Source: Fragilariopsis cylindrus CCMP1102 (lineage: Eukaryota; Bacillariophyta; Bacillariophyceae; Bacillariales; Bacillariaceae). Taken from it: DNA of 64,000 bases. The position numbers and the translations under genes are program-made. This document shows positions 1-64,000 of this stretch, in pieces; the stretch's first letter is position 1, and each line of letters starts with the position of its first letter. The DNA lies in contig FMBT01000300.1 in assembly GCA_900095095.1 (NCBI GenBank), forward strand, positions 62,001 through 126,000, read 5' to 3'. The notes under the pieces are model-generated. The model was not told the origin of the DNA, did no database searches, and saw only the letters and a program-made list of their open reading frames with translations.

Positions 1-135
1 AGATGAAGCAACTGAAACGAAGTCTGTACGAAGAGGTGAAGATGCGGCGATCAAACCAAAAATGGGCGGACCTTGGACTTGAAAATTATTGTCATTGAAA
101 CTACTTGACCTCGACGAGTCTCGATCCATATCCAT
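1..135 (-). CDS. Hikeshi/OPI10-family protein, N-terminal part (cut by window edge)
   Basis: An open frame runs from an ATG at 135 to the window edge (45 codons, no stop). After a Ser/Asp-rich leader it contains the block GPPIFGLIAASSPLRTDF, which resembles the first beta strand of the Hikeshi/OPI10 family (a short FG-hi-hi-x-G-R-x-hi-x-TDF signature close to the N terminus). In animals Hikeshi carries Hsp70 into the nucleus during heat stress; the fungal member OPI10 was found through inositol phenotypes. Only this first strand is visible, so the family call rests on about 18 residues plus their position near the start. The rest of the gene lies outside the window. Confidence 0.55.
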   Translation of the reverse strand, partial: MDMDRDSSRSSSFNDNNFQVQGPPIFGLIAASSPLRTDFVSVASS

Positions 136-545
136 GGTTACGTTATGGTTGTGCTGAAAATAAATTGTGCAATAGATAAACTAGCTAGAATTTTTCCGTC
201 ATCGATTCATTCTGTTTCGGCATGTCAGTAAACGACGTAATAAATCATAAAATATTATATGATTTTTTTTAGAGGGAAGTGTTCAAGTGCTGTGTGTTCG
301 GGAATCAATGCAATTGCTAAAAAATATATCTTTGCGCAAATTTAAGAATACACAATTTTAAAATTGTAACTTAAATCTGATAAAATTTAGAGATAGCTAA
401 CAAGAGGTGTGAATATTTCTCTATCAGAATCAAAAACAGGATGTAGTGGCACCAAAATATATGAAAGGAAAATACCTCAATAACATATCCATGTCATAGC
501 AAACAGTTTCTAATAAGATGTTATATAAGTTTAATAATATTAAAT
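136..545. other. Intergenic, 5' of the Hikeshi-like gene and 3' of GlyRS
   Basis: AT-rich, no convincing ORF. It must hold the promoter of the leftward Hikeshi-like gene and the 3' end of the GlyRS transcript. No repeat or RNA gene seen. Confidence 0.5.
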
Positions 546-2983
546 TTAGTTTCCATCAGCAGGTCGCGAAAAACTTCCGCGAGAAGTTTTCACCACTACG
601 GTCTTAGCCTTTGATGGTGTTTCTTTAGGAGCTGCTGGGGCACTGTTATCGCCATCTTCTCCCTCGTCCACTTGGACAACGGGGTATTTTTCGGTGCAAG
701 ATTCCCAAGTAATTCTACCGTGGACGATGTCAAAAATTACGCTATGAACATCCTTTTTAGGTAACCGTATTTGAACCATCGAATCACGTTCTCGAATTGT
801 TACAGAATCGTCAGACAGTGTGTCAAAGTCGACTGTAATAGCAAATGGAACACCAATTTCGTCGGATCGTGCGTAACGTCGTCCAAGTGCTGCAGTAGAT
901 TTGTCAACACGGGTTGCCAAATCGTAATCCATAAGGGACGCAGCAATCTCATCAACAACAACATTGAACTCGGGACCACTACTAATCGGAAGAACGGCAC
1001 ACTTCTGTGGTGCAACTCGAGGATTGAACCTCATGACGCATCTTTGTTCGTCCATATCGCGTTGGTAGAAAGAATGTTCCAAAAGTGAATACAGAATTCG
1101 CCCCATACCGAATGATGGTTCAATGACGGAGGGAGTAAACTTGGCTTCATGTACCTTTTTCTTCGTCTGTGCCCAGCTCACCATATCCTTCGTAACTTCA
1201 AACCCATCAATACTTGTCTTTCCATCTGCATCAAGTGCTTTTGCTATCGGTTCGAAGTCTTTCCAATCTTCGGCCAAAGCATCGAGTGCTGTAGAGACTG
1301 CTCTGGCATCTTTTTTGAAGACCATACCAATAAGTTTTCGATTGAATTTCAACTTGGCTACCTCGATTTCTACTGGTGTTTCGTACTTCATGGTGGCTAC
1401 CATGGATGTATTGGTTGCCTTTGCATGTACATCCAAATCATAACATGCACGATCGGCATGACCAACACACTCTACCCAACCATAACTCGACTTAATTTCT
1501 AAATCCCAACAATCGGCAGCGTAATGAGCCATTTCTGTGGCCAAATGTTGTCGATAACGTAGTCGTTTCGGATCCATACCAATCTTCTCCATGTACAATT
1601 GAGTTCGAGCCATGAAATATCCCAATGTTTCATTGTTCACCAAACCGGTACTTACAGCCTCACCGACACTAAGGGTTTTGGTCTTACCAGATCCCAATTG
1701 ATCATCAGCGCCGAACAAAAGTAATTTTTTGTCTTTAATGGAAGCAAAATTGGGATGCGATTTGTCATCGGGATTGACAAAATGCTCGATTTCTGCCATA
1801 CAGAATTCACGAACACGAAGGAGACCACTACGAGGAGCAATTTCTGTATACGAAAAAAAGAAAACATTTAGTCAGTCATAGTCCTTCACTAACATAGTAG
1901 TAAGATACAATCGTCGTATCGGTCGGTACCCGTGATTGTACTGTTTAATAAAAATACCACCACTAAAGACTTACCATTTCGGAAACCAAGTCCAATTTGA
2001 GCAGCTGCGAAGGGCATTTTTTGTGCATTAAGTTCAAGCAACCGACGGAAGTTCACAAATAGACCCTGTGCAGTTTCTGGTCGTAAATAACCAACAGAAT
2101 TTCCCTCAGGTCCGATCGATGTTTTAAACATAAGATTAAAAGGAAATGCTTGACTAAAAGGTTCACCAGATGGACTTAAGCATTCATATGTTACCAATAA
2201 TCTATCAAGTTCTTCTGGACTGTATGCATCAGCCTGTCGTTGGACACGTAAATGTTCTTCTTTCGTTGCTGTGTCAAATGTAGGATTTTTTTCTAACAAA
2301 TCATCGATGGCATCTTCTAAAAGTTTATCAGCTCGAAAACATTCTTGTGTTTTTGGATCTTTTACCATTAGGTCTGTAAAACGTTCTACGTGACCACTAG
2401 TTTTCAATACGACCTCTGGAGTTAGATTTGTACATTCCATTTCAAGCATATTTTCAGATAAAACAAAATGTTTTCTCCATAAATCAATCATAGAAGCCTT
2501 TTTATTTTTAAAATTTTCATTTTTAAAATTCGGTAGATGAAAAAAAATAAGAACGCAATATTAGAGATATATTTTTGGGAATGCAATGCACTATTTCGCT
2601 TATTGATTAGTCGTAAATCGTAGTCCATTCATTATGCGCTTGCTTACCTTAATACCACAAGCCGGTGGTCCTAAATCAAAAAGACCCTTCACTCCACCAT
2701 GGATTTCAAAAGATGGAACAACGAACATCTTTCGGATAATTAAATCATCAAATGATTTTCTATTAAATTGTGGTTCACCTGCAGTTAATTTAGCAGACAT
2801 ATCGGTTGCTGATATTTTCAATGCTTGCAGTTGTTTCACAGCAGCCTCAATGTCATTTGCATCAGCTCCATCTTTCTTTAGTTGACGTACAGCAGAACCT
2901 TGTTTGGTTACACTTGCATTGAGTGCATCAAGCTCATCTTGGAGTTTGGTGATATCGCTGATTTTTGTTTCTGTTTCTGACAT
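546..2983 (-). CDS. GARS1: Glycyl-tRNA synthetase, eukaryotic alpha2 type, three exons
   Basis: Charges tRNA-Gly with glycine. Exons (minus strand) are 2983-2648, 2497-1975 and 1843-546, joined by GT-AG introns (donors GTAAGC and GTAAGT); 2157 coding nt give 718 aa, in phase throughout. Residues about 9-65 form a WHEP-type coiled hairpin. The class II catalytic core follows: GGVKGLFDLGPPACGIK, ASMIDLWRKHF, LTPEVVLKTSGHVERF, the substrate-binding segment YLRPETAQGLFVNFRRLL, and motif 2 FRNEIAPRSGLLRVREF, reconstituted across intron 2. The conserved MAEIEHFV block and the anticodon-binding domain (KCAVLPISS, RYARSDEIGVPFAITVDFD, TIRERDS) follow. The N terminus starts MSETET with no organelle presequence, so this form looks cytosolic. 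No alternative identity is likely. Confidence 0.97.
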
Positions 2984-3659
2984 GATATGATAGTGTAGAT
3001 CTATTCAATTTTTTAGACTAGAATCAGCGGTAAGGTCGGAAATGAATACAAGAAGTACAACTAAAGTCGTTAGAATTGTTCAATGATACCATTGTCGGTC
3101 AATTGCCAATTGAATATTCGTGAAAAAGCCTGAAAAAAACACGTTAAGAACGAGAGGCGAGGGAAACTTGAATGAATCGAATCTCGCGCAAAAATTGAGG
3201 GAACGATTTTAGGAGAACAGACAGACAGACCACTAATTTTACTGTCAATACAAATTCAATACAGTACTTACTTTAACACTACAGTATTAACGTTACAATA
3301 GTAGAATAATTTCGAATAAGATATATACAGTACTGTACACAATATACACATACAGGAGCATAGAATAATGCAGACAGAGGCCCTGACTATAAATGAACAT
3401 TGCACTTTGGCTTGCTTGCCAATAAATATAACACCCCTACTAGCTGACTAGCTAAAGTTTACAAGAACTACTCTCTCTCTCGCTCTCACACACACACACA
3501 AACAAACTGCACAAACACACACACCACACACACCATACGCCACTCACTAGGGAATTTTTAATGAGCCTCTGTGGTCTGTGGAACATGTACATATTAAAAG
3601 AATAAAATAGGACATTCTGTACTTTTCAAAAATGTCAATCATTTCTTATTTTTATTGCA
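2984..3659. other. Intergenic with CT/AC simple repeats
   Basis: Promoter side of GlyRS and 3' side of the dethiobiotin synthetase gene. Contains CT- and AC-rich microsatellite tracts at about 3471-3535. I searched it for the aminotransferase half that usually follows the dethiobiotin synthetase domain and found none. Confidence 0.5.
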
Positions 3660-4712
3660 TTATTTTTGTTGCTCTCTCTTTTGTCTATCATAAAGGAACA
3701 GATGGTTATGAACAAAAGATGATATTGGTTCTTTCACATCATTACAATCAAACCAATCGTTTAATGGCTCAGGTTCCGGAGGTAGTTTAGGTAACGAGAT
3801 AATCGAATTGTCGGGATTATCGAATAATAGACCACAACCAGAATTTTGTTGAAGTTGTCGTTGATCTGATGTTGTTGTATTGTAGCTGAATATATATTCT
3901 TTCAGTGCTTCTTGATTCGTATCAATAGTATCGTCGTCTGTATCTCGAATAAACAATATCCCCGCTATGGTATATTTTCGAGTCAATAATGCTTCTAAGG
4001 AGGCGATAGTTGTACTAATCCCACCCAATCGACCATCACCAACTAGAACAACCGATGATTGATTTTGGAATGGTATATACAGGTCCGCTTGAGTCACCCA
4101 TCCCCAACCATTACCGTTCTTTGCATGATGAGATTCGTTGTTGTTAGGAGAAGAAGAGGATGGGCTCAATACACCTCCCGCAGTTTCGATCCAAACACTA
4201 CTAGTAGACTGCGACGAATTTTCTCTCATAGTCGATGCTGCTGCTGCTGAAGATGATGATGGTAATGATGATGTTTTCAATTCTCGTAAGTAATCATTCA
4301 AAGTGGTCAAAACATGTTCGTCACTAGCCGGTTTATCTTCGATACGTGATGCGATATGAGGTGATGCAGGTGTTTCCCAATCGAACAGAGTCTTAGATGA
4401 CGATAAACCTTGAGCATATCGTCGGATGAAGGATTCGTCGCTTCCGCCACATTGTAGGGGTTTGATGTAATGCGTAGTACTTGTTGTCGCACTAGTAGTG
4501 GTATTAGTGGTTTTACTATCACTTTTCTTCTTCGATCCTTCGTAACTAGCACGAACTAAAGCAGCAGAAAGAACAGTCTTCCCTATATCCGTATTTGCAC
4601 CGAAAATAAAGTGCTGCTGCTGCTGCTGCGAAATATCTGTTGATGGTGTTTTCGATGCGTACGATCTACTACTGCGAGCTTTGATAGCATTGTAAGAGCA
4701 ACGAACACGCAT
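3660..4712 (-). CDS. Dethiobiotin synthetase domain protein (BIO3-type), aminotransferase half absent
   Basis: Single-exon 350-aa protein. In biotin synthesis, dethiobiotin synthetase closes the ureido ring of diaminopelargonate using CO2 and ATP. Visible: an Arg/Ser-rich, presequence-like start (MRVRCSYNAIKARSSRSYAS) suggesting mitochondrial import, a polyQ run, the P-loop FGANTDIGKTVLSAALVRA (about residues 37-55), HYIKPLQCGG, the WETPASPHIASR block, VWIETAGGVLSP (split by a Ser/Asn-rich insertion) and VLVGDGRLGGISTTIASLEALL. In plants, fungi and other algae this domain is normally fused to diaminopelargonate aminotransferase (BIO3-BIO1). Here the typical linker LPPEPEPLNDWFD is still present, but the protein stops about 35 residues later and no aminotransferase follows. 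The partner enzyme must be encoded elsewhere or be lost. It is divergently arranged with the heme peroxidase gene. Confidence 0.85.
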   Translation of the reverse strand: MRVRCSYNAIKARSSRSYASKTPSTDISQQQQQHFIFGANTDIGKTVLSAALVRASYEGSKKKSDSKTTNTTTSATTSTTHYIKPLQCGGSDESFIRRYAQGLSSSKTLFDWETPASPHIASRIEDKPASDEHVLTTLNDYLRELKTSSLPSSSSAAAASTMRENSSQSTSSVWIETAGGVLSPSSSSPNNNESHHAKNGNGWGWVTQADLYIPFQNQSSVVLVGDGRLGGISTTIASLEALLTRKYTIAGILFIRDTDDDTIDTNQEALKEYIFSYNTTTSDQRQLQQNSGCGLLFDNPDNSIISLPKLPPEPEPLNDWFDCNDVKEPISSFVHNHLFLYDRQKREQQK

Positions 4713-5178
4713 AGCTATTTCGCTCTTTATGCTAATAATAATATGATAGGCAATAACATAACTATCTATCTGTATCCTACATTATGGCAGGAAGTAGGAA
4801 AGTAGTTTTGCTGCAATCTAACGAAGATTTACAAGTAGCTGAGATTGATATGGATTATTTTGATTCATTCATTCGATTGGCGATTGACTCGATTGATTGA
4901 TTTTGATTCGATTGATTGATTCGATCTTCGATTGATTCGATTGATTCGTTGATTGATTCGATTCATTCGATTCATTCATTCGATCCCCCGTTGATGGATC
5001 ACGATGCATGAGTTTTTTGGAAGCGCGCGAAGAATAAGAATATCAATAGATATATGATGCAGATAAAGGTATCTAAACGTCACCGAATACCAAAAGACAT
5101 CATGCAAGCTGCGCCGACAACCGACAACAACATCAACCACAATCTACAATACAAGAAATATATAACTAGCTAGTTACC
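4713..5178. other. Divergent promoter region with GATT/CGATT repeats
   Basis: Shared upstream region of the dethiobiotin synthetase gene (-) and the heme peroxidase gene (+). The stretch 4855-4985 is a degenerate tandem of GATT, GATTC and CGATT units. No ORF. Confidence 0.55.
4855..4985. repeat. Degenerate GATT/ATTCG tandem repeat
   Basis: About 130 bp made almost wholly of GATT, GATTC and ATTCATTCG units, broken by short variants. Looks like slippage-derived low-complexity DNA between two divergent promoters. Confidence 0.7.
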
Positions 5179-6462
5179 ATGTTTGCTATTCGTGTTGCCT
5201 CTCTATGCCTCCTGCTTAGTGGCGTAGCAGCCTTCCAGCTTCCGTTGCCGTTACCAGCAACGCAGCGAGTGGGATCTACAACCACTGAAATTTCTAGCTA
5301 TTTGGATTCTCTAACGACCTCGTCGGATGCAGCCTCTTGCCCGCATGCATCGGCAGCTTCAGCTCCAGCTTCGACTTTGTACGCGCCTCCTCCTGCGACG
5401 ATATCGTTCGAGGAGCCAATTCCAGTGGGTAACTATCTAGAATCTCTGTCGCCTCCGTCAACTGGTTGTCCACATGCTGCTACCGCAAACGTAAAAATTA
5501 CGAATACTGCTATGACCTACGATGTGGACGCAGTCCGGCAGGAAATTAGAAGTTTGCTAAATAATCCATCATGGGACGATGGAAGCTTGGCGCCTGTCTT
5601 CCTCCGTCTTGCTTGGCACTCCAGTGGAACATATGATGCTGCTAGTGGTACTGGTGGTAGTAATGGTGCAGGAATGCGTTTTCAAACTGAAGCTGCGGAT
5701 CCGGAAAATGCCGGTCTCGAGGTTGCTCGGGCCTTTTTAGAACCGGTAAAGGCCAAGTACCCCGACATTAGTTATTCCGATCTATGGATTCTAGCATCAT
5801 ACGTTGGTCTGGAGAATACTGGTGGTCCTGTCATTCCTTTTTCACCTGGAAGGACGGATCATCCTGACGAAACGTACTGGACCGATCCCAACACAGGCGG
5901 TATGCAGTATGGCCGTCTTCCTGCTGCTGAAAAGTATTGTTGTCCCCACATTGATGGTCAAGTCACTGGATCCCTCGATGCCGACGGAACGGTCATTGGA
6001 TGGGAGGGATTGTCGCATCACGTGAGGAATGAGGTGTTCTATCGGATGGGTTTCAACGATCAGGAGATTGTTGCCCTTTTGTGTGGGGGACATGTTTATG
6101 GTAGATGTCATCCCAATGCTTCTGGATATGCCGGTCCGTGGGTGGAAAATCCAACTGAGTTCTCTAATGAGTACGCAGCAGATATGATTGAGGACGAATG
6201 GACGCTAGTCGACAATTCCGATACATGGCTTGATGCACAGGGTGCTGCTGAACTTAGACCTGCTCCTGGCAATCGACAGTTTGTCAACAAAGTACATGGC
6301 AGAATTGATGACGAACCGAATCAGATGATGCTTCTTTCTGATATGATTTTAGTATGGGATCCTGAATTCCGTCCATACCTTGAGGTGTACGCTGATGACG
6401 AGGCAAAGCTCAAGGATGATTTTGGTGCAGCTTTTAAGAAATTAACTGAACTTGGCTGTTAA
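5179..6462 (+). CDS. Plastid-targeted class I heme peroxidase (ascorbate/cytochrome c peroxidase type)
   Basis: Single-exon 427-aa protein that reduces H2O2. The N terminus MFAIRVASLCLLLSGVAAF|QLP is a signal peptide ending in the diatom AAF cleavage context, so import into the complex plastid is expected. Residues about 38-62 and 83-105 are two copies of a YL-D/E-SL...CPHA motif in the otherwise unstructured leader. The peroxidase fold follows: distal site FLRLAWH (R143, W146, H147), the proximal heme-ligand helix LLCGGHVYGRCHP (H305), W321 in GPWVENPTEF where compound-I-forming peroxidases have their tryptophan, and LLSDMILVWDPEFRPYLE (D388), matching the family's proximal Asp. A further CCPH (254-257) lies in an insertion between the distal and proximal helices. 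Electron donor (ascorbate or cytochrome) cannot be decided from sequence. Confidence 0.92.
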   Translation: MFAIRVASLCLLLSGVAAFQLPLPLPATQRVGSTTTEISSYLDSLTTSSDAASCPHASAASAPASTLYAPPPATISFEEPIPVGNYLESLSPPSTGCPHAATANVKITNTAMTYDVDAVRQEIRSLLNNPSWDDGSLAPVFLRLAWHSSGTYDAASGTGGSNGAGMRFQTEAADPENAGLEVARAFLEPVKAKYPDISYSDLWILASYVGLENTGGPVIPFSPGRTDHPDETYWTDPNTGGMQYGRLPAAEKYCCPHIDGQVTGSLDADGTVIGWEGLSHHVRNEVFYRMGFNDQEIVALLCGGHVYGRCHPNASGYAGPWVENPTEFSNEYAADMIEDEWTLVDNSDTWLDAQGAAELRPAPGNRQFVNKVHGRIDDEPNQMMLLSDMILVWDPEFRPYLEVYADDEAKLKDDFGAAFKKLTELGC

Positions 6463-6640
6463 TTAGTTACTGTTAGCAAGCTACTGTGTGTACATTCTAG
6501 ATCATCACAACGCTAACAAAATATGGATTATCAAGACTGGAGTTAATTAACCTAACTACGGTATTCAATAAAACTTCAAAACAAATAAATCTCTCTATAC
6601 ACTAGCTAGTTCCGCATACTGTCACATTCAGATCTCTTTT

Positions 6641-8482
6641 CTATACAGACTTCATTATGGGTTTAGGACTTTTAGCACTTGTTTGAGGTTCATTGGTACT
6701 TTCTTCATTGTTAGTTTCGCCTCCCATTGTCGATATTGCGCCGAACCCATCATCTGACGAAAAAGATGCGCTCATCAAACCAATCGATTCGGAAGGACTA
6801 CTATTGTCAGCACCAGGGGATATCGGTGGAGGTGGGGGTGGCTGCATAGCAGGAGAAGGCACAGGAGCAAGAAGAACGTCATCGTCTACAGGATAAGTCT
6901 CGGTTTGATCGTAATCGATCGATCCAACGGACACTTTTGCCCCACCAGACGAAAAGGACATATTAACTTCCGTCTTTTCAATTTGCGTCTCGGTAGGTAG
7001 ATTGGATCGTGCCGAATCAAGAGTAGCTAATGAAGGTAGAAGCGACGCAAAATCTTTCGCTTGATTCTGTAAGAATTCGACGTGTTTTTTGTGAAACATC
7101 TCCAATACTTGTCTCATACGTTCGTGCCATTCCACTCGGAATCTTTCAATGTCCCGTTCAAGTCTTGAAGTAACAAGTTCACAATGATTTCGATTTGCCT
7201 CAATTACTACATCATAATGGCGAAGATCTGATTCTAACTTATGGTATCTGTCCTGTTGAGCTGTCATGTTATCCGATGCTTTCATTTTATCCATCTGCTT
7301 ACTTAATTCTCTACCCTGTTGCGCAAGTTTTGTGTAAGAGTAAACCGCTGTCTTGCGTTTTGACAGAGCGGCCTGCAACGCAGTTATGTCATTAACTAGA
7401 TCTTCTACTGGAAAATCGAAGTAACGAATTTCAAAACAAACATGATTTTGGGTCCTTTTACTGGCATTGGCCCAAACCTTTCCAAGACTCTGGTAAAGAT
7501 TGCTACTGCTAGTATTCGAAAGTTCGTGCTCTCCCCACATTTGTGCAAATGCAGCACCCATCGTCCCAGTCTTCTCAGATATCACTTTGCTCGAGGACAT
7601 AATCTCTTTGAAATCCTCACTAATAATTCTGGCACAAACTTCAAGGTGATCGGCATACGTTTGAATATCTGCGAATTTCTTTGCCTCTGCGGGTGTCTCT
7701 TCTAGGAACAAATTTCTATTTTGAAGGGCCCATTGCTCTCTTTTACCGGCAAACCATCTCCTCATCGGTCCCTTCTTTCTTTGTTGAGCTGGACTGTGCA
7801 TCGCCGCATGGGCGTCGATTTGAATAGTATCAAGATGGGCAAATTCATCTTCTGTCGGATCATTCGTGGTATTCTCCTTCAGTAGCAATTCTTTGTCACT
7901 TTCGGCACCTGCTTTCGCCGCACTCCAGTCTGTTGGACTCGCTGTGAAAAAGGATAGTAAACATGGAGCATTGACTAATTCGGAATGATGTATCACTCGT
8001 TGTAAAAATCGATCCAAACTTTCTTGTCGCATTTGAATGAACGATTCTTGAAATATATCTTTTGGTTTTGTTGGTTTCTTCGATGAAAGAACTGGGACGA
8101 TACTGTGGAAGAAATGATACATCGATGATTCGTTCGATGACGACAACGACAACGACAACAATAGATATAAAAAGTTTTGTTTTAAGGATCGGCATTCAGC
8201 AATTCTTAAAAAAAAAAGATCATCACACACATCGCACTAATAAAAAACAAACAAGTAAAGTTTATAAATCAATTAGGATAGATCAACTTACATTCCCATT
8301 CTTTCTTGAACTAGACGATTTTGAATCCATTGGAAGTCCTCGAATGTTCTACGAACAAGCGATTCGTTTGATGCGTCAAACGACGTCGAAATAAGGTAAT
8401 CGGTAATTTGTTGTCGACCCATTCCATGATTTTCAGGTTTTGACACATTCGTCGCTACGGCGCACGGTCCCTTCTCCACCAT
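6641..8482 (-). CDS. Sorting nexin with PX and BAR domains, two exons
   Basis: Endosomal membrane-remodelling protein of the SNX1/2/Vps5 class. Exon 1 is 8482-8292 and exon 2 is 8102-6641 (donor GTAAGT, acceptor CACAG), giving 550 aa in phase. The PX domain occupies about residues 5-125: ITDYLISTSF, RRTFEDFQWIQNRLVQERMG, then GIIVPVLSSKKPTK restored across the intron, and QRVIHHSELVNAPCLLSFF. PX domains bind phosphatidylinositol 3-phosphate. A long helical region (about 190-430, heptad-rich, ending FHKKHVEFLQNQAKDFASLLPSL) fits a BAR domain. The C-terminal tail is acidic/Pro-rich and probably disordered. I take the ATG at 8482 because the PX fold starts directly after it; an in-frame ATG at 8641 would add 53 unremarkable residues. 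Confidence 0.9.
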
Positions 8483-9060
8483 AATGTTGGTTTGTTCTTT
8501 ATTTTCTATTGATTGACTCGAAAGTAGTTTCCTGTTCCTATTGAGAGTTGGATCTAGATTTGCTCTATCGAATACAAGCAAGTTTGTATGCGATGTTGAA
8601 ATAATTATGTTATGAATATTTTGTTGTCTGCATTCAACCATGTGACGTCGTGGTCATTGAATTTGCAGTCATTTATTCATTTATCGCTTCATGAGTTATT
8701 TTGACGTACATTGCAGTAAGTTATCCTAAATTTAAAGTACGCGTATAAGTATCTATTCCACTAATACTTTTATGTATAATAAATATATAAATTTTTATGT
8801 TTCTAGAAAAGGTTGGGATCACTTTCTTTCTTACTACTGCCATATTGAAGTAGCTACTGGTCCGTGGAATTAACAAGACCATAAATAAACTAACACTTAC
8901 TACAGTGAGTAGACTGCTTTTTCTCTTGGGAGAACAGTAGGTACATATTACTTCTACTATTCTATGATAGACTTGATTAAATTTAGGTCCAGAACAGTAT
9001 AGTTTATTTATAGAATTGTTAAACTCAAAGCTAACCACAGATTAGGGAGAGAAGTTACAA
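8483..9060. other. Intergenic between kinase and sorting nexin genes
   Basis: Promoter side of the sorting nexin gene and 3' side of the kinase gene. AT-rich, no RNA gene or repeat seen. An in-frame extension of the nexin reaches 8641 but adds no recognisable domain. Confidence 0.4.
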
Positions 9061-11072
9061 TTAGACTAGAGCAGTATTTCTTTTTTGCATTCTAATTCCT
9101 ATATCAGAGATAGGAGGTGGGCCATTAGCATTGAATTCAGCTGCTGCCATAAACACTGCTTTCTTTGGATTGACCGAATGATTTGAACCATCCATACTTG
9201 CAGGTCTCATTCTTCCACTAGCATTGGAATGTGATGAAAAATCTAAACTCATTCGTAGCCGTCCTGCGGCGGAATGTATAGAAGAATCAACCCCATGTCG
9301 GATCTTATCAAACAAGGGATTGACACGAGATGAGACTGTAGTACGTTTCTTAGATGTTCCTGGTTGTCTTTCACGACCACCACCGTTACGAACACCAACA
9401 AAGTATTTGAGAACGGAAATATCATAAGCAAATGATTCATACAAATCTGCCCCGGGTAGTTTCTCTATCATTGTTACCCTGTTCAATTTATTTTTTATAA
9501 TTATCAAGCCAGGAAAAGAAAGACCTCGTTGGTTTGGTAAGAAGGATGATGATGATGATGATGGTAATTAATGAGTAATGATATCGAGAATGCATGACAT
9601 ATGAAAGATACTTACACTTGATCCTTTTCGCTTTCCTTTAAAATTTCCATTACTCTACGAACATTTACAATATCTAAACTCTTGCTATCATTATCATTAT
9701 TCAGTAAATTAGGTGGCAATATTACTTCCACTTGATTCGGGGGTATCATCGATTCCTCGTTATTACTCTTTTGTTCTTCCTTTTGTTCACCTCCTTCTTC
9801 TTCTTTTGTAGCTGCGGCGGCGTTGGCTGCTGCTGCTGTTCCTTTTTGTTCTACTTGTTGTTTCTCTTGTATCGTTTCTACGAATACAATAAGTTCGCTC
9901 TTTGTCAACATCGTTGCAAGTAATGTAGTCAAACAACGTTCGAATTTTTGATAATTCAAAAATAAAGAATGCCGACCAATACTCCCTATAATATTTGAAT
10001 TTTCAACTGACGATGCAAATGTATGAAATCGTACAAAGTCTGATTTAAGAATTTCACTTGCCTTCTTTCTTTTTTTATGTTTATATTCCAATAATTGATT
10101 TAACATAACGTAAAAGGACGCTGGTAAGTTATCAGGTATGTTTGGTAATTTTTTTAAATTCCGTTCACCGGGTGTAATTTTATGCATCATATTGAATGCT
10201 GTTTGTAGTTTATCACTTGGATAGCCTGCAACTAATACATATAGGCACACACCCACGGACCAGATATCTGTCTTCTGTGTATACGTATTTTGAAACATTT
10301 CTGGACTGATATAGAATGCTGTTCCAGCGAATGTCGTATGTAGACCCTCAACGACCTTATCAGTACCGGAACCAAAATCGATTAGTCGTAATTCACTGTC
10401 GGACGACGAAGAAACGAACATAATATTTTCTGGTTTGATATCACGATTAATAACATTGTTATTGGCACAATGATCGACAGCGGATAACAATTGGAATGAT
10501 ATACGAGACACCTCATCTGTTCGTAAATCTTCCTCTCGTCTTGAGAGGTATTGAATCATATCCCCACCGGCACATAATTCAGTAATTACGTATATTACTC
10601 TAGACGTTTCATAAACGGCGGCCATACTTAAGCAAAAACTTTTTCCTTGTAATTTTCGTAGTATATCAACCTCACGTCGTAATATATCCGGCTTTAACGG
10701 TGCGTACACAGTGTTGTATTTAAATACCACACCCTTTCTGAGTGCCTTACAAGCCATGGACGATTGGTCATAATCACAGCCTACCTCACCATCATTACCA
10801 AGAAATAGACGGCCACTTTTCTCATCGTTATTAAGACCTCTACTATTATTATTGCTGTTGTTATATTTGTTCACCGAAGAAGAAGACCCTGATAATGACA
10901 TATGTTGTTGATGTTTACTGGCTCGTCGTACCGTAAAGTCGTGGACTAATGTCACAACTCCAAATTCGCCTTCACCAAGGATTCGATCTTCGATAAACCG
11001 ATTGTGAAATTCTTCTTCTCCTCCATCGTTCTGTTCAATGAATGTCCCCGCGCCACTAAAGCATGCACCCAT
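9061..11072 (-). CDS. Serine/threonine protein kinase with N-myristoylation motif and NRD catalytic loop
   Basis: Two exons, 11072-9616 and 9478-9061 (donor GTAAGT, acceptor AACAG), 624 aa in phase. I chose the ATG at 11072 because it gives MGACFSGAG, a textbook N-myristoyl/palmitoyl membrane anchor; the upstream in-frame ATG at 11147 would bury it behind 25 residues overlapping an ATCGT tandem. Kinase features in order: Gly-loop LGEGEFGVV, lysine in MACKALRK, ITELCAGGDMIQYL hinge, catalytic loop VINRDIKPENIMF, LIDFGSGTD, FAGTAFYISPEM, TDIWSVGVCLYVLVAGYPSD. This order and the C-lobe resemble the CAMK/CDPK group, but no EF-hand is visible. The usual HRD histidine is Asn. The C-terminal 200 residues contain an Ala/Glu/Gln-rich linker and a basic Ser-rich tail of unknown role. 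Confidence 0.9.
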
Positions 11073-12452
11073 AATATCGTATCGTATCGTATCGTACCGT
11101 CGTAGAAGGTATTTGTCTTTTGCGTTTGCTTTGCTCTTAGAAGACAATTACTAATTGTTGTCGAAATAATACACCGTAATAGTACAACAGAGATATTAAA
11201 ATATAATTAAAGGCAGAAAATACTTCGCTCGTCTTTGGTCTCGCCGTTTTTCTAACCACCAGCTTTTTATCTTCTCGATCGATCGAGCGACAGTAATGCA
11301 AGCTCCTTTATCTAGAAAAATAAAGTTGATCAACACGTGAAGGAGAACGTGAAGGTGAACTTGAACTGGGACTTGAACTTGAACCTTGTTATCAGCATAT
11401 AAATAAGTTAAATGATCATATCACACTTCTATTGTTGCTGCTGTTTATTTTATCAGAACTTTTCTTTTTTGTCTACTGGCAATCCCAAGAGTTCCACTAA
11501 CTTATTACACAAAATAGTTGTAACTTACATGAACGAAGTATGATTACGACGTTGATTGGTATATATTTAACGGGCTACGAGACGAGGAATAATGGAACAT
11601 AAACACTGTCAACGTACTATGGTTCATAAACAGCTTTCTTCCGGCATCACAATTGTTCTCTCGCGCCTCAGAGTTAAACCTTCAACTTTACGCATGAGGT
11701 ACTACAAAAGGGCCTACACAACTTTTGAAATGGTACTGTAGGGCCCTGCTCAGGACTCTATATTTATTTATTAGGCAGCAATGATGCAATAATAATATGC
11801 TTACGAACTACTAGTATCAGTAAAGAAATGGTCATGAGCTGTGCTGTGAATAGTTTAGTGGTAGAATGTTTCCATTCGATTCTAGAAGCTAGTAGTAGTA
11901 GTAGACATAATGTGTCAAAAAAAGGTATCTAAAAGGGGGGAAATTTTCATAGCATGATATTTTGTGTATAATATATAGTATGATATTATAAAGATTATCA
12001 GTGTTTCTCAAGGACAATATGTCTTCTGAGAAATGGACCTCAAACTTTGGTATAGAAAATGAGATACAAAGAATATCAGAAAAACTAAATTAAAAAACAA
12101 TCCAGTGTGGATGTGGATGGAATTTGTGTTGGTGTTGGTATAGGCACATATTACTACCATACAAAGGGTATACACAATGTGCTATATCAAACCCTCTTTG
12201 AAAAGAGATAAAGAATAAAATAGACTATTTTATGGTTTATTTTTTGATGCACTTTCATCCTATATCCTAAGAGGGAATTTATTCTACACTTCTTCTATTG
12301 ATATGTTTTCATTATACAAAATAAAATAACCTTGGTAAAATTAATTTGGATGTGATTAAAATAATAATTATCTAATATCTGCCTAGAAGTACAAGTAATA
12401 TAGTCAGAGGCATATATAATATATATGGCTGTTTGTTTCTTCCTCTTTTCTT
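11073..12452. other. Long intergenic region, promoter of the kinase gene
   Basis: About 1.4 kb without a gene. Starts with a short ATCGT tandem (11077-11096). At 11851-11883 lies a tRNA-like remnant (listed separately). The rest is AT-rich; nothing else recognised. Confidence 0.4.
11851..11883 (+). other. tRNA-like promoter remnant (A-box and B-box-like motifs)
   Basis: TAGTTTAGTGG matches the A-box consensus TRGYnnARnnGG, and ATTCGATTC 12 bases further on resembles the core of a B-box. The spacing is far too short for a functional tRNA and no acceptor stem can be drawn, so at most this is a broken tRNA or the head of a decayed SINE. Confidence 0.25.
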
Positions 12453-13345
12453 CTACAACATCTGTTTGATGAATTCATCGATTTCTTCTCCCCTATCTCC
12501 ATAATCCTTTCCTTGTTTTAATTGTAATAGATTCTTTTCAAATCTACTCCGGGTTGCTGATAATGGAAATGGTGTTAAAAACTTTGCAACAACATCAAAT
12601 GATTTTCCTCCATTTATTAATTCATGTACTAAATCTTCCATACAAATTAAACCATGATCATTACCCAAAGCATTCTCGATGATGGTATTATCAGAAAGTG
12701 GGACCTTTTCACCTTTCACAGTACCAAAAGACTTACGTCCCATTAAATCCCCAACAAGTCCATCAGATGGCTTACCATAAACAACCCATGGTTCTACCAA
12801 GTGTAGATGTCTTTTAGTAATTTCAGTGTAACGGAGGAATATTCCAGTATTGGCCTCCTTCAAACGCAATTGAAGTAGGATATTCAAAACGTTTCTTGGT
12901 GGTTGTCCAGCATCTTCTCGTATACGGATCACAAATACATAAGGACTTCCAACAGAATTTGCCTTGTATTGGATAACGTGCATATTAGTAGCATCTTCTG
13001 CTGCATCATCGTCAGAGTCGACATCGTCATCGGAGTCTTTGTCTTCAGCATTCAAAGCAATTTCCTTTGTTTTAATCTCAGTTTTCTTTGACGCACGTTT
13101 TTGCATACCCTTTTTCTTTACACGACGATAACGAATCTGTTCATTTCTTCTTTGCTTTGCTTTCGCTAAAAATGTTGCAGGTTTCTTCACATAGGAACCC
13201 CTCGTTGTTTATTAGATGATTTTTTGTTGTTGTCTTCTTCTTGGGCTGCTCTTCTGCGTCTAATATCGTCCAAATCATGACGTTTTTTTAGTACAGATTC
13301 TGGTACTAAAGGAAGATCCTTGTGTTCGTCTTTTACCGGTGCCAT
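12453..13345 (-). CDS. uL30-family protein (RLP7/RPL7-like), coding frame one base short
   Basis: Large-subunit ribosomal or ribosome-assembly protein. The frame opens at ATG 13345 with MAPVKDEHKDLPLVPESVLKKRHDLDDIRRRRAA, the usual PES-LLKKR start of the family. It continues in another frame from about 13200 with SYVKKPATFLAKAKQRRNEQIRYRRVKKKG and the L30 fold (YVFVIRIRED, LNILLQLRLKEANTGIFLRY, HLHLVEPWVVYGKPS, LGNDHGLICMEDLVHELI, ending RGEEIDEFIKQML). One base is missing between 13196 and 13240, where an A6 and a G4 run occur. No intron can fit the 155 nt. The acidic spacer EDKDSDDDVDSDDD and the VVYGKPS form suggest the nucleolar assembly factor RLP7/RPL7L1 rather than the structural protein, but both remain possible. 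Confidence 0.85.
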
Positions 13346-13808
13346 CTTATATTGGTGTTTATTTGTTCGGATGAATTTGGTGCTCTTTGACTTTTTGTTA
13401 TATTGGTAATTAAATTTGTATTACAGATCAGTTTGTTCGCTTTACATGCACAAATATAAATCTAAGGAGAGTACAAAGAAAAATTCCAAGAAAAAAATTA
13501 TCAAAAAATAATGAATGGATGTTGTTTTTCTGGGTGCAAGGCAAGACGTTTTCCAGTCGTGTACGTCGCTGGTCATCATTTTGGTCATACTAGTAATATG
13601 TTACATAATAAAAATATTAAAATTATTTATCATGTTTTTTGTTTCGTCAAAAAGGAAAACGTAATCGTAATACAAGAGATACAACATACTTTTAAGGCTT
13701 TACGTTTCTATTTATTGGACTTGTAAGACTGTTGGAATTGAATTCGTACTGTACCACTCACAAAGAATAACCCTTAACAAAACTTCAGCAACAACAACGA
13801 AAAAGAGA
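13346..13808. other. Divergent promoter region (uL30-like gene and membrane protein gene)
   Basis: AT-rich spacer between two divergent genes. No convincing ORF or repeat. Confidence 0.4.
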
Positions 13809-14730
13809 ATGGGAGTTATTGTTTTGGTTCGTTATATCTGGAAACGGATCAGTAAACCTCTTTCGAATAGTAATCAAGATATAGGTGTTGCAATTGCATT
13901 ATATGCTGTTTATCCAGCAATATTGTGGCTATTAATTGACAAATTTCATGGTGTATGTGGAGCTGACACATACGTACGAAAGAAAGAGGCGATTGACGCA
14001 AATAATTCTGTATTTTTGTAAGTTATATTATTACTATTATTATTTCTATTTCGTTGCCACAAGTTCAGAAAGTATTGTTTAATGCTTCTGTCGATCGATC
14101 GATCGATTGATTCAATTCGATTCCTTCCTTCTTCCGACAGTATACTTATTCAATATTCTCATTTAATATCTCTCTTTCTCATCACAATTAACCTTCCTTT
14201 AAAGATGGTTCACATTCCTTATGCGTACCTATAAATTAGCGACAATACTACTTTTTCAGGCTGATGCTAGTGATAAAGACGAAGATTCGGGGGAACGACA
14301 GAATCAGCAGGGTGAGCATGGTGATGGTGCTGGTGCTGGTAATGATAGAAGAGGAGGAGGAGACGCCGATGATGAAGGTTTTACGAAGCAAAAATGCAAA
14401 GTGTGGTTCATTCTTAGTCAGGAACTAACAGCAATATTCTGTGTTGCAGTTTTGTTACTCGTTTGTCTTCCAGTACTTGCCTTTTGGTTTATGTTTATTG
14501 GTATTCTAGTCTCATCGTACAATATATTTACACTACTAAAGCGACTATGGAGGGATGCACATTCAGTAGTTGATTATCTAATAGAAGGTCACGACGATGT
14601 ATCAATTATGGATGAACTAATTAGGGAGGGGGACGATGATGGTGGTAATAATGATATTGAATTTCAAGAGTTTATGATGAATTTTTCAGAAGACGACGAC
14701 AAAAACAAAAGCAACAACAGCGAAGTATGA
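13809..14730 (+). CDS. Unknown membrane protein with acidic C terminus, two exons
   Basis: Exon 1 starts at ATG 13809 (MGVIVLVRYIWKRI...) and ends at a GTAAGT donor at 14018. It encodes a basic amphipathic start and a hydrophobic helix VAIALYAVYPAILWLLI. Exon 2 encodes a Gly/Asp-rich linker, a long membrane segment (ELTAIFCVAVLLLVCLPVLA through FWFMFIGILVSSY), RLWRDAHSVVDYL, and a strongly acidic tail ending NNSEV. The best-looking acceptor (TTTTTCAG, ending 14259) is out of phase by one base. A weaker TAG ending at 14270 is in phase. Alternatively, exon 1 lacks one T in the T5 run just before the donor, matching the pattern seen in other genes here. No family recognised; two or three membrane passes expected. 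Confidence 0.55.
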
Positions 14731-15775
14731 TGATAGAACTAAGGGAGCTGTCGGAGTTAATATGAGTAATTTTTTCCGACGCATGGGGGTTGATTTTAAA
14801 TGGTTTTCATAGTATGATCCCAATAGGTTGGCGCCCCGTAATTTGCAACAAGATTAGCATGCGATATATATTTTTGATCATTGGATGGGAATGGTCGTTT
14901 CGTTCGTTTGTAATAATTGCATCAGCAATGAGGTGATTACATTTCTTTCGTGGTACATGTACCGCACGTCCTCGTGGATCCTCATTTCTTCGAAGGAATG
15001 AATCCTAAGATGTTTGGCAAAAATGTGATCTCGTTCTATTGTGTTGTGAAAAGATCTAGCAACAATTATGGGCATGGCACCAGCCAGTATAGAAATGATA
15101 GCACATTGCCTAACTACACATCTACAAAGTAAAAACTCGACTAACAATCGTTTCATGCACGGTATGATGTCAACTGAAAGTATGTATCTAGCAATATAGT
15201 TGGATTTTCTAAAAGATTAGACTGAAGAATTTTCTCCCTTCGATTGATGTTGACTTATTTGGCACACCAAAGACAAAAAAAGACGTTCCAGTGAATTAGG
15301 CCTCAATTATTGAAATGATTTGTAATAGTAAAATAAAAATAAAAATAAAAAAAGCACCAATCGCCATCATAGTACAATTTTGTTAAGTTCATTGTTGCGT
15401 GGTCTGCTTAGCGCGCGCCATTGGATTTATGTGCCGGCGTGTGTTGTATAGAGTAAAAAAATACTTATATACACAGTACACAAAAACTTGGGATTTAATC
15501 TTATTTTTGTACATAATCAAGTGTGAGTGAGTCGCCATTTTTTAGTGAGTAGAGTGTGTTTGCTCATCAAAAAATGAGCTATTCTGCGGGAATGAACAGG
15601 CGAAGAAGTCGATGATGAAAGTGTATCGTTTGAATAGAGCAAAAGTAAAAGTGACTCTTCAGTACCTTCTTCTGCATGCCGATCGTATTGTACTTGTACC
15701 ATCCAACTTGCCCCAAAAAAATCCATACACCAAGCATGAAGTATCTAAATCATACTTCGTCTTCACATCCACAAC
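14731..15775. other. Intergenic
   Basis: About 1 kb with no supported gene. A 92-codon minus-strand ORF at 14878-15156 has no recognisable content (see rejected list). Confidence 0.4.
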
Positions 15776-16852
15776 ATGTCGGGCGCTTGCACTAACATGG
15801 ATAATTATTGCGGACTTTGTCCTGGTGACGATGACAGCATTGCTCCACCGCCACCGCCGCCACCATCAGCTGCAGCAGAAGCAGGTGATGACCAGTGCCG
15901 AGAAGTGTTCGGGGATGCTAGTGATCCTATTGAATTCGATGGACCCGAATTGTACGAACAAACTTTGAGTGAACACGAGTACCTGCGGGAGCCTGTGTAC
16001 GACGAGGAGTTTGATTCCGGGGAAGAAAGTAGTCAAATGACGGCATCGTCTAAAAAAAGAAAGAATTTACTGAAGACTTTGCTTGTTGCGCTAGTGTTGG
16101 TAGTTGCAGCTCTCGCTATTGCGACTTCCCTGTCGAAGAAAAAAAGTGAGAATCGATCCAACGACAACAATAATATCGCAAGTAGTATGTCTTCGATAAC
16201 TTCTGTTCCCGTTGAGTCTCCCTCAAAACAGCCAAACCTCCCCACTAAACCCACAGAGACACCAGTCCTATCTGGCGTCCCTAAACCTACTGGTAAACCA
16301 GTCTCAACACCATCACCACAACCAATCCTCTCGGGCGTTCCAAAACCCACCGATAAACCAATACCAGCTCCAACACCAAAACCGATACTACCAACTGAAA
16401 TGCCAATTTTCTCAGGAGTTCCAGTCTTGACGAAGTATCCAAGTCCTATATACATTCCTTCATATGATCCGTACTATCCTCCTCACGTCGATCCTCAGCC
16501 AGGCTGCAAAGATGAAATTCATGTTAATAAATCATGTTACTTATTTGGAGAACCTATTGAAATTACATACAAACTTTGCTATCCAGAAAAGTCTTTTTGG
16601 TTTGGAATCTTTCAACACGGATCTTGCGACAGATATGGTCGAATGCGCAAGAATCCATTTTATTGGGAGTTGCCTTGCGGTGGTCAAGGTGAATATTGGT
16701 CTGATCCACAAGAACACGGTACTGTAACTTTCAGTCCAAATCTCTCCGCTGGTAAATATCAGATGTATAGCATAGAAAATATGAACCGTCCCTACCGATC
16801 TACGTCATCCAGTTACGGATTCGTCGTATCCAAGCACTGCCCTATGTACTGA
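15776..16852 (+). CDS. Type II single-pass membrane protein with Pro-rich stalk and Cys-containing ectodomain
   Basis: Single-exon 358-aa protein, family not recognised. An acidic N-terminal tail (with a Pro7 run at 24-30) ends in KKRKNLLK, then one membrane helix at about 98-120, then KKK. Positive charges on both sides leave topology uncertain, but the long N tail lacks a signal peptide, so a type II layout is the simplest reading. Residues about 145-240 form a Pro/Thr-rich stalk with repeated VLSGVPKPTGKP / ILSGVPKPTDKP units (two clear copies and one decayed copy IFSGVPVLTKYP). The last 115 residues contain six cysteines, Trp/Tyr-rich blocks (SFWFGIFQHGSC, PFYWELPCGGQGEYW) and GTVTFSPNLSAGKYQMY, reading like a beta-sandwich ectodomain. 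A cell-surface or secretory-pathway role is inferred. Confidence 0.7.
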   Translation: MSGACTNMDNYCGLCPGDDDSIAPPPPPPPSAAAEAGDDQCREVFGDASDPIEFDGPELYEQTLSEHEYLREPVYDEEFDSGEESSQMTASSKKRKNLLKTLLVALVLVVAALAIATSLSKKKSENRSNDNNNIASSMSSITSVPVESPSKQPNLPTKPTETPVLSGVPKPTGKPVSTPSPQPILSGVPKPTDKPIPAPTPKPILPTEMPIFSGVPVLTKYPSPIYIPSYDPYYPPHVDPQPGCKDEIHVNKSCYLFGEPIEITYKLCYPEKSFWFGIFQHGSCDRYGRMRKNPFYWELPCGGQGEYWSDPQEHGTVTFSPNLSAGKYQMYSIENMNRPYRSTSSSYGFVVSKHCPMY

Positions 16853-17893
16853 CTGTACTAGTAGTGCGAATTTCATACTTTTATGTCGATATGCTCACAA
16901 CTCCAGATTATAAAATCTGCCAGTAATGCCACCTCACCAGAGAATGTAATGTAAATAATGTGTAAAAAATATTATGATAGAGTTTCGTACTTTTCCTAGA
17001 CTTTTTTCAGAGTAAAAATACCATTAGTAACTGAATAACTTCTATTCAATAAACCATTGACCTTGTCGGTTCTTTTCTCAAAGGGCAGAATATCTGTTGT
17101 TCTTGATTTTGATAGCACACTGATTGTCTTTAACATTACACAATAGTCTTAAGTCCTTTTTGTTTGAAGATCTGAAGTGACAAGGTAAGGATTTACATGA
17201 GAGGTCAATCCTGCACATCATATATTTGATTTGTGGAGTGTAACATGGAGGGTTCATAGATGTTCAATCAGATAATGCCTGTTACAGACACGTTTACAAT
17301 TTAATTAACCGCTTTTTTTGAAATCTGAAACACAACAAAAACCTGAAAATTCTTATGACGAATTGAATTAACACCACCTCAAGTAAAAGCCAACTTCAAT
17401 GATGAAAAACGAAGTACTAAATGCGCGGTGCTACGACAGAATGGGAATGAATAGGAATTTCCAAGCACCCCTTATTTTCACCTTTTTGGTTTACCACGAC
17501 ACGACTGCTATAATTATCCTTGAACAAATTTAAATTTAAATTTAATCAGTTTACCTAAGGAGTACAGTAAGAATTATACAGAAACCATTTCCAGCCAATC
17601 AAAATTTGTTTAGGACAAACTTCTTAATCCTTGACAGTATAGAATCTAAAAACAAAAAGCTCCTCTAATTATCTAAGAGTATGTGACTTAAAATATGTTC
17701 AGACGTCAAACATCCCTCCATCAAGCCTTCACTTAATTTCCTCCACATTTTATACCCCATCGCGAATAAGGGTTCTCACTAATAATTTAAATTTCATCTG
17801 TCGATCATGTATGTGATGGACATCATCGTTCATTGACAAGATTTCATTATCAAAAAGCAAAACGATATACCTAGTATTGTCTTGTCAAGAAAG
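16853..17893. other. Intergenic, promoter of the RING/GAF gene
   Basis: About 1 kb, AT-rich, no ORF or repeat that I can support. Confidence 0.4.
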
Positions 17894-20800
17894 ATGGAAT
17901 CCTGTCGTCCAACTTGCAAATTGTGCAAATCGCCATGCTGTGATCTTCGTCTTCTTGGTTGCGGTTGTACTATTCATGCAGTAAGTTTCGTTTCTCGATA
18001 TTACTTTTCTCGACCATAGTTCTTCCACTACTTTTTAGCGGTCCTTATTAACGCAAAAACATTTTGGAAAAAATTCACTGATCAGAAAGGAGTATTTTTA
18101 TTTGTGCGCGTCATTCATTTTTTAGAGATTTTTTTTTTTAAATGTTGTTAAGTAAAAAAGAATTCTTGGGTTTCTTATTAAAGCTCGTTTCTGTTTTTAA
18201 TCCCATTCTTCTTTAAAAAATGCATACCTTTACTTCATTTCTATTTTTTTCTTTCATCGAAAACAACACCAACCACACAATATGCAAACAACCACCTAAA
18301 GCGATGTATTCCTATGAAATTGGTACTGGATCTACAGGAAGGAACCAAGCAAAGTGTTTCAATACTACCAGCCGCGAACGTTTCTCAAAACTCAACGTGT
18401 CCAATATGCTACTCAGGTGTTGTAAATGGGATTTTATTGGAGCCTCTTTGTTTCGACGACGTCGATCGTGCCGTTTCTTTGAAAAGGGATGAGTTGCCAT
18501 CATCTGGAACGATGCAACATCATTTACATAAACAAAATAGCAGGAAACATGCACGCGAAGAAGAAGATCACGAAATTGATGCAGAAAGTCCATATCTTTT
18601 ACTATCGAATAGTAATTCTTGCTCTATTTCATGTAGTGGTCTATCTAGAGGTCAACAGCGAACGGGACGCTGGACGAATGAAGAAAGTGCTCTTGTCGAC
18701 TTTCTCGTTACGGCATTCGATCAAGGTTTATTACCATTACCACATGGAATCAAACTGAATGAGTTCTTAGGTGATATGTTATTGTGTAAGTCAAGCCGAC
18801 TAACGAAAAAGATGAAAAATGCCAAACTAAGTACAAGATCCTTCGCTTTAGGTAAATCCTGTTTACAATTTACCATAAGCGATCGTGAACAATTATCAAA
18901 GCTTCAGGATGACTTTTTGTCATCATTGCCATCAGAATCTCTTCGGCTTGTACTCAAAATGAACTTGACTAAGCAATGGAGAACACATTTTTATAATATC
19001 TGCCTACAAGTAGGCTATTCTTATCTACACGAGAAGGAATGGACCACGAGCTTACAGGAGATGGAAAGTAGAGCAAAGAAGGCCGAGGAGGTCATTCGGA
19101 GATTACGTCGTCGTAAGATGGGCTTATCTCAACAAATTGATCGCGGGAGCTTCGTAAATCCAAATTCAATGGTCGAAGATACCAAAACAGACTTTGCCAC
19201 GAGTGCATCTACAGCAACAACTCCTACGAATACGACACATTCTTCCATAGTTTCAAACGATCAGAAATCTCTTACTGCTCCATCGAGTGAAGAGGAAGGA
19301 CCAAATCTCAAAGACGACGAGGAACGAGCTTTCTTCTCAACATTGAATTCAATCACAAAACGACCACGAACCTTAAGTACTGATTTTAGTGTATCGTCAG
19401 TTGGAAATCAGGGTCGTCTCCGATCCTTCAGTGAAGACTTTGATGCTTTGTTGGATGTTCTCACAGAAGAAACGCCGACCGAAGGGTCCGATGCATTCAA
19501 AGGGAACACCAGCTCACCAGATGAAAAGTCAAGTAGCAAGTTCGATTTCACGAAACCTCTCTTGGAAGCCGTTGTGACGTATATGGAAACGAAGAATATA
19601 TCTTTCCACCATAGTGACTTGTGGGTACCCAGCTTCTCGCCATCTGGGGAAAATAATGTTGGACAATCCAAACCCGTAGATGTTGACCAACTTATGCTAT
19701 ACCATGCAGGCTACGCTTCACGTCGAGATATCAACAATACATCAGTTAATATGCTCCATGAGTTTGGAGAGTACAGCTCTTATTTCTCGTTTGAGCCAGG
19801 AAAGGGGTTACCAGGACGTGTGTACGCATCTGGAGTTGCCTCATGGGAACATGACGTTAATGACATGGATCCGAAGCTTTTTGGTCGAGTTGAAGGAGCG
19901 GAACTATACGGTGTTAAGACTGCTCTTGCTATTCCGTTGAATACGGCGTTAGTCGGAAGAATTGTTGTGATACTTTATAGCTGTGAGAATATCCCAGAAG
20001 ATTCGTCTCTTACTCAAGATCTAGCCGCAGAGTTCGCCAAATATTCACCAGAACCGAAATGGAAGGTGACCGCTGATTCGAATGCAGCATCTGCTGTATC
20101 GAAGACTGACGAATTGTCAATGAAGTTGATAATGCCTAGTTTGAAGCAAGACGACCCGAGTTGCTTCTCTCAGCATTCTCCCTACCAGGGATTGCAATCG
20201 ACCAATTACTCACAATTGGCTTCGAATATGGGTTATAATACCACTAGAACTATGTGTAGTGAGGTCAATGATGACAGAGAAGATCACCAGCTAGCGAACT
20301 TTCTGGATAAAAACATGCCACCTGCAAGTAGCTCTCTATCTGACGGGCAGATTTCATCTTTGACCGACTCCAATACTCTTCGCCCTTATTTCTTGTCATT
20401 CCGTCTTTTACTTCTTCGTCCTTCAATTGAACGAACTTCCAGAGAGAACGAGATAATTGGAATTCTAAAGCAGAGTTCTAGGGCTTATCTGAGTGAAAAT
20501 CGCCGTGATGCTAAAGAGCTTGCTAAGCTTATTGTAAAGGACTGGGTGTGCCTGAAATCGACGTACTCGCTTCAGAAGGTTGATACTCAACAGAAAGAGC
20601 CCTATAAATCAGAGGGGAGTATAATTTCAATGGCGGCTATGCCGCCCCCGCAAACTATCACATCTACTGCTGTGGAATTATACCAGCATGCTCATCCTTC
20701 AATCCAGCAGCGTGAGCGGCAGCTCTCAATGGAACGATGTCAAACTCCCTCCTCTGGGTCATCTATCCATAGTCAAGGAGACAATGACCTATCTTCTATT

Positions 20801-21007
20801 CAACCATATAATTCTACAGCCCAGCTTTTCGTTTCCGATCCTTCAGAGAAGCCTTCTTGCCCATCGATTTCACCCTCCCCAACACTTTCCAAAATGACGA
20901 TAGACCACAAACGTTATTTGCCTCAAACAACCTCGCTAAATTCGACGCAATATACAAATACCTCTGGTGCAGCAACTGATAACTTGAATGCAAAATCAAC
21001 ATTTTAG
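17894..21007 (+). CDS. Putative regulator: RING-like finger, Myb-like segment, coiled coil, GAF domain
   Basis: Two exons, 17894-17980 and 18302-21007 (donor GTAAGT, acceptor TAAAG), 930 aa in phase. The zinc finger only appears after splicing: C8-x2-C11, C23-x-C25-x2-H28-x2-C31 and C62-P-I-C65, a RING-like ligand order whose first half sits alone in a 29-codon exon. Residues about 145-215 contain RTGRWTNEESALVDFLVTAF and KSSRLTKKMKNAKLSTRSF, a Myb/SANT-like helix start followed by a basic block. A charged coiled coil lies near 265-300 (EMESRAKKAEEVIRRLRRRK). A GAF-type sensor fold lies at about 445-620 (FEPGKGLPGRVYASGVASWE, YGVKTALAIPLNTALVGRIV). The remainder is Ser/Thr-rich. Family-level knowledge: GAF domains bind small ligands or dimerise. 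A light-, redox- or nutrient-responsive transcription regulator is inferred only. Confidence 0.75.
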
Positions 21008-21436
21008 TATTTTAGCTGAATCACCTAGGAAAAGAATATTTCGCAACGGCAAAAAAACCGACATAAAACCTGCGTTTCGGATGTTGATCAGTATGGACCA
21101 TATTTTTGAAACGTACGACCACTTAAAATCCATACAACAAAATTTTAATACCCCATTTTTACTCGATTCCATACTTTCACATTACTGTACATGAAACAAA
21201 TGATTTACATATGTTTAATAATCCATCTAATGGATATCTATCTCAATACAGCTGTAAAAACGAGTACGAGCAACCACGAGCATACAATAAGTACTAGCAA
21301 AAAAGGAGTGTATTTTCAAAGTTCGACATTTCATTTTTTAATTTAATATTAAAAGACTGTACCGAGTCGAGAACCTAGTTTTTTCAGACTGACCATAAAT
21401 GTTGTTTTTTCATCAGTCATAGTTCTATTCAATCGT
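21008..21436. other. Convergent intergenic region
   Basis: 3' ends of the RING/GAF gene and of the cyclophilin gene. No feature beyond AT-rich DNA. Confidence 0.4.
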
Positions 21437-23321
21437 TTATTCAGTGATCTCTCCACTTCCTTTGACGACAACTTTTGCAGATGTGGCTCCAGATTGGGAA
21501 CCAACAGCTTCAATCGCATCGACAACATCCAAACCATCTAAAAGGGAATTTTGATAAAAGAGATAACGAACAGCATTAGAATCGAGTTCAATTCGCCAAT
21601 TCAAACGCATAATGTATCTTAAAAAGTTCTTCGTCATTTTTGATACTTACCAATAACCTTTCCGAAGACTACGTAAATGAGGAACGAAGAAAAGAAGTGG
21701 ACCGGTTAGATTAACGATTCGCTTCTGAATCAGCATTATCTTCACAATTCAAGATTAATTCACAGCGTAATTGAATACTAGTACGTACCAGTGTGTTTGC
21801 CATCCAACCATGGTGTGTCGGCAGTGCAGATGAAGAATTGACTTCCGTTAGTATTAGGTCCTGTTGTTCAAATCGAGAGGGATAAGATTATGTAAGAAAA
21901 AGCAAAATATGGAAGCGTTTTAAGAGTGACAAGATATCATAAACGGTTCATAATAAACGTACCAGCATTGGCCATAGATCTGTATAAAAATGCGAAGGTG
22001 AGTGTGTGTGTGTGTGAGTATACGTGCAAAGTAAAAATAATGAGGAGAGTAGAACACATGGCAACCAAAAATTCAGAATGATAACGTAATTTATGATAGT
22101 AACCCGCCAATTGAACATCTCATATTCGAATCATATCCTCTTAATTGTGGTCGGGATTAAATAGATAACAACAGACACAAACAAACCACGTACAAGATAC
22201 CTCTTCCAATGTGCGGTAGATCAAAATTCTCATCGTCGAACTTTTCACCGTAAATAGCTGAAAATATAGTAAAATTTGTCGAATAATAGCAAGGAGAATA
22301 GTATTTGAGTGACGAGATAAAAGAAGCCGAAGTCGGTAGATACAATGATAATAAGTACTTTCGAACAAATTAAGTTTAAATAGTAAAACAATATTGATGC
22401 GTAAGGTTTTCGTTTTTTTTCTTTCACGATCACAAAAATCTAACACGTACATTTTCCACCGGTTCCATTATGGTTGGTAAAGTCTGATTGGCACGAATAT
22501 ATGGATGTCGAATAAGGACAATGAGAAGTGGGATTAGTTAGTAACGCAGAACTGAGGAAATCAGGCAGAAGTAAATTTCCATACGAATAAAAATAAAGGA
22601 TCTATTGAAAGCCATCACTATTGCAAAAATTCTATACTCACCTCCTCCTTGGCACATGAAACCTTCAGATGCATTTTAAGTATATATCAAATAGAAATAT
22701 AACAAACGTTAAAACAAGCGAACTAACTTGGTAAGACATTTTCCTTTTCGTTGCCTAATATAAAATAAGAGTATATCATTTTCGATGATGGTAGAGTTAA
22801 AAGATTTTTTATTCCAACCATCATCACCTCAATCTATGCATCACATATCATATATCATATACTTACCAGGAATAACGCGATGGAAGCTATTCGTAACAAG
22901 TAGTGGTACAGTAATTAATACAGAAAAGTAAAAGCAAATATACGACAACAATATTGTAAGACAACAGTATTTATTTTATCTTTCCCGAACACGAATATAT
23001 AATATGTAACGACGTGAGTCGAAGCCAAAACGACACTCATCATAACAAAGTTGCCACTACTAGTACGTACCTCGATCCCTCGAAACCGAATCCTTTCTCT
23101 CCCGTACACAAGGCACGGAAGTTTTCTGCGGTCTTTGGGACAACTTCATCTTCCAACTTAAAGGTAATTCTACCGACATCTTCTCCACCAACTTCCATAT
23201 CAAAGTAAACCGTAGATTGCAAGATCGAAGTTGCACGAGAAAAACTTCTAGTGGCAGGCGCGAACGCCGCCGTTTTACTAGCAGCGGTGAGAAGAGCAGT
23301 AGAAAGCATAGCGAATTTCAT
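21437..23321 (-). CDS. Plastid-targeted cyclophilin-type peptidyl-prolyl isomerase, nine exons with microexons
   Basis: Exons (minus strand): 23321-23071, 22886-22867 (20 nt), 22662-22642 (21 nt), 22483-22451 (33 nt), 22257-22194 (64 nt), 21979-21963 (17 nt), 21860-21789 (72 nt), 21668-21651 (18 nt), 21537-21437. All junctions are GT-AG and the sum is 597 nt, exactly 199 codons (198 aa). The leader [27 protein letters not shown] is a signal peptide plus ASAFAP-type plastid transit motif. The isomerase domain is complete: [100 protein letters not shown]. The active-site Arg (FHRVIP), Phe-Met-Cys-Gln and Trp of the WLDG block are present, so it should be active and cyclosporin-binding. Located in the plastid stroma by inference. 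Confidence 0.95.
21991..22017. repeat. (TG)n microsatellite in a cyclophilin intron
   Basis: Short GT-rich dinucleotide tract within the intron between the 64-nt and 17-nt exons. Confidence 0.6.
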
Positions 23322-24330
23322 TCTTTGTAATAGTTATATTGATTGTTTATCCTAGATCGGTCTGTTTGATAGAAAAGTGTGAGTGCTTGAGACAAGATGG
23401 GAAGCAACAAGAACGGTAAAGTTGTTGTGGTTAGTCAGCGGGTTCACATTTTAAGATCTTTAATCACAAGATTGCCGCCGACCGACCGTGACGCGTCGAT
23501 GCACCTGTGGCTGGTCATGATGCATTTTCTCGCTTGAATTAACGCGCATCCTCACACATACGTACGACTGACAGGCATACAGTAGGATCCCTTTTATTAC
23601 TAGGCGAGAAACAGTGGTTTTGTTTCAGATACCACCTACCTGCTTGTCTTTAGTCAATTAAGGAACCATTGATATATAGAAACATATCCCATGCAATAGT
23701 CCAATAGTATTGCAGTTGTCTAAAGGACAACACAGGAAAGCTTGACTTTTTGGACCTATGATATATCAATAAATAAAACAGATAGCTTTGTTAGACACCT
23801 CACTTGATGCATCCTGAGTGAATCATGATCACATCGAATTGAGGATATAAGTATGGTCTCACTGTTACAGTTCTTCTGCAGTACAAAGAATATCTATTCT
23901 AGTCTATTAAGATACAAAAGTATCCTACCATTTCCGCCATTGATACCAATGATCTTTTGGTTTCATTCCCGAATTGATTTCATAGAAATGAGTTCTGGCT
24001 ACTATGCGTGGATCTTTAATAACTCCATATTCTCGAAGCTTTTCGGAACTCTAGTTTGTTTAATGGACGACGTTGGTCACAACCTGAATTCAAGAATAAA
24101 ACTAGAATAATACAGCTGGCAAAACCTGAATAATTTCTTGTGAATTTGACAGGAATTATGTTAACAAGGATCTATTATAAAAGGAATTTTGACAGAGAAA
24201 TTAAAGTTCAATAAAGCGAAAACTTCTTGACTAGATTGAAATTTAACTGGCTATCATCAACTTTGTTAGAGGAAAACGCATAAATGTTGCTAGATGATGT
24301 TGCACGATCTTCTGATAAGGATTTAGTTTC
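23322..24330. other. Intergenic between cyclophilin and DDX54
   Basis: About 1 kb. Promoter of the cyclophilin gene on the left side and 3' flank of the helicase on the right. A small plus-strand ORF at 23853-24110 has no recognisable content. Confidence 0.4.
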
Positions 24331-27235
24331 CTACTTCTTCCATCTACCACTATTTCCTCTCTTCCCCTGGGAACCTTTCTTCGGAGGTGCTTTAGAAGCA
24401 CTTTCATCATTTCTGTTGCTCCCTTCAACTCTTCTTCTATCCGATTTATTCATATTCTTCATCCTTACATTCTGTGAAGAGTCTCGATTCTTTTGGATGG
24501 ACTTAGCAGACTTAGGAGCATCTGAATCAGCATCTCCATTTTTACTCTTCTTCCCACCTTTATTTCTTTTAGCACTTTGTCTACCAGAAAATGGCACTGC
24601 GTCATCATCTCCTTCTTCTCCATCATTGTCAAATACACCATTTCGTCCAACAGATCGATTTGTCTTCTTTTGCCACTTTTCATAAATCTCGCCGAGTTTA
24701 AGTTTATCTTTTTGACGATTTGTCCACTCTCTAGTTTGACTCTCTTGCTATAACTGTCCCCGCTCAATTCAGCACCTACGGTTGTCTGAATGTATTTTCG
24801 TTTCGCCTTGTCCCATCGCATCATTCTTTGTTTCTGTACAAGTTCTTCATTTTCGTCGCCTACAACGTCTAACATGGCCTCTTCTAGACGCAAAGCATTT
24901 CCTGTCATACCTTTCATCGAGCTAGCTGCACTGGGTTGCATTGCTGCCTCTCTCTGCCGCTCTCTTTGAGATTCTTGGGTATTAGAAGTATGGTCGTTTT
25001 CGATAAAGAATGCGTTATCTCGGAAGTCACGCCCTCTCATATTCTTTTTTCGTTTATCTTCGTGATCATCATTGTTTGTAGCGGAACGAAGTGTTTCGGG
25101 GTTCTTCTTCAGACGACGTCTTTCAGCTTTGGACATTCGAGGTTTGGAATCAATAATTGGAGTCGAGGATTTTGAAATGCCTTTCCGACTGCTTTTCTCC
25201 TCCCCGTCATTGGAATCTTTAATTTTTTTCCCATTCAATTTGATGCTTTCAATTTCACGCGTTGCTTCTTCTGCCAGCTCGCTTCCAGCAATTACCAATA
25301 CTGCTCCTTTGTCTCTTGCCATTTTCATCTGTCGCCTCATGTTCTTCATTGCACTCAATGCAAAGCCGGTGTCATTTTTCTTGGTGGATAAAATCGTCCG
25401 ACCTTTGTCAATAATACTCTGCACACCAGTTTCCCTTCCACCTCCCATAGCAAATGCTTCGAAACGGTCTCTTTCGGTCGGAATTGTGACACAGCCTGTA
25501 AGAACTCTTGCCGCTTTCGAACATTATCCATATCATTCAATGTTCCTATCTTACCCTTCGACTTCGCTACTTCGTACTGTTCAATCTCCATTCCACGAAG
25601 AAGTGGATGTGGTGGAATCGAAAACCCGCCAACGCGCTCTCCCGTTTTCATTTTCTGACCTTCCAGAATTGCTTTCGCTCGTCTCACCCCTTCTCTGCTA
25701 GCTTCTGGACGCGTTCTTCGATATTGTTTCATAGCATTGTTGGAAGTTCTTGTAAGTGACCGCATCAGTTCCGCCATATCCGTACCTGCCAGTTCGGAAT
25801 CCTTGATTCGAATAACATTTTCCATTTCCAGAGTCAAAATTGATTCTGGGATTGACCCATAATGTATCATTTCGGGGGTCATTTCACCAAGCTTATATGA
25901 CTCGATTTTCGTAGAATCCTCACTACTTTTACTATCGTTACGAATGTAATCATCGCTTTCACCACCTTCATTATTGCCATTATTTCTGTTACTAGTATTG
26001 GTCAATCCATCTGCCGTGGACAGCCTACGACCAAGGAATAAGTGCAGATCGACCATGTACGGTAGTTCATCAGGCTCAACGAGAGCAAAACAGAATCCGA
26101 TTCGACCTGCACGAGCTACTCGTCCAGATCGATGAACGAATAACTTAGGGGATGGAGGGAAATGATAATGTATAACATGATCACACATAGGAATATCAAC
26201 TCCTCTAGCGGCAACATCCGTTACGACCATAATCGGTTTTTTTCCATTACGAAAAGCAGACAAATTTTTATTTCTTGCCTCAGGATCGAGTGTACCATAG
26301 ATCAACGTCGCTTCTTCTCCACTTGCACGAAGAAGATTTGCTACGTATTCAACGTGATGGCGTGTCGCACAAAATATTAGGGTAAGGCCCGTTCGTGTAC
26401 CTTCATTCGCATCCTTATCATCCTGAATAGCGCCCATAATTTGTAATAGTCCAGCATCCTTTTCTAAGCTCCTGCATGTGATGAAACTTACTCGTAAGTC
26501 ATCACTGACGGAAACTTCATTGTCGAGTCTTATCACCTGTGGATCGGTCATGAAACCACCTTTCGTAAATTCGATTAATATCTTTGGCATGGTAGCACTT
26601 AACATAACCTTTTGACACCGTTCTGGGATCGATCTTGAGATTTCTCTCAATTGTTGTGCGAATCCCATCTCTAACAACCGATCGGCTTCATCGAGAATAC
26701 ATATTTGACAATCTCTAAGAGACATATCCGGAATTTCTGATAAAATATGAGCTAATCTACCAGGAGTTGCAACGATAACGTCCGGTTTCGAACTAAGATC
26801 ATCGAATTGTTGTTCCATTCTTTCTCCACCATGAATACCAATAGATTTTATATCGGTAAAATGTGATATTTTTTGTAATACACGAAGTGTCTGTAACGAT
26901 AATTCTCTTGTCGGACTAAGAACGAGACCCCGTACACCACGGTTGTGGGTGTTTAATATACTCTTATCTTCATCACTTGCAAGTAATGTTTCCATCAATG
27001 GGATAAGAAATGCAGCTGTTTTACCTGATCCGGTACGAGCCATAACACATGAATCAGCTCCTGACATAACAACCGGCAAGGCCTTTCGTTGGACAGGTGT
27101 TGGATTACGAAACCCCATCCGGACAACTCCACGGTATACGGGTTCACTCAAACCAAGTGGCTTGAACCCGTTGCCAGTTCCACCACCACCGCCACCGCTA
27201 CCATTGTTAAAATTATGCTGTTTCTTTGATGCCAT
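24331..27235 (-). CDS. DDX54: DEAD-box RNA helicase DDX54/Dbp10, coding frame one base short at two sites
   Basis: Nucleolar ATP-dependent RNA helicase for 60S subunit assembly. From ATG 27235: Q-motif region GFKPLGLSEPVYRGVVRMGF...TPVQ, ARTGSGKT (66-73), PTREL, TPGR, LDEAD (181-185), SATMP (213-217), TDVAARGVDIP and HRSGRVARAGR. The Dbp10-specific C terminus is spread over three frames. QAVSQFRPKETV stops matching near 25464 (a T3 run on the coding strand) and the family sequence resumes as FAMGGGRETGVQSIIDKGRTIL. VKLESGQIVKK leaves frame at the A5 run 24709-24713, and KLKLGEIYEKWQKKTNRSVGR resumes, running to GNSGRWKK at 24331. One base added at each site restores a single reading of about 960 aa, so the gene is probably intact in the organism. 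The C-terminal tail is Lys/Arg-rich, as in the family. Confidence 0.93.
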
Positions 27236-27876
27236 CTTTATCTATATTAGCTATTAGCTTGTAATGAATAGAGATACCAATATACCTAGTAGGACTTGCT
27301 ATTGTATTAGAGTAAAGCTATTTTCTTCTATTTTGTTCTTCACTTTTTGAGTTGGATGCACATTTTTGCAGGTAATTTTCTCAAGCTAGAATTTTTTTTG
27401 ATAAAAATATTAATATACATGTATATTGAATGGTCGTTCCGATCTATCGATGAGTCCCGCACGATTGATTTTTTTGATTCATGACTAACTCATTCACGAT
27501 TGGCATGTTACTCGTCTTACTAAAATTTATATTTTTCAACACAGTATTCTACTGAACCGCACAAAGCACGCGCAATACCTACTACTCGTATCATCAGACA
27601 AACAGCAACAATTACCATTGCCTCTATTGCTAGTCATCATATTCAATATTTTAATCAATGTAAGTGTAGCAACGACCATGACCAAATAGAAAAATAGTAG
27701 CCGAATTCCCAATTGAACTTGCACTACGTTACTACGGTAGTATCATGGGGTCTTGCTGGTTCAATTGAACTAAAAATCGTATTAGCATGCATGCATTAAA
27801 AATTAAAGTATCGAGTCCATCGTCTAACAATACTGCATTTTATTTTCTTCTTCAGTTTAACTAAAATTATATAATC
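27236..27876. other. Divergent promoter region of DDX54 and RPS15
   Basis: 640-bp shared upstream region of two ribosome-related genes read in opposite directions: a helicase for 60S assembly and a 40S protein. Co-regulation is plausible but no shared motif was identified. Confidence 0.5.
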
Positions 27877-28320
27877 ATGGACGCCGAAAAAGTTGCCGAG
27901 TTACGTAAGAAGCGTCAGTTTCGTAAATTTACCTTCCGTGGTATTGAATTAGATCAATTGTTGGATTTGACAAATGATGAATTAATGGATCTGATCAAGG
28001 CTCGACCTCGTCGTCGTATGTCTAGAGGATTAAAGAGAAAGCCTATGGCATTAATCAAACGATTAAGACAGGCCAAGAAGGAGGCACCACCAGGTGAAAA
28101 ACCACGTGGTATCAAGACTCATTTACGTAATATGATTATCGTTCCTGAAATGATTGGTTCTATTATTGGTATCTACAATGGAAAGATGTTTTGTGGTGTT
28201 GAAATGAAACCAGAAATGATTGGTATGTATTTGGGTGAATTCGCTATCACATACAAGCCAGTTAGGCACGGACGACCTGGTGTGTCCGCTGCCCATCAAA
28301 CAAGATTCATCCCTCTTTAA
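27877..28320 (+). CDS. RPS15: 40S ribosomal protein S15 (uS19)
   Basis: Single-exon 147-aa protein of full family length. Sequence blocks [80 protein letters not shown] and the C-terminal decoding-site tail [16 protein letters not shown] are essentially canonical. uS19 lies in the head of the small subunit, contacts the P-site tRNA through its C-terminal tail and is needed for nuclear export of pre-40S particles. The upstream sequence is TAATC before ATG. Confidence 0.98.
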
Positions 28321-28697
28321 ATGACTATAATAATTATAATGCAACATAATTAATATATACACAATACACACACTTAAATACTTCATCAATCTAGGATTAA
28401 TACGTGCATGGTACCCAATTCTATAGAATTTTGTATTTTGATATTTACTAGGTGTTAAACAAAAAATGACGAAGTAGTGCAAAGTTAGTTGATGGTCTGT
28501 GAGTCTAGTCTAAAATGAATAGATCCTTATGCTGGAGTAATTTTAACGACTTCTTACGCCTTACTCGATAATCCTCCCCTCCTCACGTCTACTACTAGCT
28601 AGCTACAACGTTAAAATAATAAACATACCGTACCTTTCACTTTATTCATGATTACCAATTTTTAATAGTACTAATACAAACATCCTTCATCAAAATA
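28321..28697. other. Convergent intergenic region
   Basis: 3' flanks of RPS15 and the GT8 gene. Nothing else seen. Confidence 0.4.
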
Positions 28698-30119
28698 CTA
28701 TTTATCTTTTAATCTACTTTTATCAACGCTACTTGCCTTCGATAAAGTCAAGGATTTCATAGCGTAACTCTTTTCTGCTTTTTGTAATGCTATCCAGTAT
28801 AGATGAGCCTCACCACAAAAGCAAAGAGGATCCCTTACCTTACGCTTGCAACGTTGGGGATAGGTTCCTTTTGGAATTGGATCATACCGTTTCTCACATT
28901 GCCAACCCTTCTTTTCTGTAAAATGTAATATTTTTGTTGTTGACCGATGTTCATCCCAAAATTTGAAGTTCTGTACCTCCGCGTGTGTCTGAGCGTTGTA
29001 ATCCCATGATAGTGGAACGACTGCACCATTCTGAGCCTCGATATGTGGAATCACAGGATCCAATCCTTTTAGTATTATACTGTTGCTACTGCTTTTTCCA
29101 CTGCTACCGCTACTTGTACTACTGCTACGAGATTCAACAGTATCTAATGCAACAATTTCATTATTGAATGTACTATTGTTCAATCGATCGGGATATACAT
29201 TGTTTAAAAAATCTTGATCACTTGAATACCGTTTCATGAACGAATTATCTTTAGTGAGATTGAATACACGTTCCATCTCCGTACTAGATGTCTTCCAAAG
29301 AATACTACCCGTATTGAATAATTTCCATCTCATTTGGTACCAATCAATCGTACCAGCAACTCTATTATTTTTAGGATTTCGAAAGACTGTATCACATTTC
29401 ATAACCTCTCGTAAATCTCCCACAGCTAATGTATCAGCATCCATGAGCATTACACATTTATATTCACTAAGACCGATGGCAGTGACTTTTGTGTACGTAG
29501 TTTTATACCGTGGAAATGTAGGTAGATGTTTCTGTTGAATAGGAAAATCGGGAGCAGTTCCCATCGTCCAACCAACTGACTCTAATCGGATCACATCATC
29601 AGTTTCTAATTCGAATCCCTCACGGAGGAGTAATAATTGATGAGTCCGCGATGGATCAATATTTCCTTTCAGTGATGCGCCCAATGCCAATGCACCATTA
29701 ATGTAATCACGAGCCGTAAAGACCACACGGGATGCCTTTTCTTCTGTAGTTCCATCTGTAATCATACATACGATGGCCGATGTGGCAGGTTCCATTGTTT
29801 CACAAGGATATTTAATATGTAAGAATGGTAGTTGCAACGCATCACGGGCTACTCGAACGCGTTCGCACCACGACCTTCTATCTATATGCAATATACTACT
29901 ACTACTACTACTACTACTACTAATATCACCAAACCCCATATCTCCCAAGAAGAGATAATTTCTCAATGTCATTCCGATTACCGATATAAGGAGTATCAGC
30001 AAGAAAATCGTTCGTTGTCGCCGCGTCGTACGATCATTTCGGTTTCGTTGTTCATTCAAACCGCGGAAAAGTTGCGGGACGGCACGATTTCGTTGTTTAG
30101 GATAACTTTTCATAGTCAT
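28698..30119 (-). CDS. GT8-family glycosyltransferase, type II Golgi membrane protein
   Basis: Single-exon 473-aa protein from ATG 30119; a longer frame to 30197 begins with GTG and is not used. A basic cytosolic tail is followed by one membrane helix (RTIFLLILLISVIGMTL), a Ser-rich linker and a GT-A catalytic domain. ARDYINGALALGASL and LLLLREGFELETDDVIRLESVGW give the nucleotide-sugar fold. KCVMLMDADTLAVGDL supplies the metal-binding DxD, FNTGSILWKTS and YSSDQDFLNNVYP the acceptor side, and KILHFTEKKGWQCEKRYDP the C-terminal HxxG-like region. This is the glycogenin/GATL-like arrangement of family GT8, retaining, UDP-sugar dependent. A Ser-rich insertion splits the domain near residue 350. 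Substrate unknown; Golgi location inferred from topology. Confidence 0.85.
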   Translation of the reverse strand: MTMKSYPKQRNRAVPQLFRGLNEQRNRNDRTTRRQRTIFLLILLISVIGMTLRNYLFLGDMGFGDISSSSSSSSSILHIDRRSWCERVRVARDALQLPFLHIKYPCETMEPATSAIVCMITDGTTEEKASRVVFTARDYINGALALGASLKGNIDPSRTHQLLLLREGFELETDDVIRLESVGWTMGTAPDFPIQQKHLPTFPRYKTTYTKVTAIGLSEYKCVMLMDADTLAVGDLREVMKCDTVFRNPKNNRVAGTIDWYQMRWKLFNTGSILWKTSSTEMERVFNLTKDNSFMKRYSSDQDFLNNVYPDRLNNSTFNNEIVALDTVESRSSSTSSGSSGKSSSNSIILKGLDPVIPHIEAQNGAVVPLSWDYNAQTHAEVQNFKFWDEHRSTTKILHFTEKKGWQCEKRYDPIPKGTYPQRCKRKVRDPLCFCGEAHLYWIALQKAEKSYAMKSLTLSKASSVDKSRLKDK

Positions 30120-30521
30120 TGAGTCTGGAGTTAGGTATGTGGGTGGGTGGAGGAATGACAACGGCGGCGATGATAACAATTCAAATAATGGTCTCACTCA
30201 TACCCTTTCTTGTACGTTGTTTAGATGATAACAATGGTGTGATTTGACAACTGAATAGCTGTCACATCGGACAAATCCCGAAGCAATTTTTAAACTTTTT
30301 TCAATTCATTCAATGAAAAATGAGGCGAAACATTTGAACATTGAATATTGAATACAATGGTATTGAATATTGACATAACGGTCACCTCATTCTCGGAATG
30401 AATCCCGCGCGAATGAATCAAAAATGACAAAAAAAAATCCTTGACTTTTTTTTACACCTTATTACACCATGACATTTCTTTTGATATTCTATTCTTGCTT
30501 ACTTTCAATTTCGACTTAGTG
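30120..30521. other. Divergent promoter region (GT8 and HROB-like genes)
   Basis: About 400 bp. Several ATTGAATATTGA-type repeats at 30340-30375. No gene. Confidence 0.4.
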
Positions 30522-32866
30522 ATGAAGAAAGCAACAAAACACCGGAAACGACACACGATACCGGGACCGGCTGGGATCTTGTGGTCGTCATCACATCCGG
30601 ATGAAAAATCCAGCCATGTTCGTGGTGGTGGTGGTGGTGGTGAGGAAGACGAAGGGTTGACACAGCAGCCACTATTTTCGAATAATCGAAATGGTGACAT
30701 CAGCAACGACGGCGACAGCAAAAACAAGAGAAACAAAAAGAACCGAGGTCGTCATCACGATATGTCGCCCCATGCCTGGTCGACCATGCAACAATCACTT
30801 GAAATCGTTACACCGTATCTGCCTAGTCATACCCAAGGTGATATCAAACGTCGGTATGAACTTTTACGGCCGCATTTACCGTCGAATTGTGTTTTATTAT
30901 TGGAAATATTAAGAGGAAAGCACGATGTAAAAATGACAAAAGATGCAGATGATTTATTTTTATGTGTCTGGGTAGAATCTATCGACGAAACAAACTCTCA
31001 TCATGGGGTGTTTACGGTAGAATTACGTGACGAAACTGGTGCAAAAATTCGTGCATGGATCGAGCCAAAATTTGTTAAAGCCGAGCTTCAAAAAGGAGCA
31101 CAAAACGACGATAAAAATACTGAAAAATCAAAGTCATCGATGGGTGTAGTCCGAACCGGTGTTGTTTGGATGCTGCGGAATGTTTCAATGATCGTGTTCA
31201 AAAACGACAACAATAATAACAATACTAATAACAATAACAATAATAATAACAACAACAACAATATAGGACGATCTTCTTTGTCATCGTCGATAACACGGAT
31301 GCTAGTCGTTTCAGAAAATAATATCAAAGAAGTATGGACACCCGAACAACACATGGCTCAGACTCAACCGAACGAGGAAGATGATTCTCCTGAGGCTCAA
31401 CGGAAGTATTTGGATTGGATGGAAAAACGTAAAGCTCTGGTGGTTTCATCGCCATCATCTTCATCAAAAAAGAAGAAGAAGAAAAAAAAGAAAGACGACG
31501 CAACCATCAACATAACCACGATAATGACGATGGCGACGATAACGATAGCGATGATGAAGGACAGCCCGAAGAAGAAGACTACGAACGCGATCACGATGGT
31601 AGGGGCTCCACAACAAACGGATTATGGAATCAATTACGAACGGAACCATCGTCACCCTTGGCATATCGAGATGTGAATAACGTACAGGGATATGACAGCA
31701 CTATCAAGACCACAACCACCGACAACAGCACAAGTATAAGTGGCGACAAAAGTCAGAAAACTTCTGACCTACACAAACAATTGTTCTCCATCTCGAATAG
31801 TGCTAGTGCAGGGAAAGACGAAGTATTAGATTCGTCTGGGTCGCACGCCGAAGAGATATCAACAACGATGACGACAACACATTTACATCATCCTAGCCAA
31901 TGCAGTACACAACTTGCGACACAACCTGACTCCCCCCGGAGAAGACATCATAGTTACAATACTACAAATCAAAACGAAAATCTGCAATCGTCGATAGGAG
32001 GAGAATTGTCCAACGATATGAACGATAAAGACTGTGAATACGATGCAAATGGCCGAAGCATATGTAGCAACACTATGACAAGTGACAACGAATATACCCA
32101 AGGAGGTACAGTTTGCAACAACAACAACAACAACAGTAGCAGTAGCAGTAGCAGCAGCAGCAGTAGCTTTCACGAAGATAGGAGTCGAGAGATAACTTCA
32201 CAACGAATAATGTCGTCGCGTTCTCCAATGGAAACGATCGATCAAACAATACATCCATCCTCTATTTCGTCGTCTCCATCGTATGAGAATTCCCAAAGGA
32301 AGAACGACAGTACGTCTTCACATCAAAACGATATTGCTTCGAAACAGAAGAAAAAGAAAGTGAAAAAGAAAATGAAGAATAAGAAACGAAGCCGCGATTC
32401 TATTTCTTCTACTACTCATATCTCTGGACAAGTCTTGAACGAAACCGTCGAGATGGCAGAATCGAAAAAGAAGAAGGAAGCGAAGAGCGCAATAAGCCCA
32501 ACCCGTAGAGTCAATAGTCCAATTCGTATGGCCGGCTCCGTTTGGAACACACCCGATGCTTCGATACTACAAATGCTCGATAAAGAAGAAGAAGAAGAGG
32601 AAACACAAACCGTCACCTGGAAATCACCCGCTTTTTCTACACAGCAACGACATCCGCCGCTGGTCAGCAATATAGCAAGTCGTCGTGGTGATGCTAATGG
32701 AATTGTGGATGATCCTCAATTAGAGAGTGAAGAAAACGACAATAAAACACGCCCTTTGCAATCTGCCAGGATTGAAAGAGGATCATGCGAGAATATGTTT
32801 GAACCATCTAGCTGGGCAGGTATTGATATGTCAGCATTAAGTGACGATGATGATTGTAATTTCTAG
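30522..32866 (+). CDS. HROB-like OB-fold protein of homologous recombination, coding frame one base short
   Basis: Starts at ATG 30522 (MKKATKHRKRHTIPGPAGILW). The motif PGPAGIL, HAWSTMQQSL, then a single OB fold fits the C-terminal domain of HROB/C17orf53 (DUF4539): LLLEILRGKHDVKMTKDADDLFLCVWVESI, GVFTVELRDETGAKIRAWIEPKF, then GVVRTGVVWMLRNVSMIVFK and MLVVSENNIKEVWTPE. In animals HROB recruits and activates the MCM8-MCM9 helicase at recombination intermediates. The OB fold is split by an Asn-rich run (about 31208-31263). The frame shifts at the A8 run 31482-31489, where one more A would join a second open stretch to 32866. That tail has an N/Q/S-rich middle, a Lys-rich patch, GSVWNTPDASILQMLDKEEEEEE and the acidic end SSWAGIDMSALSDDDD. 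Family call rests on the OB region; moderate certainty. Confidence 0.68.
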
Positions 32867-33404
32867 GCTTACAGATGAAAGAATCTATTTATTTCTCCCT
32901 ATATAACTTCGAGTAGTAGTGCTTTATGAATCCTCAACTTTTTGTTGCTGTTGGTCCAAACACAATATACAATCCAAGAACATAAAACAAAATAATTGTA
33001 GTATAGTTGAGTATTATGTATTATAACAGTCAACAGTCAATATCTTCGCCTCTTATTTAAATAAGTGAATAAGAAGATACTATCTTCAAATATGTATTTA
33101 TACTAAGTATTGAATACATTTTCCCTTTCAAATCTAACTGTTAATTATTTTTGAGAAAAATTGCCTATTGCGAAACCGTTTTCATGAAAGTTTGAGAGTG
33201 GAGCGGTAGTAAGATTTTAGTAGGTAAAGATGGGCACAAATTTCACGCTCTCATTCATTTGGCGTATTGAGTATTGGCGCGCCAAATTTTCCCAAAAAAA
33301 TTTGAAAAAGTGAAGGCCAGAATTAAGAATTGTCAACAACTTAGCTTGTCAAGACACAGTCGTACTAACGTTCGTTATTTCCCCCTACCGTATCGAATCA
33401 TAAG
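32867..33404. other. Intergenic
   Basis: 540 bp, AT-rich; no feature seen. A GGCGCGCC-containing segment lies near 33277. Confidence 0.4.
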
Positions 33405-33726
33405 ATGACGGATCAATCCTTTGTTATGGCTGCATTATCCGTGGTAGCAAACGCAAACGCAAACGCAACTGTAGCAGCGGCGGCAGGTGACACAAATAAT
33501 AGCTTAGCAGTAAGCAGATCGTTGATATCCTTCCTTCGAATGGAAGCAGACTTATCTGAGGAAAGAGCTAAACGATTGAGAAAGCAAGCGGCAACCATAG
33601 CTGAGCAATTTGGAATTACAGAAGAATCTCAACAAGCGTATGGTACGTTCGTCGTAATAAGCACACATAATACGGTTTAGATCTTGGCTGTTGCATTAAA
33701 AAAACTTGTCTAATATTTAACAATTA

Positions 33727-33760
<34 letters not shown>

Positions 33761-34265
33761 CATTGATTTCAATTGACAAATAACATGACAACATACCGAA
33801 CCCTCACCAGACCTTGATCCGACTGAGCTACCCCCATTGGATGAGAATGGTATACCGAAATATAAGGGAAAAAAACGTGGACGAAAACCAAAAGTGAGGA
33901 AGCGTAAGATGAAAGCGGATCGTCCGAAGAGGAAACATACAGGCTATACACTATTTATGCAGGAAAAATATCCAAATGTCAAAACTGAACATACTGACCT
34001 ACCCAACAAGGATTTAATTAGTTTAGTTGCAAAGCAATGGAAAGATCTGAATGCAGAAGAGAAGACTACGTGGAAGGAACGTGCTCAGGGGAACGACCAA
34101 CAACAAAATGATGGGAAAAAGCATAGGAGCGAAAACGACGATGAAAATATCGATGACGAAGACGAAGACGATGGTATAGAAGATGATGACGTCGACGAGG
34201 ACGATATCGATGATGAAAACGATGAAATCGAGGACAAGAAAGCAGCAGGGATCATAAATCTGTGA
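33405..34265 (+). CDS. HMG-box protein with acidic tail, two exons
   Basis: Exons 33405-33642 and 33811-34265 (donor GTACGT, acceptor CACCAG), 230 aa in phase. The first exon gives an Ala/Asn-rich start and a helical segment (SLISFLRMEADLSEERAKRLRKQAATIAEQFG). The second begins DLDPTELPPLDENGIPKYKGK, passes through a basic AT-hook-like stretch (KKRGRKPKVRKRK), then one HMG box (RPKRKHTGYTLFMQEKYPNV, DLISLVAKQWKDLNAEEKTTWKERA), and ends in a long Asp/Glu tail. This is the usual layout of architectural chromatin proteins that bend DNA without sequence specificity. The intron contains a (TG)n microsatellite. Confidence 0.9.
33729..33760. repeat. (TG)n microsatellite
   Basis: About 15 TG dinucleotides within the HMG-box gene intron. 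Confidence 0.9.
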
Positions 34266-34571
34266 CCCCTTCAAGAAAGAGTATAAGATGGGTACTTTCA
34301 ACTTCTATGACGATATGGAAATAAGTTTAGGGGTGAAGAATGGAAGTAATCTGTAATTAATCATAAGAAGCAACGGTAGTATATAGTTTATCGGTCACCA
34401 AAGTAGTAACAGAAATTCCCTAAAATTTATACGATGGAAAACTATCACCCGAAAACAATTAAACTACATCGATTCATCTTAGATGGATTCTTAAAGTATA
34501 TCTTTTCTAAATTGAAGTATAGCATTGAAAACTATCTCCTCAATCGGAATTTGCTATCTATCTTTATATTT
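34266..34571. other. Convergent intergenic region
   Basis: 3' flanks of the HMG-box and sirtuin genes. Nothing else seen. Confidence 0.4.
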
Positions 34572-36394
34572 TTAGGCACGCAGTCGAGCCGATGTCCTTC
34601 GAGGAGGTTGAGATTTTCTTTGTAGCTCTACCACCTCCTGTACTAAAAGCGGTAGTGTCCTAGAAGAACAAAGGAAAATGGAGAAAGAATGACGAAAAAA
34701 CGATTTTCATGATATATTCAATGCAATGAGAAACTATGAAATAGAGAAAGAGGAATCCTGTCAACAGTATTTTGCACTCAATCGATTCTTCTGTTCCTTA
34801 TATTCTAAATTGAGAATAACTTACTCTTCTGCCGGTCCTTTTATATTTTTGGCGTCCAATATATTCGTGGGTGACAACATATCGTAGGTGTTTAGATTGT
34901 AACTGTTTATACACAAGAAATTTATTTGAGGGAGAAAGGGGGTGGAATAAAAAACAAAATAAGAATGTGCATATGTATGTAGATAGATATCAATTAAAAT
35001 GTAATATTACGGATTGTAATATTTATTTCCGTGTAAAAACTTCTTTCCACACTATTGTCAACCACAGAATTGATACTTACACAGGAATTCCCTCAGCTCG
35101 AGCATGTTCTAACGTAACTTCTGGAAGCCGTACAGCAAACGAGGTGCCGACGAAGACAATCACTTCAGCTTCGGCTAATTGGTAGGGAAAATAAGATACG
35201 CAACAACATGGAGTGAGAAAAAGAAGAAAAATCAGAGTACGTATGCAGATATGATGCAATCAGTACTTTTCATACAACTATTGTCAAAAGACTACACTTA
35301 CCCAGCCACTCTTCCATCTTTTGGAATCTATAAAAGTCGTGAGAATGATATCCTTCGTCAAACAAAAGAGCCTGTGGTGCAAGTATGTTTGCACAATGTG
35401 GGCACTTCGGTGGTTCAGACAACGGACCCTTCCCGTCTCGCAAATCTCGTTGTATCGAGGAGGGTTCGACCTGAGTCACTGGTAAGGATTTTTCATGTTG
35501 AAAGGGACACAGTCGTGTTGCGTTGGAACTAGATTGTCGACGTTGTTGTTGTTGTTCGTGGTCATTGCTGGTGCTGGTGCTGGTGCTATCAATATTACTA
35601 TTATTTCCTTCCCCCATGTCTTGAAGCTGCCGCCGTCTTCGCCACTTTCTTCGATGGCCCAAATGTACAAGACGATCATCGTCGTCATCACTTTCACTAT
35701 CTGTATCAGAATCTTCATCAGGTATACATTTGTAAAGACCAACCCGTCCATGAGCTTCGATTGAATGTATGGGATTTGGTGGAATTAAACCGTCTACATT
35801 TTGTGTGATCATCTTAATTCGAAGACCTTGTCGTCTAGGATCATCATTATCAGCATCAGCATCGTTATCAGCATCAGGAGACGTTGCGGTTGTGGTTGAT
35901 TGTTCCAAAAGCCAATTCATAGCTTGATGAGCCGCATTGGGTTGGACGGAGACTGGGAGTGTCATAAATGGTATCCAAAATTCATTGTACCATTCTAATG
36001 GGTCTTTACGGAATATTTCCCTCGTTGCGGTTGTCCAGATGCGTTGAGTCCAAATAGCCTCGTTGCAATGATTACTTTTATCTCGAAATGGACGAACGCC
36101 ACTCGCTACGCTGATTCCTGCACCTGTTATAAAAACAACGCGTTTACGATTAGTAACAATTTCTTTCGCTAGCTCTGTAAGGGAAGAATGTCCTCGAGAC
36201 GAGCGCCGTCTTTGCTGTTGCTGTTGACGAGATGCTGATGGCGATTGCATCATAACCATGTCGGTACAAGTCTCATTAGTACCATCATTGGACTTATTTT
36301 TTGTAATATTTCCTTCGTCGACGGATGAATGAGAATCACCGAGTCGTCGACTCAGTGAGCGCCGATTTGATCTTCGACGGGCTATTGGAGGCAT
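34572..36394 (-). CDS. Sir2-family NAD-dependent deacylase (sirtuin), four exons
   Basis: Exons 36394-35302, 35174-35081, 34902-34825 and 34659-34572, all GT-AG, total 1353 nt (450 aa) in phase. Start chosen at ATG 36394 (MPPIARRRSNRRSLSRR, a basic nuclear-localisation-like leader); upstream in-frame codons lack ATG. NAD-binding motifs: VVFITGAGISVASGVRPFRD, MITQNVDGL, catalytic His in IEAHGR, GTSFAV, and VYNLNT, which only appears after splicing exon 2 to exon 3. The zinc module is KC...LCPF...KCPHC, but its two halves are separated by about 90 residues of acidic, Arg-rich and Gln/Asn/Ser-rich sequence, an unusual insertion. A further insertion lies after MNWLLEQ. The class is uncertain; the short C terminus (LPLLVQEVVELQRKS) is typical. 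Nuclear action inferred. Confidence 0.9.
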
Positions 36395-36645
36395 GATGTT
36401 TTTGGCTGTTGCGTTACGTTCGATAGGTTCGCTGTTTATAATAACTTGCAATGTGACCAGGAGTAACTACCGATTGTACAGACTGTAATTATTCTTCCTT
36501 TCTCGATTATTGTGTTTTTTTTTTGTGTCATTTTTCTTTATTCTCAATTTTCACGTGCTTGGTGGTTGCTGGCAAGCGGCTAAGTACGACTGCTTTTTGA
36601 ATTACAGTACTTCATACTTCGAAGTAGTCAGCCAATATTTAAATA
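36395..36645. other. Promoter side of the sirtuin gene, next to the mobile region
   Basis: 250 bp between the sirtuin start and the left end of the DNA transposon. The transposon inserted within about 250 bp of the sirtuin start codon. Confidence 0.4.
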
Positions 36646-36647
36646 CA

Positions 36648-36673
36648 GGAGCATCCGGTAATGAAATTTCATT
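36648..36673 (+). repeat. Left terminal inverted repeat of the DNA transposon
   Basis: 26 bp starting GGAGCATCCGGTAATG, perfectly matched in inverted orientation by the right end. Confidence 0.88.
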
Positions 36674-36767
36674 CGTTAAACTATTAATTTTCATCGCGCG
36701 CGACCAAAGGGGGGCAGTGGTTTGAAAAAACAGATAATATAACGCCCCCTCTCATAAGCATGTTTTT

Positions 36768-36834
36768 TTCGCACGATTGATCATTCGTGCGAAATTTTTT
36801 CGCGTTTTTTCGCACGAATGATCATTCGTGCGAA
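36768..36834. promoter_or_regulatory. Left subterminal palindromes of the transposon
   Basis: Two hairpin-forming units: 36768-36793 (one arm slightly diverged) and 36809-36834, the latter a perfect 26-bp palindrome of TTCGCACGAATGA followed by its reverse complement. The same palindrome recurs near the right end, so these are probably transposase-binding sites. Confidence 0.7.
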
Positions 36835-38311
36835 ATTTTTTCGCGAAAATACAAAAGTGAAATTTATTTTAGTATAATTAAAATATTTCTAAGCGATCAA
36901 ATTACTATGCCCCCCCTAGAATTATTGTGTCGCATGTGTCACATCTAATTTTAAATAGAATTCACACGGGATTAGAAAGCCGTTGTATAACACAAAAGCG
37001 CTGGCATTGCTGGTGAAATGACGTTACTTTATTCCCGGGTCAAATAACCGACGGAGTTGTCTCTTAGTCATTTCTTTTCTTACAACACGGTTCTAACGCT
37101 TACAAAAAAATGACTTTTCTTACAACACGGTGTATCGCCTGAAAAAGCAAAAAAGCACTTCAAACGCACTAATACTGTATAGTTGACAGGCTGACAAAAA
37201 CCACACTTGTTTTATTAAACTTGTTTTTTTAATTCCATTTTTGTCCATTGACAATGGCAAGAACAGCGGCTACAAACAAACAAACCCTTACAGCATTAGA
37301 GGAGTACAGTCGGTTACCTGATTTTCGTAAGAGACTAACTTGGCTCTATTACAGAGGAGAAGAGACACACAATAGAGAAGGATTGAACGGTTACGACGTT
37401 CCTGGTAGTGCGACTGACTTTTTATCTTGTGGTACAATAAAAGACTACATCGTAAAATCTACCTTTCGATACTGGGCTAAAGTGAGTACACAATAGTTAA
37501 TAACAATCCGTCTTTGCCTAATTATTAGGTATGTATGTTTTCTTTTCTCATCCTATCTTGTTTTATTATATTAAATTTTATTTTATAGAAAGCTGCTGCA
37601 CTTTCATCACAGCTTCACGAACAAGGAAGTGAGATTGTAGAACCTGATCTTCCACCAAAGGAAAGAAAAGGAGCATCAAAGGAAGACGAATCCGAATCAG
37701 AATACGAATCGGAAGGACAAGTACAAGAAGATATAGAAGAAGACTACAACAGCGAGATCGAATCTGAAACTGAATCGATACAACAAGAAGTTTCTTTCGC
37801 AACCATGCCAACGAAAAAGCCTCCTATTGGCTCTCCACAAGCCAGCTCAATGAAGAAAGCTCCTGCAAAAAAGAAACTTGATGACATCACTGGTGCAATA
37901 GGAGCACCGATTGCAAATGGCATTGCAGCTCCTATTGTTCAAGGTGAATTCTTGTCAAGATGTCGCCGGACTAGAAAGAGATTCAATCATTATCATATTC
38001 GAATTCTCTGGAACAACTATGTGGCAGCTGAAGACATTATGTTTGAATGGAAGGACAAGCATACTTTGAAAGTGGTCATCTATGATCCGATTTGGTGGTC
38101 TGACCCTGAGTATCAAGCAGCATTCGATGCTGAACATGGTAAAGAGAGTAATCTAATTGAAAGTATGATTGATTTTCAAGAAGAAAGGAAGGAAAAAGTA
38201 CCAGGGCAAGATGCAAAGCGTACAGGGAATAGTGGCTACTTTACTTTTGGAGAACCTATGTCTATCAAAGAAGAAGATGATACAAGTATCATGCCAAAAA
38301 CAATCACACAT

Positions 38312-38692
38312 TGTTGGGGATTCAATTATTTATGGGTCCCGTGAGGTTTTCACAACAGTCATTTTATGTCATGAACGTCGTGACACTTGTGCATGTTGTT
38401 TCCTCACAATAAATATATATATGCTGCGCATTATCGTGTGGTTGATAATTGAAGAGAAGAGATGTGTCGTACTTACATTGCGTTAATGTAAGCACCTCCA
38501 TCGGCACCTCGGATGTCAATCAATGTTGGTCATTATTTATTATAGAACTTATGCAATAGGTAAATAATAACAACAAGTTAATAAGCTAGCCATACATAGT
38601 ATTCAAACCTATATATCATCCTAGTATCTTCAAGCATTACGTAATAAGCAACATACCAATATCCACGGCGTTGCGATTTCTGTATTTCAACA
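38312..38692 (+). repeat. 5' LTR of the copia element
   Basis: 381 bp, begins TGTTGGGG and ends TTTCAACA. Contains an AATAAA followed by an AT-rich stretch. Differs from the 3' LTR at one base. Confidence 0.95.
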
Positions 38693-38796
38693 TTCTATAA
38701 TAAATAATCACAGTCATTGATTAGATTAATCGAATCAACAACAACCACCTTACAAGATATACCTATTAGTATTCCAATTACTATCACCTTGTAAGA

Positions 38797-40924
38797 ATGG
38801 CTGTCACCGACAATAAACCTGCTGACACCACCAGTACAACTGGTGGCGCCGGTAATGCCCTCTCTGCCAAAGAGAAGGAAGCGAAGGCTGCTGCTGCAGC
38901 TGCAAAGAACACAGCAAACCAAAAGAAGAAAAATCATCCATCGAATGCCTCAAACAAGAAGAAACAACAAGTTGCGAAATCCAAGTTTGAAGGTTTAGCC
39001 TCTGGTACCAATCCTATGAAAGGAACTGTCATTGCATTAGCTAATGGCAATCTACTGGGACAATATCGAACATACCAGAACACGTTGGCAGGATCGGCAG
39101 CTGCTGACAAAGCCTATGGACTTGATTCAGTTATCCTTGATTTGGTTGCTAAAGTGGAATCTGATTTTGTTACATCAAAACCGGATCCTTTGCAACATTC
39201 AAACGTCGTTACCATCTACAAAAAAGATGCTACGGGTGCAGATACTACTACACCAACTGGAGAGAAACGACTAGTCTGTTTCGATCCTATCCTCAAGGAA
39301 AGTACGGATTCAAACTACTTCATCGATGTAAAGATACAAAAGGCCAACTGGAATAACTATGACAGGTTCTCCAAAGCATACTATCGTACAGCGATTGGGA
39401 ATGTAGAGGATGTTATCATCACCTACTGTCGCGCCGACAAGAGAATGGCTCTTGTGGAAACTAAAAAGATTTAATAGGATTCTTACAAATCCTTCGTTCA
39501 GTATGCGCACAAACCAATGGCATTGTTAAAGTCGATCAAGAATTCCAAAACCTCCACACCTTACATGCTGCAATTGCTTTCAAACAGGCAGCTAATGTAG
39601 ATGACTCCACATTCTCAAAACAAGTACAAGATCGATACAAATCAGCTATATTCACATGTGGAAAGTTCGCATTTGGACAAGCTTCATTTGACAAGGTACT
39701 ACAATCAACTCTTCCGACACCCGTCACTCTCGATGCTTATCTCAAGCTTACACCGGAAGATCAAGCACCATATGATAAACTTGTTGAAGAGCGAATTGTC
39801 GCTCGACTGATTGTGAAGAATTCATTAAATAAGAATCTTAAAGCTCATTTAATGACCACTTACTCTACTGCTAAAGGCGATTGTTACCCCAATACAATCA
39901 ACGACGCGCTAGCGTTGCTATCAACCTTTGCTGGACCAGCAAAGAATGCACCTACTGAAGATGCTGTCGTGTCATATCACGAAGCATCATCCGTACCGGA
40001 TCCAGTGTCATCTATTCAAGAGGAGGCTGAAGAAAACTTATCTGATCCAGAACAAGAACTAACAATTGAAGAACTGCCACCGGATGTCATCAGTCCAGTT
40101 GAATTCAATGCATCAGTTATGGCGACAGTCATTGCTGAAGCCACCAAAGAGCTGATAACGATCGTTTCTTTGGAGCAAGCTTTGCACAACTACAAGATGT
40201 GGATGACATCTATGATGACAACGAGCCAGATTTTGTAACCTGTGCCCATGTCGCTGAACGTCCAGGAGATTCGACTGATTTTGACAGTAACTCTGACATT
40301 GACCATGCAGGCGACCGACATGGTGATTCAAGTGACTGGGACACTGACAAATGGAATCGTGAACTCGATGAGAACCGTAACCGTCCTAAGACTGGAAAAT
40401 CTCCCATAACAATCAACAAGGCGCATGGCTTTGAAACAGTTGTCTACCTCACAGCACAACGTGTCAAGAATACAGGAACAGTTCGAATCAAGCACTATGG
40501 TATCGACGAGCCAGATCTCATCAGCTATGAATATGTTAGTCCTACCCCTGAACACATCATTGACTACTCTGATGTTATCCGTGAGAAATTGAAACTCTCA
40601 GGCATTCGTGATACTGAAACACTGGCTGAACTCTTTGAAGACTGCAGTATTGCAGAAGCCGCTAGGAGACTAGGTCAACAACTTAGAGATGTCAATCAGA
40701 CTTCTCTACATGGTGATACAGTCCGCTACCTCAAAGAGGAAACAGAGAGACACTATGATCACATCAGGTTCTACTCTGCTAGATATGATCGGATGATCAC
40801 TGAAATTGGTCCAGATGACAACGCGAGCTCTTTCCTGCAGCTCATGTGTTGTTGCACCACACAGTTGTGGCTGTATCAATCAATCAACGACGCCGCAAAC
40901 CCAATCGGTGGATCAATAAAGTGA
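38797..40924 (+). pseudogene. Gag-like region of the copia element (fossil)
   Basis: Starts MAVTDNKPADTTSTTGG about 100 bp after the 5' LTR, followed by an Ala/Lys-rich segment and capsid-like helical sequence. Assigned by position between the LTR and protease; no zinc knuckle was recognised. Broken. Confidence 0.6.
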
Positions 40925-41834
40925 CCCGAAAATTGGTCAACTGTGGTGTTAACACAGTTGAGTTACTTGAATCCAAATTGAAAGATAATACATTAAACCT
41001 GTGCTCGAACGCCATGGGTTACCAAAATTCCATATAATGACTATCTATGGATTCAACTTGATCCTAGACACATCGGATTTTCGTCAGGGCCGTTCTTAAA
41101 GGAAGACCGAATGCCCTATCATCCGTATGATACTGGATGGATTAAGACAATCTATTCATCCATCTGTTTAGGATGGTTTCTACTCTCTACTGGTTTACTA
41201 CCCAGGTTTACATGCTACTCGCTATACAATAATATTTGGATCACATATTGCAAAATCATTGCATATATGTGTGAAGCAATTGGCAACGCTATCATAACAT
41301 CTGGTGAAACAATCATGGAGATCGATTCCATTATATTCAATAAAATTAACTACATCAACCCGATCTACAATGTGCTTCAACGATTTGAGCACACGCTTTC
41401 TAGACTTAATATTTTCACCCATCCAATCATTGGGATGCGTCCAAAATCCATCTCAAGAAAGCACAACTCCAAGAACAACAAGACCTCCTCCGGAAGCCAC
41501 CTACATGTCTTCTTTGCGCGCAAACGCAGCCGTAAGAGGCACTCTGTTATCTCAGGGCCAAACCCACATTTGGCGAATGATAACAGCCGAACCAAGGATC
41601 GAACCCATGCTGGCACCCAGTCTCGATCCAAATTCCTCGTATCCCTGTACATACGTCCACGTCAGTCATCTATCCTATAGATGACCCATCATGTCAAGAT
41701 CTCACCTGGTATGATGCCATCTCTCCTTACTGGACTGGTGGTATGATTGGGACGGTGCCTATGTCCTTAATCACCAAGTTGTCTCTGTTACAACTGATCC
41801 TATCTTTGTTTCTGATTTACTTCCGGCATTTGAA

Positions 41835-44800
41835 TTGTCTGCTACAATTCAAACACCGAAAGCAAGGAGTGGGGGTAAGCATGTCGGCCCACGGACCACC
41901 ATTGCTATTGATAGCGGATCTACTATTCACATCTTCAAAGATGCCTTCCTCCTGGCTGACATCCAAGCTGATGAGAACAGTTCTATTTCCGTACGGACTA
42001 CAGATTCGAAGTTCTAGATCAAGGATATTGGACGTCTGTGTGATGACCTTGACACTCTGCCTCTCCCATCGGATGGTTACTATTTCTATCCTAATGGAGT
42101 AGCAAACTTGCTATCACTAGCCATGCTAACTGATACCAAGCGAGTGGTTATGGACAGCGCCATTGACAATGCAATATATGTATTCAATGATGACGGTTCA
42201 TATATCAGATTTGGTAAGACATCCAATGGGATGTACTGTATTGATATCACCACCGATGACGACCACCATATCGTCATGGCACATCAAACTGTAAAAGGGA
42301 GAGTGCACACTTTTCTGCAATCGATTGTAGAAGAGCTGCAAAAGTCAGGGATCTCCAAGAAGCACTAGCATGCCCTAGTGACTTTGATCTGGCTAATGCA
42401 ATTGAACATAATGTTATTGGTAACAGCCCTTTCACAAGGAGGGATGTACGTATTGCCAAACAAATATTTGGACCTGACGTCCCAGCAATGAAAGGAAAGA
42501 CTGTCAAGAACAAGAGCATTATGCCAAGAGAGGATGACGTAACAGACATCCCATCTTTCATCATGAAAGAATACTCCAATATCCACTTAGCAATTGACAT
42601 CATGCATATCAACGGAATCAAATTTCTTATATCACACTCCAAGCACATTGGGCTGATACAAACATACTGTGTTAGAAAGAACAATCGAGATGCCATACTG
42701 GCATGCATTCTGAAGATAGTACAAACATACAAAAGTAGGAGTGTGTTTAAGGTTGTAACAATTGAAGCGGATGGTGCATTCGAATGTATCAAACATGAAC
42801 TACAAGACAAGCCATACAACATCACTCTATCAACATGTGATGCTGACAGGCATGTTGAGACTGTTGAAAGACAAATTAGATTCCTTAAAGAAAGAATCAG
42901 AGCAGTAAGAATGATGATGCCATACAAGAAACTTCCCAAACGATTCACAGTTGAAATGGTCCTCCGAGTTACAATGCTAATCAACTCACTACCCAAACAG
43001 AATGGCATCCATTCCATATTATCTCCACGAGAAATAGTAACAGGAAAGAAATTCAGATGCCCTACTGTCAAGGTAGGACAATATGTCCAAGGACATACCG
43101 GAGGAACTAATAGTACTGATGAAGAAAGATCTATCGATGCCCTGTACATCGGTCGTGCCGACAATGGCAGTGGTCATGTGGTGTTCAAGCTGAGCACCAA
43201 GCAACCCGTTTCTGTCAACAGGGTTACAATCATTCCAACTACTGAAGCTCTGATCAATACTGTCAATGAGATTGGAGAACAAGAAAGACAACCAGAAGGA
43301 ATTGAATTTGCTGACATCAATGGAAGAGTTACATTAGACGACTTTGCTGCTAATGTGATCAATGATGATGACAGTAATGCCTCTGATATTGATTTCAAAA
43401 TGGATGAAGAATATCGAGAGGAGCTTCAAAAAGAACTGAAGCTGGAAACAAAAGATAAGACTGTTATCGAATCAGATCCGGATTCAAAACAGTTTGGTGG
43501 CGACAGTAATGTCCCTGACTCACAAATCGACTTCTTCCAGAATCCAATACAGCAACACAACAGGGACACCCTTAATGAGAATGAGGATGAACCTATTATC
43601 CTTGAAAGTCGCACCCGATCTGGCATGAATCTGGCTAACTCAACGCCAAAGCAGGAGTGTGGGAAGGATAAGAAGAAGAAGAAGAGAAAAATCATCGTTG
43701 AAGATAATACTAACTTAATTGAAGATGATCTTGACGACGATGATGTGATGCAATCCAACATATCATCCGAAGATGACATTATTACTAATGGTACATCTGA
43801 AGAAGAAGTAGAAGAAGAAGAACCGTCCGCCCCACGTGAGCTTGATTCGAACCTGGGTACATACTGGAACCTAGCGCATTCAAAGCAAGCATATGTCCTT
43901 AACACCATTACCTCATATAGTCATATAGAGGCATCGAAATCAACTCCACAGTATGGTTTCAATAGGGGGTTAAAGGAATTCGGCGCATTGGGATATGAAG
44001 CAACCATGAAGGAGCTTGATGACAACCTCCTAGGAATGGGAGCAGTGAAGATGCTATTACCATCAGAAGCAAGCCGTTCAATACGATTCGAAGCCCTAAA
44101 CTATCTTATGTTCTTGAAAAGAAAAAGATGTGGAAAGGTTAAAGCAAGAGGATGTGCGGATGGAAGACCCCAACGTGAATACATATCAAAAGATGAGTCC
44201 AGCTCACCAACTGTATCTATATATGCTCTGATGACATCCTGTCTGATGGATGCTATTGAAGGCAGGAAGGTCGCCACCTGTGATATACCAGGCGCTTTTC
44301 TACAGGCTGACTACCCAGCTGATAAGGACTGTTACCTCAAGTTCGAAGGAGCGATGGTGACAATGATATGTGCCATTGATCCTAAATACAAACGAAACAT
44401 AGTGGAGAGGAATGGAAAAGAATATGTATATGCCAAACTGACCAAGGCCGTGTATGGTACACTCCTTGGAGCTATCCTATTCTACAAGAAGCTCAGCAAG
44501 CAATTGATTGAATGGGGGTATGAACCAAACTGCTATGATAGATGTACCTTCAACAAAATGATTGAAGGGAACCAATGTACTATCCAATTTCATGTGGATG
44601 ACCTGAAAATATCGCACATGAAGCAGTCTGTAATAGACTCAGTACTTGATGATGTAAACAAAGAATTTGGTACTATCAAGAAGCCATTATCAGCTACCAC
44701 TGGTGACATACATGACTACCTCGGCATAACCATTGACTATAGTGAAAAGAACAAAGTTAAGTTCACTATGTATGACTATCTAGAAGACATACTGGCCGAA

Positions 44801-45664
44801 ATGCCAAGCGATATGAACGGAACCTCTCCCACACCAGCTAGTGACAATCTATTTGATGTGGATGAGGATTCAGAGCTATTGAATGAAAAAGAAGCAGATT
44901 TCTTCCACCGATCGACAGCTCGGTTGTTGTTTGCTGCTAAGAGGGCAAGACCAGATCTCCAAGTGGCTGTTGCTTACCTCTGTACCCGAGTCAAAGCCCC
45001 TACACGCTCTGACTATCGAAAGCTGACCAGAGTAATGAAATATCTAAGGTTAACTATATCCATTCCTCTCGTGTTAGGATGGGATGGAAGTGGAAAACTA
45101 CTGTGGTCTATAGACGCATCGTTTGCAATACACAAAGATATGAGAAGTCATACTGGTGCCGTGTTGACATTAGGCCAAGGAGCCTTAATGTCAATGTCCC
45201 TGAAACAGAAGATCAATACAAAGAGCTCTACTGAAGCAGAACTGGTTGCAGTTGATGACGCTATGAATTTTATTGAATGGATTCAATTATTCGTTGGTGA
45301 ACAGCTCAAGTCAATCAATCCGGATTCAATCCTTAATAAGATTGGTTCGGATGTTGTCGTTCAACAAGACAACACGAGCACAATACAGCTCGAGAACAAT
45401 GGACAAGCGTCTAGTACCAAGAGAACTAGACACATCAATATCCGATACTTCTATGTGACAAGCAAGATCAAAGAAGGAAGCATTCGTGTGATATACCATC
45501 CCACGAAGGAAATGGTATCAGATTATTTAACTAAGCCATTGCAAGGAAGTCTGTTTAGAACTCATCGAAACTCCCTCATGGGCCACGATGAGGATTCGAT
45601 AGCACAATGTAATAAAGAGTACAATGATGCTAAGGCAGCTGCTGCCAAGGACCTTTCTAATTGA
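41835..45664 (+). pseudogene. Pol region of the copia element: protease, integrase, reverse transcriptase, RNase H (fossil)
   Basis: Protease active-site motif in TIAIDSGSTIHIFKDAF (about 41905-41955). Integrase core around 42580-43050. A long acidic linker follows, then the copia reverse transcriptase (GCADGRPQREY, VATCDIPGAFLQADY, FHVDDLKISHM) at about 44140-44800. RNase H carries the hallmark copia end KINTKSSTEAELVAVDDA and TKRTRHINIRYFYV at about 45200-45460. The order protease-integrase-RT-RNase H identifies Ty1/copia. Part of a broken element. Confidence 0.9.
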
Positions 45665-45727
45665 ATGGAAGGGACATGTTGATTACATTCGAATCGATGC
45701 TAGTACATCAATTCAAATGTAGGAGTG

Positions 45728-46108
45728 TGTTGGGGATTCAATTATTTATGGGTCCCGTGAGGTTTTCACAACAGTCATTTTATGTCATGAACGTCGTGAC
45801 ACTTGTGCATGTTGTTTCCTCACAATAAATACATATATGCTGCGCATTATCGTGTGGTTGATAATTGAAGAGAAGAGATGTGTCGTACTTACATTGCGTT
45901 AATGTAAGCACCTCCATCGGCACCTCGGATGTCAATCAATGTTGGTCATTATTTATTATAGAACTTATGCAATAGGTAAATAATAACAACAAGTTAATAA
46001 GCTAGCCATACATAGTATTCAAACCTATATATCATCCTAGTATCTTCAAGCATTACGTAATAAGCAACATACCAATATCCACGGCGTTGCGATTTCTGTA
46101 TTTCAACA
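45728..46108 (+). repeat. 3' LTR of the copia element
   Basis: 381 bp, same ends as the 5' copy and one base different. Preceded by a short purine stretch (AGGAGTG) that may serve as polypurine tract. Confidence 0.95.
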
Positions 46109-46755
46109 CACATAAAGGCATCGATGGAATGTATATTGTTATCAAAGTTCGAGTTGCTCCTGATAGCAAGGCTGAAGAAGAGAGCACACCTCGAAAGGCA
46201 AAGAGTTCTGCTAATGCTGCTGCTACTATTGGTACTGGTAAGAATTTTAAAAATGTTAGACAAAGAGATGATGATGAAGATAAGGATGATGATATGGGTG
46301 TTACAGGTGGCGAGGCAGAGGAAGTACGACCACCCACTAAACAATATGTTAAACCACCCGCGCCCTCTCAACCACCTGCTCCACCTTTGCCTATTCCTGA
46401 TCCACAGGCTAACTCTCAACTTGCTGCTAACGAAGCCAAGGAAACTGTATCAGATTCAGATGTTTCTAATTCTAATTCTGATGGTGATTGGTCTAATGAT
46501 TCCATTCAAGTGGATGAACAAGAACCAGTTTCTAGTCTTCAAGTAGCAGCCAAGGATTGGAAGAAAGAAGAAATCGATGGACTTCCGGACGGAGAAGAAG
46601 AAGTTGATGATAACAAAGATTTACCTGAAGGATATTGACTATTGGAAGAGGGAAATTCATCTGTCAGTACTATCGATTCTTTGGACGTAGATCCTCTTGC
46701 TACATTACAAGAAGGTTTAGCTGAAATTGAAAGGGAAATAAACAACTATACGTAA

Positions 46756-47177
46756 ATGGGGATTGGGAATGATAATATTGTAACTCTTTTAAGTAAAAAG
46801 AAATCCCTAGGGGAGTTACTTGTAATATTAATCATAGAAAAAAATGAAAAAGAAATCGTATCATACATAAGCTCTAAATTAGAACGATTTTATATTTCAC
46901 ATTTTTTGCACCTCTAGTAGCAGCTTAAGTAGTAGTTGTAGTACAAAATAGTAGTATCAATAGAATTTTTTTCAATGTCCTTTAGTACGTTTCCTCTGCT
47001 GTAGTCACACATTGCTGTTTTGATGAGGCTACAGGTATGTTTGAAAATAAAAAATAAAATTAAAAACATGCTAAAAATATTGAAAGTTCTACTCAATTGT
47101 AGATGAAACTAAATATATAGGAATGATTGTAACAGTCTGCACATTCTACTATACCTCCCCTTCCACCCGCTTGTGAC
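46756..47177. other. Spacer between the transposon's two convergent genes
   Basis: AT-rich, no gene. Should hold both 3' ends. Confidence 0.4.
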
Positions 47178-48128
47178 CTAAATAGTAAGGTGACCCATAT
47201 AATATTCAACATCAAACTCACCACCATCAAACAATTGATCACCTCCAATCATAAATTTCAGTTGAGTGATAACTAATATTGCATCAAAACAAACCTGATG
47301 TTTGTACAACGTATGCTCCTCACTTGTCTCGTTATGACGAAAATGGCTATTCAGTACGTTGAATTGTTTCATTCTACTGAATATTGTTTCTTGTCTTCCT
47401 CTAAAGATACTTTTTTGCTTTCTAACTTTTCGATTGTCACCAGCCTGTGGTTTCATTTGTCTTTGATCGCCACCAGTGCAACCATCAATTTCAACAGGTT
47501 CGTCTTCCGGAATAGCAGTTCCTAGATTCTCTTTAAATATTGTTGTTTCGCTTTCTCCTGAGAAATGGGGACCAGACGCATAACAAATATTATCTGAATG
47601 AATTGCAATTGCAACATTATATTTCACACCAGGTCCATTGAATTTCACAGCATACCATTTTCTGTCCCAGGGATATGGCTCATTGATCCCGAAATCGCAT
47701 GCATCATCAGTCAAAAAGGATCGTTTAAACCCAACTCTTGTTTCAGGAGGCACATTTATAAATCTATTTTCTATTAAAATTAATTTTGGTTTCAATTCTG
47801 CTATGCATTCTACTATGTGCCAAGCCTTCTCCCTGAACGTTTTAACACTTGGCCAGCCAACAATAGCACAGTGCACTTCTTCTGTTGAATAAACTTTCAT
47901 AAAAAGAAGGCCATATAACAAGTGCTTACGAAAAACATCTTCGTCAATATGATTTTGAATTTCATTCCAAATAGCTGTTATGACTGTACTGTTAGCACCA
48001 AACAATGATTTAAAACGAGCTTGTTTATCTTTTGATTCCCATTTGCGACTTGTCGGGAAACCAAGAACCGCTCGAGCGGTATCCTCAATCGATTTAATAT
48101 CTTTTTTTGTAGGGGAAAACACCACCAT
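47178..48128 (-). CDS. DDE transposase (IS5/PIF-Harbinger-like)
   Basis: Single-exon 316-aa protein, uninterrupted. An N-terminal helical region (SLFGANSTVITAIWNEIQNH) with the family's HLLYGLLFMKVYSTEE pattern precedes the RNase-H-like core. First acidic residue in DDACDFGINEPYPWDRKWYA (D142), then VKFNGPGVKYNVAIAIHSDNICYASGPHFSG, second Asp in EIDGCTGGD (D215), and the Glu in RQETIFSRMKQFNVLNSHFRH (E247). This D-D-E order with the WY..KF.GPG..Y block is shared by IS5-like and Harbinger-like eukaryotic transposases. It is convergent with the accessory gene and within 700 bp of the right end, the expected place in a TIR element. It appears able to encode a full-length protein. Confidence 0.85.
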   Translation of the reverse strand: MVVFSPTKKDIKSIEDTARAVLGFPTSRKWESKDKQARFKSLFGANSTVITAIWNEIQNHIDEDVFRKHLLYGLLFMKVYSTEEVHCAIVGWPSVKTFREKAWHIVECIAELKPKLILIENRFINVPPETRVGFKRSFLTDDACDFGINEPYPWDRKWYAVKFNGPGVKYNVAIAIHSDNICYASGPHFSGESETTIFKENLGTAIPEDEPVEIDGCTGGDQRQMKPQAGDNRKVRKQKSIFRGRQETIFSRMKQFNVLNSHFRHNETSEEHTLYKHQVCFDAILVITQLKFMIGGDQLFDGGEFDVEYYMGHLTI

Positions 48129-48630
48129 TGTAACTATAATATTATTTTTTGAAGCTTGGTTAGCGATAACAACAGGGCAATGTTGATACGGTGTTAGAAA
48201 AAATGTTTGCTGTGGTTTTTAAAAAAGTGCAATCCCGTGTAAAATACGCGTCTTTTCTTTACATCTTCGATTTTCAAACTCCAAACATAACTTCGTACAT
48301 TTTTATAACATCTAATAGTAACCCGGATTTAATCACTTGTCAACCCTTCTTCGCCATTCATTTGAAAATAAAAAAACTATAAAAGATCTAAATGGTACAA
48401 CCCTGTTGAAATAAAATTATTCTTCAAATTTTGTGGACTACCCCCTATGAAATCAGTTTCAGTACTGCACGTGTCTGTAGAATTCTACGTGGAATTTGAT
48501 AATATTTTCGATTTGAGACAAAATTTGAATCAAAAATATAATTAAAAAAGTGATCGAGCTAGTCGAATATTTTTCTAGGGTATTAGGTAATTTAAATAAC
48601 TAGAAATATTTATTTATTTTTTGCATTTGT
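48129..48630. other. Promoter side of the transposase gene
   Basis: AT-rich sequence between the transposase start and the right subterminal palindromes. No ORF supported. Confidence 0.4.
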
Positions 48631-48650
48631 GCGAATTTTTTTCGCAAAAT

Positions 48651-48676
48651 TTCGCACGAATGATCATTCGTGCGAA
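48651..48676. promoter_or_regulatory. Right subterminal palindrome of the transposon
   Basis: Identical to the perfect 26-bp palindrome at 36809-36834. Half-sites flank it at about 48629-48635 and 48682-48694. Lies roughly 130 bp from the right end, against about 160 bp at the left. Confidence 0.7.
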
Positions 48677-48778
48677 AAAAATTCGCACGAATGAAAGTTT
48701 TTGGGGACTGAAAATACATTAAAGAGAGAAAGAACGCCCCCTTTTGAACGCGCGCGACTAAAAAGACGTTTTCTAACC

Positions 48779-48804
48779 AATGAAATTTCATTACCGGATG
48801 CTCC
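48779..48804 (-). repeat. Right terminal inverted repeat of the DNA transposon
   Basis: Reverse complement of the left 26-bp terminal repeat, with no mismatch. Confidence 0.88.
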
Positions 48805-49093
48805 AGTAAAAGCATACTCGGCATTCTATTATTTATGGACAAAATGCTCTTGAGTCTCAAATACATATGCCCAACTTTTAATATTAGACAACAGATTTGA
48901 AAATAAAAAAATTTGAGTAAAAAAGTTGTACAGCAAGTAAAACGCTATTTTATGTTGAATGTGCGCATACTCATACTTGTAAAGAAATCAATCATACAAA
49001 ATCAATCAATCCATTCGATGCTCTTCAATCTCAGTTGACCACAATACACACACACGCACAAAAACAATTAATAACAGAATAGAGTAACGTAAA

Positions 49094-49930
49094 ATGCGAG
49101 GCGTTAGTAGTGGTAGTAGATCAATATTCCGACGGCAACAGTTATTTGCGAGATCATCGCCATCATCTTTGTCGTCATCAATAATAGTAAGACTCTCGTC
49201 GTCGTCAAGTACCAACAACGGTAATAATGAAAAACACATTCGACCCGATGTCGCTTTTATTCTAGAACATTACAAGATTCATCGACGTGAAAAAGATGGA
49301 AGTAAAGGATCATCTCGTGAGTACTTACTACTTCCTCCCGATGTGTATGTTCCTCAAGTCCTACAGGACCCGACTCTACCCGCAGCAGCATTATTTGCTC
49401 ATCGTAATATCTTATTTGGTGCACGATCTTTTCATGGGTATGATATGGAGGATGTTTGTCGACCATTAGTGAAAGCTGCCATTGAGGAAGCAGAGACGAT
49501 AGAACACGGACAACAGCCTCAAGCCGTTGCGAACTTAAAAGGACTTTCAGATTGGGTGGCTGAATTTTTTGAAAACGACAATATTATTGGTAGTCAAACA
49601 CTGGCACGACTCCAACAACAACAAAAAGGTGATGGTGACGATGATGATGGTAACGCCGCCGGTAGTTTGGTCTCGTTAGAGGCGGTACGTGCTATCGCAA
49701 CGGGTATACCTCGTCCTGGTCATTCCGTGGTTGGACAGGGAACATTTCGAGATGGACAGAAAGCCTGGGAGGATCTAGCAAAGGAGTACACACGACTAGG
49801 ATTATCGGAAGAGACAAATTTGTATGAGAAATTTGGTGGGAATGTTGTTGCGATTGAGCACATGGCAGATCAAAGTCCAGAAAATATGAAGAGTGCTGGT
49901 GGTGCTATAGCAAGGCTATTCTTTTCGTAG
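49094..49930 (+). CDS. Unknown protein with a presequence-like N terminus
   Basis: Single-exon 278-aa protein, no family recognised. The start MRGVSSGSRSIFRRQQLFARSSPSS is Arg/Ser-rich without acidic residues for about 45 positions, fitting a mitochondrial presequence. The body is soluble and well structured in appearance (HIRPDVAFILEHYKIHRREKDG, EYLLLPPDVYVPQVLQDPTL, AALFAHRNILFGARSFHGYD, LVKAAIEEAETIEHGQQPQA, GIPRPGHSVVGQGTFRDGQK) and ends MKSAGGAIARLFFS. A Gln/Asp-rich insertion lies near residue 180. No neighbours suggest a role; the transposon ends about 290 bp upstream of its start codon. Confidence 0.65.
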   Translation: MRGVSSGSRSIFRRQQLFARSSPSSLSSSIIVRLSSSSSTNNGNNEKHIRPDVAFILEHYKIHRREKDGSKGSSREYLLLPPDVYVPQVLQDPTLPAAALFAHRNILFGARSFHGYDMEDVCRPLVKAAIEEAETIEHGQQPQAVANLKGLSDWVAEFFENDNIIGSQTLARLQQQQKGDGDDDDGNAAGSLVSLEAVRAIATGIPRPGHSVVGQGTFRDGQKAWEDLAKEYTRLGLSEETNLYEKFGGNVVAIEHMADQSPENMKSAGGAIARLFFS

Positions 49931-51095
49931 TCAATTCATTTGAATTAGATATATATTATTATTTGATGATAGAAATCGATTAATGAAAAAAGTGTTTGTT
50001 TGGTTCGGTTTCTGGACATTGTACAAAGTTGAAATAAATACAAAGGCTATTTTCTACTTATGCTGTCACTACTTGTACAATGTAGCATCATCTTCCAGGT
50101 TTAAACAATCGAAATGAATATGCTAGTTCTTGCTTTTTCTCATAATAAATATGACTGTCAAGATAAATCCTAGTTTCATCTATAATCACAACAGCTTATG
50201 GGGTCGCATATCTTTTCTCTTGATTGTTCTTAAGCTGCAAAATAATTTTTTATAAATGGCTTGGGTGGGGACACTTCTTCCTGCTGTATTCTTTCCAAAA
50301 CATAGTCCTTTTCAGGAAATTTTATATCTTAGAATTTACCATTGAAATTTTGTTTACAACTGTCCTTTTAGATAATGATCTTGCTGTTTCTGCATGTAAC
50401 AACTGCATCACAAGCAGTTTCAGTGTGGTGCCCCTTTATCCCAGATGCACCTTTGTATATAACCCAGGACACCCTTATTCAGATAGTCATTTTGGTCATT
50501 TTTTTGTCTCTTTTTCATTTCATTTATATGTGTTAACACTATGCCCACACATGTTACCTATGTGTATATAAGAATATTCTTGCTTCTTTTTCTCCATTTT
50601 CTCTATCTGTTTTGTTTCCAACCATCATTTCATTGATCGTTGTACATCATTGAGCCGCTTGGTGCGCATATCCAATTGCAAAGAGTGATGCAATTCCTCA
50701 GTTTGATTGTGCTAACTCAAAATCATCCAATTCTTCAATCCTCAATCCAATCGTGCTAACTCAAAATCAACACAATTGGTGTAACTTACACTAATCTTCC
50801 ATTGTTGTCGTACTCAGCCACTTTCTATCTTCTCCTTGTATTAGTAGTCAAGAAAGCATACATTATACACGCAAAGGGAGCACAAGATAACAATAATGAA
50901 ATGAGGGAGAGAGACCTATAATAATCACTTCTAACTTCTGGTTGTATCTGTCACGCTTGTCTAGAGTAAACAATTCAACAGCAACAACATTGAAGGAACC
51001 AATCTACAATATCAACTCAAGCAAGTTTTTGCCAAAAGCAGTAGTATCTTCTTCTAATTAGTGGATAAAGTTGCTACTCCAACACTCTCCCTGGG
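49931..51095. other. Gene-poor region
   Basis: No supported gene. GTGCTAACTCAAAATCA occurs twice (about 50707 and 50752). A TATATAAG-like motif lies near 50563, and the segment up to 51084 ends CTCCAACA, reminiscent of an LTR end, but no matching start or target duplication was found. Confidence 0.35.
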
Positions 51096-52500
51096 ATGTC
51101 TCAGTTGGAACATAATATTTCTAATGCAGTAAATAAGCCGTACCTTAGGCTTCACGACGATGAAGCTGTAGTACATCTACCTCACAATGATGACACCAAT
51201 GCTAAAAAGAGGCCCAAGACAACGCAGGTATTCAATCAGCGCAACAAAAACAATCAGTCTGAAACCACCAAAAACTATGAAACTGCTAAAGATGGGAGAT
51301 TATTTCTCTGGCGTCACTTCGGAGCTAGATAGTTTTATTTGACTGGTTTCTGAACAAAAATAAGTTGAAATAGAAGATGATCTAGCAATCTTGATGGTGG
51401 TTGATATGATGTTCCACTAGAAGATATATTTTGCCGCATATTTGATCAACTTGATCTGGATGATGTTGTTGGCATATTGAGAGAGAATAACATTCAGGAG
51501 TTTGCCAACCAAAAACTTTTGTTTGGCGTCGATAAAGTATTTAAATGGGTTTCAATGCTGTTGGAAAAGTTGGTAGGGCAATTGGTGGTAAGATCAGGGA
51601 TGTGGTAGAATCTGTAGTTAAAGTTGCCAAATCTATTGTCACCGGGGAGCTTGAGGAGAAATTTACTCTGTTGGACCGGCAAGAAACTTGGGAAGGGGGC
51701 ATTATCGGAGATGTTGTTACGCTGTAAGGAGGGATACATTTCATGGCAGAATTTGTTATCCAGATTTGTACAGATGGTTTGACACAAAATGCTGGTGAAT
51801 TTTTTCAGTTGAGGCTTGGTGATGACTGCAGCATAGCATCACAAAAATGGCGCTTGTTACCTTGGCAGCATTCATGGGTCAAGCAATGCGCGAGACTATC
51901 ATTTATGATGCATGCAACAAAAACAATTGTGGGACAAATGGCATTCTGTAGATATACCTAAGGCACCAAACATCCCAGCCGAATATCTACCTTTGCTGTG
52001 ATGAGTTCTGGCTGTGGGCAGCTAGGACAAAATTATGCCAAATATGATTGCGAAGATGCGAGTCCCAAAATCCACTCTTTTGCGGCCCAAAGTCAAAGTA
52101 TGGGGATGAAGTAGGATATTGGAATCCTCTACAGAAATGTCCAAATGGTGTATGTGAAGGGGAATCATTCCATTAATAGGGTCAGAGTACGGGGGTCTAT
52201 GTTCCAGCAAACGAGGATGACAAATACCCTGAATTCTAGTATCGCATCCCTTTAGGTGACAACATAAGTCCTTGTAATCAGTTCCCCTCGTCAAATGTTG
52301 AAGGGTGTTGTTGGTGAGGGTGTGGTGTCATCCAGACAACAGGTAGATGCAACTTTGGCAAACTGAACAAAAACATAGGGTACAGAGCTAGCTGGTAACG
52401 ATAACTTGTATCCGGATGTCAACTTTTGTAGGAAACCACACGTCGTTTGCGATGGTCTGTCCGAGCTGAAATAGGCTGCTGGTATTTACTTTTGGGTACA
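51096..52500. other. Decayed or unresolved coding-like DNA
   Basis: Several short plus-strand frames (51096-51332, 51545-51727, 51743-51961) with protein-like composition but no recognised domain. One stretch near 52098-52165 reads YGDEVGYWNPLQKCPNGVCE before a stop, resembling a Cys-rich zinc segment. Best read as the remains of a gene, possibly continuing into 52503-52712. Confidence 0.3.
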
Positions 52501-52502
52501 AC

Positions 52503-52712
52503 ATGGGCTGTGCAGACAACCCCGATAAGGTGGGGTTTAATTTCTTGTTTGAGTATGCCTCCGATATTGTCAATTGTGGTTGCCACAATCCTGGAGAAAC
52601 TGGTTGTCCTAATTGTATTCAAGGGGCCACCACATGCGATCCTGTTAATATTCCAGAGTGCGTTGAGGCCAGGAAGAAAGCCATACATGCATTGATGAAT
52701 TGGACTAGATAA
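52503..52712 (+). pseudogene. Cys-rich zinc-module fragment (weakly MZB-like)
   Basis: 69-codon frame containing FLFEYASDIVNCGCHNPGET, GCPNCIQGATTCDPVNIPE and ARKKAIHALMNW. The spacing CxC...CPNCIQ...C resembles the C-terminal zinc module (MZB/DUF1998) of Hrq1-type helicases, where a CPC-xn-GCPxCIQ cluster precedes a helix. No helicase domain is visible upstream in any frame, so this is a fragment or a different small protein. Confidence 0.3.
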
Positions 52713-53248
52713 ACAACGGGCTGCGACATGGATACTTTCACCATCTTCAGATATTGAATTCATATAATATTAGTAGTAAATCATATTTTTCTTGAAGCAA
52801 AAACATGCCTCCTTCTCATAGTGATTATTAGTCTGCCAGTAGTAAAAGAGTACTAGTACTCTAGAATTATTAACTACAGTAATACAATTTTAGTCAGGAA
52901 CAAAAATTCCGAACACTCTTGCACAAAAAGACGAGACACACTACTCAGTCAATGGAATACATTTGTACGACCAAAGTTCGTTTTTATTTAATATTTTTCT
53001 TATGCCCTCTATTGAAGTTGCTACATTTACTTATCACCCTTGAAGTGTTCAGTGATACTTGAAGTACAGTACTAAATTCTCTTCACTGAATTCGTTACTC
53101 TTTCTTTTCTTTGACAATCGGCACTCCGCATTCATAAAAAAAACATTCGTGAATTCGCACTCACAACTCACAGTATCTCAGACTCGTCATAAAAGTGTAG
53201 CTTAACAAACAAGTCTTGGTAATAAATTTGATATAAATCGAAACGGCA
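52713..53248. other. Intergenic, promoter of the TPR gene
   Basis: AT-rich; nothing recognised. Confidence 0.4.
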
Positions 53249-53767
53249 ATGATGGTCGCTACCTGCTACAAAGAAAATTGGTCTATTGTCTTCGATTCGT
53301 CTATACAACGGATCGAAGAACAGTTTCAACCGTCACAGCTCGACAATATAATATTACTGAATCAGCCACTAATCCAAAGAGACGAAGAAGAAGAATATAA
53401 TAATTCTGTGCTAAAAAAATACTGAATGACGTACAGGATGCTCAAACACGATATGGATGGGTCATGAGAAGGTTGCTGTATCATATAGTGCCCTCGGTCT
53501 TATTCGTTTGCACATGCAACGCGATCCAGAAGCCGCAAGAAGATGTCACGAATACGCGTTAACGATATTTCGAGAGAAACGACTGGCGAAGCAAATAGCA
53601 ACTACATTAAATGATATTGCATTCTGTTATGAGCGACTGAATCTCCCTGACGTTGCATTACAGCACTATGGGCATTCACTGAGAATTTTGAATCCGAGAG
53701 GATATCAGAAGATAATCCTCAATTGATCTCAACAAGGAGGGCAATTTTACGAATGCAGAGAAGATAA
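53249..53767 (+). CDS. Small TPR protein, coding frame one base short at three sites
   Basis: About 170-aa tetratricopeptide protein. From ATG 53249 it reads MMVATCYKENWSIVFDSSIQ and leaves frame at the A7 run 53413-53419. The next frame gives LNDVQDAQTRYGW and leaves at the G3 run 53459-53461. The third gives GHEKVAVSYSALGLIRLHMQ and the TPR repeats (PEAARRCHEYALTIFREKRL; TTLNDIAFCYERLNLPDVAL; QHYGHSLRI), leaving at the T4 run 53686-53689. The fourth ends SERISEDNPQLISTRRAILR and stops at TAA 53767. One extra base at each run gives a continuous TPR protein, so the gene is probably intact. TPRs mediate protein contacts; partner unknown. A true pseudogene is the alternative. Confidence 0.6.
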
Positions 53768-55847
53768 AAAGTGCGCTTGCACTACTTGTACGACTAGCTA
53801 CAATAATGTAAACACAATGTAAAGATTATGCAAATATAATCTGTAAATATAATGTAAATAAAACTAAGTAGAATAATATCTTCTGCATCTTCTATCAATA
53901 TAAAAAGACATTATACAAATTATGAATATTCCTTTCATGAATCAATCACTGAGACAAAACATTGACTACTGTACTTCATATAATTTTTCTTGTGAAAGAC
54001 TAGTGGTAGAGTAAGCAAACTTTCTATCAGTATCAAAAAGTTCCCACCTATTCAATAGAGCCCATATCATGCATCTAACAATTTAAGGTATAACAAACGC
54101 CTACCAAAAATGACGACCATCTCTTTGAGTATCCCAAACGAAAACATCTGGCTCTGTCTTGATTCTTCATATTCAGGTGATCTACTAGTACTTATCTACA
54201 ACGAAGAAAGCACATTATACATTATAGCGGTAGTTGGTCCTAAATATACTCTCATTGTAAGGTACGAAACTCACTCACCATGTGCGTACCTACCATCCAT
54301 TATATCAAATTTTATATGGTATCTCAATCTCTTGCTGCTTTCTCCAATGCTTATCCTCCTTGATTGTGGTCTCTCCCTCTTCTCAGCACGATTTTCTGTT
54401 ATATTGTCTGCTTTCTATACATATTCACCAGTCCACAGAATTTTGTAACGTCCCTTGGTCCTGTATTGTACTTTTCTTTCAAGATTGAAATGAACTTGGT
54501 TCTCACCTTGTCCTTTACAGTAGTCTCAGTGAAGATATATGTAATGTTGTGGATCATTTCACACATCCACTTGTACTATATTTCTCTCGGAAATTTGCAT
54601 TGATATCTGGTCCTCCTCCCACTTGACACAGTTCTTGTTGAACATAATTTTGATCCATAGAAAATCAATTAGGTCTGATCTGGCAATCATGTTGTAACCT
54701 GATGCCAAAGATGTCGTTGGAACTGTTATCTCCTCTTTTCTTCACCTTTGTTGTGACCACCACTTGTTATACAAAATCTACATCAACACATGTTTTTATT
54801 CTTGTTGTATACTGCCTTTGTCTTTGTTTCTTTCATCCTTCTCTTTCATCTAGACTATTGAACAAAAATATTCTCTCATCATCATAATGCATTCTGATGT
54901 ATTTTGATAGTCTGGATGTTCTTTATATGGTATAATTTATACAAAAAGAAAGATTCCAGCTTCCATTGTGCGAAAAATGCTAGAAATAAATGTAACAACA
55001 ATTACCTTTGTTCTTCAATTCTTTTTTGTTCTGATGTTTTCTGAAAGTTATTCATTATCATTATTATCATTATTATTACCATCCAGCCAGTTTCCACTTT
55101 CTTCCATTGCAGTGGGACATGGGAAACTTTTCTCCCCATTCATTACTATTTTTCTATAAAGTTTTCTGTAATCAATTCATCTTTCTTTGTGGTTGAAACT
55201 GTAACTTTATGAAAGGCTATGATGATTTCTCAATATTTTAGCACCAATAAGGCATCACGATGATGACAAATCATGTCGGCACAAATTAGATATTAGATGG
55301 TTCAGTGATTTTATATTGGTCGTTCGTCACAGTTAAAGTTTGTGCCTCAAACTTCACATAGTTTGGTGAACATTTTATGGGAAATCCAGTTCAATCTATA
55401 AGGAAATGAAAATCATATCGACAAAGTATGGGATGGTTGTACTGTTGTCAACAAAAACAATGAAAGAAAATGGAGATATGTGAAAAAGTGGTGGAGAGAA
55501 GTGCAATAAGAAAACAAGCGATTACTGAATGACTTGAGATTACGTATTTCATATCATTGAATATTATAAATACCGCAGTAAAGCAATCGAAAATTATTAC
55601 TTTTCTGTTACTATTATTATTATTATTATTCAGTAGTATAATTATAAAAAATTAAAACGATGAATTCATTTTGTTTTAAAATGAACCAATGGAAATACAG
55701 CAACTAATATTCAATAGCAATCTACTTCTATGTACGTTTCTCTTCATTCTTCTTTTGTATTCTTTCGTAACTTCATCCATCCACCACAAATCAATTCATG
55801 TTGTGACATCCGCCTTGTACCGTAATAGCATTAATAATACAATATTT
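53768..55847. other. 2-kb gene-free, T-rich stretch
   Basis: Only short hydrophobic chance frames (for example 54110-54448) that reflect T-rich composition. Short ATT/TTA microsatellites near 55053-55077 and 55615-55630. Nothing supported. Confidence 0.4.
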
Positions 55848-56464
55848 CTAGTCCTTTATTCCCATAAATGTACCTTCCTCTCGTGACTCATCCCAATTTT
55901 CAATCCATGGACTTGGACAGATACTGTTGCATATTGTCTGTATACTTGACATTTCTCATCGGCATCATCACCACTTTGTTTCTTACAAAGTAACCATTCA
56001 TTGTACCGATTCCAGCAATGTAAGGCTTGGTTTTGAGATGGGAATCGTGCATCACGTGGTGTGGTACGTACATTCTTAACTTGATGTAAGAGATCTTCCT
56101 GCTTCTCATCGAGTTCAGGAATTTTGTCACTAAAAATCTGTGATTGTTGATTGAAATTAAGTAGGGAAATAAATTAAATTAATATAAAATATTATTTCAT
56201 ACAAGATAAAGTCCACCAATCAATCGACGAATAGAAAAAAAGGTAGGGGTTAAGTTAGTTGTTATCGTTCATTCGTTCGTTTTTGTTTTGTAGTTATTGC
56301 ACCCCAAACGATTGGAGATTTTCGTCTGCTCCTTGCACAAACATTTAAAATTAAAAATAAAGCGTAGATTTATTCCTTCATTTCAGAATGTAAAATATAT
56401 AGTGTGATGATGTTTGTAGCTATAAATAAACTCTTACCTTATTAATTTTGGAAATGTTCGTCAT
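55848..56464 (-). CDS. COX6B: Cytochrome c oxidase subunit 6B, two exons, coding frame one base short
   Basis: Small intermembrane-space subunit of complex IV. Exon 1 is 56464-56438 (MTNISKINK) and exon 2 is 56137-55848 (donor GTAAGA, acceptor CACAG). The protein reads IFSDKIPELDEKQEDLLHQV, then TPRDARFPSQNQALHCWNRY, NEWLLCKKQSGDDADEKCQV and YRQYATV. The family's ending CPSPWIENWDESREEGTFMG then continues in the next frame, one base being missing near 55920. With it the twin CX9C (C-WNRYNEWLL-C) and CX10C pairs that drive oxidative import by Mia40 are complete, and the total is 105 aa. No single open frame covers it, so it is easily missed. The conserved C terminus argues against a pseudogene. 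Confidence 0.87.
56138..56430 (-). other. COX6B intron
   Basis: Intron of about 300 bases between the nine-codon first exon and the main exon; AT-rich, nothing else seen. Confidence 0.6.
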
Positions 56465-56543
56465 GATGTTTGAATTTGTTTAATATCTGGACGGGGAAGA
56501 TGATTGTTTTTTGTTCGTTCGGAAATAATAAAAATAAATAAAG

Positions 56544-56818
56544 TTAGGGATACGCTCGCGAGAAAATCAACTGCAACGATATAATATATACCGACGAACG
56601 TTAACGGAATCGATATGTAACGTAGGTAGTTGATGATCAAACCTGTTTAGCAAATTTATTAATGAATTAAAAAAAACACATGAATAAGCAGACGAAAACA
56701 TACTTACTCGAAGCCTAGCTAGATCTACTTTGTCAATGTGAAGAGTCGTAAACTTTGCTTTAAAGAGGTTGTTGTAATGGTTGTATGGAAGTTCATGATT
56801 GGCGAAGTGCAAACGCAT
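56544..56818 (-). CDS. Possible 45-residue spliced protein, unknown
   Basis: ATG 56818 opens a 37-codon frame (MRLHFANHELPYNHYNNLFK... DLARLR) ending exactly at a GTAAGT donor (exon 56818-56708). A GCAG acceptor at 56571-56573 resumes in phase with LIFSRAYP and stop (56570-56544), giving a 137-nt intron. Size and basic character would suit a small mitochondrial subunit, and COX6B is the next gene on the same strand, but no family is recognised. It could be chance. Confidence 0.35.
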
Positions 56819-57157
56819 GTTGATTGGGTTCGTATATACTTATTATGCATATAGAAGGTACAATAATATATTGTGCTGATAGTGTATCAAAATACTTATT
56901 ATACATACATATTATATAGTAGTTAAAGTGATGAAACCCTTCCACGTGTACATACGTACAAACACGGAAAATTGATGTTTGTTTCTGTGATGGGAAATCT
57001 CGAATCTCGAATCCATCGATATATCGTTGTGAGTATACCTACTGTAGTACAAGATAGGCTGTGCCACCATTATTGTTGAAGGGAAACGTAGTCTCTCCTA
57101 CTACTCTGACCATTCTCATAACCCTTTCTCTATCACAACATAAGTTATTCTACTATT
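56819..57157. other. Intergenic, promoter of the UBE2W-like gene
   Basis: 340 bp between the small minus-strand ORF and the E2 gene. AT-rich; no motif recognised. Confidence 0.4.
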
Positions 57158-58287
57158 ATGACGATGAATAGATCAACCCAACGATACACCGTTTTCTTTC
57201 TACTAGTCCTCTTGGGACAGGTTTCGCGTTCACAGGGGATAAAATCTTTTGGAAAGAATATATTATCACCAACAACTATTATTGCTACAGGAAGTTCCGA
57301 AGCGAAGAAGAATATACATGCAAGCGCTACCGATGTCTCTGCGTTAAAAGTTACATCAAGGACGTCTGCTTTACTATTCCATTTCCGTGGCGGTGGAGAA
57401 ATTTCTATTCCCGATGACGAGGATGATGACAACGAATGTGATGATACTAGTAGCATCCTATTAACGAAGTTACGCAACACGATACGGAATATTTTACAAT
57501 TTGGTGATACGAAACTCCCATCAATATTTTCTGAATTATTAAGATCGTGCTTTAAAACGGTCGAAACCATAACAGGAATTAGTCTTCTACCATCCAAAGC
57601 AACAACAACAAAGAAAAAATCCGTCAATAACGGAAAGAAGAAAAAGAAGATTAGTAGTAAGCAGCAGCAGCAAATGATAATGAATCAAACAAGAAGAAGA
57701 AAGAAAATGAAGATGAAAGTACTGAAGAAGAAACGGGAAAAACGAAGAAGAAGGAACCAATAAAAAAGAAATCATCATCATCATCGAACGCGAAAAAGAG
57801 ACCATCTGCTGCAACAACCAAACATTTAGCACAATCTATTAAATCGACGAATCCAAATTATCGTATCCAAAAAGAATTAAAAGCATTCATTAAGTCTCCA
57901 CCACCTAATTTAACAGTCCAAGTTGGATCGAATATTAGACTTTGGGTCGTTACGATGGTTGGTGCAAAAAATACTATCTACGAAGGAGAAGTTTTTAAAT
58001 TACGGATTATGTTCCCACCACAATATCCAACAGTTCCTCCATCTGTTTACTTTTTGAAAGGTAATATGCCCACCCATGAACATGTATACACAAATGGTGA
58101 TATATGTTTAAGTTTACTTGGAAAGGACTGGCGACCGACGATGTCAGCACAATCAATCGCAGTATCAATCTTATCTATATTATCTTCTGCTGGTTCCAAG
58201 TCATTACCCATGGACAATGCACAACATGCAACTAATAAACCTGGAAAATACCAAAAAGATTGGGTCTACCATGATGATAGATGCTAG
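57158..58287 (+). CDS. UBE2W-type ubiquitin-conjugating enzyme with signal-peptide-like leader, coding frame one base short
   Basis: The E2 domain is the C-terminal half: RIQKELKAFIKSPPPNLTVQ, GAKNTIYEGEVFKLRIMFPP, QYPTVPPSVYFLKGN, HEHVYTNGDICLSLLGKDWR with the catalytic Cys, and MSAQSIAVSILSILSS. It ends WVYHDDRC, matching the UBE2W-specific YHDDTC ending. UBE2W ubiquitinates disordered protein N termini. The N terminus from ATG 57158 (MTMNRSTQRYTVFFLLVLLG) is a hydrophobic, signal-like leader followed by about 150 residues with a Lys/Glu-rich linker; typical UBE2W has no such leader. The leader frame and the E2 frame are offset by one base within the K/E/Q-rich region 57600-57690 (A-runs). 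If the leader is real, the enzyme enters the secretory route, as for diatom periplastidal (SELMA) ubiquitin components. Confidence 0.82.
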
Positions 58288-59121
58288 CTAGTGCAGTAGT
58301 AGTAGAATAAATATTACAGTCATTTTGGTCAGCTGTTGTTATGATATAACACTATATAGCACAGTAGTAATTTATTATGCTGCCTTTTCAGCACATACTA
58401 ATGATAGTAAATAATATCAAAATCATTCTGAAACATTATATTTTGCTATGATTTTATACATTATACCTGCTATGATATACTGTAATAGGTGATAAAGTGC
58501 TATAAAGCTAGTAAGAGTATTATATTATCACCCTCAAACACATATATGTGACTCTATACACCATAATCTCTTCTATTCAATGATGTCTAATACACATAAT
58601 GATAAATAAGTTGTGGTTTTGGACATTATTTATTACTACAAATTAAAGCTTTCATGTATCAACCAAATAGTTCCTAAATCTAGATGTAATCGATACCATG
58701 ATAAATAGTTCAGCAACTTTTGCAAGCAGACAAAAAAGTAGACTATGTGTGAGCATGTACTACATGTACTACTTATTAATGATGAATATGTTTCTAATAT
58801 CTACTGTATTATCTGTTTAAATATGTGTCAGTCCCTGGTCCGTATCGAGTTTTGTAATTTCCACCGGAACCTTCAGTCAATTTTCTAGTCCACTTATTTG
58901 CATACCGTTAACGCACGTACTGTAAGAAACAAATATATCTTTAAAATCTAATAAATTTTTGTGAGCTTCCATCGCGCCGCGAGTGTACATTACTACTAAC
59001 AAAACTTAACTTTATTGGCATTGACGACGATTTGATTCGATTCGATATTCATTCAAGAATTCCTTTCTGTGTCATATATACTTTTTAATTGTGCAAGAGA
59101 GTAATAATATAAACGAATATT
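58288..59121. other. Intergenic, promoter of the phosphate-binding protein gene
   Basis: 830 bp, AT-rich. No ORF or repeat supported. Confidence 0.4.
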
Positions 59122-60978
59122 ATGAAATTCATTGGTGTCGCTCTCTTCTTGGCCTCGTGCTTGATGGCCAGTCCCTCTTCTGCTCAGGAGGTCATCTCTG
59201 TCCACGGATCAGGAACTACTAATCCTTCAAAATGTTATTGGACGATCATGGATCAGATGAATATCCAATCGAAGCTCCCTATTAGGATGACGTATCGTGC
59301 TGTTGGATCATCCACCGGTCAGGCTGAATTCATTGGTAATGGTACCTTGTCTGAAAATATGTTCGGTAGTGGAGATATTCCATTTAACGCCGAGAAGTAT
59401 GATGCATTCGAGGATAGTACCATCCTTCATTTGCCTGTACTCCTCGGAGCGATCGCCTTCTTTCACTCTGTTCCTACAGGAGAAGAAAGACTCAATCTAT
59501 CACCATGTATCTTGGCCAAGATTTTCAGCCGCAAGATCACCGATTGGGGAGATGACGAGATTATGAAAGCAAATCCTAATCTTTCTTTACCTAATCCATC
59601 TCCGATCACTGTAGCACATCGTGTCAAGGGTAGCTCTTCCACGGCAAGTATTACTAAGTACCTCAACCAAGTATGCCCTGAGGAATGGCCCGAAGAGCTT
59701 GTCGGAAAGACCATTGATTGGCCCGTAGATACGATCGGATGTGAAGGAAGTGGAGGTATGTCCGATTGTATCAAGGATCGATCCGGAACTATCGGTTACA
59801 TTGTAAGTCAAGCTAACGCACAGTTGCAGTAGTGCTAAAGAAATGTGTAAAGTAGTATGTATTATTGTTAAATCGTTGTGATAGCAGCATGGCAGAAGTT
59901 CTAACTTTATTATTTCTCCACTTGTTTATAGGACATGGGTCACGGACATGCCGAGGGATTGGCAGAAATCGAGTTGCTAAACGCTGCACAGAAATACATC
60001 AACAGTAAAGAAGCTGCCTTAGCCGGAGGGATCATGGCTGCTGCTGAAAATGCTGCACTCCCTGATGCCTTGGAAGGTAGCTTTGCCGATGTCAACCTTT
60101 TGAACCAGGTGAGTTGTGCATCCTAGAATATTAATACCATCGACCGTGTATACTACTTTGCTCACGGTCAACGTGTGTGTCTGATGCACAACAATCATAT
60201 ATTGTACTTATTTTGCTTGTGAAAACACCATTTATCGTTATTCGTTATCAATTATGGGCCCCCCTGATACGATCGACCGTGATATTATCATTATTATTAT
60301 TATTAATACGAACATTATTATCATTTTTAGGGCGGTACAAACACTTGGCCGATCGTCGCGATGACATATATTTATATCAAACAAGATTTGACTTTCATCA
60401 AGGATCCCGCTTCTCAGTCCTTAGTAAAGGCGTTTCTTAGTGCTGTTTATTCTGATGAGTACATCACCCAATGCGAACAAGAGTTTGGTTTCGTTCGTGT
60501 TGCCGGTGAATTACGGGACAAGGCTCTCAGTGCGATTAACTCAATTGTAGTTAGTCCCGACGCTCCGGAATGGTCATTTGAAATCGACACCGAACCACGC
60601 ATCGGTCAAGGTGACTACGTGATCTCGGCCAAACGCCAAGCTTACAGTGAACTAGAACAAGATAGCTTGGTAGAAATGATTGACACTTTAGCTTTACAGA
60701 TCGCAGACTTGCAAGCACAGAACGCACAGCTTATGAGTGGATCTTCTTCCACCCAAGCACGGGAAACTGCCACTGGAAACTCTTTCGAGACTTTCATTGA
60801 CGATGAATTAGACGAAGATTCTCAGGTCAAATCGGCACTTATTATGAGCGCTATTTCGATTGCACTATGGATTATCGCGATCCTTGGTTTCTTCGTCAAG
60901 ATGGTCAGTGGTGGAAGTGGTCCCAACGCCGCTGCCACAGCTAATCCTGATGATGGTGTAGAAGTTGGGATGAATTGA
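59122..60978 (+). CDS. Membrane-anchored PstS-like phosphate-binding protein, three exons
   Basis: Exons 59122-59802, 59932-60108 and 60331-60978, all GT-AG and phase 0, 501 aa. A cleavable signal peptide (MKFIGVALFLASCLMASPSS, then AQE) leads into a type 2 periplasmic-binding fold of the bacterial PstS class. VHGSGTTNPSKCYWTIMDQM, YRAVGSSTGQAEF and GSGDIPF are the glycine-rich anion-binding turns; VAHRVKGSSSTASITKYLNQ is another conserved block. The second lobe includes GGTNTWPIVAMTYIYIKQDL. After a coiled-coil-like linker (LVEMIDTLALQIADLQAQNA) comes one C-terminal membrane helix (ALIMSAISIALWIIAILGFF) and a short tail. Such eukaryotic PBP proteins are known in marine algae. Surface capture of phosphate under limitation is inferred; no permease partner lies nearby. 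Confidence 0.88.
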
Positions 60979-61898
60979 TGAGGTTCGCCCCGTCATATGT
61001 GACGAAGACGAGAGGAAGATCCAATCCAATTCCATATTATCGAAGGGAATGAGTCGTTGCGATGACTGTGTTGGGACGGTCGCTACGAAATCGGTGTTGC
61101 GAAGAAGAGGATAATCTTCCTCCTTATTTGTCTCCGGCGTCTACAGTTTTATATCAAAAATAAAAATTTATGTTTTGTGCTAGGAGAACAAGCTTGGCTG
61201 AATGAATTCCAGGGTGATTCCTTTCGGTTAATTAAATATTTCACCGCATCTCTGGAACGAAAATGCTACGCTACTCCTATATTAGATTTCTTATTAATAA
61301 ATACACTTAGTTTGAAGTCATATTTCCTTATATTTACTACTAGTAGTATTGTGACGAATCTTTGAAACTATACGCTACTTCACTGTATATTTGAATATAG
61401 CTAGCAAGCTAAATTGTACTTGTAGAGACATAATTATAATACAGAAGAAATGTTTGCGACTGATTGTATCTCATATCCGCATGCAATAATCCAGAATTCT
61501 CTTTCTTGAGTTTGAAGAACAACAAAAAACCTGAAACAGGGTGCTTCCAAAGGTTTAAAATAGAAGTACAATTTAGAGCACGACATCATTGCAGCTGACT
61601 AAAGTGTACCTATACTCGAATACGTAGTAGTTAGAGGACCTAACTAGTAGTTAGAGGACCTAACTACTATAATTCAGTATAAATGAAAGAGAGATCAATT
61701 ACTGGTAAAAAATTGCCTTGCGCCATACTATGAATATACCCAGCGCGATCTTTGTTCCGACAACTTCTGAAAACTCCAACATCATCATTATTATTTTTGC
61801 AATGACAATCTGATAGTCATATGAACAAAATATCGACGATACAGGAGGAGTGGACTACACATTAACTTCATGCACTACTCACATCTTATTGATAAAAT
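60979..61898. other. Intergenic
   Basis: 920 bp between the phosphate-binding and urea transporter genes. Contains the 20-bp tandem repeat at 61625-61664; otherwise no supported feature. Confidence 0.4.
61625..61664. repeat. Tandem 20-bp repeat with internal hairpin
   Basis: Two exact copies of TAGTAGTTAGAGGACCTAAC, followed by TACTA. Each copy contains GTTAG...CTAAC inverted arms around AGGAC. Confidence 0.75.
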
Positions 61899-63242
61899 AT
61901 GATGATGCGACGGGTTATTCCCTTTTCGTTGTCTTCTCGTTTATACAACAGAGGTTGGACCTCCTCGTCATTATTTGCGACTAGAAATTCAAAACGACCA
62001 CAAAATTTCAACATCATCAATTCGCGGTTTCATAACAGTTATCTTCGTGGATTTTCGTCATCTGACCAGAACGACGCCGACACCAGCACAATTACTAAGG
62101 ATGAAAAACATCAGCCAACTACTATAACAAACTCAAAAAAAATAATTGACGATCTAACAGATGCAACAGCACGTGGAGTAGGACAAGTTATATTTTTAAA
62201 TGATAAAAAATGTGGTATTATTATTGGGACAGCACTTGGTGTTGCAGATCCGTATCTATTTGGGCTTGCGATTCTTGGTACAGCTACTGCTACTATAACA
62301 GCCCACGCTGCTGGTCTTGACAAAAATTCTATAAAGGATGGTCTTCTTGGATACAATGGTACGCGCTATACAAGATGCAGACTGCGTATCATATATATAT
62401 ATATATATATAATTTTTGTTTTGTTCGGGCTCGATATTGACTTCTTATCATTGTGAGTGCTCCTTTATTATTTCTCCTTAGGTTGTCTCGTTGGATGCGC
62501 AGCTGCTGTGTTTGGTGCTCCATCAATCATTGCTGCTACTACCGCAACTATTGTCGGAGCAGCAGCAACATCCTTTGTCGCATCATCATTAAAGGAGACC
62601 ATGGGAAGTGTTCCACAGTGGACTATTGCTTTCAACATTGTCTCATTAACATCTCTCTTACGAACACGACCATTGTTGGTGGCACCATCACCACCACCAT
62701 CACCACACATAGATGAGGGGATGATAGTAGTAGTGGAATCATCAACCAACGTTAGTGCTTCTAGTAGTAGTTTTATAACGGACATAATTGCATCTCCGCT
62801 CACTGGAATATCACAAATATTTGTTGTTCAATCAGCACTTTCGGGTGCTATAATTGTGGGAGGAATTGGTTCGTATTCACCTCTACTTGCTGTTCATGCT
62901 ATCGGTGGAAGTGCCATTGGTACATTAGTAGGTGCCATGAGTGGAGCACCGCTTGCAGACCTGACAATGGGATTGTATGGATTTAATAGTGCGTTGACAA
63001 GTATGGCGGTTGGAGTCTTCTTCGTTCATTCAACTCCTGCGATTTTACTGAGTGCAGGTGGAGCTGCTGCAACAGCGTCGTTGTTTGGTGCCATGAGCAC
63101 CGTTTTTGGTACATATGGTTCTCCCTGTTTGACATTGCCGTTTTGCTTTACTATGTCAAGTTGCTATCTATTACATCAGCAAGTTCCGGGATTATCACTT
63201 GCCAGCAATCCTCATAGTCCTGAGAAAAATAAAGTTGATTAA
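61899..63242 (+). CDS. Urea transporter (UT/SLC14 family), two exons
   Basis: Exons 61899-62358 and 62482-63242 (donor GTACGC, acceptor CTTAG), 406 aa in phase. The UT fold is an internal two-fold repeat, each half with a urea-selectivity signature. First half: ARGVGQVIFLNDKKCGIIIG and GLLGYNGCLVGCA, restored across the intron, with SLTSLLRTRP. Second half: DIIASPLTGISQIFVVQSAL and LTMGLYGFNSALTSMAVGVF, ending GSPCLTLPFCFTMSSCYLL. A 45-residue Pro/Ser-rich loop joins the halves. The N-terminal 80 residues are Arg/Ser/Asn-rich without acidic residues for about 50 positions and look like a mitochondrial presequence, which is unusual for a UT protein. In diatoms urea is both a nitrogen source and a product of the mitochondrial ornithine-urea cycle, so an organelle urea exit channel is conceivable. 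Confidence 0.9.
62393..62412. repeat. (AT)n tract in the urea transporter intron
   Basis: About ten AT dinucleotides. Confidence 0.8.
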
Positions 63243-63372
63243 GCTTAAACAATTAATTCACTGGAATACAAGATTTTCCCCTGTTAAAAATATAGCTAGC
63301 TTTTTATTATACAGTAAGTTTGCGTTATATCTATAGTTAGTTCGAACTGATCGAAATTACTATAGTCGACTT

Positions 63373-64000
63373 TTAATTCTTCTTCTTTCCAACAGTTGCA
63401 TTGTGCTTTGAAAATTCAGGCGCTGCCTCCAGTTTTCGTCTTGATAAGCGATGAAGAAAAGACTCCAGTGACAACTTTATCAAAAGGAGCAACAACCAAG
63501 TTGTAAAAATTCCTAGTACAATCTGCCAAGTTTGAGGTTGATTTTCGTACGTCGCGTACTTGTATGCTTCCTTCAGGTACTTTGTCATTACACATACAAG
63601 AGGTATCTGTGCCAATCCTAGGCGTTTAACAACTGCATGAGAGTGATCAAGATTGTCGCCTTCATGCCCAAAACCAGAGAGATCTCCTGCTAACAAAAGA
63701 CCGTACTCGCTATAGACACCACTAGCTATGAAGTTGAACTTGGTAATGAATGAATGCTTGAGCCAATCCGATAGCCACTCGGCACACCAAACGATCCCAC
63801 ACATTGATAGATATGAATATAACATTTTCTTATCAATCCCCTGTGACGCATTTAACATCAACACCAAGAGTAGGAACAAGGCCAGTTTGAATCGTTCACA
63901 TACGTCCGAAGCTGTAATTTTAAATAGACCAGCCTTGTTATACTTTTTGAAAACTGTGCTCTTGATTTCCGCAAAATTTCCACCGATCAACAAACTTAAT
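63373..64000 (-). CDS. TAPT1/Emp65-family membrane protein, C-terminal part (cut by window edge)
   Basis: At least 206 C-terminal residues; the frame reaches the right window edge region and the gene should continue beyond it. LIGGNFAEIKSTVFKKYNKA, GLFKITASDVCERFKLALFL, CGIVWCAEWLSDWLKHSFIT and KFNFIASGVYSEYGLLLAGD are the conserved core of TAPT1 (DUF747), a multi-pass ER membrane protein; yeast Emp65 belongs to the same family. Membrane helices: LALFLLLVLML, SYLSMCGIVWCAEWL, LAQIPLVCVMT, and IVLGIFTTWLLLLLIKLSL. It ends with a short basic tail (HNATVGKKKN). Confidence 0.85.
   Translation of the reverse strand, partial: LSLLIGGNFAEIKSTVFKKYNKAGLFKITASDVCERFKLALFLLLVLMLNASQGIDKKMLYSYLSMCGIVWCAEWLSDWLKHSFITKFNFIASGVYSEYGLLLAGDLSGFGHEGDNLDHSHAVVKRLGLAQIPLVCVMTKYLKEAYKYATYENQPQTWQIVLGIFTTWLLLLLIKLSLESFLHRLSRRKLEAAPEFSKHNATVGKKKN

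Follow-up and report, generated by a model that had tools for sequence, protein, structure and literature searches.

Gene-breaking single-base deletions are a described fault of long-read assemblies. In the part of PMC12007338 available to us, indel rates in five assemblies ranged from 0.13 to 187 per 100 kb; one older-chemistry assembly stood at 34.23 indels per 100 kb, mostly false deletions, and in the five rows used here deletions outnumbered insertions by 1.8:1 to 7.3:1. Indels in diatom nanopore assemblies needed short-read correction according to the accessible text of PMC8147415, and in the section of PMC7500977 used here polishing produced more insertions than deletions, which counts against a simple error model. 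Frame breaks of one sign are also possible in deletion-biased pseudogene decay. For programmed -1 ribosomal frameshifting, the slippery site is defined as X XXY YYZ. The same definition is found in the available portion of PMC3498833.

The window analyzed here, a 64-kb stretch of DNA with a G+C content of 38.8% (34-45% per 2 kb), holds eukaryotic nuclear-type sequence with GT-AG introns and one LTR retroelement, and we take it to come from a diatom or a relative. Chaetoceros tenuissimus, sequenced by MinION plus MiSeq, has a similar G+C content of 38.9% (PMC8613185), the one feature that links it to the window. An initial annotation had listed frame changes in six of its host genes. The features concerned are given below; each host frame step among them reads as one base short:

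12453..13345, minus strand, RLP7/L7-like gene; one step, near 13190-13205
13809..14730, plus strand, membrane protein; intact, two exons, intron 14018-14204
24331..27241, minus strand, DDX54/Dbp10-like helicase; two steps, near 25463 and 24708
30513..32866, plus strand, HROB-like gene; one step, within 31433-31535
38312..46027, plus strand, Copia-type retroelement; LTRs 38312-38611 and 45728-46027
53240..53764, plus strand, TPR protein gene; three steps, near 53419, 53460 and 53688
55851..56173, minus strand, COX6B gene fragment; one step, at 55920-55924
57122..58287, plus strand, ubiquitin-conjugating gene (UBE2W-like is the label of the initial annotation); one step, located upstream of the domain

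Frame steps were called using a codon-usage Viterbi decoder for which the window itself supplied the training data. Its states were six coding frames and a single noncoding state, and frame steps of either sign (short or extra) carried the same penalty; frame by itself defines a length change only modulo three. When single changes were simulated in intact ORFs, 60 deletions gave 48 short calls and 12 misses and 60 insertions gave 53 extra calls and 7 misses, with the right sign in 101 of the 120 changes, 19 missed and none of the wrong sign. Analysis of the window at a penalty of -12 revealed seven direct frame steps, all one base short. At -9 there were eight steps, again all one base short (two-sided sign test, P = 0.008), five of them in host genes (RLP7 at 13188, DDX54 at 24708 and 25482, HROB at 31519 and the ubiquitin-conjugating gene at 57660) and three in the Copia element (39468, 40150 and 42298). 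Looser penalties admitted extra steps, with short/extra counts of 10/2 at -7, 11/4 at -6 and 15/11 at -5. The first extra step at -7, at 2624, was paired with a short step at 2553 and fell inside an intron recognized by eye (2498-2647); the second, at 41633, lay in a portion of the Copia element that the decoder reads poorly. Three-frame views likewise placed all nine listed host steps, in six genes, one base short. Together with the uniform sign from a symmetric decoder, this supports, for these nine steps, the claim that one base has to be added and never removed. The decoder recovered five of the nine listed steps (RLP7, both in DDX54, HROB and UBE2W); none of the three TPR steps was called, nor was the COX6B step, and these rest on homology. 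In five of the seven measured piece pairs the two frames overlapped by one base at the junction, but the pairs were chosen by the analyst and the overlap is not independent evidence; the remaining pairs left 2 nt (TPR3) and 5 nt (COX6B). The steps and their sign are read directly from the sequence, and most of the steps are flanked on either side by coding signal or by a profile match.

Reading through the steps extended several profile matches. The COX6B match increased from 28.3 bits in one frame (positions 1-38 of 66) to 51.8 bits with both frames (1-65). Profile searches identified DEAD, Helicase_C and DBP10CT domains in the DDX54 gene, and the DBP10CT match, which in one frame reached 25.9 bits and position 61, read through to 33.7 bits and 66/66; a weak similarity to human DDX54 (15.5 bits) ran over the step at 24708. 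PDB sequence searches around the DDX54 step at 25463 returned no DDX54 match and one unrelated hit (E 0.81). For the RLP7 read-through protein, the PDB match table listed yeast RLP7 over query residues 11-271, a span that contains the step at residue 49/50; the printed alignments were to L7 chains, and their N-terminal stretch over the step scored 13.2 and 17.1 bits only. The gain for TPR_12 was small: the middle piece alone scored 39.3 bits, and reading through gave 42.6 bits and a second stretch. The HROB domain was weak (19.8 bits vs a cut-off of 30.8) and lay entirely upstream of its step, and UQ_con (100.3 bits) was confined to the second frame of the ubiquitin-conjugating gene; since both domains are wholly one-sided, it is the codon signal by itself that carries the HROB and UBE2W steps. 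The reported continuation of family similarity across the change therefore stands for COX6B, the DBP10CT step of DDX54 and RLP7, but not for HROB and UBE2W, where it is found on one side, and it was not seen for the DDX54 step near 25463. Against NCBIfam, DDX54 matched bacterial helicases and the conjugating enzyme had no match. Further witnesses were sought in the window, with no Rfam match at gathering thresholds and no tRNA; tblastn searches for a second DNA copy (the RT ORF against viral and genome contigs, DDX54 against viral contigs) yielded pattern matches and no relatives.

Where the coding signal or family match continues past a step the gene is presumably whole, so either the cell corrects the frame or the sequence is wrong. 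The one-sided sign, the continued coding and profile signal, the occurrence in unrelated genes and in a retroelement with identical LTRs, and the lack of any motif common to the steps favor the second possibility: the steps very probably reflect single-base deletions that persist in a long-read consensus polished too little. Most of the affected genes would then be intact in the organism, with single bases lost from the assembled sequence. Residual false deletions of the long-read consensus would have escaped polishing, and errors may be worse where depth or mappability is poor, as in the 53.4-57.7 kb stretch and the retroelement. We infer the disagreement between reads and assembly, the sequencing platform and the role of depth in the clustering. 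Nine events in ~29.2 kb of assigned coding sequence give a host rate of 31 per 100 kb (95% CI 14-59), counting all nine steps, ambiguous ones included; this rate lies inside the range available from PMC12007338 and near its value of 34.23, a comparison row picked by the analyst. The window resembles the long-read false deletions in that part of PMC12007338 in its gene-breaking single-base deletions, its similar rate and its excess of deletions over insertions. In contrast to them, its steps are one-sided in eight of eight cases, clustered and weakly associated with homopolymers; at the ratios of the rows used, eight of eight short has a probability of 0.03-0.36, and the window is rather more one-sided than these rows. 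An ordinary artefact, not new biology, is thus most likely. If the steps are assembly errors, gene models would be truncated here and genes could be mistaken for pseudogenes or for cases of novel recoding, and a count of one-sided frame steps offers a cheap, read-free check of assembly quality.

The steps had also been placed nearly all at homopolymers. Approximately 16% of coding bases sit in runs of 3 or more, so runs of 3-4 beside a step mean little. The longest run in each of 13 step intervals was compared with that in length-matched intervals drawn at random from coding sequence; for TPR3, COX6B and UBE2W the interval lengths and runs were fixed by the analyst and not by the decoder posterior. 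This analysis revealed an unusually long run in three of the 13 intervals, namely HROB (P = 0.005), TPR1 (P = 0.008) and the first Copia step (P = 0.038); the analyst-set UBE2W interval gave P = 0.094. The 5-nt gap at COX6B contains no homopolymer run. No run above 2 occurs in the UBE2W posterior interval (57661-57670), and the TPR3 posterior interval (53651-53678) stops short of the T4 at 53686, so that two of the sites first proposed, the TPR T4 at 53686-53689 and the UBE2W A-runs, lie outside the decoder intervals. Unusually long runs are present at HROB and TPR1, as claimed, but not in most of the intervals. Under-called homopolymers in a long-read assembly had been offered as the cause; consensus deletions remain the best explanation, whereas the homopolymer part of the proposal is weakly supported. 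A/T runs of 9 or more numbered 4, compared with 3.2, 4.1, 6.0 and 7.2 expected under Markov orders 1-4; this shows no clear truncation of the run-length spectrum and is not decisive.

The host steps were unevenly distributed. Five of the nine cluster at 53.4-57.7 kb, and only ~1.9 kb of assigned coding sequence lies between 53.2 and 58.3 kb; the three TPR steps fall within ~270 nt, an arrangement whose chance, taken over the host coding sequence, is ~0.01. The cluster is not explained by homopolymer under-calling at a uniform rate and points to a local drop in quality. It would be explained by a local drop in depth or by genuine decay of the TPR copy.

The pattern had been described for host genes, but steps of the same sign also occur in the Copia element, which had gone unlisted. 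Its LTRs are identical over 300 nt, a comparison that is uninformative for base loss in that systematic errors would affect both copies alike (three runs of at least 4 per copy). The RT ORF at 42260-45664 is open and carries an RVT_2 match of 55 bits. Forced decoding of gag-pro gave six short steps, one extra step and one stop at penalties of -10 and -8, with short/extra counts of seven/two at -6 and six/four at -4; the extra step at 41002 begins a poorly modeled stretch that runs to ~41750. The six steps in gag-pro compare with none in the RT ORF (3.35 kb; P = 0.03). When gag-pro was block-shuffled 200 times, the short-minus-extra difference averaged 1.95 (sd 5.5, maximum 15), which places the observed +4 within the noise; gag-pro stood out from the shuffles by its score (135 vs at most -83) and by its few steps (6 vs a mean of 28). 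Control decoding at -8 gave short/extra counts of 26/21 for the Copia antisense strand, 17/14 for gag-pro antisense, 26/13 (plus) and 12/17 (minus) for 20991-24333, 12/9 (plus) and 12/10 (minus) for 50600-53200, and 3/7 for 11143-12473. In some noncoding stretches, forced decoding thus favors one sign over the other. Because the gag-pro surplus of short steps does not exceed shuffle noise, the Copia element is taken as supportive only.

The Copia element also bears on real decay, the alternative that survives best and is nevertheless improbable, in which some loci, such as the TPR copy and Copia gag-pro, are pseudogene-like copies with deletion-biased indels. Step density is higher in TPR and in gag-pro than elsewhere, and the forced decoding of gag-pro holds a stop and an extra step. 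One-sidedness alone does not exclude decay; if a 3:1 deletion bias is assumed, eight of eight short has a probability of 0.10. However, decaying pseudogenes are expected to show both indel signs and in-frame stops, and at the stringent setting all eight steps had one sign. The codon signal is strong past the steps in RLP7, DDX54, HROB and UBE2W, and COX6B, DBP10CT and RLP7 are conserved on either side of theirs; in this persistence of coding signal and conserved residues past the breaks, most of the genes differ from products of deletion-biased decay. The identical LTRs argue for a recent Copia insertion, although a defective retroelement can be mobilized in trans.

There is very little chance that unrecognized introns shift the frame at most steps with no base missing. 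The membrane protein at 13809 proved to be such a case: it had been suspected of a further deficit, but there is no base to add, and its two exons are joined in frame by a 187-nt GT-AG intron. Six reference introns of 87-222 nt were accepted by eye, of which the membrane protein's was the one translated across, and their T content was 33-53%. The best-looking candidates at HROB, UBE2W and DDX54 24708 had 12-17% T in comparison; UBE2W has GTAAGC donors at 57657, where the candidates contain 12-13% T. In DDX54, a 59-nt GTAAGA...ACAG stretch at 25496-25554 has a frame-restoring length and 25% T. The DDX54 step near 25463 could be an intron instead of a missing base, and of all the steps it is the hardest to clear of this reading. 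Enumeration yielded 15 candidates for RLP7, 38 for DDX54 25463, 64 for DDX54 24708, 33 for HROB, 67 for UBE2W and 19 for TPR2, many of which are surely due to chance. It covered the nine host steps, with COX6B and TPR3 giving no rows as their anchors failed the open-frame test. TPR1 had no candidate at all, and the COX6B and DBP10CT profile matches leave no room for an intron.

Collapsed haplotypes, with alleles mixed in the assembly to produce apparent frameshifts, have been reported for Trypanosoma brucei in the available part of PMC8445201, but should yield steps of both signs except where the alleles differ in one direction, and are a most improbable source of the steps seen here.

It is similarly hard to credit that the cell recovers the frames by frequent programmed -1 frameshifting or by editing or slippage of transcripts. 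Every step lies in the -1 direction, as in programmed -1 ribosomal frameshifting, but the affected genes are many and unrelated. Were the sequence right, it would be remarkable for nuclear housekeeping genes to be recoded on such a scale, and to our knowledge nothing comparable is known in algae. Judged by title, none of the papers listed for programmed ribosomal frameshifting in diatoms dealt with diatom nuclear genes. That the sequence is correct and the alga routinely repairs one-base deficits in housekeeping genes and a mobile element by -1 recoding or transcript slippage, for the most part at places that lack a canonical slippery site, is given almost no credence. The strict heptamer X XXY YYZ was present in one of the 13 intervals (TPR1) and missing from the other 12, which makes general programmed frameshifting unlikely. 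Under a looser definition, missing from 10 of the 13, three intervals qualified, with HROB (A AAA AAG) and the third Copia step (A AAC CCA, a heptamer match) added to TPR1.

Forced decoding, in which the codon-usage decoder was made to read a stretch as coding (penalty -8), was applied to the plus strand of 20991-24333. This nominally noncoding stretch returned 26 frame steps (changes of reading frame) with one base too few and 13 with one base too many, a skewed ratio. Inside the same interval, the free decoder called a weakly coding piece on the minus strand (23073-23310).

Analysis of the host genes revealed that five of their nine frame steps lie in 53240-57700, although the coding share of this stretch is small. 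The stretch is possibly one of low quality or low depth in the assembly. Judged by eye, the first part of the UBE2W-like conjugating-enzyme gene (57122-57660) encodes an N-terminus that is hydrophobic and resembles a signal sequence, and then a long linker rich in Lys; as a candidate E2 with a possible targeting presequence, it would merit a closer look.

Two repetitive features were also recorded:
38312-46027, Copia-type element, whose two LTRs of 300 nt show 100% identity and whose RT ORF is open
36741-36844 and 48624-48686, palindrome-like repeat with a TTCGCACGAATGATCATTCGTGCGAA core, three related copies of 63 nt each

The gag-pro part of the Copia-type element is interrupted by frame steps. 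The repeat copies flank the element on either side, separated by approximately 12 kb.
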